From Tetradesmus obliquus (taxonomy: Eukaryota; Chlorophyta; Chlorophyceae; Sphaeropleales; Scenedesmaceae), in contig CP126198.1 in NCBI GenBank assembly GCA_030272155.1, positions 1,364,001 to 1,428,000 on the forward strand: a stretch of DNA of 64,000 bases, given 5' to 3'. Position 1 is the first letter of the stretch. Each line of letters starts with the position of its first letter. Positions 1 to 64,000 of the stretch are shown in pieces. Both the position numbers and the translations under genes were made by a program. The notes beneath the pieces were generated by a model. That model was not told where the DNA came from, did no database searches, and saw only the letters and a list, made by a program, of their open reading frames with translations.

Positions 1-690
1 TGTGCACCAAAAAAGGGGAGCTGTGTCTGGTGTGCTTTTCTTCTACTGTTGACTAGCATCGCCAGCATGCCTGATGCTGCATCATCATCAACATCAACAA
101 CAACATATGTATGTATGAGGCCAGCAGCAGTGATGCAACAATCATGCATGCATATTCAAGTGTTCAAGTGTTGATGATGTTGCTGCAGCACCATCATCAT
201 AGCCATGTATGATCATTTGATTGCCATCCCGTGTATCACCATGGCGAGTTGTTTTTGCCTGTTGTTACTCCCAGCTGTGCAGGGCGTAGAAGTACTTTTA
301 TTCCTCCTCCTCCTCCTCCAAGCAACCCTCTCCTCCAACATAGGAGCACCACTGCTCCATCTTCGCAGTCAGTCCCTACTACCACCTGGCCTGATCCAAC
401 AACAACTTCAAGTCCCAATCATATCAATCGGCTCCAACAACTCGTGCACCAAAAAAGGTGAGCTGTGTCTGGCGTGCTTTTCTTCTACTGTTGACTAGCA
501 TCGCCAGCATGCCTGATGTTGCATCATCATCAACAACATATGTATGTATGAGGCCAGCAGCAGTGATGCAACGTGCATATTCAAGTGTTCAAGTGTTGAT
601 GATGTTGTTGCAGCACCATCATCATAGCCATGTATGATCATTGATTGCCATCCCGTGTATCACCATGGTGAGTTGTTGTTGCCCTGTTCT
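1..690. repeat. Direct tandem duplication, period about 442 bp
   Basis: The segment that starts at position 2 (GTGCACCAAAAAAGG, then a stretch ending in CATCATCATAGCCATGTATG) returns at about 444 with small differences, and the second copy runs to about 690. The spacer holds CTC/CTT-rich sequence. No open frame in either copy resembles a known protein, and the short frames here look like chance. Confidence 0.75.
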
Positions 691-1438
691 TACACCCAGC
701 AGCACGTAAATCATGATTTTGCTCAGCTCAGTTTGCCCTGCCGCAGAAGAGTTCACAAGGTACAGCAGGGCCCAGCATTTTGTGGACAGCAGTCCACCTC
801 ATTCATGCCCTTCTACGCCCTGTTTGTATACAGTGGTGGTCCCCCAAGGTCCCATGACGACCTTGGTAGTCCCACTACTGCCAGGTAGGTTGTTGTGGCA
901 TACGTTTTGAGCGTATTGATCACCACTTCCTATGGGCTATGGGAAAAAAATAATGCCCTGCTCCCTTTTCCTGATGTGATGATGCTGGGCGTAAGTAAGT
1001 CATCATCCCAACCGACAACAGCTTCATCAAACCATCATCCCAACCGACAACAGCTTCATCAAACCATAAGAGCTCGCAACCTGTACATTTTTAGCATGTG
1101 GGCACTGCTGGGCTGGGTGTAATTCTACATGTTCAAAGGGTGAGGTGTCGTTGTTGAATTTTCGTTCAGCAGCAGGTTCAGCACTGTTATCGTGCGCACT
1201 GCACAACGTGCCCACTGCCCGAGAGAGGATCAACCAGACCCTGGTGGAGCTGCTGCCCAACAAGCAACTCGTCCCACCCAAACTGCCCAGCCGGAAAGCA
1301 GTTTCAAGACCAAACCCTTTAGACACGTCTGATGCCTTGATGACAAGCTGGCATGTTGCACAGTTGAGTGAATCTTGTATTCCATGAGCGTGTGGAACAT
1401 TGCGCATGTGTGCGTGCCAGGAATGGCAATGCCTGGAG

Positions 1439-1473
<35 letters not shown>

Positions 1474-2076
1474 AACAGTCTCACGCTATCAGCTAGGGCA
1501 GGCAAGCATTGCACCATTAGGGATGAACAGATCATTGCATTCCAAGTGCATTAGATGCTAGTGCATTGCATGGCTGCTGGGGCAAACGACAAACAAAACT
1601 GTCCGAATGGCTGAAGCAGCCAGCAGACGCCCGCACTCCCACAACTACTGCAACTCCGAATGTTTATCCGCATCCGAATGAACTTGCCTCGTTGCCAGAG
1701 CAATATGGTAGGAGGCGGAAGGCCAGAATGGTGGGTTGTTTCGCTGCAGCACCGGAGACTGGTTGTTTTACCGTGTGTGTCGTCTACTGCGAACGTGCAC
1801 TGATGGTGGAAACAGTCGAGAGGGGCGGACAGGCGAGGAAATAGTCGAGCGCAGCCAAGGATCAAGATGCTCTTGGATTGTCCTTGGACATAATCTGTGC
1901 ACTTTTCGGCAACACCCAAACAACTTGCTGGATCCCTACTGAATGTGTTCAAAAATAGCCAAAACCGTAGTCCGATGCTCTTGAGAGAGCTTTGCGGCGA
2001 GGCAGCCAAACTAGTGCACAGCCTCTTCCGATGCTCTTGAGAGAGAGACTTTTCTGGGTCTCCAATCTCTAAGGGT
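691..2076. other. Intergenic, no recognisable gene
   Basis: I see no supported gene. It contains a perfect 2 x 32 bp direct repeat at 1001-1064, a (CTG)n tract at about 1439-1472, and two copies of CCGATGCTCTTGAGAGAG at about 1973 and 2029. A 152-codon frame on the minus strand (2009-1551) has no recognisable motif and crosses low-complexity sequence, so I do not call it. Confidence 0.5.
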
Positions 2077-2078
2077 TA

Positions 2079-2656
2079 AGGAAGAGGCTCTGTGAGTTGT
2101 GATGTTACAAGCTGAAACGTGAATGTAACATCTGAAAATAAATTCCTTATACAGTTTGGCAGCGGTTGAGCACCCGGTGATCACCTGGTGGATCGTTTGG
2201 TCTACCGTCGGTTAACCCACTGTGAAATTGTATAATGCGCGCAACAGCATTGATGCAGTTGCGGGGCAATTGATTTGTGTAAATAAATCACTTACGCATC
2301 TAATACAATTGCGCAGACGGTCCGAGAGGCTTTCTGTGCGACTGTCCCTTAAAGTGCACTTTAGGGGACTTTAAGTGCACTTAAGGGGACAGTCGCACAG
2401 AAAGCCTCTCGGACCGTCTGCGCAATTGTATTAGATGCGTAAGTAATTTTTTTACACAATTGCAATTTCCCCACAACTGCATCAATGCTGTTGTGCGCAT
2501 TATACAATTTCACAGTGGGTTAACCGACGGTAGACCAAACGATCCACCAGGCGATCACCGGGTGCTCAACCGCTGCCAAACTTAATAAGGAAGTTATTTT
2601 CAGATGTTACATTCACGTTTCAGCTTGTAACATCACAACTCACAGAGGCTCTTCCT
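2079..2656. mobile_element. Palindromic foldback/MITE-like element
   Basis: Two arms of about 290 bp are inverted copies of each other with few mismatches and meet around 2,365. The ends read AGGAAGAGGCTC and its complement, with TA directly outside each end (TTA can also be read), which fits a TA target-site duplication as in Tc1/mariner-type MITEs; PIF/Harbinger (TWA) is the alternative. There is no transposase frame, so it would be non-autonomous. A transcript across it would fold into one very long hairpin. The palindrome is seen directly; the family assignment is inference. Confidence 0.75.
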
Positions 2657-2658
2657 TA

Positions 2659-3222
2659 GCTGTGCCGCCGCAGCGGTGGCTGCTGACAACTGGCAAGCAC
2701 CTGGCAGCCTTGTGAGGAATGAGCTTCGCCTCATACGTTTGATACGGCGTGATCGTTGATAATGTGTATGTGCTGTTGACAGAAGCCAGCAAGCAGGCAT
2801 GAAGGTAGCCTGGAGCCTCCATGATGTACACGCATCACTGTGTATCAACAATTCGATTTGCACCGCCCCTGCTGAGGCAGTGACGTTCTCTTGTGCGAGG
2901 GCACGCTCAATAATGCTGGACATATCCGCCCAGAGTTACTGAAGACCAGTGCGGTATACGTCAGACTCCAGCATTCTTCAGTTTTGCAGGTTATGGCATG
3001 CCGTAGGCCTCCGGCAGTCAGGTTTGCTTGGTTGCTGTGTATGGCCAGGCAGTAGGGTTAACGTTGCGCTCCCGCTGCACGTGCAGTTTACCAGCTGGTA
3101 ACAATTAAACACATAATTTTCAGGCTGTGCTCTCAAATCTGCAGCACAAATTGGATGCTCTCACACCACATCAACCCCCAACAGAGTCATTAACACTATA
3201 ACAGCCAGCGCGCCTGCGTCAC
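2659..3222. other. Region downstream of the BRWD-like gene
   Basis: This lies 3' of the BRWD-like stop on the minus strand and probably includes its 3' UTR. A 96-codon minus-strand frame (2923-2633) runs into the palindromic element and has no recognisable domain. I found no convincing TGTAA between the stop and the element. Confidence 0.4.
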
Positions 3223-3466
3223 TCATCCCTCCTCCGATGATGCTTCAGGAGTGACGTAATCCTCCTTGTACGGCCGCCGCTGCTGCCTGCCACTCCTACG
3301 CGCCGCCCTCACTGGTCGCCTGCCTGCTGCCCTTCCGCCATTTGCTGCAGCAGCAGCAGCAGCAGCAGCTTCTTGCAGCTCCTCATCTTCTTCCTCATAG
3401 TCCTCGCTTTCAAAACTGGCAGCAATGAAAGCCACGCGGGCACGCTCAGCAGCCGGACGCCTGTTG

Positions 3467-3498
<32 letters not shown>

Positions 3499-3916
3499 AG
3501 GTGCTGAGTCAGCATGCCGTGCAGCAGGCCTGCCGGATGCTGACCTGTCAGACCGTCTGCTGCTGAGTCGGCTGGGCCGCACTGGGGCAGCTGAGGGGTG
3601 ATGCTGTTGTTGTGCACCTTGCTGCTGCTGCTGCTGCTGCTGCTGCCATTGTGCTTGCCATTGCTGCACATCAGGCTGCTGCATGTACTGCTGCTGAAGC
3701 TGGTGCTGCTCTTGCTGCTGCTGGTAAGATAAGGCTGCAGTTGACCAGTCAAAACTGCCACCAGCTGCTGCTGCTGCTGCTGCTGCTGGATCCATGCCCA
3801 AACCAGTCATGCCCAACACACCACCACCAGCTGCTGCTGCTGTTGCTGCTGCTGCTGCGTCCATGCCCAGCCCAGTCATGCCAGCACTAGCATCCCAGGC
3901 ACCAGCTGGCATAGCT

Positions 3917-3952
<36 letters not shown>

Positions 3953-5622
3953 GGATCCATGCCGGATACAGCAGCAGCAGTAGCACTGTCGAGCGGCCAC
4001 CAGCCCTGACCCACTGCAGCAGCAGCTGCGGCTGCTGCATCTGCTGCTGGCTCTATGTTCTGCTGCATGTGCCGCCTGCTGCTGCGCGCCTGCCTGCTCC
4101 TGCCCGTGCCATCTGCTGCTGCTGCTGCGGTCGCTGCATACCCTGCAGCATGCTCACCCGCTGCTGCTGCCGCTGCTGTGGAAATTGCTGCTGCCAGCTG
4201 CTGGGCCTTCTCCGCAAGGTCTGTGTCGGCTCCATTAAAGGCTGCTGCATTGGCAGCGATGAGCTGCGCGTCGTGCAGCAGCGCCTGCATGCTGCGGTAG
4301 TAGCCGGCTTCAAGCCGGGCCTGCGGTTGTGCAGCAAGTTTGACATGAAAACAACAAAACGTATGAGATGCAGTACAGCACATTAGCCTCTGCATGCTGC
4401 GGTAGTAGCCAGCTTCAAGGCGTGCCTGCAGTTGAAAGGGGTACAAGGTGATAGTGGCCCATATGATGTTAGTGAGACAGTTCAGTCCCAGTAGCAGCGG
4501 TATACCCCCCCCCCTGCACAATCAATGCTTATCATGCTGCATAAATTACCAGTGCAACTGGTACTAGCAGGCAGACACACCTGGATGTTGTCAAGGCCCA
4601 GCGGCAGCGGAATGGCCCTGTTGTAGGCGCGCCTGCCCTGGACACTCTCGAAATGACGTCCAAGCAACAGTCATGCTTCTTCACCAGCAATCGCACCTGT
4701 ATGTTGTCGAGCCCTAGTGGCAGCGGAATAACCCTGTTGTAAGCCCGCCGGCCCTGGGCGCTCTCGTACACAGCTCGGCAGTTGGGTGCAGTCACAAACA
4801 GCCGGTAGCGGCTGCGGCCAGCCGCCAGGCGCTCCAGCGCATGCAGCATGCGCGCCACCTGCAGGGTTGTAACATGTCAAGTGACATGTTGGGTGACATG
4901 TTACATCACATGTGACAGATCGGCGGGAAGCTTCTCGCTGAATGCTGTGGCAGCTCTTGATGCAGGAGCAATGTATGCAGAGAGCAACGTAGCTGCTGGC
5001 AGCTTCGCCACACGAAGCATCCAACTCAACGCATTACTGACCCCGCAGAGTGCACTGCTGCCGAAGAGAGCAAGGCAGCTGCAGCAGCAATGCCACCCAC
5101 CTGCTCCCCCGTCAGCTGCGTGGCATGCTCCGCAGCCAAATGGATGACATCGTTAGATCCGCCGTGCATTACCAACGATCAATGAAACCCACCTGCAGCA
5201 GCAGCCTGCTCACCTGCTCTCCCGTCAGCTGTGTGGCATGCTCCGCAGCCAGCACCGCCTCGCTGCTCGTCCCAGCAGCATACAGCTCCCAGGGACTCAG
5301 CCAGGAGTCATCTTCACCACCAGCAGCAGCAGCAGCAGCAGCAGCACTTTGTCCAGCCGCCGCCGTTGCTGCTGCTGCCACTCCCTGCTGCCGCTGCTGC
5401 TTGACGACCCCACCATCTCCCCCATCAGCATCAGCATCAAGATCATCCTGAGCATCATCCTCAGCGTCCCACTGCACTTTGTAACGCTCCCACAGCCCAC
5501 CGCAGCCGTACGGGTCAGCCGCCACCTCGCCGTGCGGCCGGTTGATGCGCGCGTCTGCGGTGATGCTGCCGGTGTACCACTCCCCGCCCGCGGCGTGATC
5601 AGGGTCCAGCTGGAATGTCTGC

Positions 5623-5659
<37 letters not shown>

Positions 5660-5775
5660 GCAGCAGAGCAGCAGTGACAGCAATTCAAACCAGCGAATGC
5701 GGGCGTCAGCGGTGATGCTGCCGGTGTACCACTCCCCGCCCGCGGCGTGATCGGGGTCCAGCTGGAACGTCTGCA

Positions 5776-5808
<33 letters not shown>

Positions 5809-5916
5809 GCAGCAGCAGTGATAATGATGCAAACCAGTTAATGCGGGCATCTGCGGTGATGCTGCCGGTGTACCACTCCCCGCCCGCGGCGTGGTCGGGG
5901 TCCAGCTGGAACGTCT

Positions 5917-5964
<48 letters not shown>

Positions 5965-7235
5965 TCAGCTATGTCTATTGTCCCTGCTGATGCTGCGCTC
6001 AAAGCTGCAGCACCACGACCCTTGAAACATCAGATTGCATGCAAAAATAATAACAGCTAAGCAATCCTACCATCCCCACTGCAACAGTGACCACAGCGCA
6101 CCTGTACCCTGTCGCCAGGCTGCCAGGTGGTGCGCAGGCAGACTTCAAAGCGGCTGCCCAGAATGACAAACTCGGCATGGCCAGCAGAGGGGGGCGGCAG
6201 CACCACCTGGAAGTACAGCTGCTGCTGCTGCTGCTGCAAGGGTTGCGGTGGTTGTTGCAGTTCATGTGCCTGCTGCTGCTCTTGCAGAGGGGCCTGCTGC
6301 TGCTGCTGCTGCTGCTGAATCGAGGCATCCGCTGCAGCATTTGCCATGCCTGGCACTGTTGTTGATGGTCGTTCTGCTGCTGCTGCTGCTGCTGCTGCTT
6401 CAGACGCAGCTGGTGCAGGATCACCAGCTGATGCAGTTGGCTGTGCCTGCACACCATCTGCAGCAGCTGGCTGCGCAACAGCTGCAGCTGCATTACTGCT
6501 GCTGGTACCCGCAGCAGCGGCAGCAGTGGTGGAGGCAGCTGCTGCAGCAAAGCCTGCTGCTGCTGGTGCTGATAGCTGCAGCGTCAGCACTGCCACTGTC
6601 TGGTCATCTGCAAGCAACATACAGCAGCAGTAAGCAACAGGATACAAGCGTTCTGCTGTGCGCACCCCTGCTGTTGCTTTCTTGTGGCAGCAACACTCAA
6701 CAAAAGCAACATTCAAGCAGACCAGATAGTTGGCAGGAACTGCTACAAACAAAACCTTCCTGCCAGCCAGCGCACCTTCTATTCTGAACTCCAAGCCCAC
6801 AACTGTGCATGGCTCAGCAGGTTGCAGCTGGTACGCCACGTCAGCAGCAGCAGCAGCAGCAGCAACCGCATTCTGCTGCTGCTGCTGCCGCTGCTGCTGC
6901 TGCTGCTCTTCCAGCGCCTGCTGCTGCCGCTGCTGCTGAGGAGTAGGCTCTGCAGGCGCTGCCACTGCACCAGCTGCCGCTGCATCAGCAACGTGGCTCT
7001 GCTGCTGTAGCAGTGGCTGCTGCTGCTGCTGCTGCTGCTGATGTAGCTCTGCTACCTGCTGCTGCAGCTGCTGAAGCCCAGAATAATGCTGCTGCCGCTG
7101 CTGCTGCTGCTGCTCCCAGCCTGCAGTGTAGGCTCCATTCACAGCAACTGCCTGCTGCCAGTCCTGCTGGCCCTGCTGCTGCTGCTGCCACTGCCACGCC
7201 TGCTGCTGCCACTGCCACTGCTGCAGCAGCTGTTC

Positions 7236-7272
<37 letters not shown>

Positions 7273-7803
7273 CTCTGTCCAAACAGCTGCTGCTGCAACT
7301 GCTGCTGCAGCTGCAGCAGCGCCGGCCCTCCCTTCTTCAGCACCTCCCAGGGTCTCTGAGTCAGCGCGTCACTTCTGGCATCTAGATATTTCTGGTGCCC
7401 CTCCCACAGATAGATTACAAAATCTCCCAGCTGTGGCACATAGGTGTTAGGGTTGTGCTGCGAGCCAGTCAGCCAGGAGTAGCAGCGCAGCTGCCGCCCT
7501 GCACGACATGACCCTGACCCTGCTGCTGCTGCTGCTGCTGCTGCTGCAGGATCTCCTGCTGTGTCACCTTCAGGCACCGCTGCACTGCCACGGCGTTTTT
7601 TAGGTGTGTGCTGGCTGTTCTGCTGAGACGCGTCACTGGCGCTGCCTGCTGCTGCTGCTGCTGCTGCTCGTGCTGCTGCCACTTGGCCCAGCGTCACCTG
7701 CTGCTGCTCTGGGTGTTCAGAAGTGTGACCGCCCACTGCGTCTGCAGCACGCTGCCTTACACTTCTGCGCTGCTGGCGCCTGCTCCTGTCCGTTGCCGCT
7801 GCC

Positions 7804-7841
<38 letters not shown>

Positions 7842-7852
7842 GTCGTCATCAG

Positions 7853-7889
<37 letters not shown>

Positions 7890-10138
7890 ATCTTCACTTT
7901 CATCTTCACTGCCGAATTCGTACTCCTCGCTGTCCCGCCGCCGCTTGCGCACAGGGCGGCTACTGACGCGCCTCGGCTGCCGGCTGCGATCCGCAGAGCG
8001 CCTGCACAGCAGCATGCCGGCAGCACGCATACAAAGCAGTGTGTGTCACTGTGTGTGTCATAGAGTACGGCAGTAGTGTTTGTCCCTTGCTGAGCATCCT
8101 CTGAAGCCTGTTGCGCTTGGAGAGCGGCACCCATGCATGCAGCACAGACACAAACAAGGCAGTCGCTTGCCAGCATCATCAGGCATGTAGCAGCATGTTG
8201 TGCCTGCAGAGCAGCGCACATGGCAACGCAGGCACAACACAGACACATTGTGCTGTGACAGCATTGGGCTGGTGTCACTCGTGCCACTTGCGTCACTTGT
8301 ATCAATCATCAGCCAAGTGTCCAGCTCTCCCTCCCTTCCCCCGTGCACACCAGATCCATGGCAAACACGTCTGAGCGTATCCCTGTTCTACTCACTCCGC
8401 TCTCCTCAGTCGCGCCTGCCAGCCCTCCTCTTCCTCCTCACTGCCGCTGCCACCACCACCACCTCTTCTTCTGCTGCGCCGCAACCGCCCACCCTGCTGC
8501 TGCTGCCGCTGCCGCTGCCGCTCACTCTGCCGCTGCCGCTGCGGCGTGTGCCGCCGCCGCTTCTGCCCCTGACTGTCCTCGCTGTCATATTCATAGTCAA
8601 GTTCATCGTCAAGTTCATCATCAGGTTCACTGCCACTTTCCCAGTCACTGTCCAGGTCAGCGGCGTCACCGCCAAGTTCATGGTCGATTCCTTCGTCACT
8701 TTCAAGGAATGCAAACTCTTCTGCAGCTGCCGCTGCTGCCGCTGCTGCTGCTCCTGCAGCAGCAGCACGCGGACTTCCCCGCGCCGCAACACCAGCACCA
8801 GCAGCAGCAGCAGCAGCAGCCCGAGGGGTGGCGGAAGGAGATGTGAGCATGCCTTGTAGCAAGTCCATGTGTCGGCGTGGCTGCCGCTGCTGCTCGCGTG
8901 CCGCTGCTGCTGCTGCCAGCTGCTGCAGGTGCTGCTCCTCCTCCTGCAGTGTCATGCCCCGGGCAAGTGCTGCTAGTAGGCTCATGTGCTCCTGCAGGGC
9001 TTGCCGCTCCGCATTGTCCTGCAAGTGAGAGAAAGAGCGAGCAGCGGGAAGTGTGAGAATGTAACACATCACGTGCATGTGCTCCTGCAGGGCTTGGCGC
9101 TCCGCATTGTCCTGCAAGTGCGAGAAAGAGTGAGCAGCGCGAAGTATGAGCAAGCAACACATCACATACATGTGCTCCTGCAGGGCTGCATTCTCCCGCA
9201 AGTGTCAGGCGGTGGGAAGTGTGGCGAAGTGACAAATAACACACACATGTGCTCCTGCAGGGCGTGGCGCTCCGCATTGTCCTGCAAGTGTGAGGCAGCA
9301 GGAAGTGTGAGAAAGTAATAACACGTCATACACATGTGCTCCTGCAGGGCTTGGTGCTCCGCATTGTCCTGCAAGTGCAAGTGTGAGGCAGCATGAGTGT
9401 GGCATAGTGACGCATCACACACATGTGCATGTCAACAAGGATGTGTAATCATGGGCTTTGCTCCTTTTGCTGACGCATGTCAAGTCTGCACACCTCCACA
9501 GCATTAGTTATCATCGCTGACAACATATGTGCCGCCTAAAAAACACTCCCATGTGGTCTCCTCTGATGGCGCGCTGGTGCAGCATGCTGCCACCTAAGTG
9601 CCAGAACATTCTCAACAATTTTGTAGCTATTTGTAGCACATCTCACAATGTAACGAAGCAGTCACACTGCAAATCGCCTGAACACTCACCCGTGTGGTCT
9701 CCTCTGACGGCACGCTGGTGCGGCGTGCCGCCAGTGCCGCCCGCACTTCACATGTGACCTGATGTAACACACATTTTCCCTTTCTTTTGTGTCGATTGTG
9801 CAACATACCTCACAATCTAGGGTAGCAATTGGGCAGACATATTGTCTCAACACTCACCCGTGTGGTCTCCTCTGAAGGCACACTAGTGCGGCGTGCTGCC
9901 AGCCGCCGCCCACATTTCACATGTGACACAATTATGTAACATTTCGTAGCAAGTTAACAAGTCTGCCTGAATTCGCACCCGTGTGGTCTCCTCTGATGGC
10001 ACGCTGGTGCGGCGTGCTGCCAGTGCCGCCCGCACTTCCAGCGCCTTCCACACAGCAGCAGTCACTGTGGGCGGCCACTGCTCGAGAGATGGAGGCAGCA
10101 CCAGGCTGCTGCCACGCAGGCACATGCCGCCGCCACCT

Positions 10139-10170
<32 letters not shown>

Positions 10171-13169
10171 CACTGTGTGAGGCCAATTCTCCGGTGGGAC
10201 AGGGGGGGGGGGGGGGGGGGCAGCGCCATGCTGCTGCCACGCAGGCACATGCCGCCGCCACCTGCAGCAGCAGCAGCAGCAGCAGTCAATGTGGGCGGCC
10301 ATTGCTCGAGGGATGGAGACGCTGCCACTCACTTGACCACGGTGACAACAGTCTAGCTTGCACCAAACCTCCCAGCACCCACCTCCCCGCACGTACTCAA
10401 GCACCTGCCCCGCCTTGTAGGCTGTTTGGAAGCCCTCAGCATACGGCCTGAACTGGTTGTCGCACAGCGGCTGCTGCTTGGCCAGCGCAAACACGGGCAC
10501 TGCTGCAGGCTCAGTAAAAGCGGCAAACCCCGCCTCGTCCTGCAACAAATAATGATAGCAGCAGCAGCAACAGCAGGAAGTTTGTACAGTTGCGCTGGCC
10601 AAGTGCTGTTGTGGTGGGCTCCGTGAAGGGGGCAAACCCCGCCTCGTCCTGCGACAAGTAATGATAGCAGCAGTCGCAGCAGCAGCAACACCAGAAAACT
10701 CGTACAATCGTGCTGGCTAAGTGCTGTTGTGGTGGGCTCCGTGAAGGCGGCAAAGCCCGCCTCATCCTGCTCATGACAGCAGCACCAGCGGCACGCCAGC
10801 CGCCGGCCCAGCCTCATACAAGCCGAACCGCCCCGCCACGTCGGCGACAGGTAATGTCACACCCAAAACTACAATGCGCACACGCCAAAACCTAACCCTG
10901 AAACCTTTTACCCTTGATATACCTGCATGATTGGGTCGTAGTCTTTTTTGAAGAACTGATCGTACGGCGCCGCGCGCAGCAGGTCGGCCGCCGGCCCGGC
11001 CCCGTACAAGCTGAACTGCCCCGCCACGTCAGCGACAGCAACGTTCACGCCACAACCCTCAACCTGGAAACCTTTTCAACCCAGAACACCAGAACACCAG
11101 AACTATCCGTCACAGCTACCTGCATGATCGGGTCATAGTCCTTTTTGAAGAACTGATCGTACGGCGCCGCACGCAGCAGGTCGGCCGCCGGTCCAGCCCC
11201 GTACAGGCTGAACTGCCCCGCCACGTCAGCGACAGCAAAGGCGCTGCCATCCGGGCTGAAATGACCATCGACTAGCTGTATGGTGGGGGGCGCCCAGCTG
11301 CCCCGCGCCAGGGGGATGGTGTCAGAGCTTGAAAACCTGAACCGCAATTCACAACATGCACCAGTGTGTATATAACGAAAGCAGCGTGTAGAAGAGTGTG
11401 TTCCAGGGACTGCCTGTAAGACTCCGCCGCACACACAAAGATCATGATCAGTGTGAAGATTCCTGGCAACATGGCAAAGGCGCTGCCATTAGGGCTGAAA
11501 TGGCCGTCTACGAGTTGGATGGTTGGAGGGGCCCAAGATCCGCGAGCAAGTGGGATGGTGTCCGAGCTTGAAAACCTGTGGCAGACGTGCCGATGTGTGT
11601 ACAAGGATGGCAGCGATTAGAGGAGCAGAGTGCGTCAGGGAATGTGTGTAAGGCCGTGCTGCACACAGCGATCTAGTGTGAATCTTCCTGGCAACACGGC
11701 AAAGGCGCTGCCATCCGGGCTGAGATGGCCGTTGACTAGCTGTTTGGTGGGGGGCGCCCAGCTGCCCCGGGCAAGAGTATTGGTGTCAGAGCTTGAACAC
11801 CTGAGGCAAGAATGTGGCAGTGTCAAAAGAGCAGAGTCCGTCAGGGACTCTATGTAAAGCCGTGCTGCATCAAAGCAGTCAATGTGATTCTCCCTCCCAC
11901 CACGGCGGCAATGGCGGCACCATGGGGGTGAAACTACAACCATAAACTCAATGAACACCGAGCCCCTGTCCCGGATCCACCCCTGCTCACTTTTTGAGTA
12001 TGCTGCCGCGTGCTGTGTCCCACAGGATAACTTGACCATCATATCCTGCAGACATGGCTAGGTGCGGGTCAAAGGGGTGCACCTCCAGCACGTGTGCTTG
12101 GTCGCTGTGGCCGCACAGCAGCCGCAGCAGCACGCCGCTGTGTGGGCACCACACGCGGATGTTGTTGTCTGAGGCAGCAGCCAGGATCTGCGGGCGCGTT
12201 TGCAGCAAGTGTTATTTTTAGATACTAATAACTTAAAGAGGAGCATGAATGTTGATGTCGGAGGCAGCAGCCAGGATCTGCAGGCGTGTGTGGAGAAGAA
12301 GCAGAATGCTGTCTGTCGCGCAGGGTGCAGTAACGAGGATTGACATATACACATGAGGCAGCAGATGAAGAGCTCACTATCACACATCTTAGTATTAGGC
12401 TGGCCATGGACACCCACTTTGCGCGGACAGTGGCAGCCATGCAATATGCAGCAGGCAAACGAAGCAAGGCACAACAAGTACCTGCTATACACCGACATAT
12501 CAACTGCCTTCCCAGTGATATATGTGCTGTTGTTGCAGTTGTTGCTGTTGTCATCACCTGGCTGTCGTCGGGCGCCCACGCTAGCTGGTTGATCACAAGT
12601 GCCGCCGCCTGCTCCCTCCGCGGCCGTACACGCGAGCGCGCTGCTGCTGCTGCTGCTGGGGGTGGAGCCGCCTCTGTTACCACTAGCGGGCAGCAGGCCT
12701 CCTCCCAAGCCAAGTGCAGCGGCCTGCCAGCACGCCGTACCTGGCGCCACACCTGAAAATGGAACAAATTTGAAGATGTGTTATGTAAGATGTTTTGTGA
12801 CAAGAAGTAGGATGAAGGTTTTGTCAGTGCATTTAGCACGATCCTATATGTCAACACGTGCAGCAGCTAGATATAATGCACCTGCACACATCAGCGCTAA
12901 TACGCCTGGTGACAAAGGTAGGAACGACCACAAACTGCCCTGCAGCCACCAACACAGCTGCAGCCAAAACTGTAGCAGCAGCAGCAGCAGTAGCAGCGCT
13001 CACCCGCACAGAGCCGTCCAGAGAAGCAGTTGCCAGCATCATGCCAGAGCTACTAAACTCTGCCTGCACAATCTCATTCCTGTGCCCTGACAGCCGCTGC
13101 AGCTCAATCGGAGCAGGCCAGTCAGCAGATGAAGGCGGGAAGGCGCCGCTGCTGCTGTCCTGCAAGCTG

Positions 13170-13202
<33 letters not shown>

Positions 13203-13239
13203 GCGGCAGTGCTGCTTGAGATGCGCCTGCTGCGGCGCT

Positions 13240-13274
<35 letters not shown>

Positions 13275-13468
13275 TGCTGCAAGTCTCTTTGCAGCTGCTG
13301 CCGGAACGCTTCGAAGGGGTTGCCGCCGGCAGGCACTGCTGCTGCTGCTGCCGCTGCGTCGTTTGCTTGCTGCTGCTGCTGCTGCTCTGGCGGCAACTGC
13401 CCCTCTTGCTGACTGGCAGCTTCACGGCTTGCAGCAGCAGCAGCAGCAGGGTCGCTGTGTGGGCTCCC

Positions 13469-13513
<45 letters not shown>

Positions 13514-13948
13514 CTGCTGCTTCTGCTGCTGCCTGCACACATCCCAGAGCCAGATGTATGCGCAGCAGTCCTGCCCACCCGCCACTATGCAGCTGCCATC
13601 GGGGCTCCAACTGCAGCACAGCAGGCCTCTGGATTCCTGCAGAAGCGGCGTGAGGCACACATAGGTCGCCAAAGAGCAGTGCACATGCACCTAGTATAGA
13701 ATCGGGCATAACAGGCGCAAGGCCTGTCATGTCCAACAGTAGCCGTCACAGCTGACACATGCATTTCACTCTCATGCGACGCCTACATATGTGAATGCCA
13801 CGCCCATGCTGCTCACTTCCAAGTCAGCCACCCACCTCATGACCTGCTGCTGCTGCTGCTGCTGGCCCGGCAGCCTGCCGCTGTGCATCAGCACCGCCTG
13901 CCACTGCCGCCGCTGCTGCTGCTGCTGCTGCCGCCTCTCCCCCAGCAC

Positions 13949-13985
<37 letters not shown>

Positions 13986-14208
13986 TGCAGTCATGCTGAT
14001 GCCGCTAAATGCGCCAAAGCTGTCTCGAGGCAGCAGCAGCAGCGGCGCAAAGTGCTGGTCTCGTGCATCCCACAGCCGCACACTGCCGTCATTTGAAGCT
14101 GAAAGCAGAGCTGAGGGCAGCTTGGGGTGAAAGTCGATGAGGGTTATGGACGCGGTATGGCCGCGCAACACTGCGAGGTTTTGACCGAGGTCGTCGGGCT
14201 GTGGTGGA

Positions 14209-14245
<37 letters not shown>

Positions 14246-14455
14246 CAGCTGTAAGCGGATATTGATGAGGGTGGTAGACGCAGTGTGGCCCCGCGGCACC
14301 GTGAGGTTTTGTCCAAGGTTGCCCAGCTGTGGCGGTGGCAGCAGCAGCAGCAGCAGCAGCAGCACAGCTGTAAGCCGATATTGATGAGGGTGATGGAGGC
14401 GGTATGGCCGCGCAACACTGCAAGGTTTTGACCGAGGTTGTCGGGCTGTGGTGGC

Positions 14456-14498
<43 letters not shown>

Positions 14499-14584
14499 CA
14501 GCTGTAAGCGGATATTGATGAGGGTGATGGATGCAGTGTGGCCCCGCAGCACCGCAAGGTTCTGTCCCAGGTTGTCGGGCTGTG

Positions 14585-14615
<31 letters not shown>

Positions 14616-14719
14616 TAGCAGTAGCAGCAGCTTCACAGCTGTAAGCGGATATTGATGAAAGTGATGGATGCGGTATGGCCCCGCAGCACCGCAAGGTTTT
14701 GACCAAGGTTGTCGGGCTG

Positions 14720-14772
<53 letters not shown>

Positions 14773-17097
14773 GCGGCAGCAGTACAGCTGCGAGTGGAAG
14801 TCGATGAGGGTGATGGAGGCAGTGTGGCCCCGCAGCACTGGGAGGTCCTGTCCGAGGTTGTCGGGCTGTGGCAGCAGCAGCAGCAGCAACAACAGCAGCA
14901 GCGGCATGCGTTTGGATATGAACAGACAGAATGTGATGCAGCTACCAGTGTCACAGACACGCTCAGATGGTAACCTCAAGCATGTGACCTCAGCAACGTG
15001 ACCTGATCAGTGTGACGACAGGCACCATACGTGTGACAACAGGAGAGTCACTTGCCTGCAGGCTCCACACGCACATCTGCATCGATGGCTCCTGAGGTCA
15101 CCATGGAGCGTGTGACCTCAGCAGTTTGTGTGACACAGTGTGACCACAGGCACCAAAAGTGTGACAAGCACGAGTGTGGATCACCGCAGGCTCCACACGC
15201 GAACATAGAATAAGTGACATCAGAACTGTAAGTTGTCAGACAAATTGCCGAGTAACAAAAGTGTAACGTCATGAGCGTTACGTACCTGCAGGCTCCACAC
15301 GCGCACGTCTGCATCAGTGGCCCCTGACGCCACCATGCAGCGTGTGACCTCAGCAGTGTGACCGCAGGCACCATAAGTGTGACATTATGCGCATGGCATA
15401 CCTGCCGACTCCACACGCGCACGTCAAGAGCGCAATAACTGTGTTTACACATAGGCTATGCCATGAAAAAGGTCAGCAGTGGCGCGTACCTGCAGGCTCC
15501 ACACGCGCACGTCAGCATCGGTAGCACCTGACGCCACCATGGAGCGTGTGACCTCAGCAGTGTGACCGCAGGCATCAAAAGTGTGACATCATGCGCGTGG
15601 CATGCCTGCAGGTACTGGCAGCTGCCGGCTCCACACGCGCACGTCAAGAGCGCAATAATCGTGTTTACACATAGGCTATGCCATAGAAAGTGTTCGAAGA
15701 GTCAGCAGAGGCACGTACCTGCAGGCTCCAAACGCGCACATCTGCGTCGGTAGCTCCTGAGGCCACCATGGTGCCATCAGCTGACAGGGACAAGTCACTG
15801 ATCTCGCCGGTGTGTCCCCGCGCCGTCACCAGCAGCAATCCCGTCTGCACACACCACACCTGCACGGGACACACAGCAGAGGGGGACACAGAGAGGAAGG
15901 GACAGCACGCATTGACACACACGGCACTGGGGTGAGGGCACAAAAGGTTACTGCTTTACAAGGGCATGGCAGCAGGAAGCCTTGCAGCTGCAGGAAGCCC
16001 ACTGCAGCGCTCAGCGGCAGCAGCTGCTACAGCTTCTCTTGCTTTACCAATGCTGCTGCGCTACACATGGCACCTTAGGCGCAGCTGCTGCTCCCGAGTG
16101 TGCAAAGCAACATACTGCCTATAACACCACACGGCTGCATTCACATCACACACCAGCCCGCACCTTGATGTTGGCGTCATCCGCGCCCGTGATTATGCGC
16201 TGGCCCGCCTTGTCATACAGCAGCGAAAACACCGGAAAGCCGTGCCCCCTGAAAGTGGCATGATGGCAGAACCTGCTTGCCAGCAGCTGCTTCGGCAGCC
16301 TGCTGCTGCTGCAGTGGCTGCTGCGTGCGAGGCCAGCCTGCTGCAGCAGCTGCAGCTGCGGGTGTGCTGTTGCCCGGCTGGGGTTTGTCACCCATGGTGC
16401 TAATGGAGGCTGCTGAGGGACTGCCAGTGCAGGCAGAGCAGCAAGAGAGCCCTGAGCCAACAGGCTGCTGATTCCCTGCAGTTGCAGATGCACCCAACCA
16501 AAAACATGTCACATAACATTGACTGCACGGAATATGCAGGCATCTGAAGAGCAGCGAGGGAGCCCTGGGCCAGCAGGCTGCTGATCCCCTGCAGGAGAAA
16601 AAAACCAAGCACACCACACAGAACATCTTGGATGGTGGGGTTTGTCACCCAGGGTGTTAATGGGGGTTGCTGAGGGACCGCCAGTGCAGGCAGAGCAGCC
16701 AGGGAGCTCTGGGCCAACAGGCTGCTGATTTCCTGCAGACGCAGCCGCACACACACCCAATGAAAAGGTGTTATCAACATGCCATAGAGCATGGGTTGCT
16801 GTCAGTGGCGCAGACATACCAATCGTTCGGCGTGGTGGCCAGTTGCTGCAGCAACAAGCCATCACAGCAACTGCAAGGGACCTGCAGGCAGCTAAAGCGC
16901 AGTGGCCGCTAGGCTGCCGGCCTGTCACGCCAGCTGCTCTCGAGCGCGAAAGGAGCTGGCAGCAGCTGCTGTGACCTGCACACCGCTGCGATTCTGTAGC
17001 TGTTTTTTTTGTGAACTTGTGTCGCAGTGATGAAGATGCTACAGCGCAAGCACCAACTTCCAACCTGTGCCAGAGGTCAACATGTTTTAGGAGCATT

Positions 17098-17151
<54 letters not shown>

Positions 17152-18113
17152 TGCTGCTGGTTCTGACGATGGTGTTTGTGCTGCTGCTGCTGCTACTGCT
17201 GCTGCTGCCAGCATCTCGCCCCCCATCTCGCAACCAGTGATGTGCTCAGCTGATGATACCGCAACGGCTGCTGCTACTGCTGCTGGTTGTAACAATGCTG
17301 CTGCTGGTGCTGCTGCTGCTGCCGCACCTGTGCCCCCACTTGCCCTCCAGCCTGCACCTTGCTCAGCGCCTGCTGCAGCAGCTGCAGCAGCGCGTCTGCA
17401 GGCACCCTGCTGTGCTGCTGCAGCAGCGCCTGGTAGCTGCCTGCATGGCTGCTGCCTGCAAGCATAGAGCCACAACAAACACATGTAGCTAAGGTCGCAT
17501 GATTTGCCGGGCTCTACAATGCTTGGTACGTGCTAGCTCGCTGTGGGCACAGTTGCAGCGCACCCCGCCAGCTGCTACTGTGCACCTGTCCGCTGGCAAA
17601 CTGTCATTACTTGCACAGGCTGATGCAGCTGGTCATTATACAGCTATCTCGCTTGCAGCTTAACATAGATCTTGACCAGCATAATGTATACGGCACGCTG
17701 TAGCTGAGAGTGCTGTCTCACCCTCCACCCATCAGCTGGCAAGGTGCCATGTTTGCACAGGCTGATGCAACAGCTGGTGAGTGTCTCTGCTTGCTGGTTG
17801 CAACTTATACTGTGTGTGAAGTGTATGCTATGTATGCTGCAACTGCGAGTGCGGGCTCACCCTCCACTGTGTAGCGCCGCGGCAGCAGCGCATGCTGATG
17901 CACGTCCTGCAGGAGCGCCTGTGCTGCGTTGCTGCAGGGCCCGTGAGACAGCCACCTCAGCACCAGGAAGTACACCTCTGACTCGTCCAGCTGCAGCACA
18001 GCGGAAGTTGCAGTCAAACATAATGTTTCGGTTGGGCCCGGGCTGTCGCTGCTGCTCCTGCTGTTGCTCCTGCTGCTGCTAACGACACAAACCTCTGCCA
18101 GGGCGTCCGCCAT
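3223..18113 (-). CDS. BRWD/PHIP-like WD40-bromodomain chromatin protein
   Basis: Likely nuclear chromatin reader. I model 18 exons: 18113-18093, 17990-17861, 17455-17358, 16475-16164, 15859-15719, 14198-13836, 13636-13004, 12752-12558, 12187-11991, 11336-11120, 10539-10383, 10064-9979, 9018-8396, 8001-6776, 6607-6102, 5618-5214, 4858-4697, 4320-3223. All phases join, giving about 2,189 residues. Residues 8-83 match the BRWD N-terminus (SEVYFLVLRWLSHGPC; LLPRR). WD repeats fill about 150-770 (RGHTGEISDLSLSADGTMVA; VHPFDPHLAMSAGYDG; DGHFSPDGSAFAV). An acidic and basic linker follows, then the cryptic Tudor-like region (NTYVPQLGDFVIYLWEGH; LWERYKVQWDA; SPWELY). A bromodomain-like segment begins near 1771 (IAANAAAFNGADT, with the conserved Asn). 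Long poly-Gln and poly-Ala runs occur and the tail is acidic then basic. Order and motifs follow BRWD1/3-PHIP and the plant homologues, with one bromodomain as in plants. The family call is firm; some splice choices among duplicated exon edges are less certain. Confidence 0.87.
4380..5930 (-). repeat. Exon-edge duplications in the last exons of the BRWD-like gene
   Basis: The acceptor and first codons of the exon at 5618 (TFQLDPDHAAGGEWYTG) recur upstream at about 5774 and 5915, each behind a coding-strand (CTG)n tract. The donor end of the exon at 4697 (YNRVIPLPLGLDNIQ then GT) recurs at about 4640-4580. The start of the last exon (RLEAGYYRSMQ) recurs once at about 4430-4385. Only one copy of each continues into a full exon. 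Confidence 0.8.
8985..9385 (-). repeat. Five-unit acceptor-edge array (DNAERQALQEHM)
   Basis: On the coding strand CTTGCAG followed by codons for DNAERQALQEHM occurs at about 9018, 9110, 9195 (degenerate), 9280 and 9365. The copy at 9018 continues into a long exon; the others run into spacer sequence with ACATG-rich stretches. Confidence 0.8.
9540..10330 (-). repeat. Donor-edge and acceptor-edge arrays around the exon 10064-9979
   Basis: The exon end coding RRTSVPSEETTR plus GT donor recurs at about 9860, 9695 and 9555, the last degenerate. The exon start (intron end, then a TGACTGCTGCTG run) recurs at about 10170 and 10290 with expanded CTG. A run of about 20 G lies at 10202-10220. Confidence 0.75.
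10510..11830 (-). repeat. Exon-edge arrays at the last WD repeat of the BRWD-like gene
   Basis: The exon start reading SSSDTIPLARGSWAPP and onward occurs at 11336, about 11572 and about 11803. The exon end (YDQFFKKDYDPIMQ then GT) occurs at 11120 and about 10922, with a remnant near 10830. The next exon's start (DEAGFAAFTEP) occurs at 10539, about 10652 and about 10772. Each set has one complete exon. Confidence 0.8.
14185..14900 (-). repeat. Six-unit acceptor-edge array, WD exon (QPDNLGQNLAVLRGH)
   Basis: Going up the plus coordinates, units begin at about 14198, 14330, 14447, 14580, 14720 and 14870. Each has, on the coding strand, (CTG)n, CCACAG or similar, then codons for QPDNLGQNLAVLRGHTASIT. 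Only the 14198 unit continues into the full WD-repeat exon ending at 13836. The other five stop after about 28 codons and merge into the next CTG tract. Confidence 0.85.
15050..15719 (-). repeat. Donor-edge array (GATDADVRVWSLQ then GT)
   Basis: The end of the WD exon 15859-15719 recurs downstream at about 15545-15489, 15345-15293 and 15105-15055, with shorter remnants near 15630, 15420 and 15200. Some copies keep a GTACGY donor; the one near 15055 has GCAAGT. Confidence 0.8.
16164..16740 (-). repeat. Three-unit acceptor-edge array (ISSLLAQ...SLAAL)
   Basis: A block coding (G/E)ISSLLAQxSLAALPALAVPQ follows a CTGCAG acceptor at 16475, about 16590 (short) and 16735. The 16735 copy is long (through PWVTNP) but lacks the WD part. 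Only the 16475 copy continues into WD repeat 1 (ATFRGHGFPVFSLLYD). Confidence 0.8.
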
Positions 18114-19531
18114 GCTGTTGCTTCACTTATGCTGTATTTATGTCCATTGGGAAGTCATTTAGTGCCAGTCCGACGATCCCGTGATTCGGTTGCTCGGCAG
18201 CGAAGGTGACCCAGCATTGTTAGCATCTGCCGCGAGTTCTGGTTGTCTATTGGGCAGAGACACAGGTGTTGACAGAACTACAACATTTGCTTGATTTTCA
18301 TGTCGTCGTGTTGAAGTTGCCCTCCAAAGCCGGCCCTGCCACCTCTCAAAACCCTGCCAGACTGCCAGACACACTGTGTGGCACCACCAGCGTCTTCGCC
18401 AGTCAGGTGTGCAGTCACTGAGCACAACTTCTTAACTGATGCTCAAGAGCAACCATATGGAAGAAATTTAAGTATAGCAGCTCCGTCAACCCACCCATTC
18501 ATCTCTTGTACAGCCTCTGTTAAACCGTCCAACAGTTCAACAGTGATGTCACATCACAGACCGTTCCGTGTGCTGGCATGCGCCATTGCACTGGCCCCTG
18601 CCGCACGGAGTGCAGCAGCCACACCCACATTTTGCACAGTTTGCACAGGAAATCATGCTGGCCTCGTCAAAAGTGACAAAAAGCATACAACACCAGCATT
18701 CAAAAAGCATACAACACCAGCATTCAATGCTGGCTACAATGATTGTAGCCAGGTAAGGTTAGCCAGGTGTGTTTTCTCAGCTGAGTCGGGTTCAAAATTT
18801 GTCCACAGCAAGTTGCCATTGCATGCCGGAGCTATATTGACCACAGAACCTGTCCACCTGGCACAATTCCCTGAAGTCCTCTTGCAAGGCATATTTTCCG
18901 CTGAACTGCAACAGCATCATTAAACAACAAAGAAACCAAGTCCATAGATCCCTGATACGTGCAAATCTGATAAATGCAATAGAATAATGGAAATAATTAC
19001 GGAGTAAACAGCATTTCCATTTATTCAATATCAGCAGCCTGGCAGGGTAAACACAGGGTATGCAAGTGCCAGGCACCACTGGAGGAGGTCCAGCACAGCG
19101 CGCCTGGCAGCAAACCGCTTGCCAGGCTGCGTCACGAAGCTTTAAAACAAGCAACAATTCATTCACACCATCCAAGATGGTGCCAGGACCCACATGTAAC
19201 TTATCCGGCTGGTACGCCTGCCCACGGGCCCGTGGCCTCTCTTGAGAATGAAAAGCTCATTTCAATCGCAGAAATAGGGTGTGTAAAAGCACTTGATAAT
19301 GTGTGGGCAGCCTGCATGCGATCTCCACTGCAAATGATTGCCGTCAGCACAATATAGCAAGTCTGCCTCAGCAACAAAATGCGCAGCATCCACCCGTCAC
19401 TACAAGGCCTGAACCCTGAACACATGTCATTGACAGCATCGTGTACCGCCTTGCTTTGCTGCTGCCCAAAAGGGCTGCTTTAGTCCAGCAACTATCTGTA
19501 CCGTAGGCTTGAAGCACGTTCAAAACTCAAA
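18114..19531. promoter_or_regulatory. Divergent intergenic region, BRWD-like gene and glucosidase II beta
   Basis: About 1.4 kb separates two head-to-head genes and should hold both promoters. It contains a 2 x 24 bp direct repeat (18678-18725) around CATACAACACCAGCATTC. Frames at 18378-18923 (+) and 19193-18792 (-) have no recognisable motif and I do not call them. No clear TATA box or other core element could be assigned. Confidence 0.5.
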
Positions 19532-21857
19532 ATGGGCCCCTCTAAAGGAGTGCTGCTGTTGCTGCTGCTGAGCCTGTGCCTCGCCAGCACAGCTCAAGCA
19601 GCTGCCTCCAACGTGATCCGCGGCGCCCAGCCCGACCAAATCGAAAAATATCAGCCGGTCAACGGCAAGTTCACGTGCTTCGATGGCAGCAAGACCATCG
19701 ACTTCAACCTGGTGAACGACAACTTCTGCGATTGCCCAGACAGCAGCGACGAGCCAGGTGCGGAAATATAATTATGAGCCACGTTGGGAGCTTTTGCTGA
19801 CAAACCGCAGCGATCAGGAGCTGATCAGCAGCGATCAACACGTTAGGGCAGTACTCACCCTGCTGGTGGTTGCTCTGCCTGCAGGCACGTCCGCGTGCCC
19901 CAACGGCGTGTTCTATTGCAGGAACAAAGGCCACGAGCCACGGCTGCTGGCTACGTCTTTTGTGGACGACGGCGTGTGCGGTGAGCAGCAGCTGCAACTG
20001 CTGCTGTGCCAGCGTGTCTCCAGCAGCTTCTGCTGTGCTCAAGGTTGATTTTAGCACACCATTCATCTCTACTTTTTAAACAAACCCACATCATCGTCAC
20101 ATAATATCACTTAAGCCGGTTATAGTCTAAATGTTCTGCAACCTGCAGCAGCATACCCACTGAACTGCTGCTCCTGCACCTCCCGCCCCTGCCGCCATTC
20201 CTGCAAACATATCAAACAACCTACAGACTGCTGCGACCAGCTCAGTGGCTGCAATAACACCTGCACCAGTCACCTCACTATACTGCTGCTGCTGCTGCCT
20301 TCCTGCCCGTCCTGCAAACACATAAAACCCCCACTTCAAACCGCCTGCAGACTGCTGCGATGGCACGGACGAGCTCTCCGGCTGCAAGAACACCTGCATT
20401 GAGAAGAACTCAGCCAAGCGTGATGCGCTGCGCGCCAAAATCGACGAGTACAAGGCCTCCCTGGAAAAGAAGGGCCAGTATGCCGCCAGCGCGGCCGGCG
20501 TGCGGGAGCACATCAAGCAGCGCCATGCAAATGTGGATGGAGATATTGCCGCCACTGAGCAGGAGCTGCAGAAGCTGACAGGTGGGGGGCCTTTGGTATA
20601 GGAGTTCCAGGTGTGCGCGGCTTGCGCTGAACGCATTTGGTGTTGGTGAGGATGCAGCTGGCTCTCGCTCATGTGTGTGTGGTGTGGGTGCGCAACATCG
20701 AAGAGTGAGAGCTTCTCTTGAAATGAAGGCAGCATACGCAACCAACGAAAGCACATGAAGCAGCGCCACGCAATCATGGATGGAGATATTGCCGCCACTG
20801 AGCAGGAGCTGCAGAAGCTGACAGGTGGGGCTTTGCTCATTCACATGATTGCGCTTCTGATGCAGAGCGCATACATTGGTGTGCGGCGGGCTGTCGTTGA
20901 TGTGTGTGGTGTGGATGGAGATATTGCCGCCACTGAGCAGGAGCTGCTGAAGCAGGTGTGGGCATTTGGTTGCTGCTGCAGCCGACAAGAAGCGGCTCGA
21001 TGAGGAGACTGAGGTGAAGGTGGGGGAGGCGCACCACAAGAACACTCATGCTGTGCTTTGCTGCTGCAGCCGACAAGAAGCGCCTTGAGGAGGAAACCGA
21101 GGTCAAGCGCGCAGCGCATTAAAAAAATAACATATGTGTCATAACATGTGTTATACCATTATGCTGTGTTTTGCTGCTGCAGCCGACAAAAAGCGCCTCG
21201 AGGAGGAGACAGAGGTCAAGCGCGTAGCGCACAAGCAGCAGCAGGCAGAGCTGGCAGCACAGCGCAAGGCGGAGCGGGAGGCGGCAGCAGTCAAAGCAAC
21301 AGAGGAGGCTGCTGCTGCTGCTGCCAAGGCAGCTGAAGAGCAGGCGGCAGCTGACAAGACGGCGGCTGAGGCGGCGGCTGCGGCAGAGGGCGCGGCTGGG
21401 GAGGGGGCGGCAGCAGCAGAGCATGAGGAGGTGAGGCGGTTGAGGGATGTCATCCGTGCACATGTTACTTTCATGCTGTCTGTGTGATTGTCATTGTCAT
21501 TGTCATTTCAATGACGCGCAGTGGCACAGTTTGTCTCAACACATGCAGTCATGAGCATGAGGAGGTGAGGCGGTTGAGGCATGTGTTGTTCTGCATGTGC
21601 GTGAAAGTTGTCATGATATATTTCTCGTGTTGTGTTGCCAGCAGACAGTGCATGTGGCTGAACAGCGTATGCAAAAGAAGGCTTGCATTGAGCAGCAGTG
21701 GTACGTGCAGCTGTAGCGAGAACTAACATCTCAATAATGGCAGCCTGCTGGATCAGGTCATGATTACTTTAAACATCATGTTCGCTTGTGAGACTCCCAG
21801 CCTGTGTATGCGTCGAGTGACTCGTTTTGTTGCTGTGTCTTACTGTACTGCTTGCTA

Positions 21858-21901
<44 letters not shown>

Positions 21902-23472
21902 ACCGACGAGGAGCGTGGCAGGCGCATCGCCGCCCAGTGGACCAACGACCCAGCAGCAGCCGGCCCAGCATCGGTGCGTGAGCAGCAGCAGCAGCAAGCA
22001 CTAGCAGCAGCAGGGTCAGGCAGTGGCTCAGATCCTCAGCTGGCAGCGGCAGCGGCAGCCAGGGACAGCCGCGCTGCTGCTGGTGTTGGCGTGTCGCGCT
22101 GGGCGCATGTGCTGCTGTGGGCAGTGCTGGGGGCCGGCTGTGTGCTGCTGGGCGGAGGCAGGCTGGCGGCCCGGGCACTGAGGTGACAGCAGCAGCAGCA
22201 GCAGCTCTGAGGGTGTTTGCAGTACCAGTAGTCTGGGCACTGAGGTGACAGCAGCAGCAGCAGCAGCTCTGAGGGGTGCAGCAGCAGCCGCAGCAGTGGT
22301 CTGGGCACTGAGATGACAGCAGCAGCATCAGCAGCAGCAGCAGCAGCAGCAGTGGTCTGGGCACTGAGGTGACAGCTGCACACTGAGCCACAGCAGCAGC
22401 AGCAGCGGCGGCTTGGGCGCTGAGGTGTCCCTGCTCACTGCAGCTGCAGTGTTAAGCAGGCTAGGTTGCAGCAGTTCGCCGCAGCAGCCGCACCCGCGTC
22501 AGCAGCAGCAGCAGCAGCAGTAGAGGACAGGGCATGTCATTGATAGAGTGTCCATGTGTTGGCGTGAATCTGGGTGATCAATTGTGCAGGGCAGCCGCAT
22601 AGTGTGGTACTGGTTGTGCTATTTCAGCATAGATGTGTGCCGTTGGCAGGTCCCTAGCTGCATAAGTAGCGTTCTGTATGCATGTGAGTGGCATTGCCAG
22701 CACCTGCAATTGCTCCGTGCCAGCCCCTGCACACCTGTTTACATTACTGCTGCTGCTGCTGCTGCTGCTGCTACCGCTGCTGCAGGACTCGCAGGCAGCG
22801 GCGGATGAGGCTGCCAGTCAGCAGCAGCAGCAGGCTGTGACAGATGAGGCAGCAAATGATGGTGAGCAGCATTGGCAGCGCATGGTGCGGCAGAGGGCAA
22901 GATGTGTGCAAGTGCAGCAGCCACCTATGTTCGCTCAAGCGCACCACACCAACGAGGTGCCATGCTAGCAGCCTGCTTATACGCCTTTCCCTGCCTACTG
23001 CCTGCATGCATGCATGCAAACAATCAAATCCTCCATGACTGTGTGTTTTTAGCCGGCCGTCGTAATTGGCCTACCTGCCTGCCTTGCTGCTGCTGCTGCT
23101 GCTGCTGCTGCAGGTGCCTCATATCTCAGCCGCGTGTACAGCAAGGCCAAGGAGAGTGTGCAGAAGATCATCGGCAGCCCCACTAACGCTGACTCAGCAG
23201 AAAGTGACGATGCTGACTCAGCAGCAGCAGCAGGTGACGAGGATGAGCCGCCGCTGCCGTATGAGGAGCCGGCACCAGAGGATGGTGACACTGATGAGCC
23301 TGATTGGTCAATGAACAACGACAGCGTGAATGCAGATCCCGACTACGAGCCTTTTGACGGTGAGTGGACCTGAATACTAGTGCTAGTGTTGCAGTGAGGG
23401 CTTGGTTGGCCACAGCAAGAGTTGGTGTTAGCGCAGTGTAGGTGTAATGCAGCACAGTAAGGGACGCTGACT

Positions 23473-23512
<40 letters not shown>

Positions 23513-24177
23513 GGGTGATGAGGATGAGCCGCCGCTGCCGTATGATGAGCCGGCACCAGAGGAGGGTGACACTGACGAGCCCGACTGGTCAATGAACAAT
23601 GACAGCGTAAATGCGGACCCGGATTATGAGCCTTTTGACGGTGAGGGGGGCTTGTGCTTGTACTGTAGCGTGGCGAGGGCGCGAAGCAGTGAAGTGGGGC
23701 TGTTGATGCAGGGCAGGTCGAGTTTTGGAAGCAGCGCAGGAGGAGGGTGACACCAACGAGCCCAAGTGGTCCATCAATAATGACAGCATAAATGAGGACC
23801 CGGGTTATTAGCCTTTTTATGGTGAGGGATGGTTTGATGGGTAACATGATGGTGAGGGATGGCTTGAGACGTCAAAGGATTCTGCTGTTGTGCTGCCCTG
23901 AATGGCTATCCAATGCAACCAACACAGTAATCTCTCTGTCTACAGCAATGCTGCTGCACCTGCATGTAGCTAGCACTGGCGTGTGCATGTCGCTGCTGCT
24001 GCTGCTGCCGCAGACATCAAGCCCAAGAAGCTCGCGGGGTGTCTTGAGCACTGATATTCGCATGCTGTTGCTGCTGCTGCTGCTGCTGTGCTGCAGACAG
24101 CGAGCTCAAGAAGGTCACAGGGTGTCTTTAAAATATATATTTTAATGCCGCCGCCGCTGCTGCTGTTGCTGCCGCTC

Positions 24178-24235
<58 letters not shown>

Positions 24236-26530
24236 AGACAGCGAGCTCAAGAAGGTCAGCGAGGACGCCAGCGCTGCGGAACGCAAGCTGACAGAGCTGC
24301 GCACCGAAAAGGAGCGCGTGGCGCGGCAGGTGTGGTTCGATGGGTGCACCTTCATGCAGAATAGCAGCACGCAATGATGCAGCAGGCGTTGCTAGCTGCA
24401 TGTCATGTTTGTTTTTGCTGGGTTTGTGAAAACTAAGTCTGCCGGCTGCGCTGCTGGCGTGGACGATGGATGTCCTCCAGTGATAATGAGTGACAGTTAG
24501 CAACCCTGTGCTTGCGTCAACTGACTTGGGATGGCTTTCAACAGTCTGAAGCAACCTGTGTTGACCTGCAGTGAGTTTGTTCTGGCCTGTGCCGACTTTC
24601 TTGTTTACAGAATTGAGTTTTGTGGCTGTGTGCAGGTGGACCTCACCTTCAATGACGCCTGGGCGGGACTGATGAACAAGTGCCTGGAGGCACGCATGCC
24701 GCAGTTCACATACAAGTGAGTGGTCGCTGCTGCTGCTGCTGCTGCTTCTGATGATGGTCATGATGACGTTGCATACTACGCTGTTTGCAGCACAACTCCC
24801 TGGCATCTGGTGGCTGATATGCACCTGACAGATGATGTGCGTATGTATGTTGACTTCACAGCTGGGTGCTGTTGCACCTTCCCATCACTCGTGCTTGAGC
24901 TGGTCGGGCGTTTGGTTCTCAGCTGTGGTGCTTTGTTGCTGTGCGGCCTGGCTGCTGCTGTGGGTTGTGTTGACCCCGTCAAGTGTTGCCAATCGTCCCA
25001 CTGTTGCAACTGGGTGTGCTGGGCCTAGCCGTACATGTGTGGCTCATTATATGGCTCCTGTACCTCGGGGTTTTTTTTGCCGCAGGTTTTGCTTCTTTGA
25101 CAAGGCCAGCCAAGTTGACAATGGTGGCGGCCATGAGACCAGCCTGGGCCTCTGGAGGGGCTTTGAGAAGGGAGGCACTGAGGTGGGTCGTCATCAAATC
25201 ATCAACAATCGTAGGCAGGGTTTGATGCCGGCGGCTATTGCCACAAGGCGCCCTCTCCCTGCTGCATGTTGCACTCCCATTCTTGCTGCGTCTTTGTGTT
25301 GCTGCTATGTGTTGCTTTTCAACTATCTGGGCAGGCGGTGTTTCACGGTGGAGTTTACTGCCACTAGGCGCTTACTCTCTTCTGCATACCCGCAACCCCG
25401 TTTTTGTTACGTCGTCGTGCTGTCATTAAACGTTGCGTGTCTGAACATCTGCGCAGGCGGTGTTTGATGGGGGCGACTACTGCCACAAGGCGCCTGTGCC
25501 AGCCTGCTGCATGTCCCCCACCCTGGATTTTGCATGTCAACCCAACTTTCACTGAACAACAAATCACCGTGTTCATACGCAGGCGGTGTTTGATGGCGGC
25601 GACTACTGCCACAAGGCGCCCGCGCGCAGCCTGCGCGTGCGGCTGGAGTGTGGCAGCGAGGAGAAGGCGTGGGACGCCAGCGAGCCCGAGGTCTGCAGCT
25701 ATGCAGTGCATGCGAGCACGCCGGCGGCATGCAAGACCGACAGGTGGGGCGCGTTTTTTCCCGCTCTGGTACTGGTTTGCTCAGCGCAGCATGTGGTGTG
25801 TCTGAGGTCTGCAGCTATGCGGTGCATGCAAGCACGCCGGCGGCATGCAAAACCGACAGGTGCGCGCATGTTATCCTCTTGGTCAGTGCAGCATGTAGTA
25901 TGCCACATGCAAGCGTGTTTGGTGTGGCTGCTTGCTTTGCAACTATTCCTGGAATAGTGATGCATCTGCTGCTGCGAGCGAGCCTGAAGTCTGCAGCTAT
26001 GCGGTGCATGCAAGCACGCCTGCAACATGCAAAACTGACAGGTACCCGCGGTTTGTCAATTCGTTTGTCAATTCCTTTGTCAATTCATTTGTCATTTTTT
26101 GTAAATCGGCAGTGTGCGATTGTGTCGTTGATGCAGTCTGTGGTGCGTCACACGTGAAGGTGTGTGCTTTTGTTGCTTGGTCAACTGACAACTTTTGGCG
26201 TCGCTGCTCCTCCTCTACCCTGCACACATAGATATGCAAGTATTTAGAAATGCATGCATAGACTTTCCCCGCAGGCTAGAGCAGCTGCAGGACAAAATGG
26301 CGTGGCATTTACGATATGCTAAAACGTATATGTACACATCGCAACATGCACCTAACTACATACACCTATGGCGCCGCAGGCTGAAGCAGCTGGAGGACAT
26401 CATGGCGTCGCTGCTTGCGGAGGAGGCCGCGCTAGCCGCAGAAATCGCGGCAGAAGAGGCGCAGCGGCAGGCCGACCTGGCGGTGTTGAGGGCGAAGATT
26501 GAGGGCGGCGGCGCGCACGACGAGCTGTGA
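19532..26530 (+). CDS. PRKCSH: Glucosidase II beta subunit (MRH domain, HDEL)
   Basis: Non-catalytic ER-lumen subunit of alpha-glucosidase II, which trims glucose from N-glycans in glycoprotein quality control. Twelve exons: 19532-19757, 19885-19980, 20351-20581, 21183-21430, 21902-21973, 22786-22861, 23114-23359, 24238-24329, 24636-24715, 25086-25182, 25583-25743, 26380-26530; all phases join, 591 residues. A signal peptide spans about 1-26. The PRKCSH-N/LDLa-like region at about 27-120 has [15 protein letters not shown] and [13 protein letters not shown] charged coiled coil (about 125-270) and an acidic stretch with [12 protein letters not shown] follow. The MRH domain (about 430-541) has [14 protein letters not shown], an Arg in [11 protein letters not shown], and SEPEVCSY, matching the Q/R/E/Y mannose-binding set. 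The protein ends in HDEL, an ER-retrieval signal. The start is the ATG giving a full signal peptide. An exon 5 donor further downstream, near 22184, is possible. Confidence 0.92.
20130..21182 (+). repeat. Exon-edge duplications in the coiled-coil exons of the GII beta gene
   Basis: A decayed copy of the start of exon 3 (DCC then QLSGCNNTC) sits at about 20227-20275, before the intact one at 20351. The exon 3 end ([15 protein letters not shown] then GT) recurs at about 20778-20822 and 20918-20955. The exon 4 start ([13 protein letters not shown] behind TGCTGCAG) appears at about 20989 and 21071 before the complete copy at 21183. Confidence 0.85.
21974..22785 (+). repeat. Intron 5 of GII beta with repeat array and in-frame hydrophobic extension
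   Basis: If exon 5 is not spliced at 21973, the frame stays open to a TGA at 22184-22186 and ends in a hydrophobic stretch ([17 protein letters not shown]) that could span a membrane. From about 22170 to 22430 a unit with GGGCACTGAGGTGACAGC and a CAG tract repeats four or more times, resembling the donor-edge arrays elsewhere. The rest has no gene. Confidence 0.55.
23460..23830 (+). repeat. Two extra copies of GII beta exon 7 end
   Basis: After exon 7 (donor after PDYEPFDG at 23359) the same block returns at about 23467-23640 almost intact ([18 protein letters not shown] to PFDG then GT). A shorter, decayed copy lies at about 23737-23822, where a TAG replaces the codon before PF. The order intact, near-intact, decayed suggests stepwise duplication. 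Confidence 0.85.
23985..24237 (+). repeat. Three-unit acceptor-edge array with (CTG)n, GII beta exon 8
   Basis: TGCTGCAG or CCGCAG followed by codons of the exon 8 start appears at about 24013 (diverged), 24105 (DSELKKV-like, then breaks off) and 24238 (full exon). The tract before the full exon is an uninterrupted (CTG)n of about 50 bp that ends in CAG at the splice site. Confidence 0.8.
25205..26045 (+). repeat. MRH exon duplicated at both edges
   Basis: The start of exon 11 ([13 protein letters not shown]) has decayed copies at about 25210-25245, 25334-25370 and 25456-25500 before the full exon at 25583. Its end ([19 protein letters not shown] then GT) has copies at about 25804-25859 and 25986-26040 after it. 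A decoy start of exon 12 (LEQLQDKM) lies at about 26275. Confidence 0.87.
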
Positions 26531-27150
26531 TGCGATGGCTGTGATGCTATCAGGGCTCTCATGTTGCAGCAGGCATTGCAACCGGCAGGCCGACCTGTAG
26601 GACCATGTGGCGGGGTAGCAGGAGAGGACTGGAGGCGGCGCTGGCAGTGAGGCCTGCATGACCAGCTGATGGGGCTTTGCGGTTCGGCCAAACCGCGGTC
26701 GCAGGCATCCTCGTACGCTGCATTGTGCGGCAGGGGTGTACGCGATATGGTGGCCTGGCGGCAGCCTCCAGCTTGCAGTTTGACTGCAAGCTACTGATGT
26801 GCAAAACTAGTACGCATCGTGTGCACAATCGCTGTGCTGGCATTCGACTTTAAATGAAATACAAAGATTGTGGCACGTGGCAAAGAGCAACTCTGTTTGT
26901 CTGGCGGTGCCGTTCATCCTTGGTGGACGCTGCTGGTTCATGCCCCTTCCGCCTGAAAAGCGCGCGCTGGCAAGCGATTGCTGTCACTTGTCACAAATTA
27001 CGCGGTTTTGATATGCTCACAAACTGCAGAGACAAACACATGATCGCCACCACAAACTGAGCAAGCACAAGGGTACACGAACCTCTTAGAACAGCCGTGT
27101 GCCATCAAACCGCCCTGGGTTTTGAAAGGCGGCCCACTCAAGGATCAAAG
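26531..27150. other. Intergenic, downstream of GII beta
   Basis: I see no gene or RNA here. The first part should hold the 3' UTR of the glucosidase II beta gene, but no TGTAA lies near the stop. An imperfect inverted repeat with GCAGTTTGACTGCAAGC occurs at about 26780. Confidence 0.4.
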
Positions 27151-27159
27151 CCTATTGAA

Positions 27160-29830
27160 TGGGCAACGCCTGCAGCCAGTGGCACCAGTTGTGGCCCCAC
27201 AGCCTGCACTGCAGGCCTGACACCAGTTGTGGCCCCACAGCCTGCACTGCCACCATTGGTCCCCCACAGCCTGCACTGCAGGCCTGGCAGTGGCACCGGT
27301 TGTGGCCCCACAACCTGCACTGCAGGCCTGGCAGGACAGCTATATCAGTATAGTAGTATAGTAGTATCAGTATCAGTGTGTAGTATAGTAGTATATACAC
27401 TGCTGGCAGCAGCTGTGGTGGCAGGCGTACGCCATGAGAGGCACAATGCACCATGGCCACAACAACCCAACATAATACCCTAACACAACAATGTAGCAGA
27501 ATGGTATTGTATTTTGATCCGGGGTCCCACTCCGTGGTTGTGTGGTAAGTGGCCACCGTGGTGAAGTAACACCGCCAGTGGCCATCACAGTGAAGTAACA
27601 TAACGTAACATAACATAACGTACTGCTCCGCATACTGCACCATGGGACACGTCCTACTTGCCAAGCATCTGTGACAGCCCCACACGTAGTGCACTGTAGC
27701 ATACTCTGCAGTGCGTTGATGCGGTTATATACCAACTTCCAAACTGTCAATCCACACTCTTGCATGGCCTTCAGCAAGCCTCAAATGCAAGCCTCAAATG
27801 CAATTGGGAAGTTTCAAAGGTTAGCCTCGCCCATTGGGGAGCCAATGACAGGCTCATTGGGCAGATAAAAGGCAACATACTGGTCCTTCAAACGGAAGCA
27901 ACCACCAGATCTCATGCACGACAGGCCAATGTCGAGTCTGGTTGGGTTGTTGCGTGCAGTGTGTGCAGCGCTAGCAAGGCAAAGGCTGCAGCTCTGGCAC
28001 AGCATGTGCAGCCCATTGAGCACCGCAACCTCATGAACAAGCTGATTGCAAGAAGCTGCCACGGCAACAAGCTGCCCCAGCAACAAGCTGCCACAGCAAC
28101 AAGCTGCCCCGGCAACAAGCTGCAATATCAACAAGCTGCACCTGCTGAAAGGCATGCTCAATCTGACACATGCCTCACCTCAACTCCTCAGCAGCAGCCA
28201 TTCTTCAGTGCTGAAAACCTAACCGCAGACTCCCAAAAGCATCCCACGCAAACCAACTGCTGCAAATATCTGCTCATGCTGCCACGCAGCTTCTGATAGT
28301 GGGGCAAGTGGTGCAAAGTACTACAAGACTGTCCATCTTCACAACAAGCAACAGCTGGCTGGCATACAGTTCAAACTGCTGGCAGGGGCTGTTGGCCAGC
28401 CCATGACAGGGGCTCAGCCAGCAGAGAGGCGTAAGAAAACACCTGGCGGGTAACGAACATGCCCACAGCAGCAGCACATGCATGTACGTGGCAGCAGCAC
28501 ATGCATGCGGGCTGCTTCAATGATGTCCCGGCAACCCCCGTGTTGCGCTTCTAAAAAGACACTGGCCAAGTTCGCCGCAGCCGCTGGGTTCAGGCACTCA
28601 CAGCCCAAACGGGTGTTTTGCGGCTGCGCGTTGCAGAGGGGGTAGCAGAAGCAGTAGCAACGCACAGCTGGTACACTCACACAGCAGCACACCCAGTGGG
28701 GCAACAGTGCATCAAATTTAGGCGAGCTTGCAAGTGTTGCTTTGTTGCGTCAAAACCCGAAATACCCGTGGCGCGGTTGGACCCTTACACTGCGCCAGAA
28801 ACAGCATTGTGCAGTTCTGCAATGTCCTGGGGAGGGGCACTCTCAAGCCGCTTCAGCTGCACACACAACCACATGCGATACAGAGCCCCGATAGTGTACC
28901 AGCTGCCCAAAGACAGATCAAATCAATCTTGCAGCTACACCAACAACACAACATACCACACACACGTACAGGCATAGATATGGAGCACACACACATGCCT
29001 GCAGAGTTTGCGAGAACTTCTTGACAACCGTGCAGGTGATCCCGCAGACCGTGCATGAGCAGCCTTCACGCAGACGCAACATGCATTGTAGAGTACACAA
29101 AACCTTGCAGGTGCTACAGGCAACACGCGGTGGCAAGCACTGCGTCATGCTGTTTGTGTTGTGCCGCCATTTTCGCTGGTCGAAACAGAGGGATCGGCCG
29201 TCTGCAAACATGCAGTTTCAGCCTGACTAAACATTCGAAACCTCAGGCACATACAACAGCCTCACTTTGCTGTTGGTTGGAAAGCCAGTACTGAGAAGAG
29301 GACATACACTGGCTGTCTGTTAATAACAAGCGTTAGTAACACGCCAACAGCGGCATCCCCAGTGGAGCCTGAGACTCAACCGAGGAGCTGCATTGCACAA
29401 CTTCAAGCGCACCAGTAAGCAGTACGTTGCACTGCCTTTTGGAAGACAGCAGTAAGCAGTGCATGCTGCCTTTGCAAGACAACAGTGAGCAGTGCATGCT
29501 GCCTTTGACAAGCAGCAGCAGACATAGCATGCTAGCTGTGAGCCGAGCAGATGCAACAAGCCTGTCAGTCAGCAAGCAGCCAGCACCACCCACGCAATGC
29601 CGGCCAGCAAGCAGCCAGCACCACCCACGCAATGCCGGCCAGCAAGCAGCCAGCACCACCCACGCAATGCCGGCCAGCAAGCAGCCAGCACCACCCACAC
29701 AATGTCGCATGCACAGGTCTCACCGCCCAGGCCGACTGCTAATAGAACAGTTGTACAGTACGCCGGTGCCGCCAGCATGCCGTGCACACACATCCTAAGC
29801 TGCCGGGTCCGCCCATGCTTCCGCACGCCA
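27160..29830 (+). repeat. Dispersed repeat, copy A (possible degenerate transposon)
   Basis: Long stretches match 62,620-64,000 in the same orientation and order: CACAGCCTGCACTGCAGGCC, GGCAGCAGCTG, ACAGATCAAA, and others through to the end. Copy A holds an extra segment at about 28,000-28,885 that copy B lacks. At the left end a block with GGCCCCACAGCCTGCACTGC is repeated four times (27,190-27,330). No frame resembles a transposase or reverse transcriptase. The duplication is seen directly; calling it a transposon is inference. Confidence 0.65.
29568..29707. repeat. Minisatellite, 4 x 35 bp
   Basis: Four head-to-tail 35-bp units contain CAGCAAGCAGCCAGCACCAC. The first three are nearly identical and the last has drifted. 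The related dispersed copy near 63,870 has a single unit, so the expansion happened after the two copies separated. Confidence 0.9.
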
Positions 29831-29887
29831 CGATGCAACTCAAGCAACTCATGCACCTCATGCACCTCAAGCTGTCATGGTGTGATG

Positions 29888-32800
29888 TCAGGCGCCGTCG
29901 CTTATCGACATGGCTAAGCTGAGCGGCTCGGCCTGCAGCCGCTCACACACATACGGCATCAGCGCCTCAGGAAAGCACGCCCACCAATATACTGCCCCCG
30001 GCTGATCAACAATCCACCCCCACGTCCACGCCGCGTACGTCACGACGTTCGGGTTTGCCCACAAAACGTTCGAAATGAGCAGCAACACTTTCAAATCCGC
30101 AGAGGTGGGCGCCTTGCTGAGCCACTTGTAGCTCTCAGGTTTTTTAGCCATTCCGCCTGCTGACCACAAACCCAGCCAGAACGAGTCTAGGTTGTGTGGC
30201 GGCTGCGACAGCGGCCTCAAAGCCGCATGTATGGCATCGTCCGTGTCGCTCGCTAGGTGACCGCCGGCTCTCACACACACTGCCTCTGCTTCCGGTGCTG
30301 TGAGCAGCGGGTCTCTGTAAAGGTCGAAGAAACCGCCGCCTGGGCGGGCCAGCGTGGCATTTGGCACCGCTGCATACACAGGCAGGCAGATAGCGGGGCA
30401 ACACCAGGAGGTTACATCAGTGTTGTAAGCAGCCCGGGACAGTGTAGATGCATGCAGGTGACGGATGCACAGCCGGGAGGCAGCAGCATACAGCGCCACT
30501 GAGACGGCATGATTTAATTGTACAGCCTCATCCTGCTCAAAGTCAAGAAGGTCCTCCTGCTCAAAGTCAAGAAGGTCCTCCTGCTCAAATTCAAGAAGGA
30601 GATTGCATTCCTCCAGTTATTGTTATTCGTTGTGAAGTGCTTGAAGCCATGACAACAATGTCATTGCTTAAACACGTGCAAGATAGAAGCCGCCGCTGCC
30701 TGAGGGGGGGGGGGGGGGGAGGGAGGGGCAGCATGGCATTCAGCAAGGCTTCAGGTAAGGCAGGCAGAGGGACAGGAGAGGAAGATGATTGTGTTGGTGT
30801 GGTAAGCGGTATCAAGCGGTTCAAACAAACAGCACAACACCCTGGCAGGCAGAGGCACGTGAAGGATGCTGCGCAGCATGACTGAGAGCCGCAATGATCA
30901 TTTTACACTTTTCTGCTTGCAGCCATGCCAACCGAGGCACGGTCCTGTTACATAACATGTTATGTTTGTTATGTTCAAGGTAGAAAACGCCTGGGCGGAC
31001 CGGCTGCACGCTAGAGCAATCAAGACTTGCCACCCCAGCCTCTCACCTATCCTGCAGTCCGCTGCTTCATCATGTGCCGACAGTACTCTGCCTGCCATTG
31101 CCGCCCCCTGAGAGGTTATAAGTCCCTTGGAGCACGGCGTGCATCTAGCAGGCCCGAAAGTATCTTTGTAGCTTCCCTCAGGGCAAATGTGGCATCCCCA
31201 GCCCACTGCAAAAGAGCCAGGAGGGCAATCTGCAATGCAGCAGTGCAGGAGGACACGTGAAGAGGCAGACACAAACAACAGAGGAGTGAGAGGGCGTGCC
31301 TAGGAAGCATTATTTGCAGCAGTGCACGATTGGGGACCCTGATCAACCACCGCAGCCACAGCTGCACCACCATGCTGTACGCCGGCACACAAACACAAAG
31401 CCAAGCGACCACAGCCGCCACAAGCCGCAACACACCCAAAACACGCATCAGCAGAGCAGCCTGGCCAGCAGCAGCATGCAACAAGCTCTCTGCTGCTTCA
31501 CATGCACACATGCAACACTCCCTTCTCTCGACCTTGAACCGAACATATTTCCACAGCAACCCTTGCCAGTGCACCCTTCGATGCTCTGCCCAAGCCACAC
31601 AGCCTCAGCTGCACTACAGCCGCGTGCGGCACAACATTCAAACACTCTAACATTACACAACAACTGGCAGTACTGCTGTCATGCAACATCCACGCTTGCC
31701 AGCGCACCTTTCGGCACCCCGCCCGAGCCCCGCAGCCACAGCTGCACCACAGCCGCGTGCAGCACACACTCCCTCACTGAACAACAACTGCTGACTCGCA
31801 TCAATCAATCCTCGCCAGCGCGCCTTTGGGCACCCCGCCCGAGCCCCGCAGCCACAGCTGCGCCACAGCCGCGTGCAGCACAACATTCAAACCCTCCGAC
31901 ATCACACAGCAACTGCTGATACACAAAATCCACGCTTGTCAGCGCACCTGTGGGCACCCCGCCCGAGCCTCGTAGCCACAGCTGCGCCACCGTGCTGTAC
32001 GCCGGCACGTTCCACACGCCGTCCACCCACAGTGACAATCGCCGCAAAACACCTGAAACACACATAACCAGCGAAGCCCTGTCCAGCAGCAGCAGGCAAC
32101 ATGCCGTCTGCTGCTTCACATACACAATGTAACACTCCTTCTCTCGACCTCGAACCGCACATAGTTCTACAGCAATCCTTGCCAGCGCACCTTTGGGCAC
32201 CCCGCCCGAGCCTCGTAGCCACAGCTGCGCCACCGTGCTGTACGCCGGCACGTTCCACACGCCGTCCACCCACAGCGACAACAGCCGCCACAAGCCGCAA
32301 AAAACCCACAACACGCACCACCTGCCCAACAACACCACGCAACATGTGTCAGACAAACACACAGCAAGCTCTATCATATGCTTCACAAACACACAGCAAG
32401 CTCTCCTCAAAACACCCCATGGCACCCACTGCTGACATGAAGAACAACCCTTGAGCTTGCCAGCGCACCTTTGGGCACCCCGCCTGAGCCTCGTAGCCAC
32501 AGCTGCGCCACCGTGCTGTACGCCGGCACATTCCACACGCCATCCACCCACAGTGAATTCGCCTCAAACGCCATGATATGCTTCATACTTGGCGCATTCA
32601 CCAGCTCCGTTAGCTGCGCCATGCTGTGCCCAGGAAGCGGGCTGTACCCCGTCTGCATCCGCAGCAGCTGCAGCCCCGACTGCGGCGCGGTGAACGTGTC
32701 CTGCGAGTATCCGGACGTCGTTATATCGTTGCGCCCGGTCGTGATGTATTTGAAGCTGTTGGGCTCGCTGGATTTCAGGTGTATCGCGCCCGCGCCGTTT

Positions 32801-33044
32801 CTGACGTAGAAACGGAACTCCGACAGCTTCGGCAGCGCCCCGAGGACCGCAAAATCCATGGTGCCCCACGAGCCCCCAGGGCCAGAGGATTTGCTCTCGT
32901 CAAAGCCAAGCTCCGTGTTGTTTAAAATAGGAAAGCCGTCCTCATCGAGCCGGCGCATGCGCGTGCGCGGCGCGGTGCCGGCCTTGCGGTTGTAGTTCAT
33001 GGCCAGCAGCCAGCCGCCGCCGTCAGTCTGCATGTCGCAGTACA

Positions 33045-33077
<33 letters not shown>

Positions 33078-33245
33078 GGCGGCACTGCGTTGAGAGTTGT
33101 AGTTCATTGCCAGCAGCCAGCCGCCGCCGTCGGTCACCATGTCGCAGTACACCTGGCAACAGCAGCAGCAGCAGCAGCGCATTGAGAGTTGTAGTCCATT
33201 GCCAGCAGCCAGCCGCCGCCGTCGGTCACCATGTCGCAGTACACA

Positions 33246-33282
<37 letters not shown>

Positions 33283-36200
33283 GCGTTGGGAGTTGTGACG
33301 CTGTGGCATGGCCTTGCAGTTGTAGAACATGGCCAGCAGCCAGCCGCCGCCGTAGGTCTGCATGTCGCAATACACCTGGCAGCAGCAGCAGCAGCGGCAG
33401 CAGCAGCAGCAGCAGCGCGTTGAGAGTTGTGGTTCATTTCCAGCAGCCAGCCGCCGCCATCGGTCTGCATGTCACAGTACACCTGGCAGCAGCAGCAGCA
33501 GCAGTCCGGTAAGCGTCATGATACTGTTGCATGGCCAGCAGCCAGCCGCCGCCGTCGGTCACCATGTCGCAGTACACCTGGCAGCAGCAGCAGCAGCAGC
33601 GGCAACAGCAGCAGCAGCAGCGCGATGAGAGTTGTGGTTCATTGCCAGCAGCCAGCCGCCGCCGTCGGTCTGCATGTCGCAGTACACCTGGCAGCAGCAG
33701 CAGCAGCAGTCCGGTAAGCGTCATGATACTGCTGTATGGCCAGCAGCAGGCCGCCGCAGTCGGTCTGCATGTCGCAGTACACCTGGCAGCAGCAGAAGCA
33801 GCAGCAGCAACAGCGGCAACAGCAGCAGTGCGTCGCGAGTTGTAGTTCATGGCCAGCAGCCAGCCGCCGCCGTAGGTCTGCATGTCGCAGTACACCTGGC
33901 AGCACCAGCAGCAGCAGCTGCAGTGCGTTGAGGGGTCTTGACGCTGCGGCATTGAAGGCCGCCAGCCGCTGCCTTGATCTAGCTATATTAGTGGTACTGT
34001 GTAGGGCACTGAGCAGCAGCAGCAGTAGCAGCAGCCACAGCAGCAAGGCTGCAGACGCAATGGCACACACATGCATGTTGCAGGTCGTTATATGGAACAC
34101 ATGTCTGGCGCGTTACATTGGTTATGTCAACAAAGAAACATATTTTGTCCTACTGCTCCATGCTGTCATGCAACCCACCTGGTACTGCTTGCCGTTGATG
34201 GTGACAGGGTACACGCCGCTGACATTGGTGACGCCAATGTACTGGTCACACAGCAGGTAGTCGGCAGCTGCAGGCATGCAGCGTGCAGCAAAAACAGATC
34301 ATGGAAACTTCGAATCGCGGCTCAGACACACCCAAGTGAAGTGCCAGAGATACGATGTCGCTGTTGGTGCTGCTGCTGCTGCTGCATAACAGAATTGTGC
34401 CTGCAGATGATGCTGTCGTTGGATTCGGCAACTGCGCGCACTAGCAGCCAGCAAACAAAGTGCTTGCTGCCGCCGCTGCTGGTACACACCTTGCACCTGA
34501 CCCTGTGGCCCTATTTGGCAACACATTGGCCCATGCATAGTGCGCGCCGCTGCCGCCGCTGCTGCTGCTACTGCCACTGCTGCTACTGCCTACTTGATCT
34601 TATTCAAACATCAAATCACACCTGGCTTGCAGTCGCTGGCGTCATCATGATCTGCAGCAGTCTGGCCCAATGTGACTGTGCCGGATGGGCAAGGCTGGCA
34701 CACGCCGGACCCCACAACTGCACAAAACACGCAGCACATTGCACAAGTCGGGGCTAAGTCAAGTTCAAAGCAAAAGCATTGCAGCAACCCCGAACAGCTG
34801 CTGCTGCTGTCACAGCCGTAGAAGCAGTCAGACTGCCTGTAGCCTAGTAACAATCATTGTATGAGGGAGGAGCGTCGGCTGCTGCTGCCGCTGCCGCTGC
34901 TGCTGCTGGTACAGGCAAGCTTTGAGCAGCGGTGCATGTTCACAGGAGGTGTGGGTGCTGCAGGTGGCTGCCAAACATGGGCTGTAGCAAGATGTCAGAC
35001 CTGCTGCTGCCAATGATGCTGCGCTCAGCATGTCCTGCAAGCTGCTGACCTGTTTTGATAGTGTCATCTGGGCACACAACGCAGCTGGAGCCAGTAACGG
35101 CCTGGCCAGGAGGGCACTCTGCGCAAGCAGCAGCAGCAGCAGCAGCAGCAGCAGACGTGTTTCTGTTGTAGTTCTGCCTGCTTGACTTCGCTTACAAGCA
35201 GTCTCCTGCATTGCGCATACTACAGATGTAAAATAGGCCTATGAGGCCAGCACCCTACAGAGAAGCTAGCTTCAACAGCTCCATGCTTGGAGGCATGTAC
35301 AGCACTACATGCACTGCTGAACACAAACTGCTGCCTCATGTGGCTGCGGACAACAGCAGCAGCAGCACCCGCCCAACACCAGCAAAACAACACCCAGCAG
35401 CAGCACCAGCAGCAGCAGCAGCAGCAGCACTCACCGAGCTGCACCAGTGTGTTGAACATAGTGGGGCTGATGCCGCACACATGCAGCCTCACTCCCCCAA
35501 GGCTCCTCGATAAGTCCGGCTGCTTCTGCGCCTCATCCAGGTATGTAAACACACCCCGCTTCGCATTGTCCTGCACAAACTGCAAAATATCAAGCTGCAG
35601 GAACTCAGCCACGCCTGCAACCCAGTCATCTTTTTGCCCCATGTACCAGTAGCAGCCTGGGGATTCGGCGTCAAGCTCGATTGGCCGCTGCTGCAGCTGA
35701 GTAGGAGCCGCAGGAGCCAATCTGCAATTCATGGTGTATGTCTCCTCCACATTGCCGACGCCAGCAGCACCGTAGCTGACTTTGACCAGGCCATTCCTGC
35801 CAAAGCCAGGACCCAGGGGCAGCAACACCCACCAGAAGAATGCTGCGTTGTCGTACCTAAGCAGTAGACAAAAGCAGCACGCACAGGGGAGCAGCAACAG
35901 CTCCAGCGAGTGAGTCAGGGTGAGTTGAGCAACGTCCTGCAAGTGCTGCTGCAGGTGCAGGCAGGATCCGGCAGGATCCTGCAAGCGCTGCTGTAGTTGC
36001 AGGCAGAATCTTGCAGATCCTGCAAGTGCTGCTGCAGCTGCAGGCAAGATCTGGCTGCTGCTGCAGATAGGAAAGCTCAACAGGAACAGAACATAAAGCT
36101 GATGAAGCTGACACACTTGCTGTCATGCAGCTGCTTGTGCTTGTTCATGGGGTCGCTGCCGCTGGTGACACCGCTGCTGCTGCTGCTGCTGCCGTCGCTG

Positions 36201-38575
36201 CCTTGCTTTGGAAGATAAGAACATCTTGTAAGTGCTGCTGCATGCTGTCAGTGCTGCTACTGCTGCTGCTGCTGCTGCTGGTCATAATCATCAAATTACC
36301 AGTCAGGCCCTAGCTGCTATATCAAAAGTGCCACTTGCGCAAAAGCACTCACCCCACCAGTGTCACTGCCACCCGCAGCACGCCGGGCGTATCAGGGCCC
36401 ACCGTTGTGTTGTAAACGCCATCCGGATCCGCATCGAAGAAGGATTTGAAGCTTCCATCAATGATCAAGCTACTCAGCACGCCGCCATTGCGCCTGATCG
36501 CCCCTTGGATCGAATAGAACGCATCCAGCGCTTCAACAGAGCAGCCATCAACTATCCCAAGGCTCCCGCAGCGGCCAGCAGCAGCAGCGCAGGCGTCTGC
36601 AGTCGCAAACATGCCGCTTCCAGCACAGTCTGCACCAGCAAAGAATGCGGCGGTCCTGTCGACTGCCGCCTGCGCGGCGCCCTCATTCGTCCAGCCAGAT
36701 ATGCAGCCGCGCGCGCCAATTGGCGCGCAGGCGTACGCGTATGTCGGCGACAGCTGAATGCCGGCTGCTGGCACCGCTTGCAGCGAGGCGAGAGATGCCT
36801 CCAGCACACTTGACATGGCGCTGCCGACAACTGTTGCGCAGGGCGCTGCTGGCTTGGTTTGAGGCAGGCGGCTCGGGGAACCCATCCAGGGTTCATCAGA
36901 TCTGTATGTAATCGGGGAGCCTGCAGGGCCAAGCAAGCGGCAAAGAGCAAATTCTGACAAATTTTGTAATCCATCTGGAGTTGATTGTTAGTCACTATGC
37001 AGGAGTGATGAAGCAGGCAGCAGGCACAGTGCGAGCACACACATGGCTGCACCCTGCGCGGCCGTGAGCTTGCTGCACAAATGAGTGTGCTTACGGCTGA
37101 AGTGTTAATGGCACTGCTGTGCCTGCACTGCTGCGCCTTCACTGCTGCGCCTGCACGGCTGCGCCTGCACTGCTGTGCCTGCACTGCTGTGCCTGCACTG
37201 CTGCGCCTTCACTGCTGTGCCTGCACGGCTGCGCCTGCACTGCTATGCCTGCACTGCTGTGCCTGCGCTGCTGCGCCTTCACTGCTGTGCCTGCAGGGCT
37301 GCGCCTGCACTGCTATGCCTGCATTGGTCTGTTGGCTGTCTTGAGCCGATATGGCGTCACTGGTGATTGATGGGTGGAACTGATTTTGATTGGTGTTTGG
37401 TTGATGTTCGAATGGTCAGAATAGGTGATTCAAACCATTAAAGTAATGATGATGAGCCTGCTGCTGTGCCCACCTGCCAGGTAAGCCACTGCTGCACTGG
37501 CTGCTGCATCGGTTGCATCGCAGTTGACCATGCAGCCGTTGCGCCTGCGGCCTCCTTTCCCCGTAAACGTCTGCGAGAACTTCAGCATGTCTTGGAAAAG
37601 CTCCAGGACGCTGGGCAGGGGCATGCTCCCTGTTTTGGGCGGCAGTCTGAGCAGGCCGCCTGCGTACGGGAGTGCATTTGGAATCATGTGTTGTACATAC
37701 ATAGAGATTACATGCGTGTGTGTCTCACCACATGCCTGTGGAGTCACCAAGCATGCATGCGGCGCAACAGCGGCACTGCTGCGGCACTTGCTGCTCCTCA
37801 TCTGTGTGGCTGGCATGGGCACACTAGCAGCATAGCATGACTACTCCGCTTGGGTGGGCCCCCTGCTGCTGCTGCTGTCTGCAGGCTGGTCAAACATTCT
37901 CACCGGGCATACAATCAGCACGGGCATTCCTATCTACTGCCCTGATGCCTGCAGTGAAGGTTCCTGCAGGGCATGCCGTGCAGGTCTGCTGCCCTGCTTG
38001 CGGCTTGAATGTGTTTGCAGGACATGTCCTGCAAACGACACTGCCAGCCGTGACTTGCTGCTGCTGCTGACCAGGTGGGCATCCTGCGGTGAATGTAAGT
38101 GGTAAGACGTATTTCAAAAAGTTGTGCAGCAGCTGGTTTGAAACATGATGGCAGCAGTGAGATCAGTTAGGTTTGGGGGCTTGCTGTGCACAGTCATGAC
38201 ACTGTACCGCACAACTACTGCAGCAGCTGCCTGTAAGTCTGCTGCACCTGCATGCTTCACGGGAAAAGGTTTTTACACACATTTGAAATTTTTTGAGGGC
38301 TTGTTGGACATCTGAAAGCAGGCAGAAGGGCCCTGCTCACCTCTGATGCAGGAGGTGCCAGCCAGCACGTAGCCCTGGTTGCATTTCCTCACGCACACGC
38401 CGCGGGCCGTACAGACAGCTGATCCATTTGAAGTGACTTTGCAAGTTGAGCTGCATGTGGCCGACGCGGGCGACAACTTTGTCTCAAAGCCTGCCGCACT
38501 GACGAACAGTGAAAGCGGGAGCAGCACTGCTGATAGCAGCAGGACATAGTGACGGTCAAAAATATATATCTTCAT
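29888..38575 (-). CDS. Secreted pseudoprotease-LysM-fibrinogen-lectin protein (copy 1)
   Basis: Eleven exons: 38575-38341, 38083-37904, 37659-37474, 36920-36353, 35856-35435, 35118-35050, 34717-34622, 34267-34179, 33045-32469, 31229-31047, 30369-29888; all phases join, about 1,028 residues. Order: signal peptide, six-Cys module, GCC2/GCC3 repeat, propeptide, C1 papain-like domain, LysM (GQKDDWVAGVAEFLQLD), GCC2/GCC3, fibrinogen-like start (VYCDMQTDGGGWLLAM), GCC2/GCC3, C-type lectin domain (GGHLAS, WLGLW, YVCERL). By alignment to copies 2 and 3 all three catalytic residues are gone: Cys to Val231 (CATV for CATC), His to Val384, Asn to Leu402 (WWVLLPLG for WWAQNSYG). The fold signatures remain, so it is probably a non-enzymatic binding protein rather than a dead gene: the whole frame is open. 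The second lectin Cys region keeps DQPG but not the WDD motif of its relatives. It is head-to-head with copy 2. Confidence 0.86.
30531..30601. repeat. 3 x 24 bp direct repeat and poly-G, intron of copy 1
   Basis: TCCTGCTCAAAGTCAAGAAG begins each of three consecutive 24-bp units, the third truncated. A run of about 16 G follows at about 30703-30719. Both lie in the intron before the lectin exon. Confidence 0.85.
31330..32560 (-). repeat. Donor-edge array, about seven units (VPAYSTVAQLWLRG)
   Basis: The end of the fibrinogen-like exon (LWVDGVWNVPAYSTVAQLW, then VPK and GT) recurs downstream. The unit inside the exon is at 32560-32469; further copies are at about 32275-32190 and 32035-31950 (nearly perfect, donor kept), then about 31880-31820, 31765-31705, 31640-31590 and 31390-31335 (progressively decayed). 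Spacers carry a shared GCAGCAGGCAACATG-like sequence. Confidence 0.85.
33030..33905 (-). repeat. Nine-unit acceptor-edge array (VYCDMQTDGGGW)
   Basis: Nine copies of a coding-strand block, (CTG)n then CCAG then codons VYCDM(Q/V)T(D/Y)GGGWLLAM, are spaced 93-127 bp apart. On the plus strand they start at about 33045, 33148, 33243, 33369, 33480, 33573, 33683, 33780 and 33893. Only the 33045 copy runs on into a full exon. The third (33243) has lost the acceptor AG (CCATG for CCAGG). None of the eight short copies shows an obvious GT donor before the next CTG tract. Confidence 0.9.
37118..37335. repeat. Minisatellite of 12-15 bp units in an intron of copy 1
   Basis: About 14 head-to-tail variants of CTGCACTGCTGTGC and CTTCACTGCTGCGC lie in the intron between the propeptide exon and the peptidase exon. 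All frames stay open because the unit lacks stops, giving Cys/His/Leu-rich runs that are not proteins. Confidence 0.85.
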
Positions 38576-39071
38576 TAACGGTTAAATTTGCAGCCAATTC
38601 AACCTTCTGATTCACCCATGCCGGCACTTTGCGCTCTGTGCCGTGGGTACAGGTGCAGCAACGATGATTGAAGCAAAACAATAAATATGATTACGTGCAC
38701 AGCTTTCTCTGGACTACAGTTCCTCATAGCCAAAGCTCATTAGATGACGGGTAGAAAGTAACACGCGTGGGCGAATGCTGAAGAAGATTCTCTTGAAGCA
38801 AGAACTTTTGATTCGGTTCGTGTGTAGTAGTACAAAATCAAATTTTGAGCTGACGCCTCAGCGTGCAGGCATCAAGTTGCAATCATCACGCAGGACAATA
38901 CTGCCGTAATCAGGCCAGCTGACATAGTCCATGATCGAATAATTATCACAGAACCTACTTACTGCTGTCGCGTGGCGCTTCGTCCGCTGAACTGTTGGAA
39001 TAGCAGCAGTAGCAGCAGCCCAAGCACTGGCTACAGCTTTAGCGGAGCAGCAGCAGCAGCACGTGCAGCAT
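38576..39071. promoter_or_regulatory. Shared head-to-head promoter region, copies 1 and 2
   Basis: Only 496 bp separate the start codons of two divergent paralogues, so both promoters must lie here or overlap the transcripts. The middle is AT-rich (for example AATAAATATG near 38680 and GAATAATTATCA near 38936). Shared regulation is inference; no specific factor site was recognised. Confidence 0.6.
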
Positions 39072-42000
39072 ATGAAGCACTACCTGAAGGTCTTGCTGTT
39101 GGCTGTTGCCTGGTCCGTCAGCCTGGGCGAATCAGACTTTGGTGTGACACCTGCAGCAGTGTGCACAACAGCGGCGGCATGTCAGCTTGTGCCGAATGCA
39201 GCGGCTATGGTGTGCACTGGCGGCATGTGCATACCTCAGTGCTCGCCCGGTTTCAACCTGGTTGGTGTGGCCTGCATAAGTGGTGCGTCAGTGGGCTCAC
39301 CAGATGAATAGAAGTAGGCCAGAAGCAGTGTCACCAGCACTGCTGAGCAGCGCAGCAGGAAGGCATTCACTGCATTACTCTGCAAAACCAGATGTGCCAT
39401 GCGCTGCAACTGACATGCACAGCAGGCATGCAGCAAACGTGTGTTCCTGCAGGTGTTGCTAGACAGCTCAGCACCTGCACAACATGTGCTTCTAGCTGCT
39501 GCAGTGGCACAAATGGGTGAGTGCACGGCAAACTGGCGTGCCTGCCCAGCGCTGACGCTAGGTTCGCTTTCCTAGGAGCTTCCTGCATGCCCTTTTGCAA
39601 CCGATCTGTATGAATTAGGCTCATCATGTGTCTTGCAGGCAACCTCACCTGCGGGAAGGGCCAGCAGCCGCACAGCAGCGGCACACGCTGCGCCACGTGC
39701 CCCAAGAACACCTACAAGGACAGCACAGGCAACCTGCCATGCACTCGCTGCCCTAACGGCACCTTCACAGCTGGGCAGAGGGTACAGAGCCACGACAGCA
39801 TTGACAAGTGCCTGGCAGGTGGGAGCATCGCGAACAGCAGCAGCGCTGCACACGCAGCTGAAGCACACAGTCAACCAGCCTGCAGCAACTTGAAAATGCG
39901 GCAGCAGTGGCAGCGGCAGCAGCGGCAGCGGCATCAGCAACAACAGCAGCAGCGGCAGCAGCAGCAGCAGCAACGGCAGCAGCAGCAGCGGCAGCAGCAG
40001 CGGGAGCAGCAGCAGCAGCAGCGACGCTGCAAGCGCTGCACATGCAAGCATGCTTTGGCAGCACGCAGCAGCAGGACACGCTCCCGCAGCAGGAGCTGTC
40101 TCACTGGTTTTGTGGCCATCACCAATACGATGAATGTCTGAACCCACTTTGCACATCGCCTGCCATCCTTGCCGCAGGCGGCCTTGCCAGCAGCGGAGGC
40201 AATGTAAAACCCCCTCGGCTGCCGCAGTTCAAGAGGCACCTAGCAGCAGCACGGGCCTACATGCGCGGCACGCAGCAGCCAGCGCAGTCCATACCTTGCT
40301 CTCAAGGCTGCAGCGCTGCAGCAATTAGCGCGCTGACGCAGCCTGTGGCGTACATTGCAGCCAGCCCGCAGGTGGTTGCCCCGCAAGATCGGCTGCTGCG
40401 CATGCCTGCTGAGCGGTGAGCAATCGGCGATTGTGGAAGTTGTGGTGAATGAATGAATGAATGAGCTACGCGTGGTGTGTTGAAACTCGCCACCCGCGTA
40501 AGTTAAGGGAGGGTGTGTGTGTGTGACGATGAAACCACCCCATGCGCCTTCACACCTCCTACCAGTGAATGCAACAATGCATGTGGCGGCTTGCCGTGCC
40601 TGAAGAACGGTCCTTGGATGGAACAGCCATGGTTTGATGCATACATGTTCACAGTCGGCTGCGCCTGGACAGTCATCGACAAGGCATAGCTGGCAACAGC
40701 TGTCCTGCCCAGGTCTTCCATAGCTCAGCAAGGTGCCAAGCTGTGTTTATGTAGGATGGTTTGAATCTATTGACATCAGACATGGCTCTTGGATCGAACT
40801 CTGCAGCTGGTTCATTTGTCCCATCATTGACCTGCGCAGAACATCTTGACCCATCCAATTTCTTCTGTTTCTCTGCCGCCAGGCCCACCGTGCAGAACCA
40901 GGGACGCTGTGCCTCGTGCGTCAACGCAGCAATCGCGAGCGCAGTGGAGGCTGCGGTTGCGGCAGCAGCCGGCACCAACGGCACGGGCGCGGCCTTCTCT
41001 CCGATGTACGCATATTACTGCGAGCCACCAATGCTGCGCAGCTGCGGCTCTGGCTGGGCCTTTGAAGCAGCCTTGAACAACCTGGCCTCAGACACCGCCA
41101 AGTTTCTGCCAAACGCCAACTGCACGCAGAGTGTGGACTTGGAGGCCATTCGCAATGTAGCACCGAGCCAGCTGCCTGCAGCTTGTGACACAGTGTTCAA
41201 CAAGTGCTCCTCGAATAAGCCGCTGGCTGAGTGCAGCTACAAAGCCTTGTCAGAGTTTTGGGAGATACAACAAGCTATCAGGGTGAATGGAGCAGTCGTC
41301 ACCAGGGTGTCAGTAGGGTCCAACTTTGTTGAGTACTTCCAATCCAACCCCAAGGGAGTGTACAACATATCAACCAGTGATGATAGCATTCCACACGCTG
41401 TGATACTGGTGAGCGCGCTCAACAATGCAACAAATCATTAATTGATGTCAGCTTTCAAATCTCCTATGCGTATGCGTTTGTTCTCCCAATTCTTTCTTAC
41501 ATCTACAAAATGTATTCTTATTTTTTTCCTTTAGACTTGTGCATCTTATGTTTGTTTGAATCCTTGCGTATGCTTGTTTCATCTCAGTTTCCTGACAAAT
41601 GTATTTAGTGTGTGATGCATGCAGTTGTCAATGATAAAAGAATAACACAGCATTTTTATGTATAGCGTAGCGTTTTGCGACATTGTAGACATGGTAGGTA
41701 CGCCATGTTGCACTGTGCATACTGGTCCATCGCTTGTTGGCAGCGCTGTGTTGCCGCTGACTTGATTCCCTGGCTGGTTGCTTGTCCTCCCGGTTGCAGA
41801 TTGGATACAACAACATAGAAGGCTACTGGTGGGCGCAGAACTCATATGGCACCACCTTTGCTGACCAAGGGGTGTTCAAGATAGCTTATGGGATTGCGCT
41901 TGCGGGCAACCCCAATGAGACGTACGCAATCAACTGCAGTTTGGCCGCTGCCTACCCTACCAACAAGGCGAAGAGGTGGCCGCTGCAAGTAGCGGAGTCT

Positions 42001-45000
42001 CAGTTGCGAGATGCATCATGTTACAACTATGTAGCGCGGCCCGGTGACTTTTTGGCTGGCATCGCAGACCACTTTGGAGTGGATCTTCTTAGCCTTGTGG
42101 CTCAGAACGCAGATGTCCTTGGCACAACCGCTGCTTTTAAGCCAGACTTGGCAACACCTCTTTCTCGCAAACGGCTCACGTTGTGCGGTGTTACTTCGCG
42201 CCTGTATTCAACATCCATTCTAGGTAAGCTTTGCTTGTGCTATGGACGTAGCTGCCTGTCTGCTGACAAAAGTGGCAAGCACCCCACTGCATTTCCAACA
42301 GCAAATACAAGTATAGGGACGTTGCCTCTTGCTTTGATAGGGCCGGACCTGCACACAACAACTGTATTTCAACCGATGACGTCAGAATGCCTGCAAGCAT
42401 GACCATGGTGTTGCTTCGTTGAAGCGAAGTCTACTGATGATATCTTCACATGGCGAGGTCAGCAGCTGTTGAACATGATAGGCTTGTTGTACCGTATTAT
42501 CAGCTTTAGTGGCAATCAGGTGTTGCTGTGTTCAAAGGATTGCGCGTCATTCAAACATTCAGCTCATCTCATGGTGATGCACGGTGGACGCGTCTTCTGC
42601 TTGCCTTGCAGAGTGTGGTGTAGGGGAATACCAGAGTCAAAGCACTGGTGGTTGCGAGGTTTGCCCTCATGACACATACAAGACGAGCAAGGGGCCTGGC
42701 CCGTGCCAACCATGCGCAACAGGGACCGTGACAACCGGGTGCAGTTCAGCAGACCATGACAACCCTGGGGACTGCACACCAGGTGGGTTGTCTGCCAAAG
42801 CCACGTGGTGTTGCCGCCACTAAAGAGGCTTGATCTGGAATGAACCAAGATCAGGCCTTGATATTTCATTTGTCATTTGTTTCAAACAAATGTGTCACTT
42901 TGTTTTTTTTCTCTTCACTTTGCGTAGAAGGAAAACTGCTAAGGAGAAGGGCCCTTTGTGTGCATGCACTCCCACATGTGTTTTGCTAGCAGCTTGACTC
43001 TGACTACACAATCAAATTGAATCAAATTGAATCGTTCTTGCTTGTTCTCTGCTGCATATGTTGTTCTGTTGGCACCGCAGCCCTTCAACAACAACTATGT
43101 GAGCAGTTCATCGGACGCTTCAACAAGTCCGGAGTGTACAACATCACGTTACGCTGCCAAGTATACCAGGTGCGTCATGCTTTCGATGCAATAATTATGT
43201 TGAACAATCATAGCAACAGTGTCAGCTAAATTGACTTCAACGGTTGAAGTGCCAAAGAATGTGGCAGCTGATGTGGTCTCTGAAACACCGTGTATGCGTG
43301 CGTGCAGGTGTACTGCAACATGGAGACCGACGGCGGCGGGTGGACATTGTTTATGAGCTACAATGTGGAGGCTGGAACGTTTCCCCGTGAAACATACTTC
43401 CGCTCCTTATCCGACGGGTTTCCGTTGCTGAGCGACAACCCACTTGGCACTGATGAAAGCACAAGCACTGGTCCTGGGGGAACTTGGGGCCACATGACTC
43501 CTGCGGCGCTGCGTCAAATTCCCAACTTTTCTGAGTTTCTCGGCGTGTTTGAGACGCTCAACCCTGCCAACCCATCAGATGTCTTGAAAGCACACTACAA
43601 GTCCTCTGATGAAAGAACTTTGAACTTTTTCAGGTCGGAGTACTTGGTGGACTGGATACCAACGGAAGGGTTGAACTTGAACAATATGCGGTGAGGACTT
43701 TGTGGCCACCAACTACAGTGCAACGTTACAGTTCATCTGATGAAAGGCTTTTGTTCAGAAGTTCCCCCGAACGATTGCCAACTTTCAACATCAAGCTGCT
43801 TTCCTTGCCATTGTATTGTTAGATGCCTTTTTAAATAAGGTGTCTAGAGTTGCCTGGGGCATCGTGTATCGCACCACGTTCTACATGCTTTGTAGGCTTT
43901 ACAATTTTTTTGCCATCTCATGATTTATCTGACTTTGACTGACAAGTTGTTGTTCTCGCACGTTGCCTTGCCTCAGGCACTCACACACTCCAATGCCAGA
44001 CCAGAGTGGCTTCATTCCGTTAGATGGAGAAGGAAAGATCATCCCGACCGATTTGTGGTCCTTGGCCCAAGCAGGCCTACCCGTACGACACGCAGTGTAT
44101 TTGCGAGGCACCAATCCAAAACCACCAGGTGAGGCTGTGTGGCACGATATTATTGGCCATGCAAGTAGTCCATGGTTTGGTGGCCATGCATGTGTTTGTG
44201 CCTCACAACATATGTCAATAGCTAGCTTGTGTGCTTGATATAGCAAATAAATTGCATTTGTTGAGGAGCACACATCATGAATGCCTGCTCCACATTGCTG
44301 TTTTGAAACGTGTTTTATTTGCTAAATTCGTGTTGCCAAATTGTGACATGCCGCAGTTTGTGAGGCTGGTTGGTATCAGAAAGGGTGGTCATGCCACATT
44401 TGCGCTGACCATTTTTACAAGGACGCGGAAGGTTCAGGGCCATGCACCCGCTGCCCTCGTGGAAAAGTGTCAGGGGCAGCAATATTTGACAAGCGGGCTC
44501 CTGAAAACCATGACGACAAAAACGACTGCAAAGTCGGTGAGCTGTTGCACGTTTGAAAGATTAAGTTACCCAGTCTGACATATTACTCCCAAGTTGTGTA
44601 TGCAAGTTGTCATGGTTCAAAGGCAACATTGGACAAATTGACAATGTCGTATGTATGCTTTATACCTTACAAGTTTCAAGTTTAAACGCTCCCGTTATCT
44701 TCTAGAACTGCATCTCACCATAGTAGTACGTGGGCAGCCAAGTGATATGCACATGTAAACAAGCTCGACGGAACGTTGTGCGGACCGTCCATGTGAAACA
44801 TGCCAAACAGGTGGCTTATATAGTAACATGTGCTTTGTTTCCTTCCGTTGTGGCCGCAGGTCAACCGGATGCCTCTTGGAACATCACGCAAGCTGACGGC
44901 AGCTTGTGGGTGTGGGAGTTCTTCTGGTCCATTCGTGCACAACCTAAGCACGCTGAAGAAATATGCCAGCTTCGCGGTGGTCATTTGGTCACTGTGACGT

Positions 45001-45683
45001 CTGCAAGCATATCTGCGCAGCTTGCCGGCAAAGTGACGGGGGATGATACTGGCAGGCCTTCGTTTCCTGTCTTGCACAAACTTGACATCTTGTGGACCGG
45101 CTTGCACTCACCAACCGCTACAAGCTCTGCAACCGGCCCATGGTGAGTTGTGTGCGTGCCTACCATACCAGCAAACTCAAATTCAACCAACAGCCTCAAA
45201 TGTGCCAGTGCTATCGGTTGCTAGCTATAGTAGGTATGTATTTTGTGCAATGATGGCTTTGATGTGCAACATTTTCCAACAGTCTGTGTGGTGTACAATG
45301 CTTAATATAGACGTCGACAACATATTGCATTCTTATGCATGCATACAACAAAGCTGAGCGATTGGTGCCACGCGTTCACCTCACACCAGTTTTGACACGC
45401 ATCCATGTGATCTACTTGCAATCATTGCTTGCCAATTGAGCAACATGCACATGCACTGCTTGCCCATTTGTCACGCGTGTGTATATTTTGCAGGGCATGG
45501 TATAGTGGGGAAGCGTACAAATACGGCACTACGTATACAAATTGGGGAGGGGGGCAACCTGACAATTACGGGTATGTGCAGGGACGAAGCATGGCATTCC
45601 TGCTAGACAACCAGAATCAATGGGACGACTACTACCAGTTCATGTATCAAGAGTTTGTGTGTGAGCGGCGGTTGTCGCCTTGA
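39072..45683 (+). CDS. Secreted papain-like protease-LysM-fibrinogen-lectin protein (copy 2)
   Basis: Twelve exons: 39072-39282, 39639-39818, 40178-40415, 40883-41408, 41800-42223, 42612-42782, 43081-43169, 43308-43690, 43977-44128, 44357-44536, 44860-45142, 45494-45683; all phases join, 1,008 residues. Signal peptide about 1-19; six-Cys module to 70; GCC2/GCC3 repeat 71-130; propeptide to 209; C1 peptidase about 210-440 with VQNQGRCASC (Cys222), the Cys-rich SCGSGWAF element, His381 (PHAVIL) and Asn399 (WWAQNSYG). LysM about 455-515 (YVARPGDFLAGIADHFGVD); GCC2/GCC3 527-583; fibrinogen-like 584-791 (VYCNMETDGGGWTL); GCC2/GCC3 to 851; C-type lectin domain to the end (GGHLVTV, QPD, WDD, VCERR; QPD suggests galactose-type specificity). 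N-glycosylation sequons occur, as expected outside the cell. The active site looks complete, so it is probably an extracellular glycan-targeted protease. The substrate is unknown. Confidence 0.9.
39900..40035 (+). repeat. (CAG)n/(CGG) tract in intron 2 of copy 2
   Basis: A coding-strand CAG tract interrupted by CGG lies downstream of the exon 2 donor. It reads CAG, not CTG, and sits on the donor side, so it differs from the acceptor tracts of the CTG-rich genes. Confidence 0.8.
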
Positions 45684-45910
45684 TCTGACAACTCGGCTGT
45701 ACACATGAAGTGCACATTTCTACTAGGGTGGGCGCGTGACCGCTACCCAAGTAAAGCGGTCCTTCTAGAGAGAGATCATTGGAAAGGAGAGTTGGGCATT
45801 TCACATGTGGATTCGGCCCGGCCAACATGTGGTGGATGTTGTCTCCTTTGAAACCCCACAGGGCTTGTGAAGGTTCCACGACATGTTGAACAAAGAGGCT
45901 TTATAGCTTG

Positions 45911-45915
45911 TGTAA
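45911..45915 (+). terminator. Candidate TGTAA polyadenylation signal, copy 2
   Basis: This is the first TGTAA after the copy 2 stop. TGTAA is the usual chlorophyte signal, but a 5-mer is weak evidence. Confidence 0.35.
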
Positions 45916-46809
45916 CTATGTACATCATATCAGTGTATATACATATGTGGCCCCCATGATGCATGAGAGGTGGTTTTTTTCTCCATATTTTTTGGACGGC
46001 TTGTGTGTTGCAGAAAGACGTTGCAATTCTCCATAGATGGAGCAGGAGCACTACCCTTGTTGTGCCGTGGTGATGGTTAGTGCATGCAAAAGTTGCCATG
46101 TAACAAGGTATCTCAAGGGATGCGGTTAACAAGCTTATCGGACGCTAGGCAAGAGCCTGTTAGCGAGCTTGAAAAATTGTGTTTTATCTTTCTTAGCCAC
46201 CTATGGCAAGTTTACAACACCTTTGGACACTCTTTGAATCTTAGCTACTTCGAGGAAGCAGCAGTAAATGTTGCTTTCAACACATCGCCATCGATTTCGA
46301 TGTCGGGTTCGATGCACAATGTGTCAACGTCTTGTGTCACTTTCAATTATGATTGCGTAGTGTGTGGAGCACTACTTCCTCTTCTCACCCTTTTGTCCCG
46401 GCTTCCTCTTTCCTTCGGTGTATCTACACTCCGCGTAGACACAAGGCTGGTTCCCACGTTGTGATGGCGGAATATGATGATCAGTTTTATGAAGTGCATG
46501 TGATAAAAATAGCAACGGCTCAGACATGCGGGTCTCCTACAAGCTAGTGGTCAAATAGTTCGTGACATTGGGTACGTTAACATCGAGAATAGATGACCAA
46601 TGCTGAAATGTCTTGAAATAGTCACAACAAGGTGACGTGGTGGTAACACATCACAGAGCCCTGGCGCAAGGTCGTCGATCGCCATCATGATGGTGATTGG
46701 CCAATGCATGTCACATCACGTCACCGTGATTCTCCCATTGTGTCACACTGAACGGTTTGATCTGCATTACAATTGTTACCAGCAATTGCTGCTGCAACAC
46801 ATGGAAGCA

Positions 46810-46814
46810 TTACA
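46810..46814 (-). terminator. Candidate TGTAA polyadenylation signal, copy 3
   Basis: TGTAA on the minus strand about 250 nt beyond the copy 3 stop; a second lies at about 46768-46764. Weak evidence from a 5-mer. Confidence 0.3.
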
Positions 46815-47066
46815 AACAGTGTCCACACTCCGTTCACACTCAAGGCTTGCGTCAACCACTCAACGGCACCAAAATGTGGAGCGTCGGCCACATAAGTCGT
46901 CAGAAACCCGAGTCAAAAAACACGTCACCCCTTGATCAGTGACATATTAATAAATCGATCATTGATTTCCACTAATCATATTAACATGCACACACGAGCG
47001 CCACCAAGAAATAGTGTGTCACCATGTGTCGCTTACTCCTACCAAGCCTTGCCGTCTGCTTGATCA

Positions 47067-50000
47067 CTAGGTTGTCCTACGCTCACACAGAAACTCCTGA
47101 TACATTGTCTGAAAGTAGTCATCCCACAACTTGTGGTTATCCAACAGGAAAGCAACATTGAGACCTTGCCGATTCACAAAGTTGTCTGGTTGTCTATCCG
47201 CCCACGCTGTGTAGTTGTCTGCGGTGTACAGTGCTCCGTTGTACCACCTCCTGCAAGGACAAGAACATCATGTTGTTCACTGCATTGGAGCATGCCGTTT
47301 ATTGTTGGACATCGCGTGCTCTTGCTGTTTGGAATTTCATGACATCGCACAAATCGTTACATGTCGTAGTATAAACTTGATTACAGTTGTTGAGCTCAGT
47401 GACCGTCTGGGACTTCTTGCCAAAAATGCGTAATGTCAGCACATGTGCAGGTACATACATTTGCAATAAGAAGGGCACGACGTGCAATCAAGCATCACAC
47501 ATTGTCTTGTGTATGATGTGTGAATGACTGGCTACCCAGGTTGCTTTGCTTTGTCTTGCCGCAACCCTGATGAGTGAAAGTTCGGACGTGTGCAAAGCAT
47601 GGTTTGATAACTGGCTATAACTCACCATGGCCCGGTCCTTGAATCGCTTGGTGTCTCTGAGTACAGCCCTATCCACATGACGGTGAGCGCATGAACAAAT
47701 GGGAAAGGTGGCCGTCCCGTTTCGTCACTTGTCACTTTGTCGTATAACAATTCTGATGTGTCAAAGGAGTCTATTGTTACGAGATGACCACCTTGAACGC
47801 GGCAAATATCTTCTGCACGTGATGCTTGGGCTCTAGTCTCCCAATAGAAGTCCCATGTCCAGGCGCTGCCATCTTTCTTGCTCACAGTCCATGTGTTGTT
47901 TGGCACGGCTATAGCAACACACCAAACCAATGAGGTGTGAGGAAGCAGGGTCATGAAATATGTCATACTGAGAGTAGAGGGTTGCTGATTGCGCTCCCGC
48001 ACACCACTTCGTCAAATTGTCACAACATGGTAGGTCCTTTACTTGACTCCTTTTTGGTGACTACAAGGTGACAATCGTCATCATATGGAATTAATATGCA
48101 AGCAAAGCTAGCGTATACTTGCTACAGAACAGTATTCAATTTTCAGCATGACACGGCAACACGTGCTCACCCATTTTGCAATCATTGGCGTTGTCGTGGT
48201 TTGCTGCCGCTCGCGTGCCCGTTACACCTGCAGTCGCAACCGTGCCTTTGGGACAAGGTACACATGGACCTGGGCCGTACCCTTCCTTGAAAGTATGGTC
48301 AGGGCAAATGTGGCAAGACCAGCCAGCCTGGTACCATCCCGGCTCACACACTGCATTGACAGGCAGAAAATTCACATGGGTATCAAGCAAACTTCAGTCA
48401 TGGTACGTTGCTAGGACGTTTGTTGGTTGCGCAGCCCAAACCTTAACCTTCAGCCAAAACACACTGCGTGATCGCCGCAAGCATTGAACCGCTGGGCCAT
48501 GTACGCATTCTAGAGTGGCAGAGGTCATGCGTGTTGTTGCTTTGTGCAAGCACATGCATGGGCAACGCCGCTTCTAGAAAGTTGTTGATAAATCAATTCG
48601 CCTCACCTGGAGGTTGCATGTTCTGTCCTCGTATGTATACTGCATGCCTGACAGGCACACCAGCACGTGCAAACGCCCATAGGTCTGTAGCCTTGAACAA
48701 GCCGAGGCCGTCCAAAGGAATGAAACCGTTTTGATCTGGCATGGGGCTATGAGAATGCCGCAATGTGTTGATGTTGATGTTCCCGCTTCCTTTTAGTATA
48801 TACCTCAGTGACTCTTCATCCGCGCACTTGAAATGTGCGCGAATGACGCCAAGGTTATCAGTTGGATGTGCGACCTCGAACACGGCAAGCATCTCCGCTG
48901 CATTAGGCACAAAAGTCAGTGCACGGGGAGACATGTGTCCCCAACTGCCTCCATATCCAATGCTATCACTTTCATCCACACCAATGGTGTTGTTGCTCAA
49001 GATTGGAAAGCCATCCTCCAAGTCCCTGGGCAACACATCCCTTGCGGTTGAAAATGCTCCTACATTGTAGCTTAGTACCAGTGTCCAGCCCCCTCCGTCG
49101 GTTTGCATGTCACAGTAAACCTGCAACAGAAGATGTGAGGAGTCGCAACATCCTTACATGTAGACACTGCAAGTCGGCCCAAGCAGATCAGCCATCTTGC
49201 TAGTCGACATGGGAGCTTGCGAGCAGCTACCGTCGCTGCCGAGGACCACCATTGCACTGTTGTGCCCACAACATGAAAGCACTCTTATCGCAACTGAATA
49301 CTGCCGAGCACAGCACAGCCTGCGAGAACTCTTTACAAGCGGCTTGTCACCACTCTTGATCGCAAACAATATTGCAATGCAAATCCACCCTACCTTGTAT
49401 TGCTTGCACCGTATGTTCACTGTGTAGGCGCCAGATTGATTGTAGCGTCCTATAAACTGCTCACACAATTGTTGGCCGGTAACTGCAGAGCACACAACAT
49501 ATTGGTGTACGTGACCGTTGTAGCACGTTTGAACAAGGTTGTGGTTGTGGAAATGCCGTGCCTTCATTATGTAGCAGAACTCATGACTGAAGCTGGCGGT
49601 GGTGTACTGTTATGAGAAACAACATGTAATGATGAAAGCTTCATTCAAGTATATCCACAAGACAACTGCGCTCACCTGGTGTGCAGTCAGTAGCAGCGTC
49701 GCGCCCAACAGCCGTGCATGCTGGGGTGGTGGTGCCTTGGGGGCATGCAGTGCACGGGCCTGCCCCGGGCTTGTCTTTGTATGTGCCTTCTGGGCAAACC
49801 TCGCAATCCCCCGAGTCACCTTGATGCTCCCCAGGTCCGCACTCTGCATCCAATACGTGCCAAACAATGTGACTGATGGAGATATTTCAGATTCAAGCTT
49901 GGTACTTGCAACTTCAAAACTTGACATTCAAAGCATGGCTGGATCTCAGACATCTGTTGATTTCATGTTAACATGATTGTTGTCTTAGCACCGTGCATGT

Positions 50001-52905
50001 GACATCGCTGTTGTACTTTCCGAAAGATGAGTCATCTGGCATGTCGGTAGCAAGCTCTGCAACACAGTACCATGAGTGCGGCAACACCCAACAAGACTCA
50101 CGTGTAACAGTGACACGTCACTATGTATTGTTGAGCAAGGGCCACGTGTTGGCAACAAATCATATTGACTCAAGCTGAGCTACAAAGGAATGCGGAACAA
50201 CCCACCTAGACTGGCTGTGTTGTACAGATCTGCAGTGATGCCACATACCAGCAGCTGCTGACCAGCCAAAGGTGTTGTTAGGTCCGGCAAGCCTGCCTTT
50301 GTTGTGGCAAGCAACTTCATGTTGTCTTTGATGAACTGCACAACATCTAAACCAAAATGCTCTGCTACGCCGGCAACATAGTCACCGCGGCGTGCAGTGT
50401 ACTTGTAGCACGTGGTCCCGGATGTTGCTGAGCCCTGCACGACTCTGAGCGGCCATTTCCTTGCAGGGTTTATGGGGTAAGACGGAGCTACTGTGCATTT
50501 GACCGCATACGTTTCGTTGGGGTTGGCAGCTAGCCCTACACCATAAGCTATTTTAAACACTCCCTGGTCTGCGAAGGTTTTGCCGTATGAGTTTTGCGCC
50601 CACCAAAACATGCCTGTGTTGTTGTAGCCGATCTGCACTCAAACACCAAGCCAACACAGAACGGTGAGAAGGAGCAGCCATTGCACATCCTCCAATTCAG
50701 AGAAGCAGTTGACTTGTGTGATGTGTGCATGCATATATAGGCCTCACCATACCTTACCACGTAATATTGGACACCGCACCTTCTGCGTGGCTGCTTAAAT
50801 AATTGAGACATGGCCATGACTCAATGTAAATTTGAGCCTATGACCAGAGCGCAGTGTTAGTTGAGTTGAGGTGGTGGCACTGTCAAAGCCACATGAAAAG
50901 CATTCACCAGCCATCATAGGAGAATGCCCATCACGCTCACACAACACAAACAATGAATCGAGTGCGCAAACTGCAATGGTCAATGCACACCATAATGACA
51001 GTTGTGTGTAACAGTGTGTCACAAACGCGGCGTCTTGGCTCACCAGTACCACTGCGTGTGGCACGCCGCCTGCTGTGCTTGACTTGTTGCTGATCTCGTT
51101 GTAGACTCCACGGGGGTTTCGCCTGAAGTAATCGACAAATGCTGAGTGCACAGTGACCCTGGTGACCACCGCGCCATGAACCCTGATAGCCCGCTGCACC
51201 GCCCAGAAGTCAGTCAAGGCTTCAAAGTTGCAGTCGCGCAACACATCAGATGACGGGCATGTGTACGACACGTCATCGCACGCTGCCGCTAGCTGGCTTG
51301 GAGACAAGCCGCGAATGGCTGCAAAATCATAGCCATCCGTGCAAGATCTTGCGGGTAAGAATGTCCTAGCGGACTGTACAAGGCCTCGCAATGCATCTTG
51401 GAACGTCCATCCAGAACTGCAGCTGCGTAGGCTCACTGGCTCGCAGTAGTACGCGTAAACCGGAGAGAACTCAACGCTCTGGGTGGTGATCCCTGCTGCC
51501 GCTGCCACCGCAGCCTCTGCTGCGCTGACAACTGCTGCGTTGACGCACGTGGCACACTGCCCTTGGTCCTGCACTCGTGGCCTGTCAAGAACAGTATCAA
51601 ACGAGAAAGCACAAGGCACACATCTGAGAGGCACACATGTTGAGCTAGCATGGCTGTGTTGTGTCTCTGCAACATGCGTTTTCTAGCCAATTGCCAGATT
51701 GCAAGGCGTGCTGCAGCACGTGCAGCTGCACGTAACCTGTCAATGGCACAGACAGGGACGACCTACAGATGTTGCTGACATTGTGCCACAGAACATGGCT
51801 GGCTTTGTAGCCAGCTAGCGCACGAGCAATCTTATGGACAACAGTTGCAAACTTGCAACTTGCAATCAACTAGGCTGGTTTGGCTCCTACTTGTTTCGCG
51901 GCATACCCAGCAACACCTGGTTGGGTGTGACAACTTGTGGGCTTCCAGCAATAGAGGCAACAGCTTCTGTCAGGAGTGGCGTTGCATTGCTGCCAGTGCT
52001 GCTGTTGTTCATCCATGGTTCAACATCTCCCGTAGCTTCTGCTGCTGCTGCTTCTACTACAGTTGCTGCTGCACCCCATTGTTGCGACGGCTTGTTGTGC
52101 TTGGTGCGGGTGCTGCGGCTGCTGCTTTGGTTGCGGGCGCTCATGTAGAGTCGTGCCGCCTCTAGCTGCTGCCGGAACTGCTGCCACCTTGGCTGCTGAA
52201 CATTGCTCCTGCTGTCCAAGCCGCCTGTGCAAATTGTGACAGGTCACAACAGCCAAGTCTGTCTACATGTCATGCTTGTATAAAAGAACTGTTCAGCATG
52301 CGAGATGCAGATTGCACTGTGCCACAGCGGCCGATGTGCAGCACTCCAAGATAATGCTGATCTAACAAACAACAAGAATGCATCAGCACATTGACGGCGC
52401 GCACCTGGCAGGCACTTTGCTACGCTATCATAATCAGCAGGCCGCTGGCCTGCTGTGAATGTGCCATTTGGGCATGCTATGCAGCCATTATTTCCCAGCC
52501 TTGGCTTGTAGGTATTTTTTGGGCACACCATGCAGCGTGTGCCGCTTGGGTGTGGCTGCTGCCCCTTGCCACATGTTAAGTTGGCTGCATGCAGCATAGC
52601 CAGCAGTTAGCAGCAGCAGCAGCACAGAGAAGCCAATGTCAGCGGAGCATCTTTGCTGTTTGGGTAGCATGTTTGAGGTTGACGTTGGCATGGTGGCTAC
52701 AGCAGCAGCTGCAGCTGCCTGCAGCACCTACTTGATGGTTCTGGCCTGTGCTCATCAATCAAGCTGCAGCTGCTTTGCCAATCCCGATGTCTGGGTTCAT
52801 TGCACTTGCTTTGACGTCGTATTTGCTGAGGCCGGGTGCTGTTGCTGGCACCCAGCCTGCAAACTTAATGGCTGCTGCTGCATGGCAGTACTATGTCTGC
52901 ATAAC

Positions 52906-52990
<85 letters not shown>

Positions 52991-53281
52991 GTTACTACTG
53001 CTGCTGCTGCTGCATCAGCAGGAAAACTCACCGCTAACACAGATCATTCCGGAACGCTCAAATCCCGAGTTACAAATAGCACTGCATGTGCCGCGAACAC
53101 ATCTGACCTCCCGAGCGTTCGGCACAGCCGGGCAGTCCTGCTGCTTGCTGCACTGAACTGCCCCTGCTACTGCTGGTGCTGGCGCTGCTGCTTCTGGCGG
53201 GACATCTCCCAGGGCTGAACCCACGCAGCTGAAGACCATTAGCAGCAAACCGATCCATTGCTTCGTTCCCCGCGACACCAT
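47067..53281 (-). CDS. Secreted papain-like protease-LysM-fibrinogen-lectin protein (copy 3)
   Basis: Eleven exons: 53281-53032, 52584-52405, 52224-51891, 51581-51044, 50632-50206, 49843-49676, 49482-49394, 49120-48607, 48350-48171, 47908-47626, 47250-47067; all phases join, about 1,048 residues. The domain order matches copy 2. The C1 triad is complete: Cys267 (DQGQCATC), His430 (VPHAVVL), Asn448 (WWAQNSYG). LysM reads YTARRGDYVAGVAEHFGLD; the fibrinogen-like part begins VYCDMQTDGGGWTL; the lectin domain has GGHLVTI, MWIGLY, then RWYNGALY, RQPDN and WDDYF in the small last exon. The fibrinogen-like part is one 514-bp exon where copy 2 has two. The propeptide is longer and low in complexity. 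The start is the first ATG (53281), giving MVSRGTKQWIGLLLMVFS, a good signal peptide. The last exon places the stop at 47067. It converges with copy 2. Confidence 0.9.
52905..53012 (-). repeat. Long CTG/CAG tract in intron 1 of copy 3
   Basis: About 85 bp of nearly pure CTG on the plus strand, which is CAG on the coding strand. It lies just downstream of the exon 1 donor. With the copy 2 intron tract it is an exception to the CTG-on-coding-strand pattern, and both exceptions are on donor sides. Confidence 0.85.
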
Positions 53282-54205
53282 CCATTCGTTCACTGCGACA
53301 CGCTTGGTGTTGCTGCAGGAGGTCTACAGAAGCACCTCCAGCGTAGCTGGCTTTCGAATCGGCGCCTGAAAAACATACTTTGTAGCATTGTAGATATGTT
53401 CAGCAGGGAGACCGGGAATCTACTGCTGTGCAGCAGCGCGGTGAAAATACACACGCGATTACACACGGGCCATGACCTCCCGGCTCTCAATCATCTGATT
53501 CCTTTTAATCAACGTTCGTCCTGCGTAGACACATACTGGGCGCTAGGAAGAGCCCCTGGCCTCTTCTCCGCAGCTTAATCATTGCACCCCAGCCTGACGG
53601 GATGATTCCCATCTGAGTGAGAAGCCTAAAACGTGACTATGGCACTGACAACCATTCGGCTCTGCTTGATTCCGGCGAGAAAGATATCTGCGATGCATTA
53701 GTTGCCACAGGCGCGGTAAAAGGAGCAGGTCTCGACTACTGCCAATGCTGTGGGTTGCAGTACAGCTACAGCCACCCAGTGACTGGCAGTCATTGTACTG
53801 CTGTTCAGCAGAGCCACAGTGTGCGCTGCACGGCAACGTAGACGACACATGCAAGCGATGGGGGGTATGCAATGAAACGAGTTGGATTGCTGCTACTGCT
53901 CACCGCCGTGTCCTGCGTTTGGCGCTGCACCCTCAGGGTGCAGGGCCTGCAGTACAGGCTGTAGGCTGCAACTTCAGGCTGCACTGCAGCCTGCGGCATG
54001 AGCTTCATAATAATAATAAAAATAATAGTCTTCTTGTAAGCCATACCGTGTCATCAGCATGAGCATCATCGTTATGTTACCCATCAAGCGAAACTTTATA
54101 TGGGAGGGTGTGCCCGCCATCGGCCCAGCGCTGTAGCCTACTAGGCTCATGCGGCATGAGCTTGACCCAGCAGCCGGTAGCTGCTGCTGCTGCTGCTGCT
54201 GCTTA
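53282..54205. other. Intergenic, upstream of copy 3
   Basis: This should contain the copy 3 promoter. A palindrome-rich stretch at about 53930-54000 is built from CTGCACCCTCAGGGTGCAG-like and GCAGTACAGGCTG-like words that resemble pieces of the dispersed repeat near 27.2 kb. No gene was recognised. Confidence 0.45.
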
Positions 54206-54350
54206 TCACGCTGCCGCCTGAGCTCCTGTCACTGCTGCTGCTGCTGCCTCCTTCATGTAGAACACAGCCCCAGGTGCGTGGCTGCCGCGGTTTGCAGGCA
54301 GGTCTAGCTGCAGGTCTGCTGCTGTGGGGCCACTTGGGATTATGCCACTG
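54206..54350 (-). repeat. Partial duplicate of the last hydroquinone-reductase exon
   Basis: The end of the last exon (SGIIPSGPTAADLQLDLPAN to FYMKEAAAAA) is repeated downstream, separated from the real exon by a (CTG)n tract. It also ends in a stop. Confidence 0.85.
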
Positions 54351-54377
54351 ACCCTGCTGCTCAAGCTCCTGATGCTT

Positions 54378-54416
<39 letters not shown>

Positions 54417-54635
54417 ATCACGCTGCCGCCTGAGCTCCTGTCGCTGCTGCTGCTGCTGCTGCCTCCTTCATGTAGAACACAGCCCAAGGCTCGTGGCTGC
54501 CGCGGTTTGCGGGCAGGTCTAGCTGCAGGTCTGCTGCTGTGGGCCCACTTGGGATGATGCCGCTAGGGTTGAGCGGGAACAGGCTGCTGTAGTAGCTGCG
54601 CCGGCAGCCATCCACATCCACGGTGTCGAGCACCT

Positions 54636-54674
<39 letters not shown>

Positions 54675-54889
54675 GGCGGCACACTTTTAGCTGCAAACCA
54701 CGCGTTGCTGGTTGATGTTAGGGCTCTCGACAGCTGCTATTGTGCCGCTGCTGGCTCATGGCCACCCCTCCTGTACAACTGCATGCTGCTGCCTGCTCAT
54801 CATCATGATGTAGCATGATGCTGCCAGAAAGCACACATCAACAAAGCTACACACTGCAGCATGTACATGATGTACACACGCATTACTCT

Positions 54890-55265
54890 CTCTCTTGCGT
54901 CACCGCCACAGCCCACCTGCATCCCGCTGCCCGAAACCACACATCCACAGCACCACATGCTGCACTACAGCTACACAAGTGCATTCCCTTGTGTCACGGC
55001 CGCAGCCACCTGCATGCTGCTGCCCGGCAGCGTGATCTGCCACCCACCCACCCTCCTGCATGCTGCTGCTGCCTCCCCCCATACCAATGCTGCTGTTGTG
55101 TCGCTGCTGTCTCACCACCACCACCCACCCCACCCACCCACCTGCATGCTGCTGCCTGGCAAGCACACATCCACAACACCACACGCTACAGCTTACAGCA
55201 CCACATCCTACAGCTGCTCAATTGGCTATTCTTGTGTCACTCATCCACCCACCTGCATGCTGCTG
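54890..55265 (-). repeat. Donor-edge array (PGSSMQ then GTGGG)
   Basis: The coding-strand end of the exon at 55253 (GGCAGCAGCATGCAGGTGGG) recurs at about 55150, 55075, 55020 and 54920 with variations, at intervals of 50-110 bp. Confidence 0.75.
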
Positions 55266-56092
55266 CCTGGCACCTTGATCTGCCACACGTCACGCATCCA
55301 GCCCTGTAGGTTGGGATAGTCTGCCACACGCCGCCGCCCACACCTGCGCACGGCGCAACACACAGGACAGCCCGTTCAATCAATCAATCAATCAATTGCA
55401 CGCTTTTCCAGCAAGATCAACCAAGGGCAACCAAGGGAAGCGACGAGGACAGCCCGTTGCGGTCACAATTACTTAGTGCTGTCATCACATTTCGATAGCT
55501 GCTGGTCTGCCAGCATGGCAGCTGTACTACATAGTAAGCCAGCGATACTTCCTCAACCACAGCCAAATAAGGCTGGGCATTGAAAAAATGTGTTGGCAGT
55601 GCAAGCCAATCAGCCACATCTTGCAAATTTCAGTAATTTTCTCAACACACCACATGTCTAGCGCTCTGCCAGCAGGCATGTCAGTGTAAAGACAGCTGGC
55701 ACACGCACTTACCTGAAGAGGCCAGCGTATGCAGCATCAAAGCAAACAATAGCAAAACATAGGTTCTCCGGCTGATGGGAAGTAACATGTGGTGAATCAG
55801 GCATATTGGGCATCTCAGCTGAGGAACGAGAAGCTTGCCAGCTCACTTACCTGAACAGGCCGGCGTATGCAGCATCAAAGCGGACAATGGTGGGGAACAG
55901 CCGCAGGTCAGCCTCAGTGAACCTGCACAGCCGCCGGCAGCAGCAGCAGCAGCAGCAGCAGCAGTTGGCAAAACCTGGTGAAACAGTCATGAGGCAACCA
56001 CAGGTTGTAACCCTTTCAGTACGTGGAGTGTTCAGACCCAGACAGACAGCATGCACATGGAACATGAATAAACACAACATGCAGCATCGACG

Positions 56093-56131
<39 letters not shown>

Positions 56132-56149
56132 GCGGCGGCAGCAGCAGCA

Positions 56150-56249
56150 GCAGTGTCGCACCTGTCTCCCAGCAGGAAGCGGCTCTGCCCCAGCTGCTGC
56201 TCTAGCTCCTCCATCCGCATGCACACAATACATAACATCAAAACTTGGT

Positions 56250-56293
<44 letters not shown>

Positions 56294-56508
56294 GTCGCAC
56301 CTGTCTCCCAGCAGGAAGCGGCTCTGCCCTAGCTGCTGCTCTAGCTCCTCCATCCTCATGCACACAATACATAACATCAAAACTTGGTGCAGCAGCAGCA
56401 GCAGCAGCAGCAGCGTCCCACCTGTCCCCCAGCAGGAAGCGGCTCTGCCCCAGCTGCTGCTCCAGCTGCCCCATCGGCATGCACACCAAACATAATCAAA
56501 CACAAGAT

Positions 56509-56552
<44 letters not shown>

Positions 56553-56612
56553 CTGCACCTGTCTCCCAGCAGGAAGCAGATCTGCCCCAGCTGCTGCTCC
56601 AGTCCTTGCATT
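56150..56612 (-). repeat. Four-unit array of the exon LEQQLGQSRFLLGDR
   Basis: Units end (donor side) at about 56162, 56301, 56422 and 56559. Each contains CATGCGGATGGAGGAGCT or a variant, codons for (E/Q)LEQQLGQ(S/I)(R/C)FLLGD, a GTGCGAC or similar donor, then a coding-strand (CTG)n tract. The fourth touches the rearrangement breakpoint. Confidence 0.85.
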
Positions 56613-57100
56613 GGCATGCACACAAAACATATGGGCTGTGGGAGCGTTACAAAGTGCAGTGGGACGCTGCGGATGCTGAAGTTGATCGGGTGGTCGAGCA
56701 GCAGAAGCAGCAGCAGCGGCAGCAGGGAGTGGCAGCAGCAGCGGCAGCAGCAGCAGCAGCGGCGTCGGCGGCGGGAGGAAGTGCTGCTGCTGCTGCTGCT
56801 GCTGCCGGTTGTGAGGATGACTCCTGGCTGAGTCCCTGGGAGCTGTATGCTGCTGGGACGAGCAGCGAGGCGGTGCTGGCTGCGGAGCATGCCACGCAGC
56901 TGACGGGAGAGCAGGTGGGCGGCGTGCTGCTGCAGCTGTTGTGCTTTGCATCAAATGTTGCGCATTACATGACAGCAGCTGTTTTGCATTTGATATTGAT
57001 CGCTGCACTTTGCGGATGCAACGGTGAGTATGGTTGGCTGCGGAGCATGCCACACAGCTGACGGGGGAGCAGGTGGGTGGCATCGTTGCTGCAGCTGCCT

Positions 57101-57172
57101 TGCACTCTGCGGCAGCAGTGCACTCTGCGGCAGCAGTGCACTCTGCGGCAGCAGTGCACTCTGCGGCAGCAG
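57101..57172. repeat. Minisatellite, 4 x 18 bp
   Basis: Four identical 18-bp units of TGCACTCTGCGGCAGCAG lie in an intron of the BRWD pseudocopy. Confidence 0.93.
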
Positions 57173-57584
57173 TGCGCTTATTGGGTCTAGTAATGTGTTG
57201 ATGTGGTAGCTTTGCATGGCAAAGCTGCCAGCAGCTATGTTGCTCTGTGCACAGAATGCTCCTGCAGCAGCAGCAGCTGCCGCAACATCCAGCAAGAAGC
57301 TTCTCGCCAAACTCATACATTTGTTATAACATGTTAGATAACATGGCACATGACGTGTGACATGCCTGCAGGTGGCGCGCATGCTTTATGCGCTGGAGCG
57401 TCTGGCGGCTGGCCGCAGCCGCTACCGCCTGTTTGTGACTGCGCCAGGCCCCCGGGCTGTGTACGAGAGCGCCCTCGGCAGGCGGGCATACAACAGGGTC
57501 ATACCGCTACCCCTGGGCCTTGACAACATTCAGGTGCGGCTGCTGCTGACACAGCATGACTGTAGCACTTTTTGTTATTGAGTC

Positions 57585-57904
<320 letters not shown>

Positions 57905-58039
57905 CAGGTGCTGCTCCTGCTGACTCAGCATGACTCTAGGGTGACCTGGCATATTTTAGAGTGTGCCCAGAGCAAGCGGGCTACACCCGCGCCATCAGCC
58001 TGCCATTGCATTCCGCCATTCACATCATTTGGCAGCACT

Positions 58040-58640
58040 GTCATTATGTACCCTCCGGGAACGGCAGGCGCGGCTAGGAGCTGGCAACTGCAGCAGCATG
58101 CAGGCGCTGCTGCACTGCATTTCATGCCACGACACCTTGTAGAACCTCCCCTGCTGATCACTGGTCTCGTCACGCACCATTTTTTTCTGAAAACACTGCG
58201 CAACCTCAGGTTCGCCTTGGAGCCGGCTACTGCAGCAGCATGCAGAGGCTAGTGTGCTGCACTGCTTGTCACCCCACAACACCTTCCCTGCTTGCTCACT
58301 GAAATCATCACCTGCACCAGCATCACTTATGCACCACTGTCATTATGTACCCTATGCCAACGCCAGACACTTCTGGCTACTGCAGCAGCATGCACGCGCT
58401 GCTGCACTGCATCTCATGCGCGTCACTGCATTCGTTGCATCTCGTCATACTTTCTGCACGCAGGCCCAGCTGTAGGCTGGCTTCTACAGCAGGCTGCAGG
58501 CGCTGCTGCACTGCATGGTTAATCAAAACACCTCCCCTGCTGATCACTGATCTTGTCATGCATACTTTTCCTATAGACACTGCACAACCGCAGGCTCGCC
58601 TCGAAGCTGGCGACTACCGTAGCGTGCAGGCGCTGCTGCA
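58040..58640 (+). repeat. Acceptor-edge array, about five units (RLEAG-Y-RSMQALL)
   Basis: Decayed copies of the start of the last exon (CAGG(C/T)xCGxCTxGxAGCTGG, then GCAGCATGCAGGCGCTGCTG) occur at about 58065, 58210, 58365, 58470 and 58590 before the full copy at 58704. Spacers share a motif with ACTGCATCTCATG. Confidence 0.8.
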
Positions 58641-59073
58641 CTGCATCTCATGCACCCTGTGCTCTCCTTCACTGCATCTCATCATGATTTCTGCACAACC
58701 GCAGGCGCGGCTGGAGGCTGGCTACTACCGCAGCATGCAGGCCCTGCTGCACAACGCGCAGCTCATCGCTGCCAATGCAGCTGCCTTCAACGGAGCCGAT
58801 ACAGACCTCGCAGAGAAGGCCCAACAGCTGGCAGCAGCCATCACCTCAGCAGCAGCAGCGGCGGCGGGTAGGGGTGCTGCAGGATATGAGGGTGCGGCGG
58901 CAGCAGCAGCAGCAGCAGTGCCGGCTGGGCGGCTGATGGGCAGGGGCAATGCTAGGCAGGCCCGCAGCAGCAGACAGTACATGCAGGCGAGCGCAGAGCC
59001 AGCAACAAATGCAGCAGCAGCAGCAGCGGCGGCGGGGGCGGCGGCTGAATATAATGGCTGATGGCCACTAGAC

Positions 59074-59108
<35 letters not shown>

Positions 59109-59709
59109 AGCCGTGCCAGTAGGTGCTTGGGATGCTGGTGCTGGCATGACTGGCTTGGCCATGGACCCAGCAGCAGCAGCAGCAGCTGGTGGCAGCTTTG
59201 ACTGGCAATCTGCAGCCTTGACCTTCCAGCAGCAGCAAGAGCAGCAGCTTCAGCAGCAGTACATGCAGCAGCCTGACGTGCAGCAATGGCCGGCACAGTG
59301 GCAGCAGCAGCAGCAGCAGCAAGGTGCACAGCAGCATCACCCCTCAGCCGCCCCAACGCGGCCAAGCAGGCCCAGCAGCAGGCGGTCATCATCCGGCAGG
59401 ATAACTACACGCCATGCTGACTCAGCATCACCTCAGCCGCCGCCGCCGCCGCAGCAGCAGCAGCGGCAGCGCAGCAGGCGTCCGGCTGCTGAGCGTGCGC
59501 GCGTCGCCTTCATTGCTGCAAGTTTTGAAAGCGAGGACTATGAGGAAGAAGATGAGGAGCTGCAAGCTGCTGCTGCTGCTGCTGCTGCGCATGGCATCAA
59601 TTGGGCAGGCAGGCGGCTGGTGAGGGCGGCGCGTAGGAGCGGCAGGCAGCAGCGGAGTTCGTATAGGGAGGATTACGTCACGCCTGAGGCGTCATCTCAG
59701 GGCGAGTGA

Positions 59710-61280
59710 TGACTAGGTGGTTGCCCAATGAGGTTGTCATTGGCTCAAGGACGGGCTGTGTTCCCGTCGCGTAACACACATGTCGTGTGATGTCAGTGGG
59801 TACACACGTTTGTGTGATGTGCTGGGCCCTGCCGGAGCCTCACACTGAGCCAGTGGCCGGGTGTAATGTGGTGCGGAAGCGGACAAGAAGTTGCAGGTCA
59901 CACATTGCAAGCACAACGCAACAGGATGCGTACTTTACTTTACTGAGGGTGTGGCCGAGCTGTAAGATGACAGAACTGTTAGATGGTTGTTGAGTCGCGA
60001 GCGTGACACTTGTGCCTCAGGGTTGTGGGCGCAGCCTGAGGACTTGTGGAGTGTGTCACAGAAAGGGAATCCGATTCAGCAGCAGCAGCAGCCTTAGAGA
60101 CGGTTCATGTGTGTCTGAAACAGAACGCATGTGCTGAAGTGTAGCACGCGATGGTCATGGTGTGTGCATAAATTGCAGCTTGCAGGAATCTGGCTCATTG
60201 CGCTGCATAGGCCGTGCCGGTGGCTGTGGTTCATATTGTCAGACTAATTCAAATTGATGGCAAAGAAGCTGCACTACGTGCAATGCCTGATGTGCTGCGC
60301 TTGATGTGAGCACTGTGCAGCGCATCAAGTGCATGATGTCTTGGTTGATCTAGTGGTTGCTCAATGAGCTTGTCATTGGCTCGAAAACGGGCTGTGTTCC
60401 CGTCGTGTAACACACATATCGTGCATGGTGTCAACGCCACCAGCAGGTCTGGCCCGGGCGGCCTAGGCGGCCGAGGCATAGCTCGAGCTGGGGCTGTACT
60501 GGTCTGCTCACTAGACGGCTGAAGTGCTGCATCGTCACAGCCTTGCATGGTGACCACAAACTTGACGTTGCATAGCTGCAACTTCGTAGTGTGTACACGA
60601 TGCATGGCTACTCGCTGGGTTGCAGCAGTGTTAGATTCGGCTGTACGGTAATGCAAGCGCGAGATGGACTTGCAGTGACAGCATGGTGCAGCCTGGAGTT
60701 GGGTGTGCAGCTGACAGCAGGAAGACGCATGATGCGTGTTGTCGTCTGGCTGAGGCCCTCGCTGCGCAAATGAAGTAGTGCATACAACACATCCAGCCTG
60801 CAAGCTGTGCAATGTACAACAGCAGATGCATTTGTACTGTGACCGTGGCAGGCCCTTCAATTGCCCTCGCTTCCCCGATGCTTATGCGTACCCGATGGGG
60901 TTGAAGCCAGCCCAAAACCCTGGCATAGGAAGAGGTCGACCCACCGCCTCAAGAGAGGTTTAAGCCTCACAGCTTGAAAACGTGACAGCGTCTTGCTGCG
61001 AAACAGCAGAGTCTTGGTATCTTTTCGACGAGTTGCTCAGACAAGCACCATCATGGTGCGACATGGCATGTCGCTGACACGCCACTTCGGGCGTGGCAAT
61101 ACTCGCAGCCTCTCATATAAAGAGCATAGCTATACGATTTAATAATTAATATAGCACTGTTGAGTCTCACAAGTCGTGGCTTACCCGTCGCGCTTTGCGC
61201 GGAGCTTGCCGCCAAATTGTGCCCAAAGTTTGGAAAGCATACAAACAATGCTTACAGCCTGAGAAAGCCTGAGAAAGTAT
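59710..61280. other. Intergenic with a duplicated 85-bp segment
   Basis: No supported gene. The stretch at 59711-59794 (with GGGCTGTGTTCCCGTCG) is repeated in direct orientation at 60347-60433. A 203-codon minus-strand frame (60860-60249) is Cys/His-rich with no recognisable domain and looks like chance. Confidence 0.45.
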
Positions 61281-61288
61281 ATGTCGAT

Positions 61289-61398
61289 GCTGGAACCAGT
61301 GAAGAAGGCAGCACTGGAAGAGGCTTGAGTACAGCAGTGCTGCTGCGTTCAGCTACACAAGGGCCTTTCCCAGTGCTGCCCTCCCCACTGGTTCCAGC
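61289..61398. ncRNA. Hairpin resembling a microRNA precursor
   Basis: Two 38-nt arms (from GCTGGAACCAGTG, and to CACTGGTTCCAGC) pair over their whole length with four A-C mismatches and three G-U pairs, around a loop of about 34 nt. Size and pairing fit algal and plant microRNA precursors, but no expression evidence exists here, and it could be a short inverted repeat of another origin. The strand is undecided because both transcripts would fold. Confidence 0.4.
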
Positions 61399-62619
61399 CT
61401 CCGAATTTTGCCTTTCGAAACTTTGTGCGATGTATTCAAGCATTCACCGCTGCGCACACAGGTATTACTGCTGCCACACCATGCTGATGTGGCAGGCTTA
61501 GCCTCGTCGTAGTTGGCCACGGGCCTGCAGAGGGGGTAAATCATCACGTCCAGCAGACTTCTATGCCAGGATCAAGGAAAGGTGGAGTCTTCACCCAGCA
61601 CATAAGAGATCAACACGCAGCATCAACGATCTTCATTACATTACATTACATTACATTACATGCTCCACTCAACGAGGAGTGGGAACCCCAGTCAGGAGCC
61701 AACGAGAGGCTCATAGGGGGAGGAAACATCGAAGAACAACTCATCATCGTCCAAACCGTCAGACGAAATCGCAGAAAAAAACTCATCAGCATCATCAATA
61801 GCTTGAGCAATAGCCTGAGAGGACAGAAGGACCTCAGGATCAGTGTCCGGGTGACACCGCATCAGATAGCAGCAGTGCACAAAAGCAGCCACCAAAGCAG
61901 GTGCCTGCTTCATAAAAGTGATCATGTCATCGCCATTTCAATGGGTGTCCCAGTGGCGGGGCATGAGGTGGGTATGCTGCTTCTGCCGTTTAGGCGGGGT
62001 GGCGGGTGAGTATGCTGCTTCCGCCGTCTAGGCGGGGTGGCTGCATTTTTCTATGTTACCAGGGTGAGCAAAACCCTACTGGCTGCATTTTTGACCTGCA
62101 GGCATTGATCAATACCTGCAGGTCATGACCTGCAGGTTACAGAGCAATACAGCTGCAGGCGGACTTTGGACCAGACCTTTGCAAGTGGATTACGTATGGC
62201 TCACAGCTGCGGTGTGGCTCGCCACCACCACCGTTCATCGAAATGTTGCCAATTCAATTCGTACGCTATAGCGCTAGCATCATGTAGCGCTACAGGATGC
62301 GGGATCCTTGCCTGATTGCAAGCCGCTGAGCAGCGCTTTAATGCGCTGCAATATGCAACTAGCCGCTGAGCAATGGCTGGTAGCCACCTCAACCTCACAA
62401 TGTCAACGCAGCAGCGGCTCACACGCATTTTAGAGCCGACTTTTAGAATGGCGCCGGTGACAGTGGTGCTAGCTGGTAAAGGTTACACACGGGTAACCTC
62501 GCCCGTTTGGAGAGCCAATGACAGGCTCATAGGGCAGAGAGGCGACACAACCTGGTCACACTGTCCATGGCATGGACCACTGGTCCCTTCCGTACACAAC
62601 AGTATCATATTTCTCCCAA
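61399..62619. other. Intergenic, short repeats and a possible ORF remnant
   Basis: It contains (CATTA)n at about 61635-61660 and two tandem copies of a GTATGCTGCTTCYGCCGT unit at about 61970-62040. A 78-codon minus-strand frame (61925-61692) has an acidic end (DDADEFFSAISSDGLDDDEL) that looks more protein-like than its surroundings, but I do not recognise it. GAGCCAACGAGAGGCTCAT (61697) and GAGAGCCAATGACAGGCTCA (62511) resemble a word at about 27838. Confidence 0.4.
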
Positions 62620-63098
62620 GATTGGTCCCACAGCCTGCACTGCAGGCCTGGCAGGACAGCTATGCCACTGATACTGCTGGCAGCAGCTGTTGTGACAGGC
62701 GTACGCCATCAGAGGCACAGTGCACCACGGCCGCAGCAACCCAACATATTACCTTAACACAGTAATGTAGCAGAATGTTATTGTGTTTTGATCCGTGATC
62801 CCATCTCGGTGGTGTAGTAAGTGGTGACATAACATAACGCAACGGACTGCGGAGCAGTAGCACTGCACCATGGGACATGTCCTACTTGCCAAGCATCTGT
62901 GACAGCCCCCAAAGCAGTCCACTGTAGCATACTCTGTTGTGCGTCGTTGCGGATATACGAACTTCCAAACTGTTAAACTGTGAAATCCCACCCTTGCGTG
63001 GCCTTCAACAAGCCTATTGCACTGCAGGCCAGCTTTGAATCTGATTGGGTTGCTATGTGTAGTGTGTGCAGCGCTAGCAAGGCAAAGGCTGTAGCTCT

Positions 63099-63184
<86 letters not shown>

Positions 63185-64000
63185 GGGGGTGTGGGGGTGT
63201 GGGTGTGTGTGTGGGTGTGTGTGTGTGTGCAGCCCCGGTAGTGCACCAGCTGCCCACAGACAGATCAAACAAGCTTGCAGCTACAGCAACACGCAACATC
63301 ACACACACACAGGCATACAAACAGACACACACACATGCATGCATTCAGAGTCTACGGCGACACCAATGCAAGGTGAAATTCAGCGCAGAACATGCCTGAA
63401 CAGCCTGTACTAGAGTGCAACATGCATATAGAATACATAAACCTTGCATGTACTACAGGCAACACGCGGTAGCAAGCACTGCTGCTGCATGCTGTTTGTG
63501 TTGTGCCCCCGCTTTTGCTGGTCGTAACAGAGGGAGCGGCCCCCTGCAGGCATGCAATTTCAGCCTGACTAAATTAAGAACCTCAAGCACATACAAAAGC
63601 CTCACTTTGCCGCTGGTGAAAACGTCAGTACTGAGAAGAGGACATACACTGGCTGTCCGTCATTAACAGGCGTTAGTAACACGCCAGCAACAGCATCCCC
63701 AGTGGAGACTCAACCCAGGGGCTGCATTGCACAACTTGAAGAGCACCAGTAAGCAGTGCATTGCACTGCCTTTTGGAAGACAGCAGTGAGCAGTGCATGC
63801 TGCATTCAACAAGCAGCAGCAGACAGAGCATGCTAGCTGTGAGCCGAGCAGATGCAACAATGCCTGCCGGTCAGCAAGCAGCCAGCGCCGCCCACACCAT
63901 GCCGCATACACAGGTCTCACATCCCAGGCCTACTGCTGTTAGTACAGTTGTACAGTACGCTGGTGCCGCCAGCATGCCATGCACACACAACCTAAGCTGC
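62620..64000 (+). repeat. Dispersed repeat, copy B, continues past the window
   Basis: Collinear with copy A (27,160-29,830) in the same orientation but shorter. Where copy A has about 0.9 kb of unique sequence, copy B has a GT microsatellite. It contains one unit of the 35-bp minisatellite of copy A. No coding frame was recognised. Confidence 0.65.
63101..63230. repeat. (GT)n microsatellite
   Basis: About 75 bp of pure GT, then degenerate GGTGTG repeats. All frames stay open (Cys-Val or His-Thr runs), which are artefacts. Confidence 0.95.

Follow-up and report, generated by a model that had tools for sequence, protein, structure and literature searches.

The survey by Van Holle and Van Damme (2019, PMC6362431) lists, in the excerpt concerned, proteins that join a papain-type (C1A) peptidase and LysM in one chain for algae and/or other non-vascular lineages (lineage unnamed), and it reports LysM with two C-type lectin domains in Chlamydomonas. 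That excerpt does not name a fibrinogen-like (GGGWT) module, ephrin-like repeats, or a C-type lectin alongside the former combination; for the latter it names no GGGWT module and does not mention a C1 part. Other green-algal C-type lectin genes, namely those of Chlamydomonas for which immunity or chemoreception was suggested, have SRCR partners, and a protease is not mentioned in the corresponding extract (PMC8226300). The extract on the Scenedesmus obliquus genome mentions neither LysM nor peptidase (PMC7590803). Bacterial GGGWT proteins (NF040941) are homologous to the algal module past its hairpin and carry adjoining EGF (L078) or F5/8 type C (L080) domains, but no protease, LysM, or C-type lectin match was obtained in the three loci scanned (L078, L079, and L080). 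Animal fibrinogen-related proteins (ficolins, tachylectins, and others) share with the algal proteins the N-terminal hairpin SGvY..VYCDMxTDGGGW. The Volvox protein VcPap-11, reportedly described by Amon et al. in 1998, is said to have chitin-binding repeats and is perhaps a C1A and LysM relative. A GGGWT-bearing version of the C1-LysM-lectin layout was not found in the literature searched; the original prediction that no described family joins these domains was nevertheless too strong for parts of the layout, because C1A with LysM and LysM with two C-type lectins had already been reported (PMC6362431, in part). Protease-lectin proteins are thus not new, and the cluster described here is a striking variant of them.

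The cluster lies in a 64,000-nucleotide stretch of Tetradesmus obliquus DNA, here called the window, and comprises three genes:

38575-29888, minus strand: gene A, pseudo-protease by sequence, 11 exons, 1028 aa, modelled by spliced alignment with manual splice sites, open from ATG to stop; exons 38575-38341, 38083-37904, 37659-37474, 36920-36353, 35856-35435, 35118-35050, 34717-34622, 34267-34179, 33045-32469, 31229-31047, 30369-29888
39072-45683, plus strand: gene B, 12 exons, 1008 aa, modelled by spliced alignment to gene C with manual splice sites; exons 39072-39282, 39639-39818, 40178-40415, 40883-41408, 41800-42223, 42612-42782, 43081-43169, 43308-43690, 43977-44128, 44357-44536, 44860-45142, 45494-45683
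53281-47067, minus strand: gene C, 11 exons, 1048 aa, open from ATG to stop, with GT-AG introns and fitting phases; exons 53281-53032, 52584-52405, 52224-51891, 51581-51044, 50632-50206, 49843-49676, 49482-49394, 49120-48607, 48350-48171, 47908-47626, 47250-47067

The gene models and the outer coordinates (29888 is the last base of the gene A stop codon and 53281 the first base of the gene C ATG) bear out the proposed three paralogues in minus/plus/minus order. All three genes are intron-rich and stop-free along the whole predicted frame; the GT-AG sites alone carry no evidential weight, since modelling imposed them. Each product consists of a hydrophobic N-terminus, a six-Cys module, an ephrin-receptor-like repeat, a linker, a C1 peptidase region, LysM, an ephrin-like repeat, the GGGWT module, another ephrin-like repeat, and a C-type lectin region, with phase-1 introns at all six module borders in each gene (18 of 18). 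Pfam Ephrin_rec_like was above its curated cut-off in all three proteins (54.8-62.7 bits). The hydrophobic N-termini, that of gene B falling outside its three most hydrophobic 19-mers, are what suggests that the proteins are probably secreted. The predicted union of C1 peptidase, (diverged) LysM, and QPD-type C-type lectin in one chain was retained for genes B and C, with both parts constrained and with phase-1 introns linking the blocks of A, B, and C alike, but gene A is catalytically dead by sequence.

The number of genes had been underestimated, as the block containing the cluster occurs twice:

29851-56539, no strand: block of 26.7 kb containing the cluster, recurring 34.4 kb downstream at 64268-90982 (window numbering, past the window end)

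The two copies are 99.04% identical over 26,765 alignment columns, and the second copies of A, B, and C are open with their splice sites kept, which gives six predicted intact genes in total. An assembly duplicate is the less favoured explanation: some 7.7 kb of largely dissimilar sequence separates the blocks, and the divergence between the copies is 0.53% in their interior and roughly 11-28% in homologous stretches along the left edge.

The C1 and LysM modules were located as follows:

51044-51581, minus strand: gene C C1, N-terminal part, with QDQGQCATC (oxyanion Gln, active-site Cys) and a His near the exon end (PHAVVL)
50206-50632, minus strand: gene C C1, C-terminal part (IGYNN..WAQNSYG, catalytic Asn), and LysM (about 50410-50240)
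40883-42223, plus strand: gene B C1 peptidase (two exons) and LysM (about 42019-42189)
35435-36920, minus strand: gene A C1-like region (Gln, Cys, His, and Asn all replaced, by alignment) and degenerate LysM

Pfam Peptidase_C1 (cut-off 20.7) matched the products of genes B (53.4 bits) and C (46.2 bits), in the latter over profile positions 16-207 of 220 and across both C1 exons, and did not match that of gene A at E<=1, with either the whole protein or the C1-LysM segment as query. The motif QGQCATC, expected in all three proteins, is present in B and C, which keep all four catalytic residues and appear catalytically competent by sequence, but is replaced by APCATVV in A, where the catalytic His and Asn are also gone; because of these four replacements A is not classed as an active peptidase. 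In B and C, the Trp that follows the catalytic Cys is changed to Val and the Trp of NSWG to Tyr, and the Pfam matches at E<=1 included no I29 inhibitor propeptide, so the activity and activation of B and C are only putative.

The LysM modules of genes B and C are probably diverged and that of gene A degenerate: the Pfam LysM scores (cut-off 20.9) were 16.6 bits for B and 15.9 bits for C, with no match for A, while the aligned segment of the C11 paralogue scored 32.2 bits. A profile built from eight family members gave 12 matches at E<=1 among solved structures, the top one being a repeat-inflated chance match; four of the other 11 were at E<0.01, and these 11 are mostly wall enzymes and a chitinase, which we take to be LysM proteins.

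The C-terminal modules follow the same division between the genes:

47067-47908, minus strand: gene C C-type lectin domain (GGHLVT, QPD, WDD), best phmmer match asialoglycoprotein receptor 2
44860-45683, plus strand: gene B C-type lectin domain (GGHLVT, QPD, WDD)
29888-30369, minus strand: gene A C-type-lectin-like domain without QPD and WDD, by alignment

Pfam Lectin_C (cut-off 22.6) scored 27.7 bits in C and 23.3 bits in B, and 17.6 bits, under the cut-off, in A. QPD is a motif of galactose-type lectins and WND/WDD a motif of the calcium site; both had been ascribed to all three proteins and are found in B and C, where they would suggest galactose specificity by motif, but neither is present in A.

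The reading frames of the cluster are constrained. Between B and C, dN/dS was 0.12-0.47 in the seven of nine modules with unsaturated dS, and in the two saturated ones pN was 0.30 vs. pS of 0.82 and 0.86; together with the three-way conservation, these ratios rule out chance open frames. Between A and C, dN/dS was 0.24-0.39 in the five of nine modules with unsaturated dS, and these averages take in the C branch, so that relaxation of gene A is possible. Gene A as a dead pseudogene is not favoured, both of its copies being open to the end and the A vs. C ratios being low.

We infer proteolysis, glycan specificity, and biological role of the A, B, and C proteins as follows. The papain-type (C1A) core of each chain, probably secreted, would be delivered to glycan-bearing surfaces by the binding modules: a putative LysM for chitin- or peptidoglycan-type glycans, the GGGWT module, nearest to a bacterial subfamily, as a further putative binding module, and a QPD-type lectin with putative calcium-dependent binding of galactose-type ligands. 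The ephrin-receptor-like Cys repeats may act as spacers between modules, and the product of gene A, an inactive relative, could serve as a decoy, scaffold, or dominant-negative partner. The idea that these are secreted, glycan-targeted proteases of the surface or matrix, with defence slightly favoured over wall remodelling, seems to us evenly balanced; the Volvox matrix holds defence enzymes such as chitinases (PMC9818292, in part). What is reported on VcPap-11 (PMC2474614, in part) and on C1A with LysM (PMC6362431, in part) also counts in favour of this reading. The same modules would serve wall remodelling nearly as well.

A role in the life cycle, with secreted matrix enzymes that loosen the wall of the alga itself when daughter cells or gametes are released or at mating, and that LysM and lectin anchor to self glycans, is a real but lesser possibility. 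In green algae, matrix proteases take part in remodelling and lytic enzymes in hatching (PMC9818292, in part), and VcPap-11 responds to the sex-inducing pheromone (PMC2474614, in part). However, the wall-degrading protease named in the excerpt of PMC6362431 is an M11 metalloprotease, and the tandem amplification, the dead paralogue, and the bacterial-type module fit non-self recognition somewhat better, none of them being decisive.

The coordinates of the GGGWT module are:

48607-49482, minus strand: gene C GGGWT module, exons 7-8; Fibrinogen_C 27.4 bits, GGGWT_bact 38.5 bits, bacterial subfamily profile 64.7 bits
43081-44128, plus strand: gene B GGGWT module, exons 7-9 (one additional intron)
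32469-34267, minus strand: gene A GGGWT module, exons 8-9; bacterial subfamily profile 83.4 bits, positions 11-205 of 232
33045-33895, minus strand: gene A, starts of nine tandem copies of the GGGWT exon beginning

In gene A, CAG precedes VYCDM in eight of the nine copies and CAT in one, CTG/CAG runs lie between the copies, and the model takes the last of the nine starts. The predicted fibrinogen-like module with VYCDMxTDGGGW was recovered in all three proteins, Pfam Fibrinogen_C and NCBIfam GGGWT_bact both being above cut-off, but its nearest kin proved bacterial: it appears to group closest with a GGGWT subfamily of Myxococcota, Bdellovibrionota, and Bacteroidota. Animal fibrinogen-domain functions therefore cannot be assumed. 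A search by tblastn, resting on the algal alignment only and hence independent of motif selection, found bacterial relatives matching residues 12-165 of 201. The subfamily profile was built from 15 modules of 8 of the 70 loci, selected by the motifs W[GR][HN] and D[EDG][SQH]; it scored 57-83 bits against A, B, and C, and is biased towards them because the selection motifs had been seen in those proteins. With the hairpin removed, it gave 33.0 (A), 23.0 (C), and 16.4 bits (B), and 600 shuffles scored with the whole-module profile gave at most 4.9 bits. A profile of the 62 remaining long bacterial modules gave 56.9 (A), 51.8 (C), and 46.2 bits (B), with best stretches at 14-118, 14-60, and 13-101 of 227 model positions, respectively. 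The records of loci L078-L082, L084, and L085 are named Myxococcota, Oligoflexaceae, Cytophagaceae, Flavobacterium, Deltaproteobacteria, and Lentisphaeria. L084 (Lentisphaeria record) and L085 (Deltaproteobacteria) are nearly identical, so that one of the two labels may stem from a binning error.

It is unlikely that the module shares its stock with animal fibrinogen domains and that its bacterial look reflects unsampled eukaryotic relatives. Solved animal domains do match the algal profile (tenascin-R at E 1e-7, ficolin-2 at E 1.7e-5); of the 47 animal matches listed, the 11 that extend to positions 85-141 of 208 are all ficolins. In a tree whose bootstrap is not settled, which held 37 distinct modules of the 62 (the first 40 less repeats) and no eukaryotic module besides the algal three, the latter branched next to the bacterial subgroup (82/69) and not within it; L131, though among the 15 selected modules, lay outside this subgroup, and L092, which had not been selected, lay in it. 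However, the animal matches reach at most 35 bits, against the bacterial scores given above, which, coming from different profiles, are only roughly comparable. The Fibrinogen_C matches (26.7-27.8 bits) are confined to positions 13-68 of 221 in all three proteins, leaving the rest of the algal domain unmatched; a whole-length animal-type domain is thus unsupported by Pfam, the ficolin matches running further, weakly.

An adhesin role, in which the C1 fold is structural and the proteins chiefly hold cells or matrix together, is quite unlikely. Gene A, open and constrained without catalytic residues, would show that catalysis is dispensable, and three putative binding modules stand against one enzyme; yet none of the four catalytic residues is missing from B and C, whose most conserved long module is C1 (60% identity over 210 positions, vs. 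56% for GGGWT and 52% for the lectin).

Very improbable is the view that C1-LysM and GGGWT-lectin belong to separate transcripts: the C1-LysM core does occur elsewhere in the genome, at loci where GGGWT was not found, and one TGTAA, an algal poly-A signal, lies on the gene A strand in the intron after LysM, but block order and phase-1 borders are common to all three genes, that intron (316 nt in A, 388 in B, and 362 in C) falls in the size range of the remaining introns of the same gene and, for B and C, has no TGTAA on its coding strand, ephrin-like exons flank the junction on both sides, and the models need no second start. The TGTAA scan is weak either way, and its gene A result goes against the single-gene reading.

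More broadly, the cluster may belong to an innate-immunity-like extracellular repertoire of a green alga, a proposal that we regard as rather doubtful: phase-1 exon shuffling would have added LRR, C-type lectins, or a C-type lectin with a GGGWT module captured from bacteria (perhaps predatory Myxococcota or Oligoflexia) to a secreted C1A protease and LysM chassis, and the repertoire would also include tandemly amplified genes and one or more dedicated pseudo-proteases. The locus itself shows, in an apparent green alga, modular and probably extracellular proteins of animal style whose modules meet at phase-1 borders; a module of bacterial type is part of a eukaryotic protease chain, and the protease family differs in its C-terminal part from member to member. 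Should microbial or damaged-wall targets be cleaved by these proteins, they would give a testable effector side to the question of why C-type lectin and similar "immune" domains are so abundant in green algae.

C1-LysM is by sequence a larger family in this genome, its C-terminal part changing between members, and no further copy of the GGGWT module was found in the genome. At other loci, the core is followed by LRR (three loci by Pfam) or C-type lectins, in spliced alignments that are reliable around C1-LysM only, the far ends being forced. Three loci resemble the Chlamydomonas combination of LysM with C-type lectin modules (C11:3348927-3353054, C8:1069187-1071978, and C8:1099962-1103451); at the C11 locus, C1-LysM is followed by two C-type-lectin-like domains, one of them just under the cut-off.

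The products of genes A, B and C are a new variant of protease-lectin proteins, which are known in part. The original prediction of three secreted papain-LysM-fibrinogen-lectin paralogues stands with three corrections: one member is probably catalytically dead, the genes number six, and the fibrinogen-like (GGGWT) module is nearest to bacterial ones by sequence. The relevant features of the window (C8:1364001-1428000) and of the region past its end are as follows:

29888-38575, minus strand: gene A (11 exons, 1028 aa)
39072-45683, plus strand: gene B (12 exons, 1008 aa)
47067-53281, minus strand: gene C (11 exons, 1048 aa)
29851-56539: block holding A, B and C, duplicated in tandem at 64268-90982 (C8:1428268-1454982), 99.04% identity

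Gene C was modelled manually from splice sites and served as a template for the spliced alignment of B and A, followed by manual correction. Because GT-AG borders of all introns were a constraint set during modelling, the informative part of the models is the frame, open from ATG to stop in all three genes, and the consistency of exon borders and homologous residues. In each product, a hydrophobic N-terminus is followed by a six-Cys module, an Ephrin_rec_like repeat, a linker, a C1 peptidase region, LysM, a second Ephrin_rec_like repeat, the GGGWT module, a third Ephrin_rec_like repeat and a C-type lectin domain. No I29 propeptide was among the Pfam matches of A, B and C at E ≤ 1. The catalytic residues and the QPD and WDD motifs are present in B and C only.

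When the proteins are divided into seven blocks (six-Cys, first ephrin-like, linker-C1-LysM, second ephrin-like, GGGWT, third ephrin-like and lectin), all block borders are phase-1 introns (six per gene, 18 of 18), whereas of the introns within blocks none of the four in C and none of the five in B is in phase 1, against two of the four in A. Phase-1 introns at module borders are a mark of exon shuffling in extracellular proteins of animals. The chance of the pattern in gene C (6/6 borders vs. 0/4 inner introns) was calculated manually as 1 in 210, a figure that concerns this gene only, the three genes being not mutually independent. The dN/dS values between C and B are 0.12-0.47 in seven of nine modules; in the GGGWT and lectin modules dS is saturated, with pN of 0.30 vs. 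pS of 0.82 and 0.86.

The Pfam Peptidase_C1 family was matched above its cut-off by B (53.4 bits) and C (46.2 bits). Both retain the oxyanion Gln and the Cys, His and Asn, with Val in place of Trp beside the catalytic Cys and Tyr in place of the Trp of NSWG. A profile of eight family members matched 173 distinct sequences of solved structures at E ≤ 0.001, and the best 60 of them are all named as papain-family proteins, with dipeptidyl peptidase I at the top. A C1 peptidase had been predicted in all three proteins; in A, the aligned Gln, Cys, His and Asn positions are all substituted (APCATVV, RVAVTLVGY, LLPLG), and its C1-LysM segment has no match to any Pfam family at E ≤ 1. That A is a pseudogene is disfavoured, since its frame is open in both block copies and dN/dS between A and C is 0.24-0.39 in the five of nine modules where it is measurable, an average that takes in the C branch too and is to be read with caution for A. 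We therefore call A, with caution, a putative pseudo-protease.

The segment between the C1 region and the second ephrin-like repeat is below the Pfam LysM cut-off (20.9 bits) in B and C and has no match in A. However, the same alignment columns score 32.2 bits in a paralogue from contig C11. A profile of eight family members gave 12 matches to solved structures at E ≤ 1, of which the top one is a chance match inflated by repeats and four of the other 11 have E < 0.01; wall enzymes, along with a chitinase, make up most of these 11, and we take them to be LysM proteins. On the basis of the paralogue and the structural matches, the predicted LysM is retained as a diverged one.

The products of A, B and C are probably secreted, matrix- or surface-bound putative proteases, in which several predicted glycan-binding modules would steer the protease core. 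Such proteins are of interest for algal matrix work and for the origin of extracellular recognition. No C1-LysM protein with a fibrinogen-like module was found in the literature searched, chiefly open-access papers, which weakly supports its absence from print. One paper cites Amon et al. 1998, the title of which links the sex-inducing pheromone with wounding (PMC2474614).

Pfam Fibrinogen_C passes its cut-off in all three GGGWT modules, yet the matches are confined to profile positions 13-68 of 221. The profile of the algal modules gave 47 matches to solved sequences at E ≤ 0.01 (fibrinogens, ficolins, angiopoietins, tenascins, intelectins and similar); 36 stop at or before position 68, and the remaining 11, which are all ficolins, reach 85-141 of 208 (24-28 bits). 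Ficolins bind acetyl groups, but this property is not transferable to the algal module. NCBIfam GGGWT_bact is above its cut-off in all three modules. Their search against bacterial and archaeal genomes gave 57 loci, and four of the best of these, in records of Myxococcota, Oligoflexaceae, Cytophagaceae and Deltaproteobacteria, align over residues 12-165, 30-165, 32-165 and 31-165 of 201, respectively. A profile of 15 bacterial modules, a biased choice made by motif, scored 83.4 bits with A (11-205 of 232), 64.7 with C (10-150) and 57.5 with B (12-97); after removal of the GGGWT hairpin on both sides 33.0, 23.0 and 16.4 bits were left for A, C and B, and the maximum for 600 shuffled sequences against the whole-module profile was 4.9 bits. 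In a tree of 55 modules, with unsettled bootstrap, motif-biased picks and the algal three as the only eukaryotic modules, one group (98/98) unites these three with 14 picked bacterial modules out of the 15 and an unpicked one, separate from the remaining bacterial, archaeal and viral-contig modules, and within it the algal modules lie beside bacterial ones (82/69). The genome matches, profile scores and tree grouping indicate that the nearest sampled kin of the algal module are bacterial; its capture from bacteria is possible. Related modules are also present in 13 viral contigs (L065-L077), and those placed in the tree lie outside the group with the algal ones. In the T. obliquus genome (104.66 Mb, 17 contigs), all 10 matches of a first GGGWT search and 11 of 12 listed matches of a second, in which the best candidates were scored, are inside the two blocks; the twelfth, on contig C3, is below the cut-off (profile positions 94-168). 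Thus, no GGGWT module was found among the best candidates outside these genes and their copies.

The C-type lectin domains of B and C pass the Lectin_C cut-off and contain the predicted GGHLVT, QPD and WDD motifs, whereas that of A is below the cut-off and lacks QPD and WDD. The closest solved relatives, asialoglycoprotein receptor 2 (single sequence) and CLEC4F (profile), fit QPD, which is no proof of the ligand. Beyond the two blocks, the nearest relatives lie on contig C8 as well, at two loci, each with a weak C1, a LysM and two C-type lectin matches (C1 E values of 0.03 and 0.09, respectively, with no stronger C1 support):

C8:1069187-1071978, minus strand
C8:1099962-1103451, plus strand

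These oppositely oriented loci are a possible source of the cluster's lectin.

A C1-LysM query from C7 gave 84 exon matches in the genome at E ≤ 0.1, many of which probably belong to ordinary C1 genes. Beyond the six genes, at least 10 loci have a C1 match together with a LysM-region match on the same strand:

contig C1: 1.03 Mb
C7: 5.59 Mb
C8: 1.708 Mb (C1 and LysM matches from separate searches)
C9: 5.37 Mb
C11: 3.35 Mb
C12: 2.52 Mb
C13: 1.695 Mb
C13: 4.197 Mb
C14: 3.685 Mb
C14: 3.785 Mb

Follower modules were read at seven loci outside C8, and strand and distance suggest that they belong to the same transcripts as C1-LysM. Plant-type leucine-rich repeats (Pfam) follow on the same strand at C7, C14:3.685 and C13:4.197, and two C-type-lectin-like domains, the first slightly below cut-off (21.0 bits), at C11; neither was recognised downstream of C13:1.695. 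There, the next frame (about 8180-8584 of L044, C13:1688001-1698000) encodes a Gln/Asn/Gly-rich tail. Two similar loci of opposite orientation on C15 (L049, L050) have, by eye, a LysM-like segment and leucine-rich-like repeats, and the C1-like part of L049 is apparently degenerate. In L051 (C14:3682001-3692000), with leucine-rich repeats downstream, an in-frame TAG at the C1 active site (3055-3057) may reflect a pseudogene, an intron or a sequence error. In an eight-row tree of the C1-LysM part, A, B and C form one group (100/100), with A as a long branch.

The predicted cluster of three genes is present, but its duplication raises the count to six, all open and with splice sites intact. The two blocks differ at 141 of 26,640 aligned bases (0.53%), equally in coding (49/9,261) and non-coding (92/17,379) sequence. 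The differences are concentrated at both ends, and homology persists at about 72-89% at and past the left edge; the blocks may therefore represent an older duplication homogenised by gene conversion. Base-by-base counts between copies gave 7 coding differences with 3 replacements in B, 7 with 4 in C and 35 with 19 in A, where 16 of the 19 are from codon 944 onward, in the last exon, adjoining the block edge.

The start of the GGGWT exon of gene A is repeated in tandem:

33045-33895, minus strand: nine copies, spaced by about 90-130 bp

Eight of the nine have CAG and a CTG-rich run in front; the exception is CAT at 33244, the counterpart of which in the second block, likewise with nine copies, is CAG. 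As the gene A model splices to the last copy, the eight upstream ones may be decoy acceptors.

The stretches 3236-5499 and 56632-59696 are inverted partial copies of one another (73% identical), the latter lying close to one end of the duplicated block. A WD40 match (12854-14975, minus strand) and a bromodomain match (58303-59058, plus strand) suggest a BRWD-like gene, the name being a guess, and a fragment of the same.
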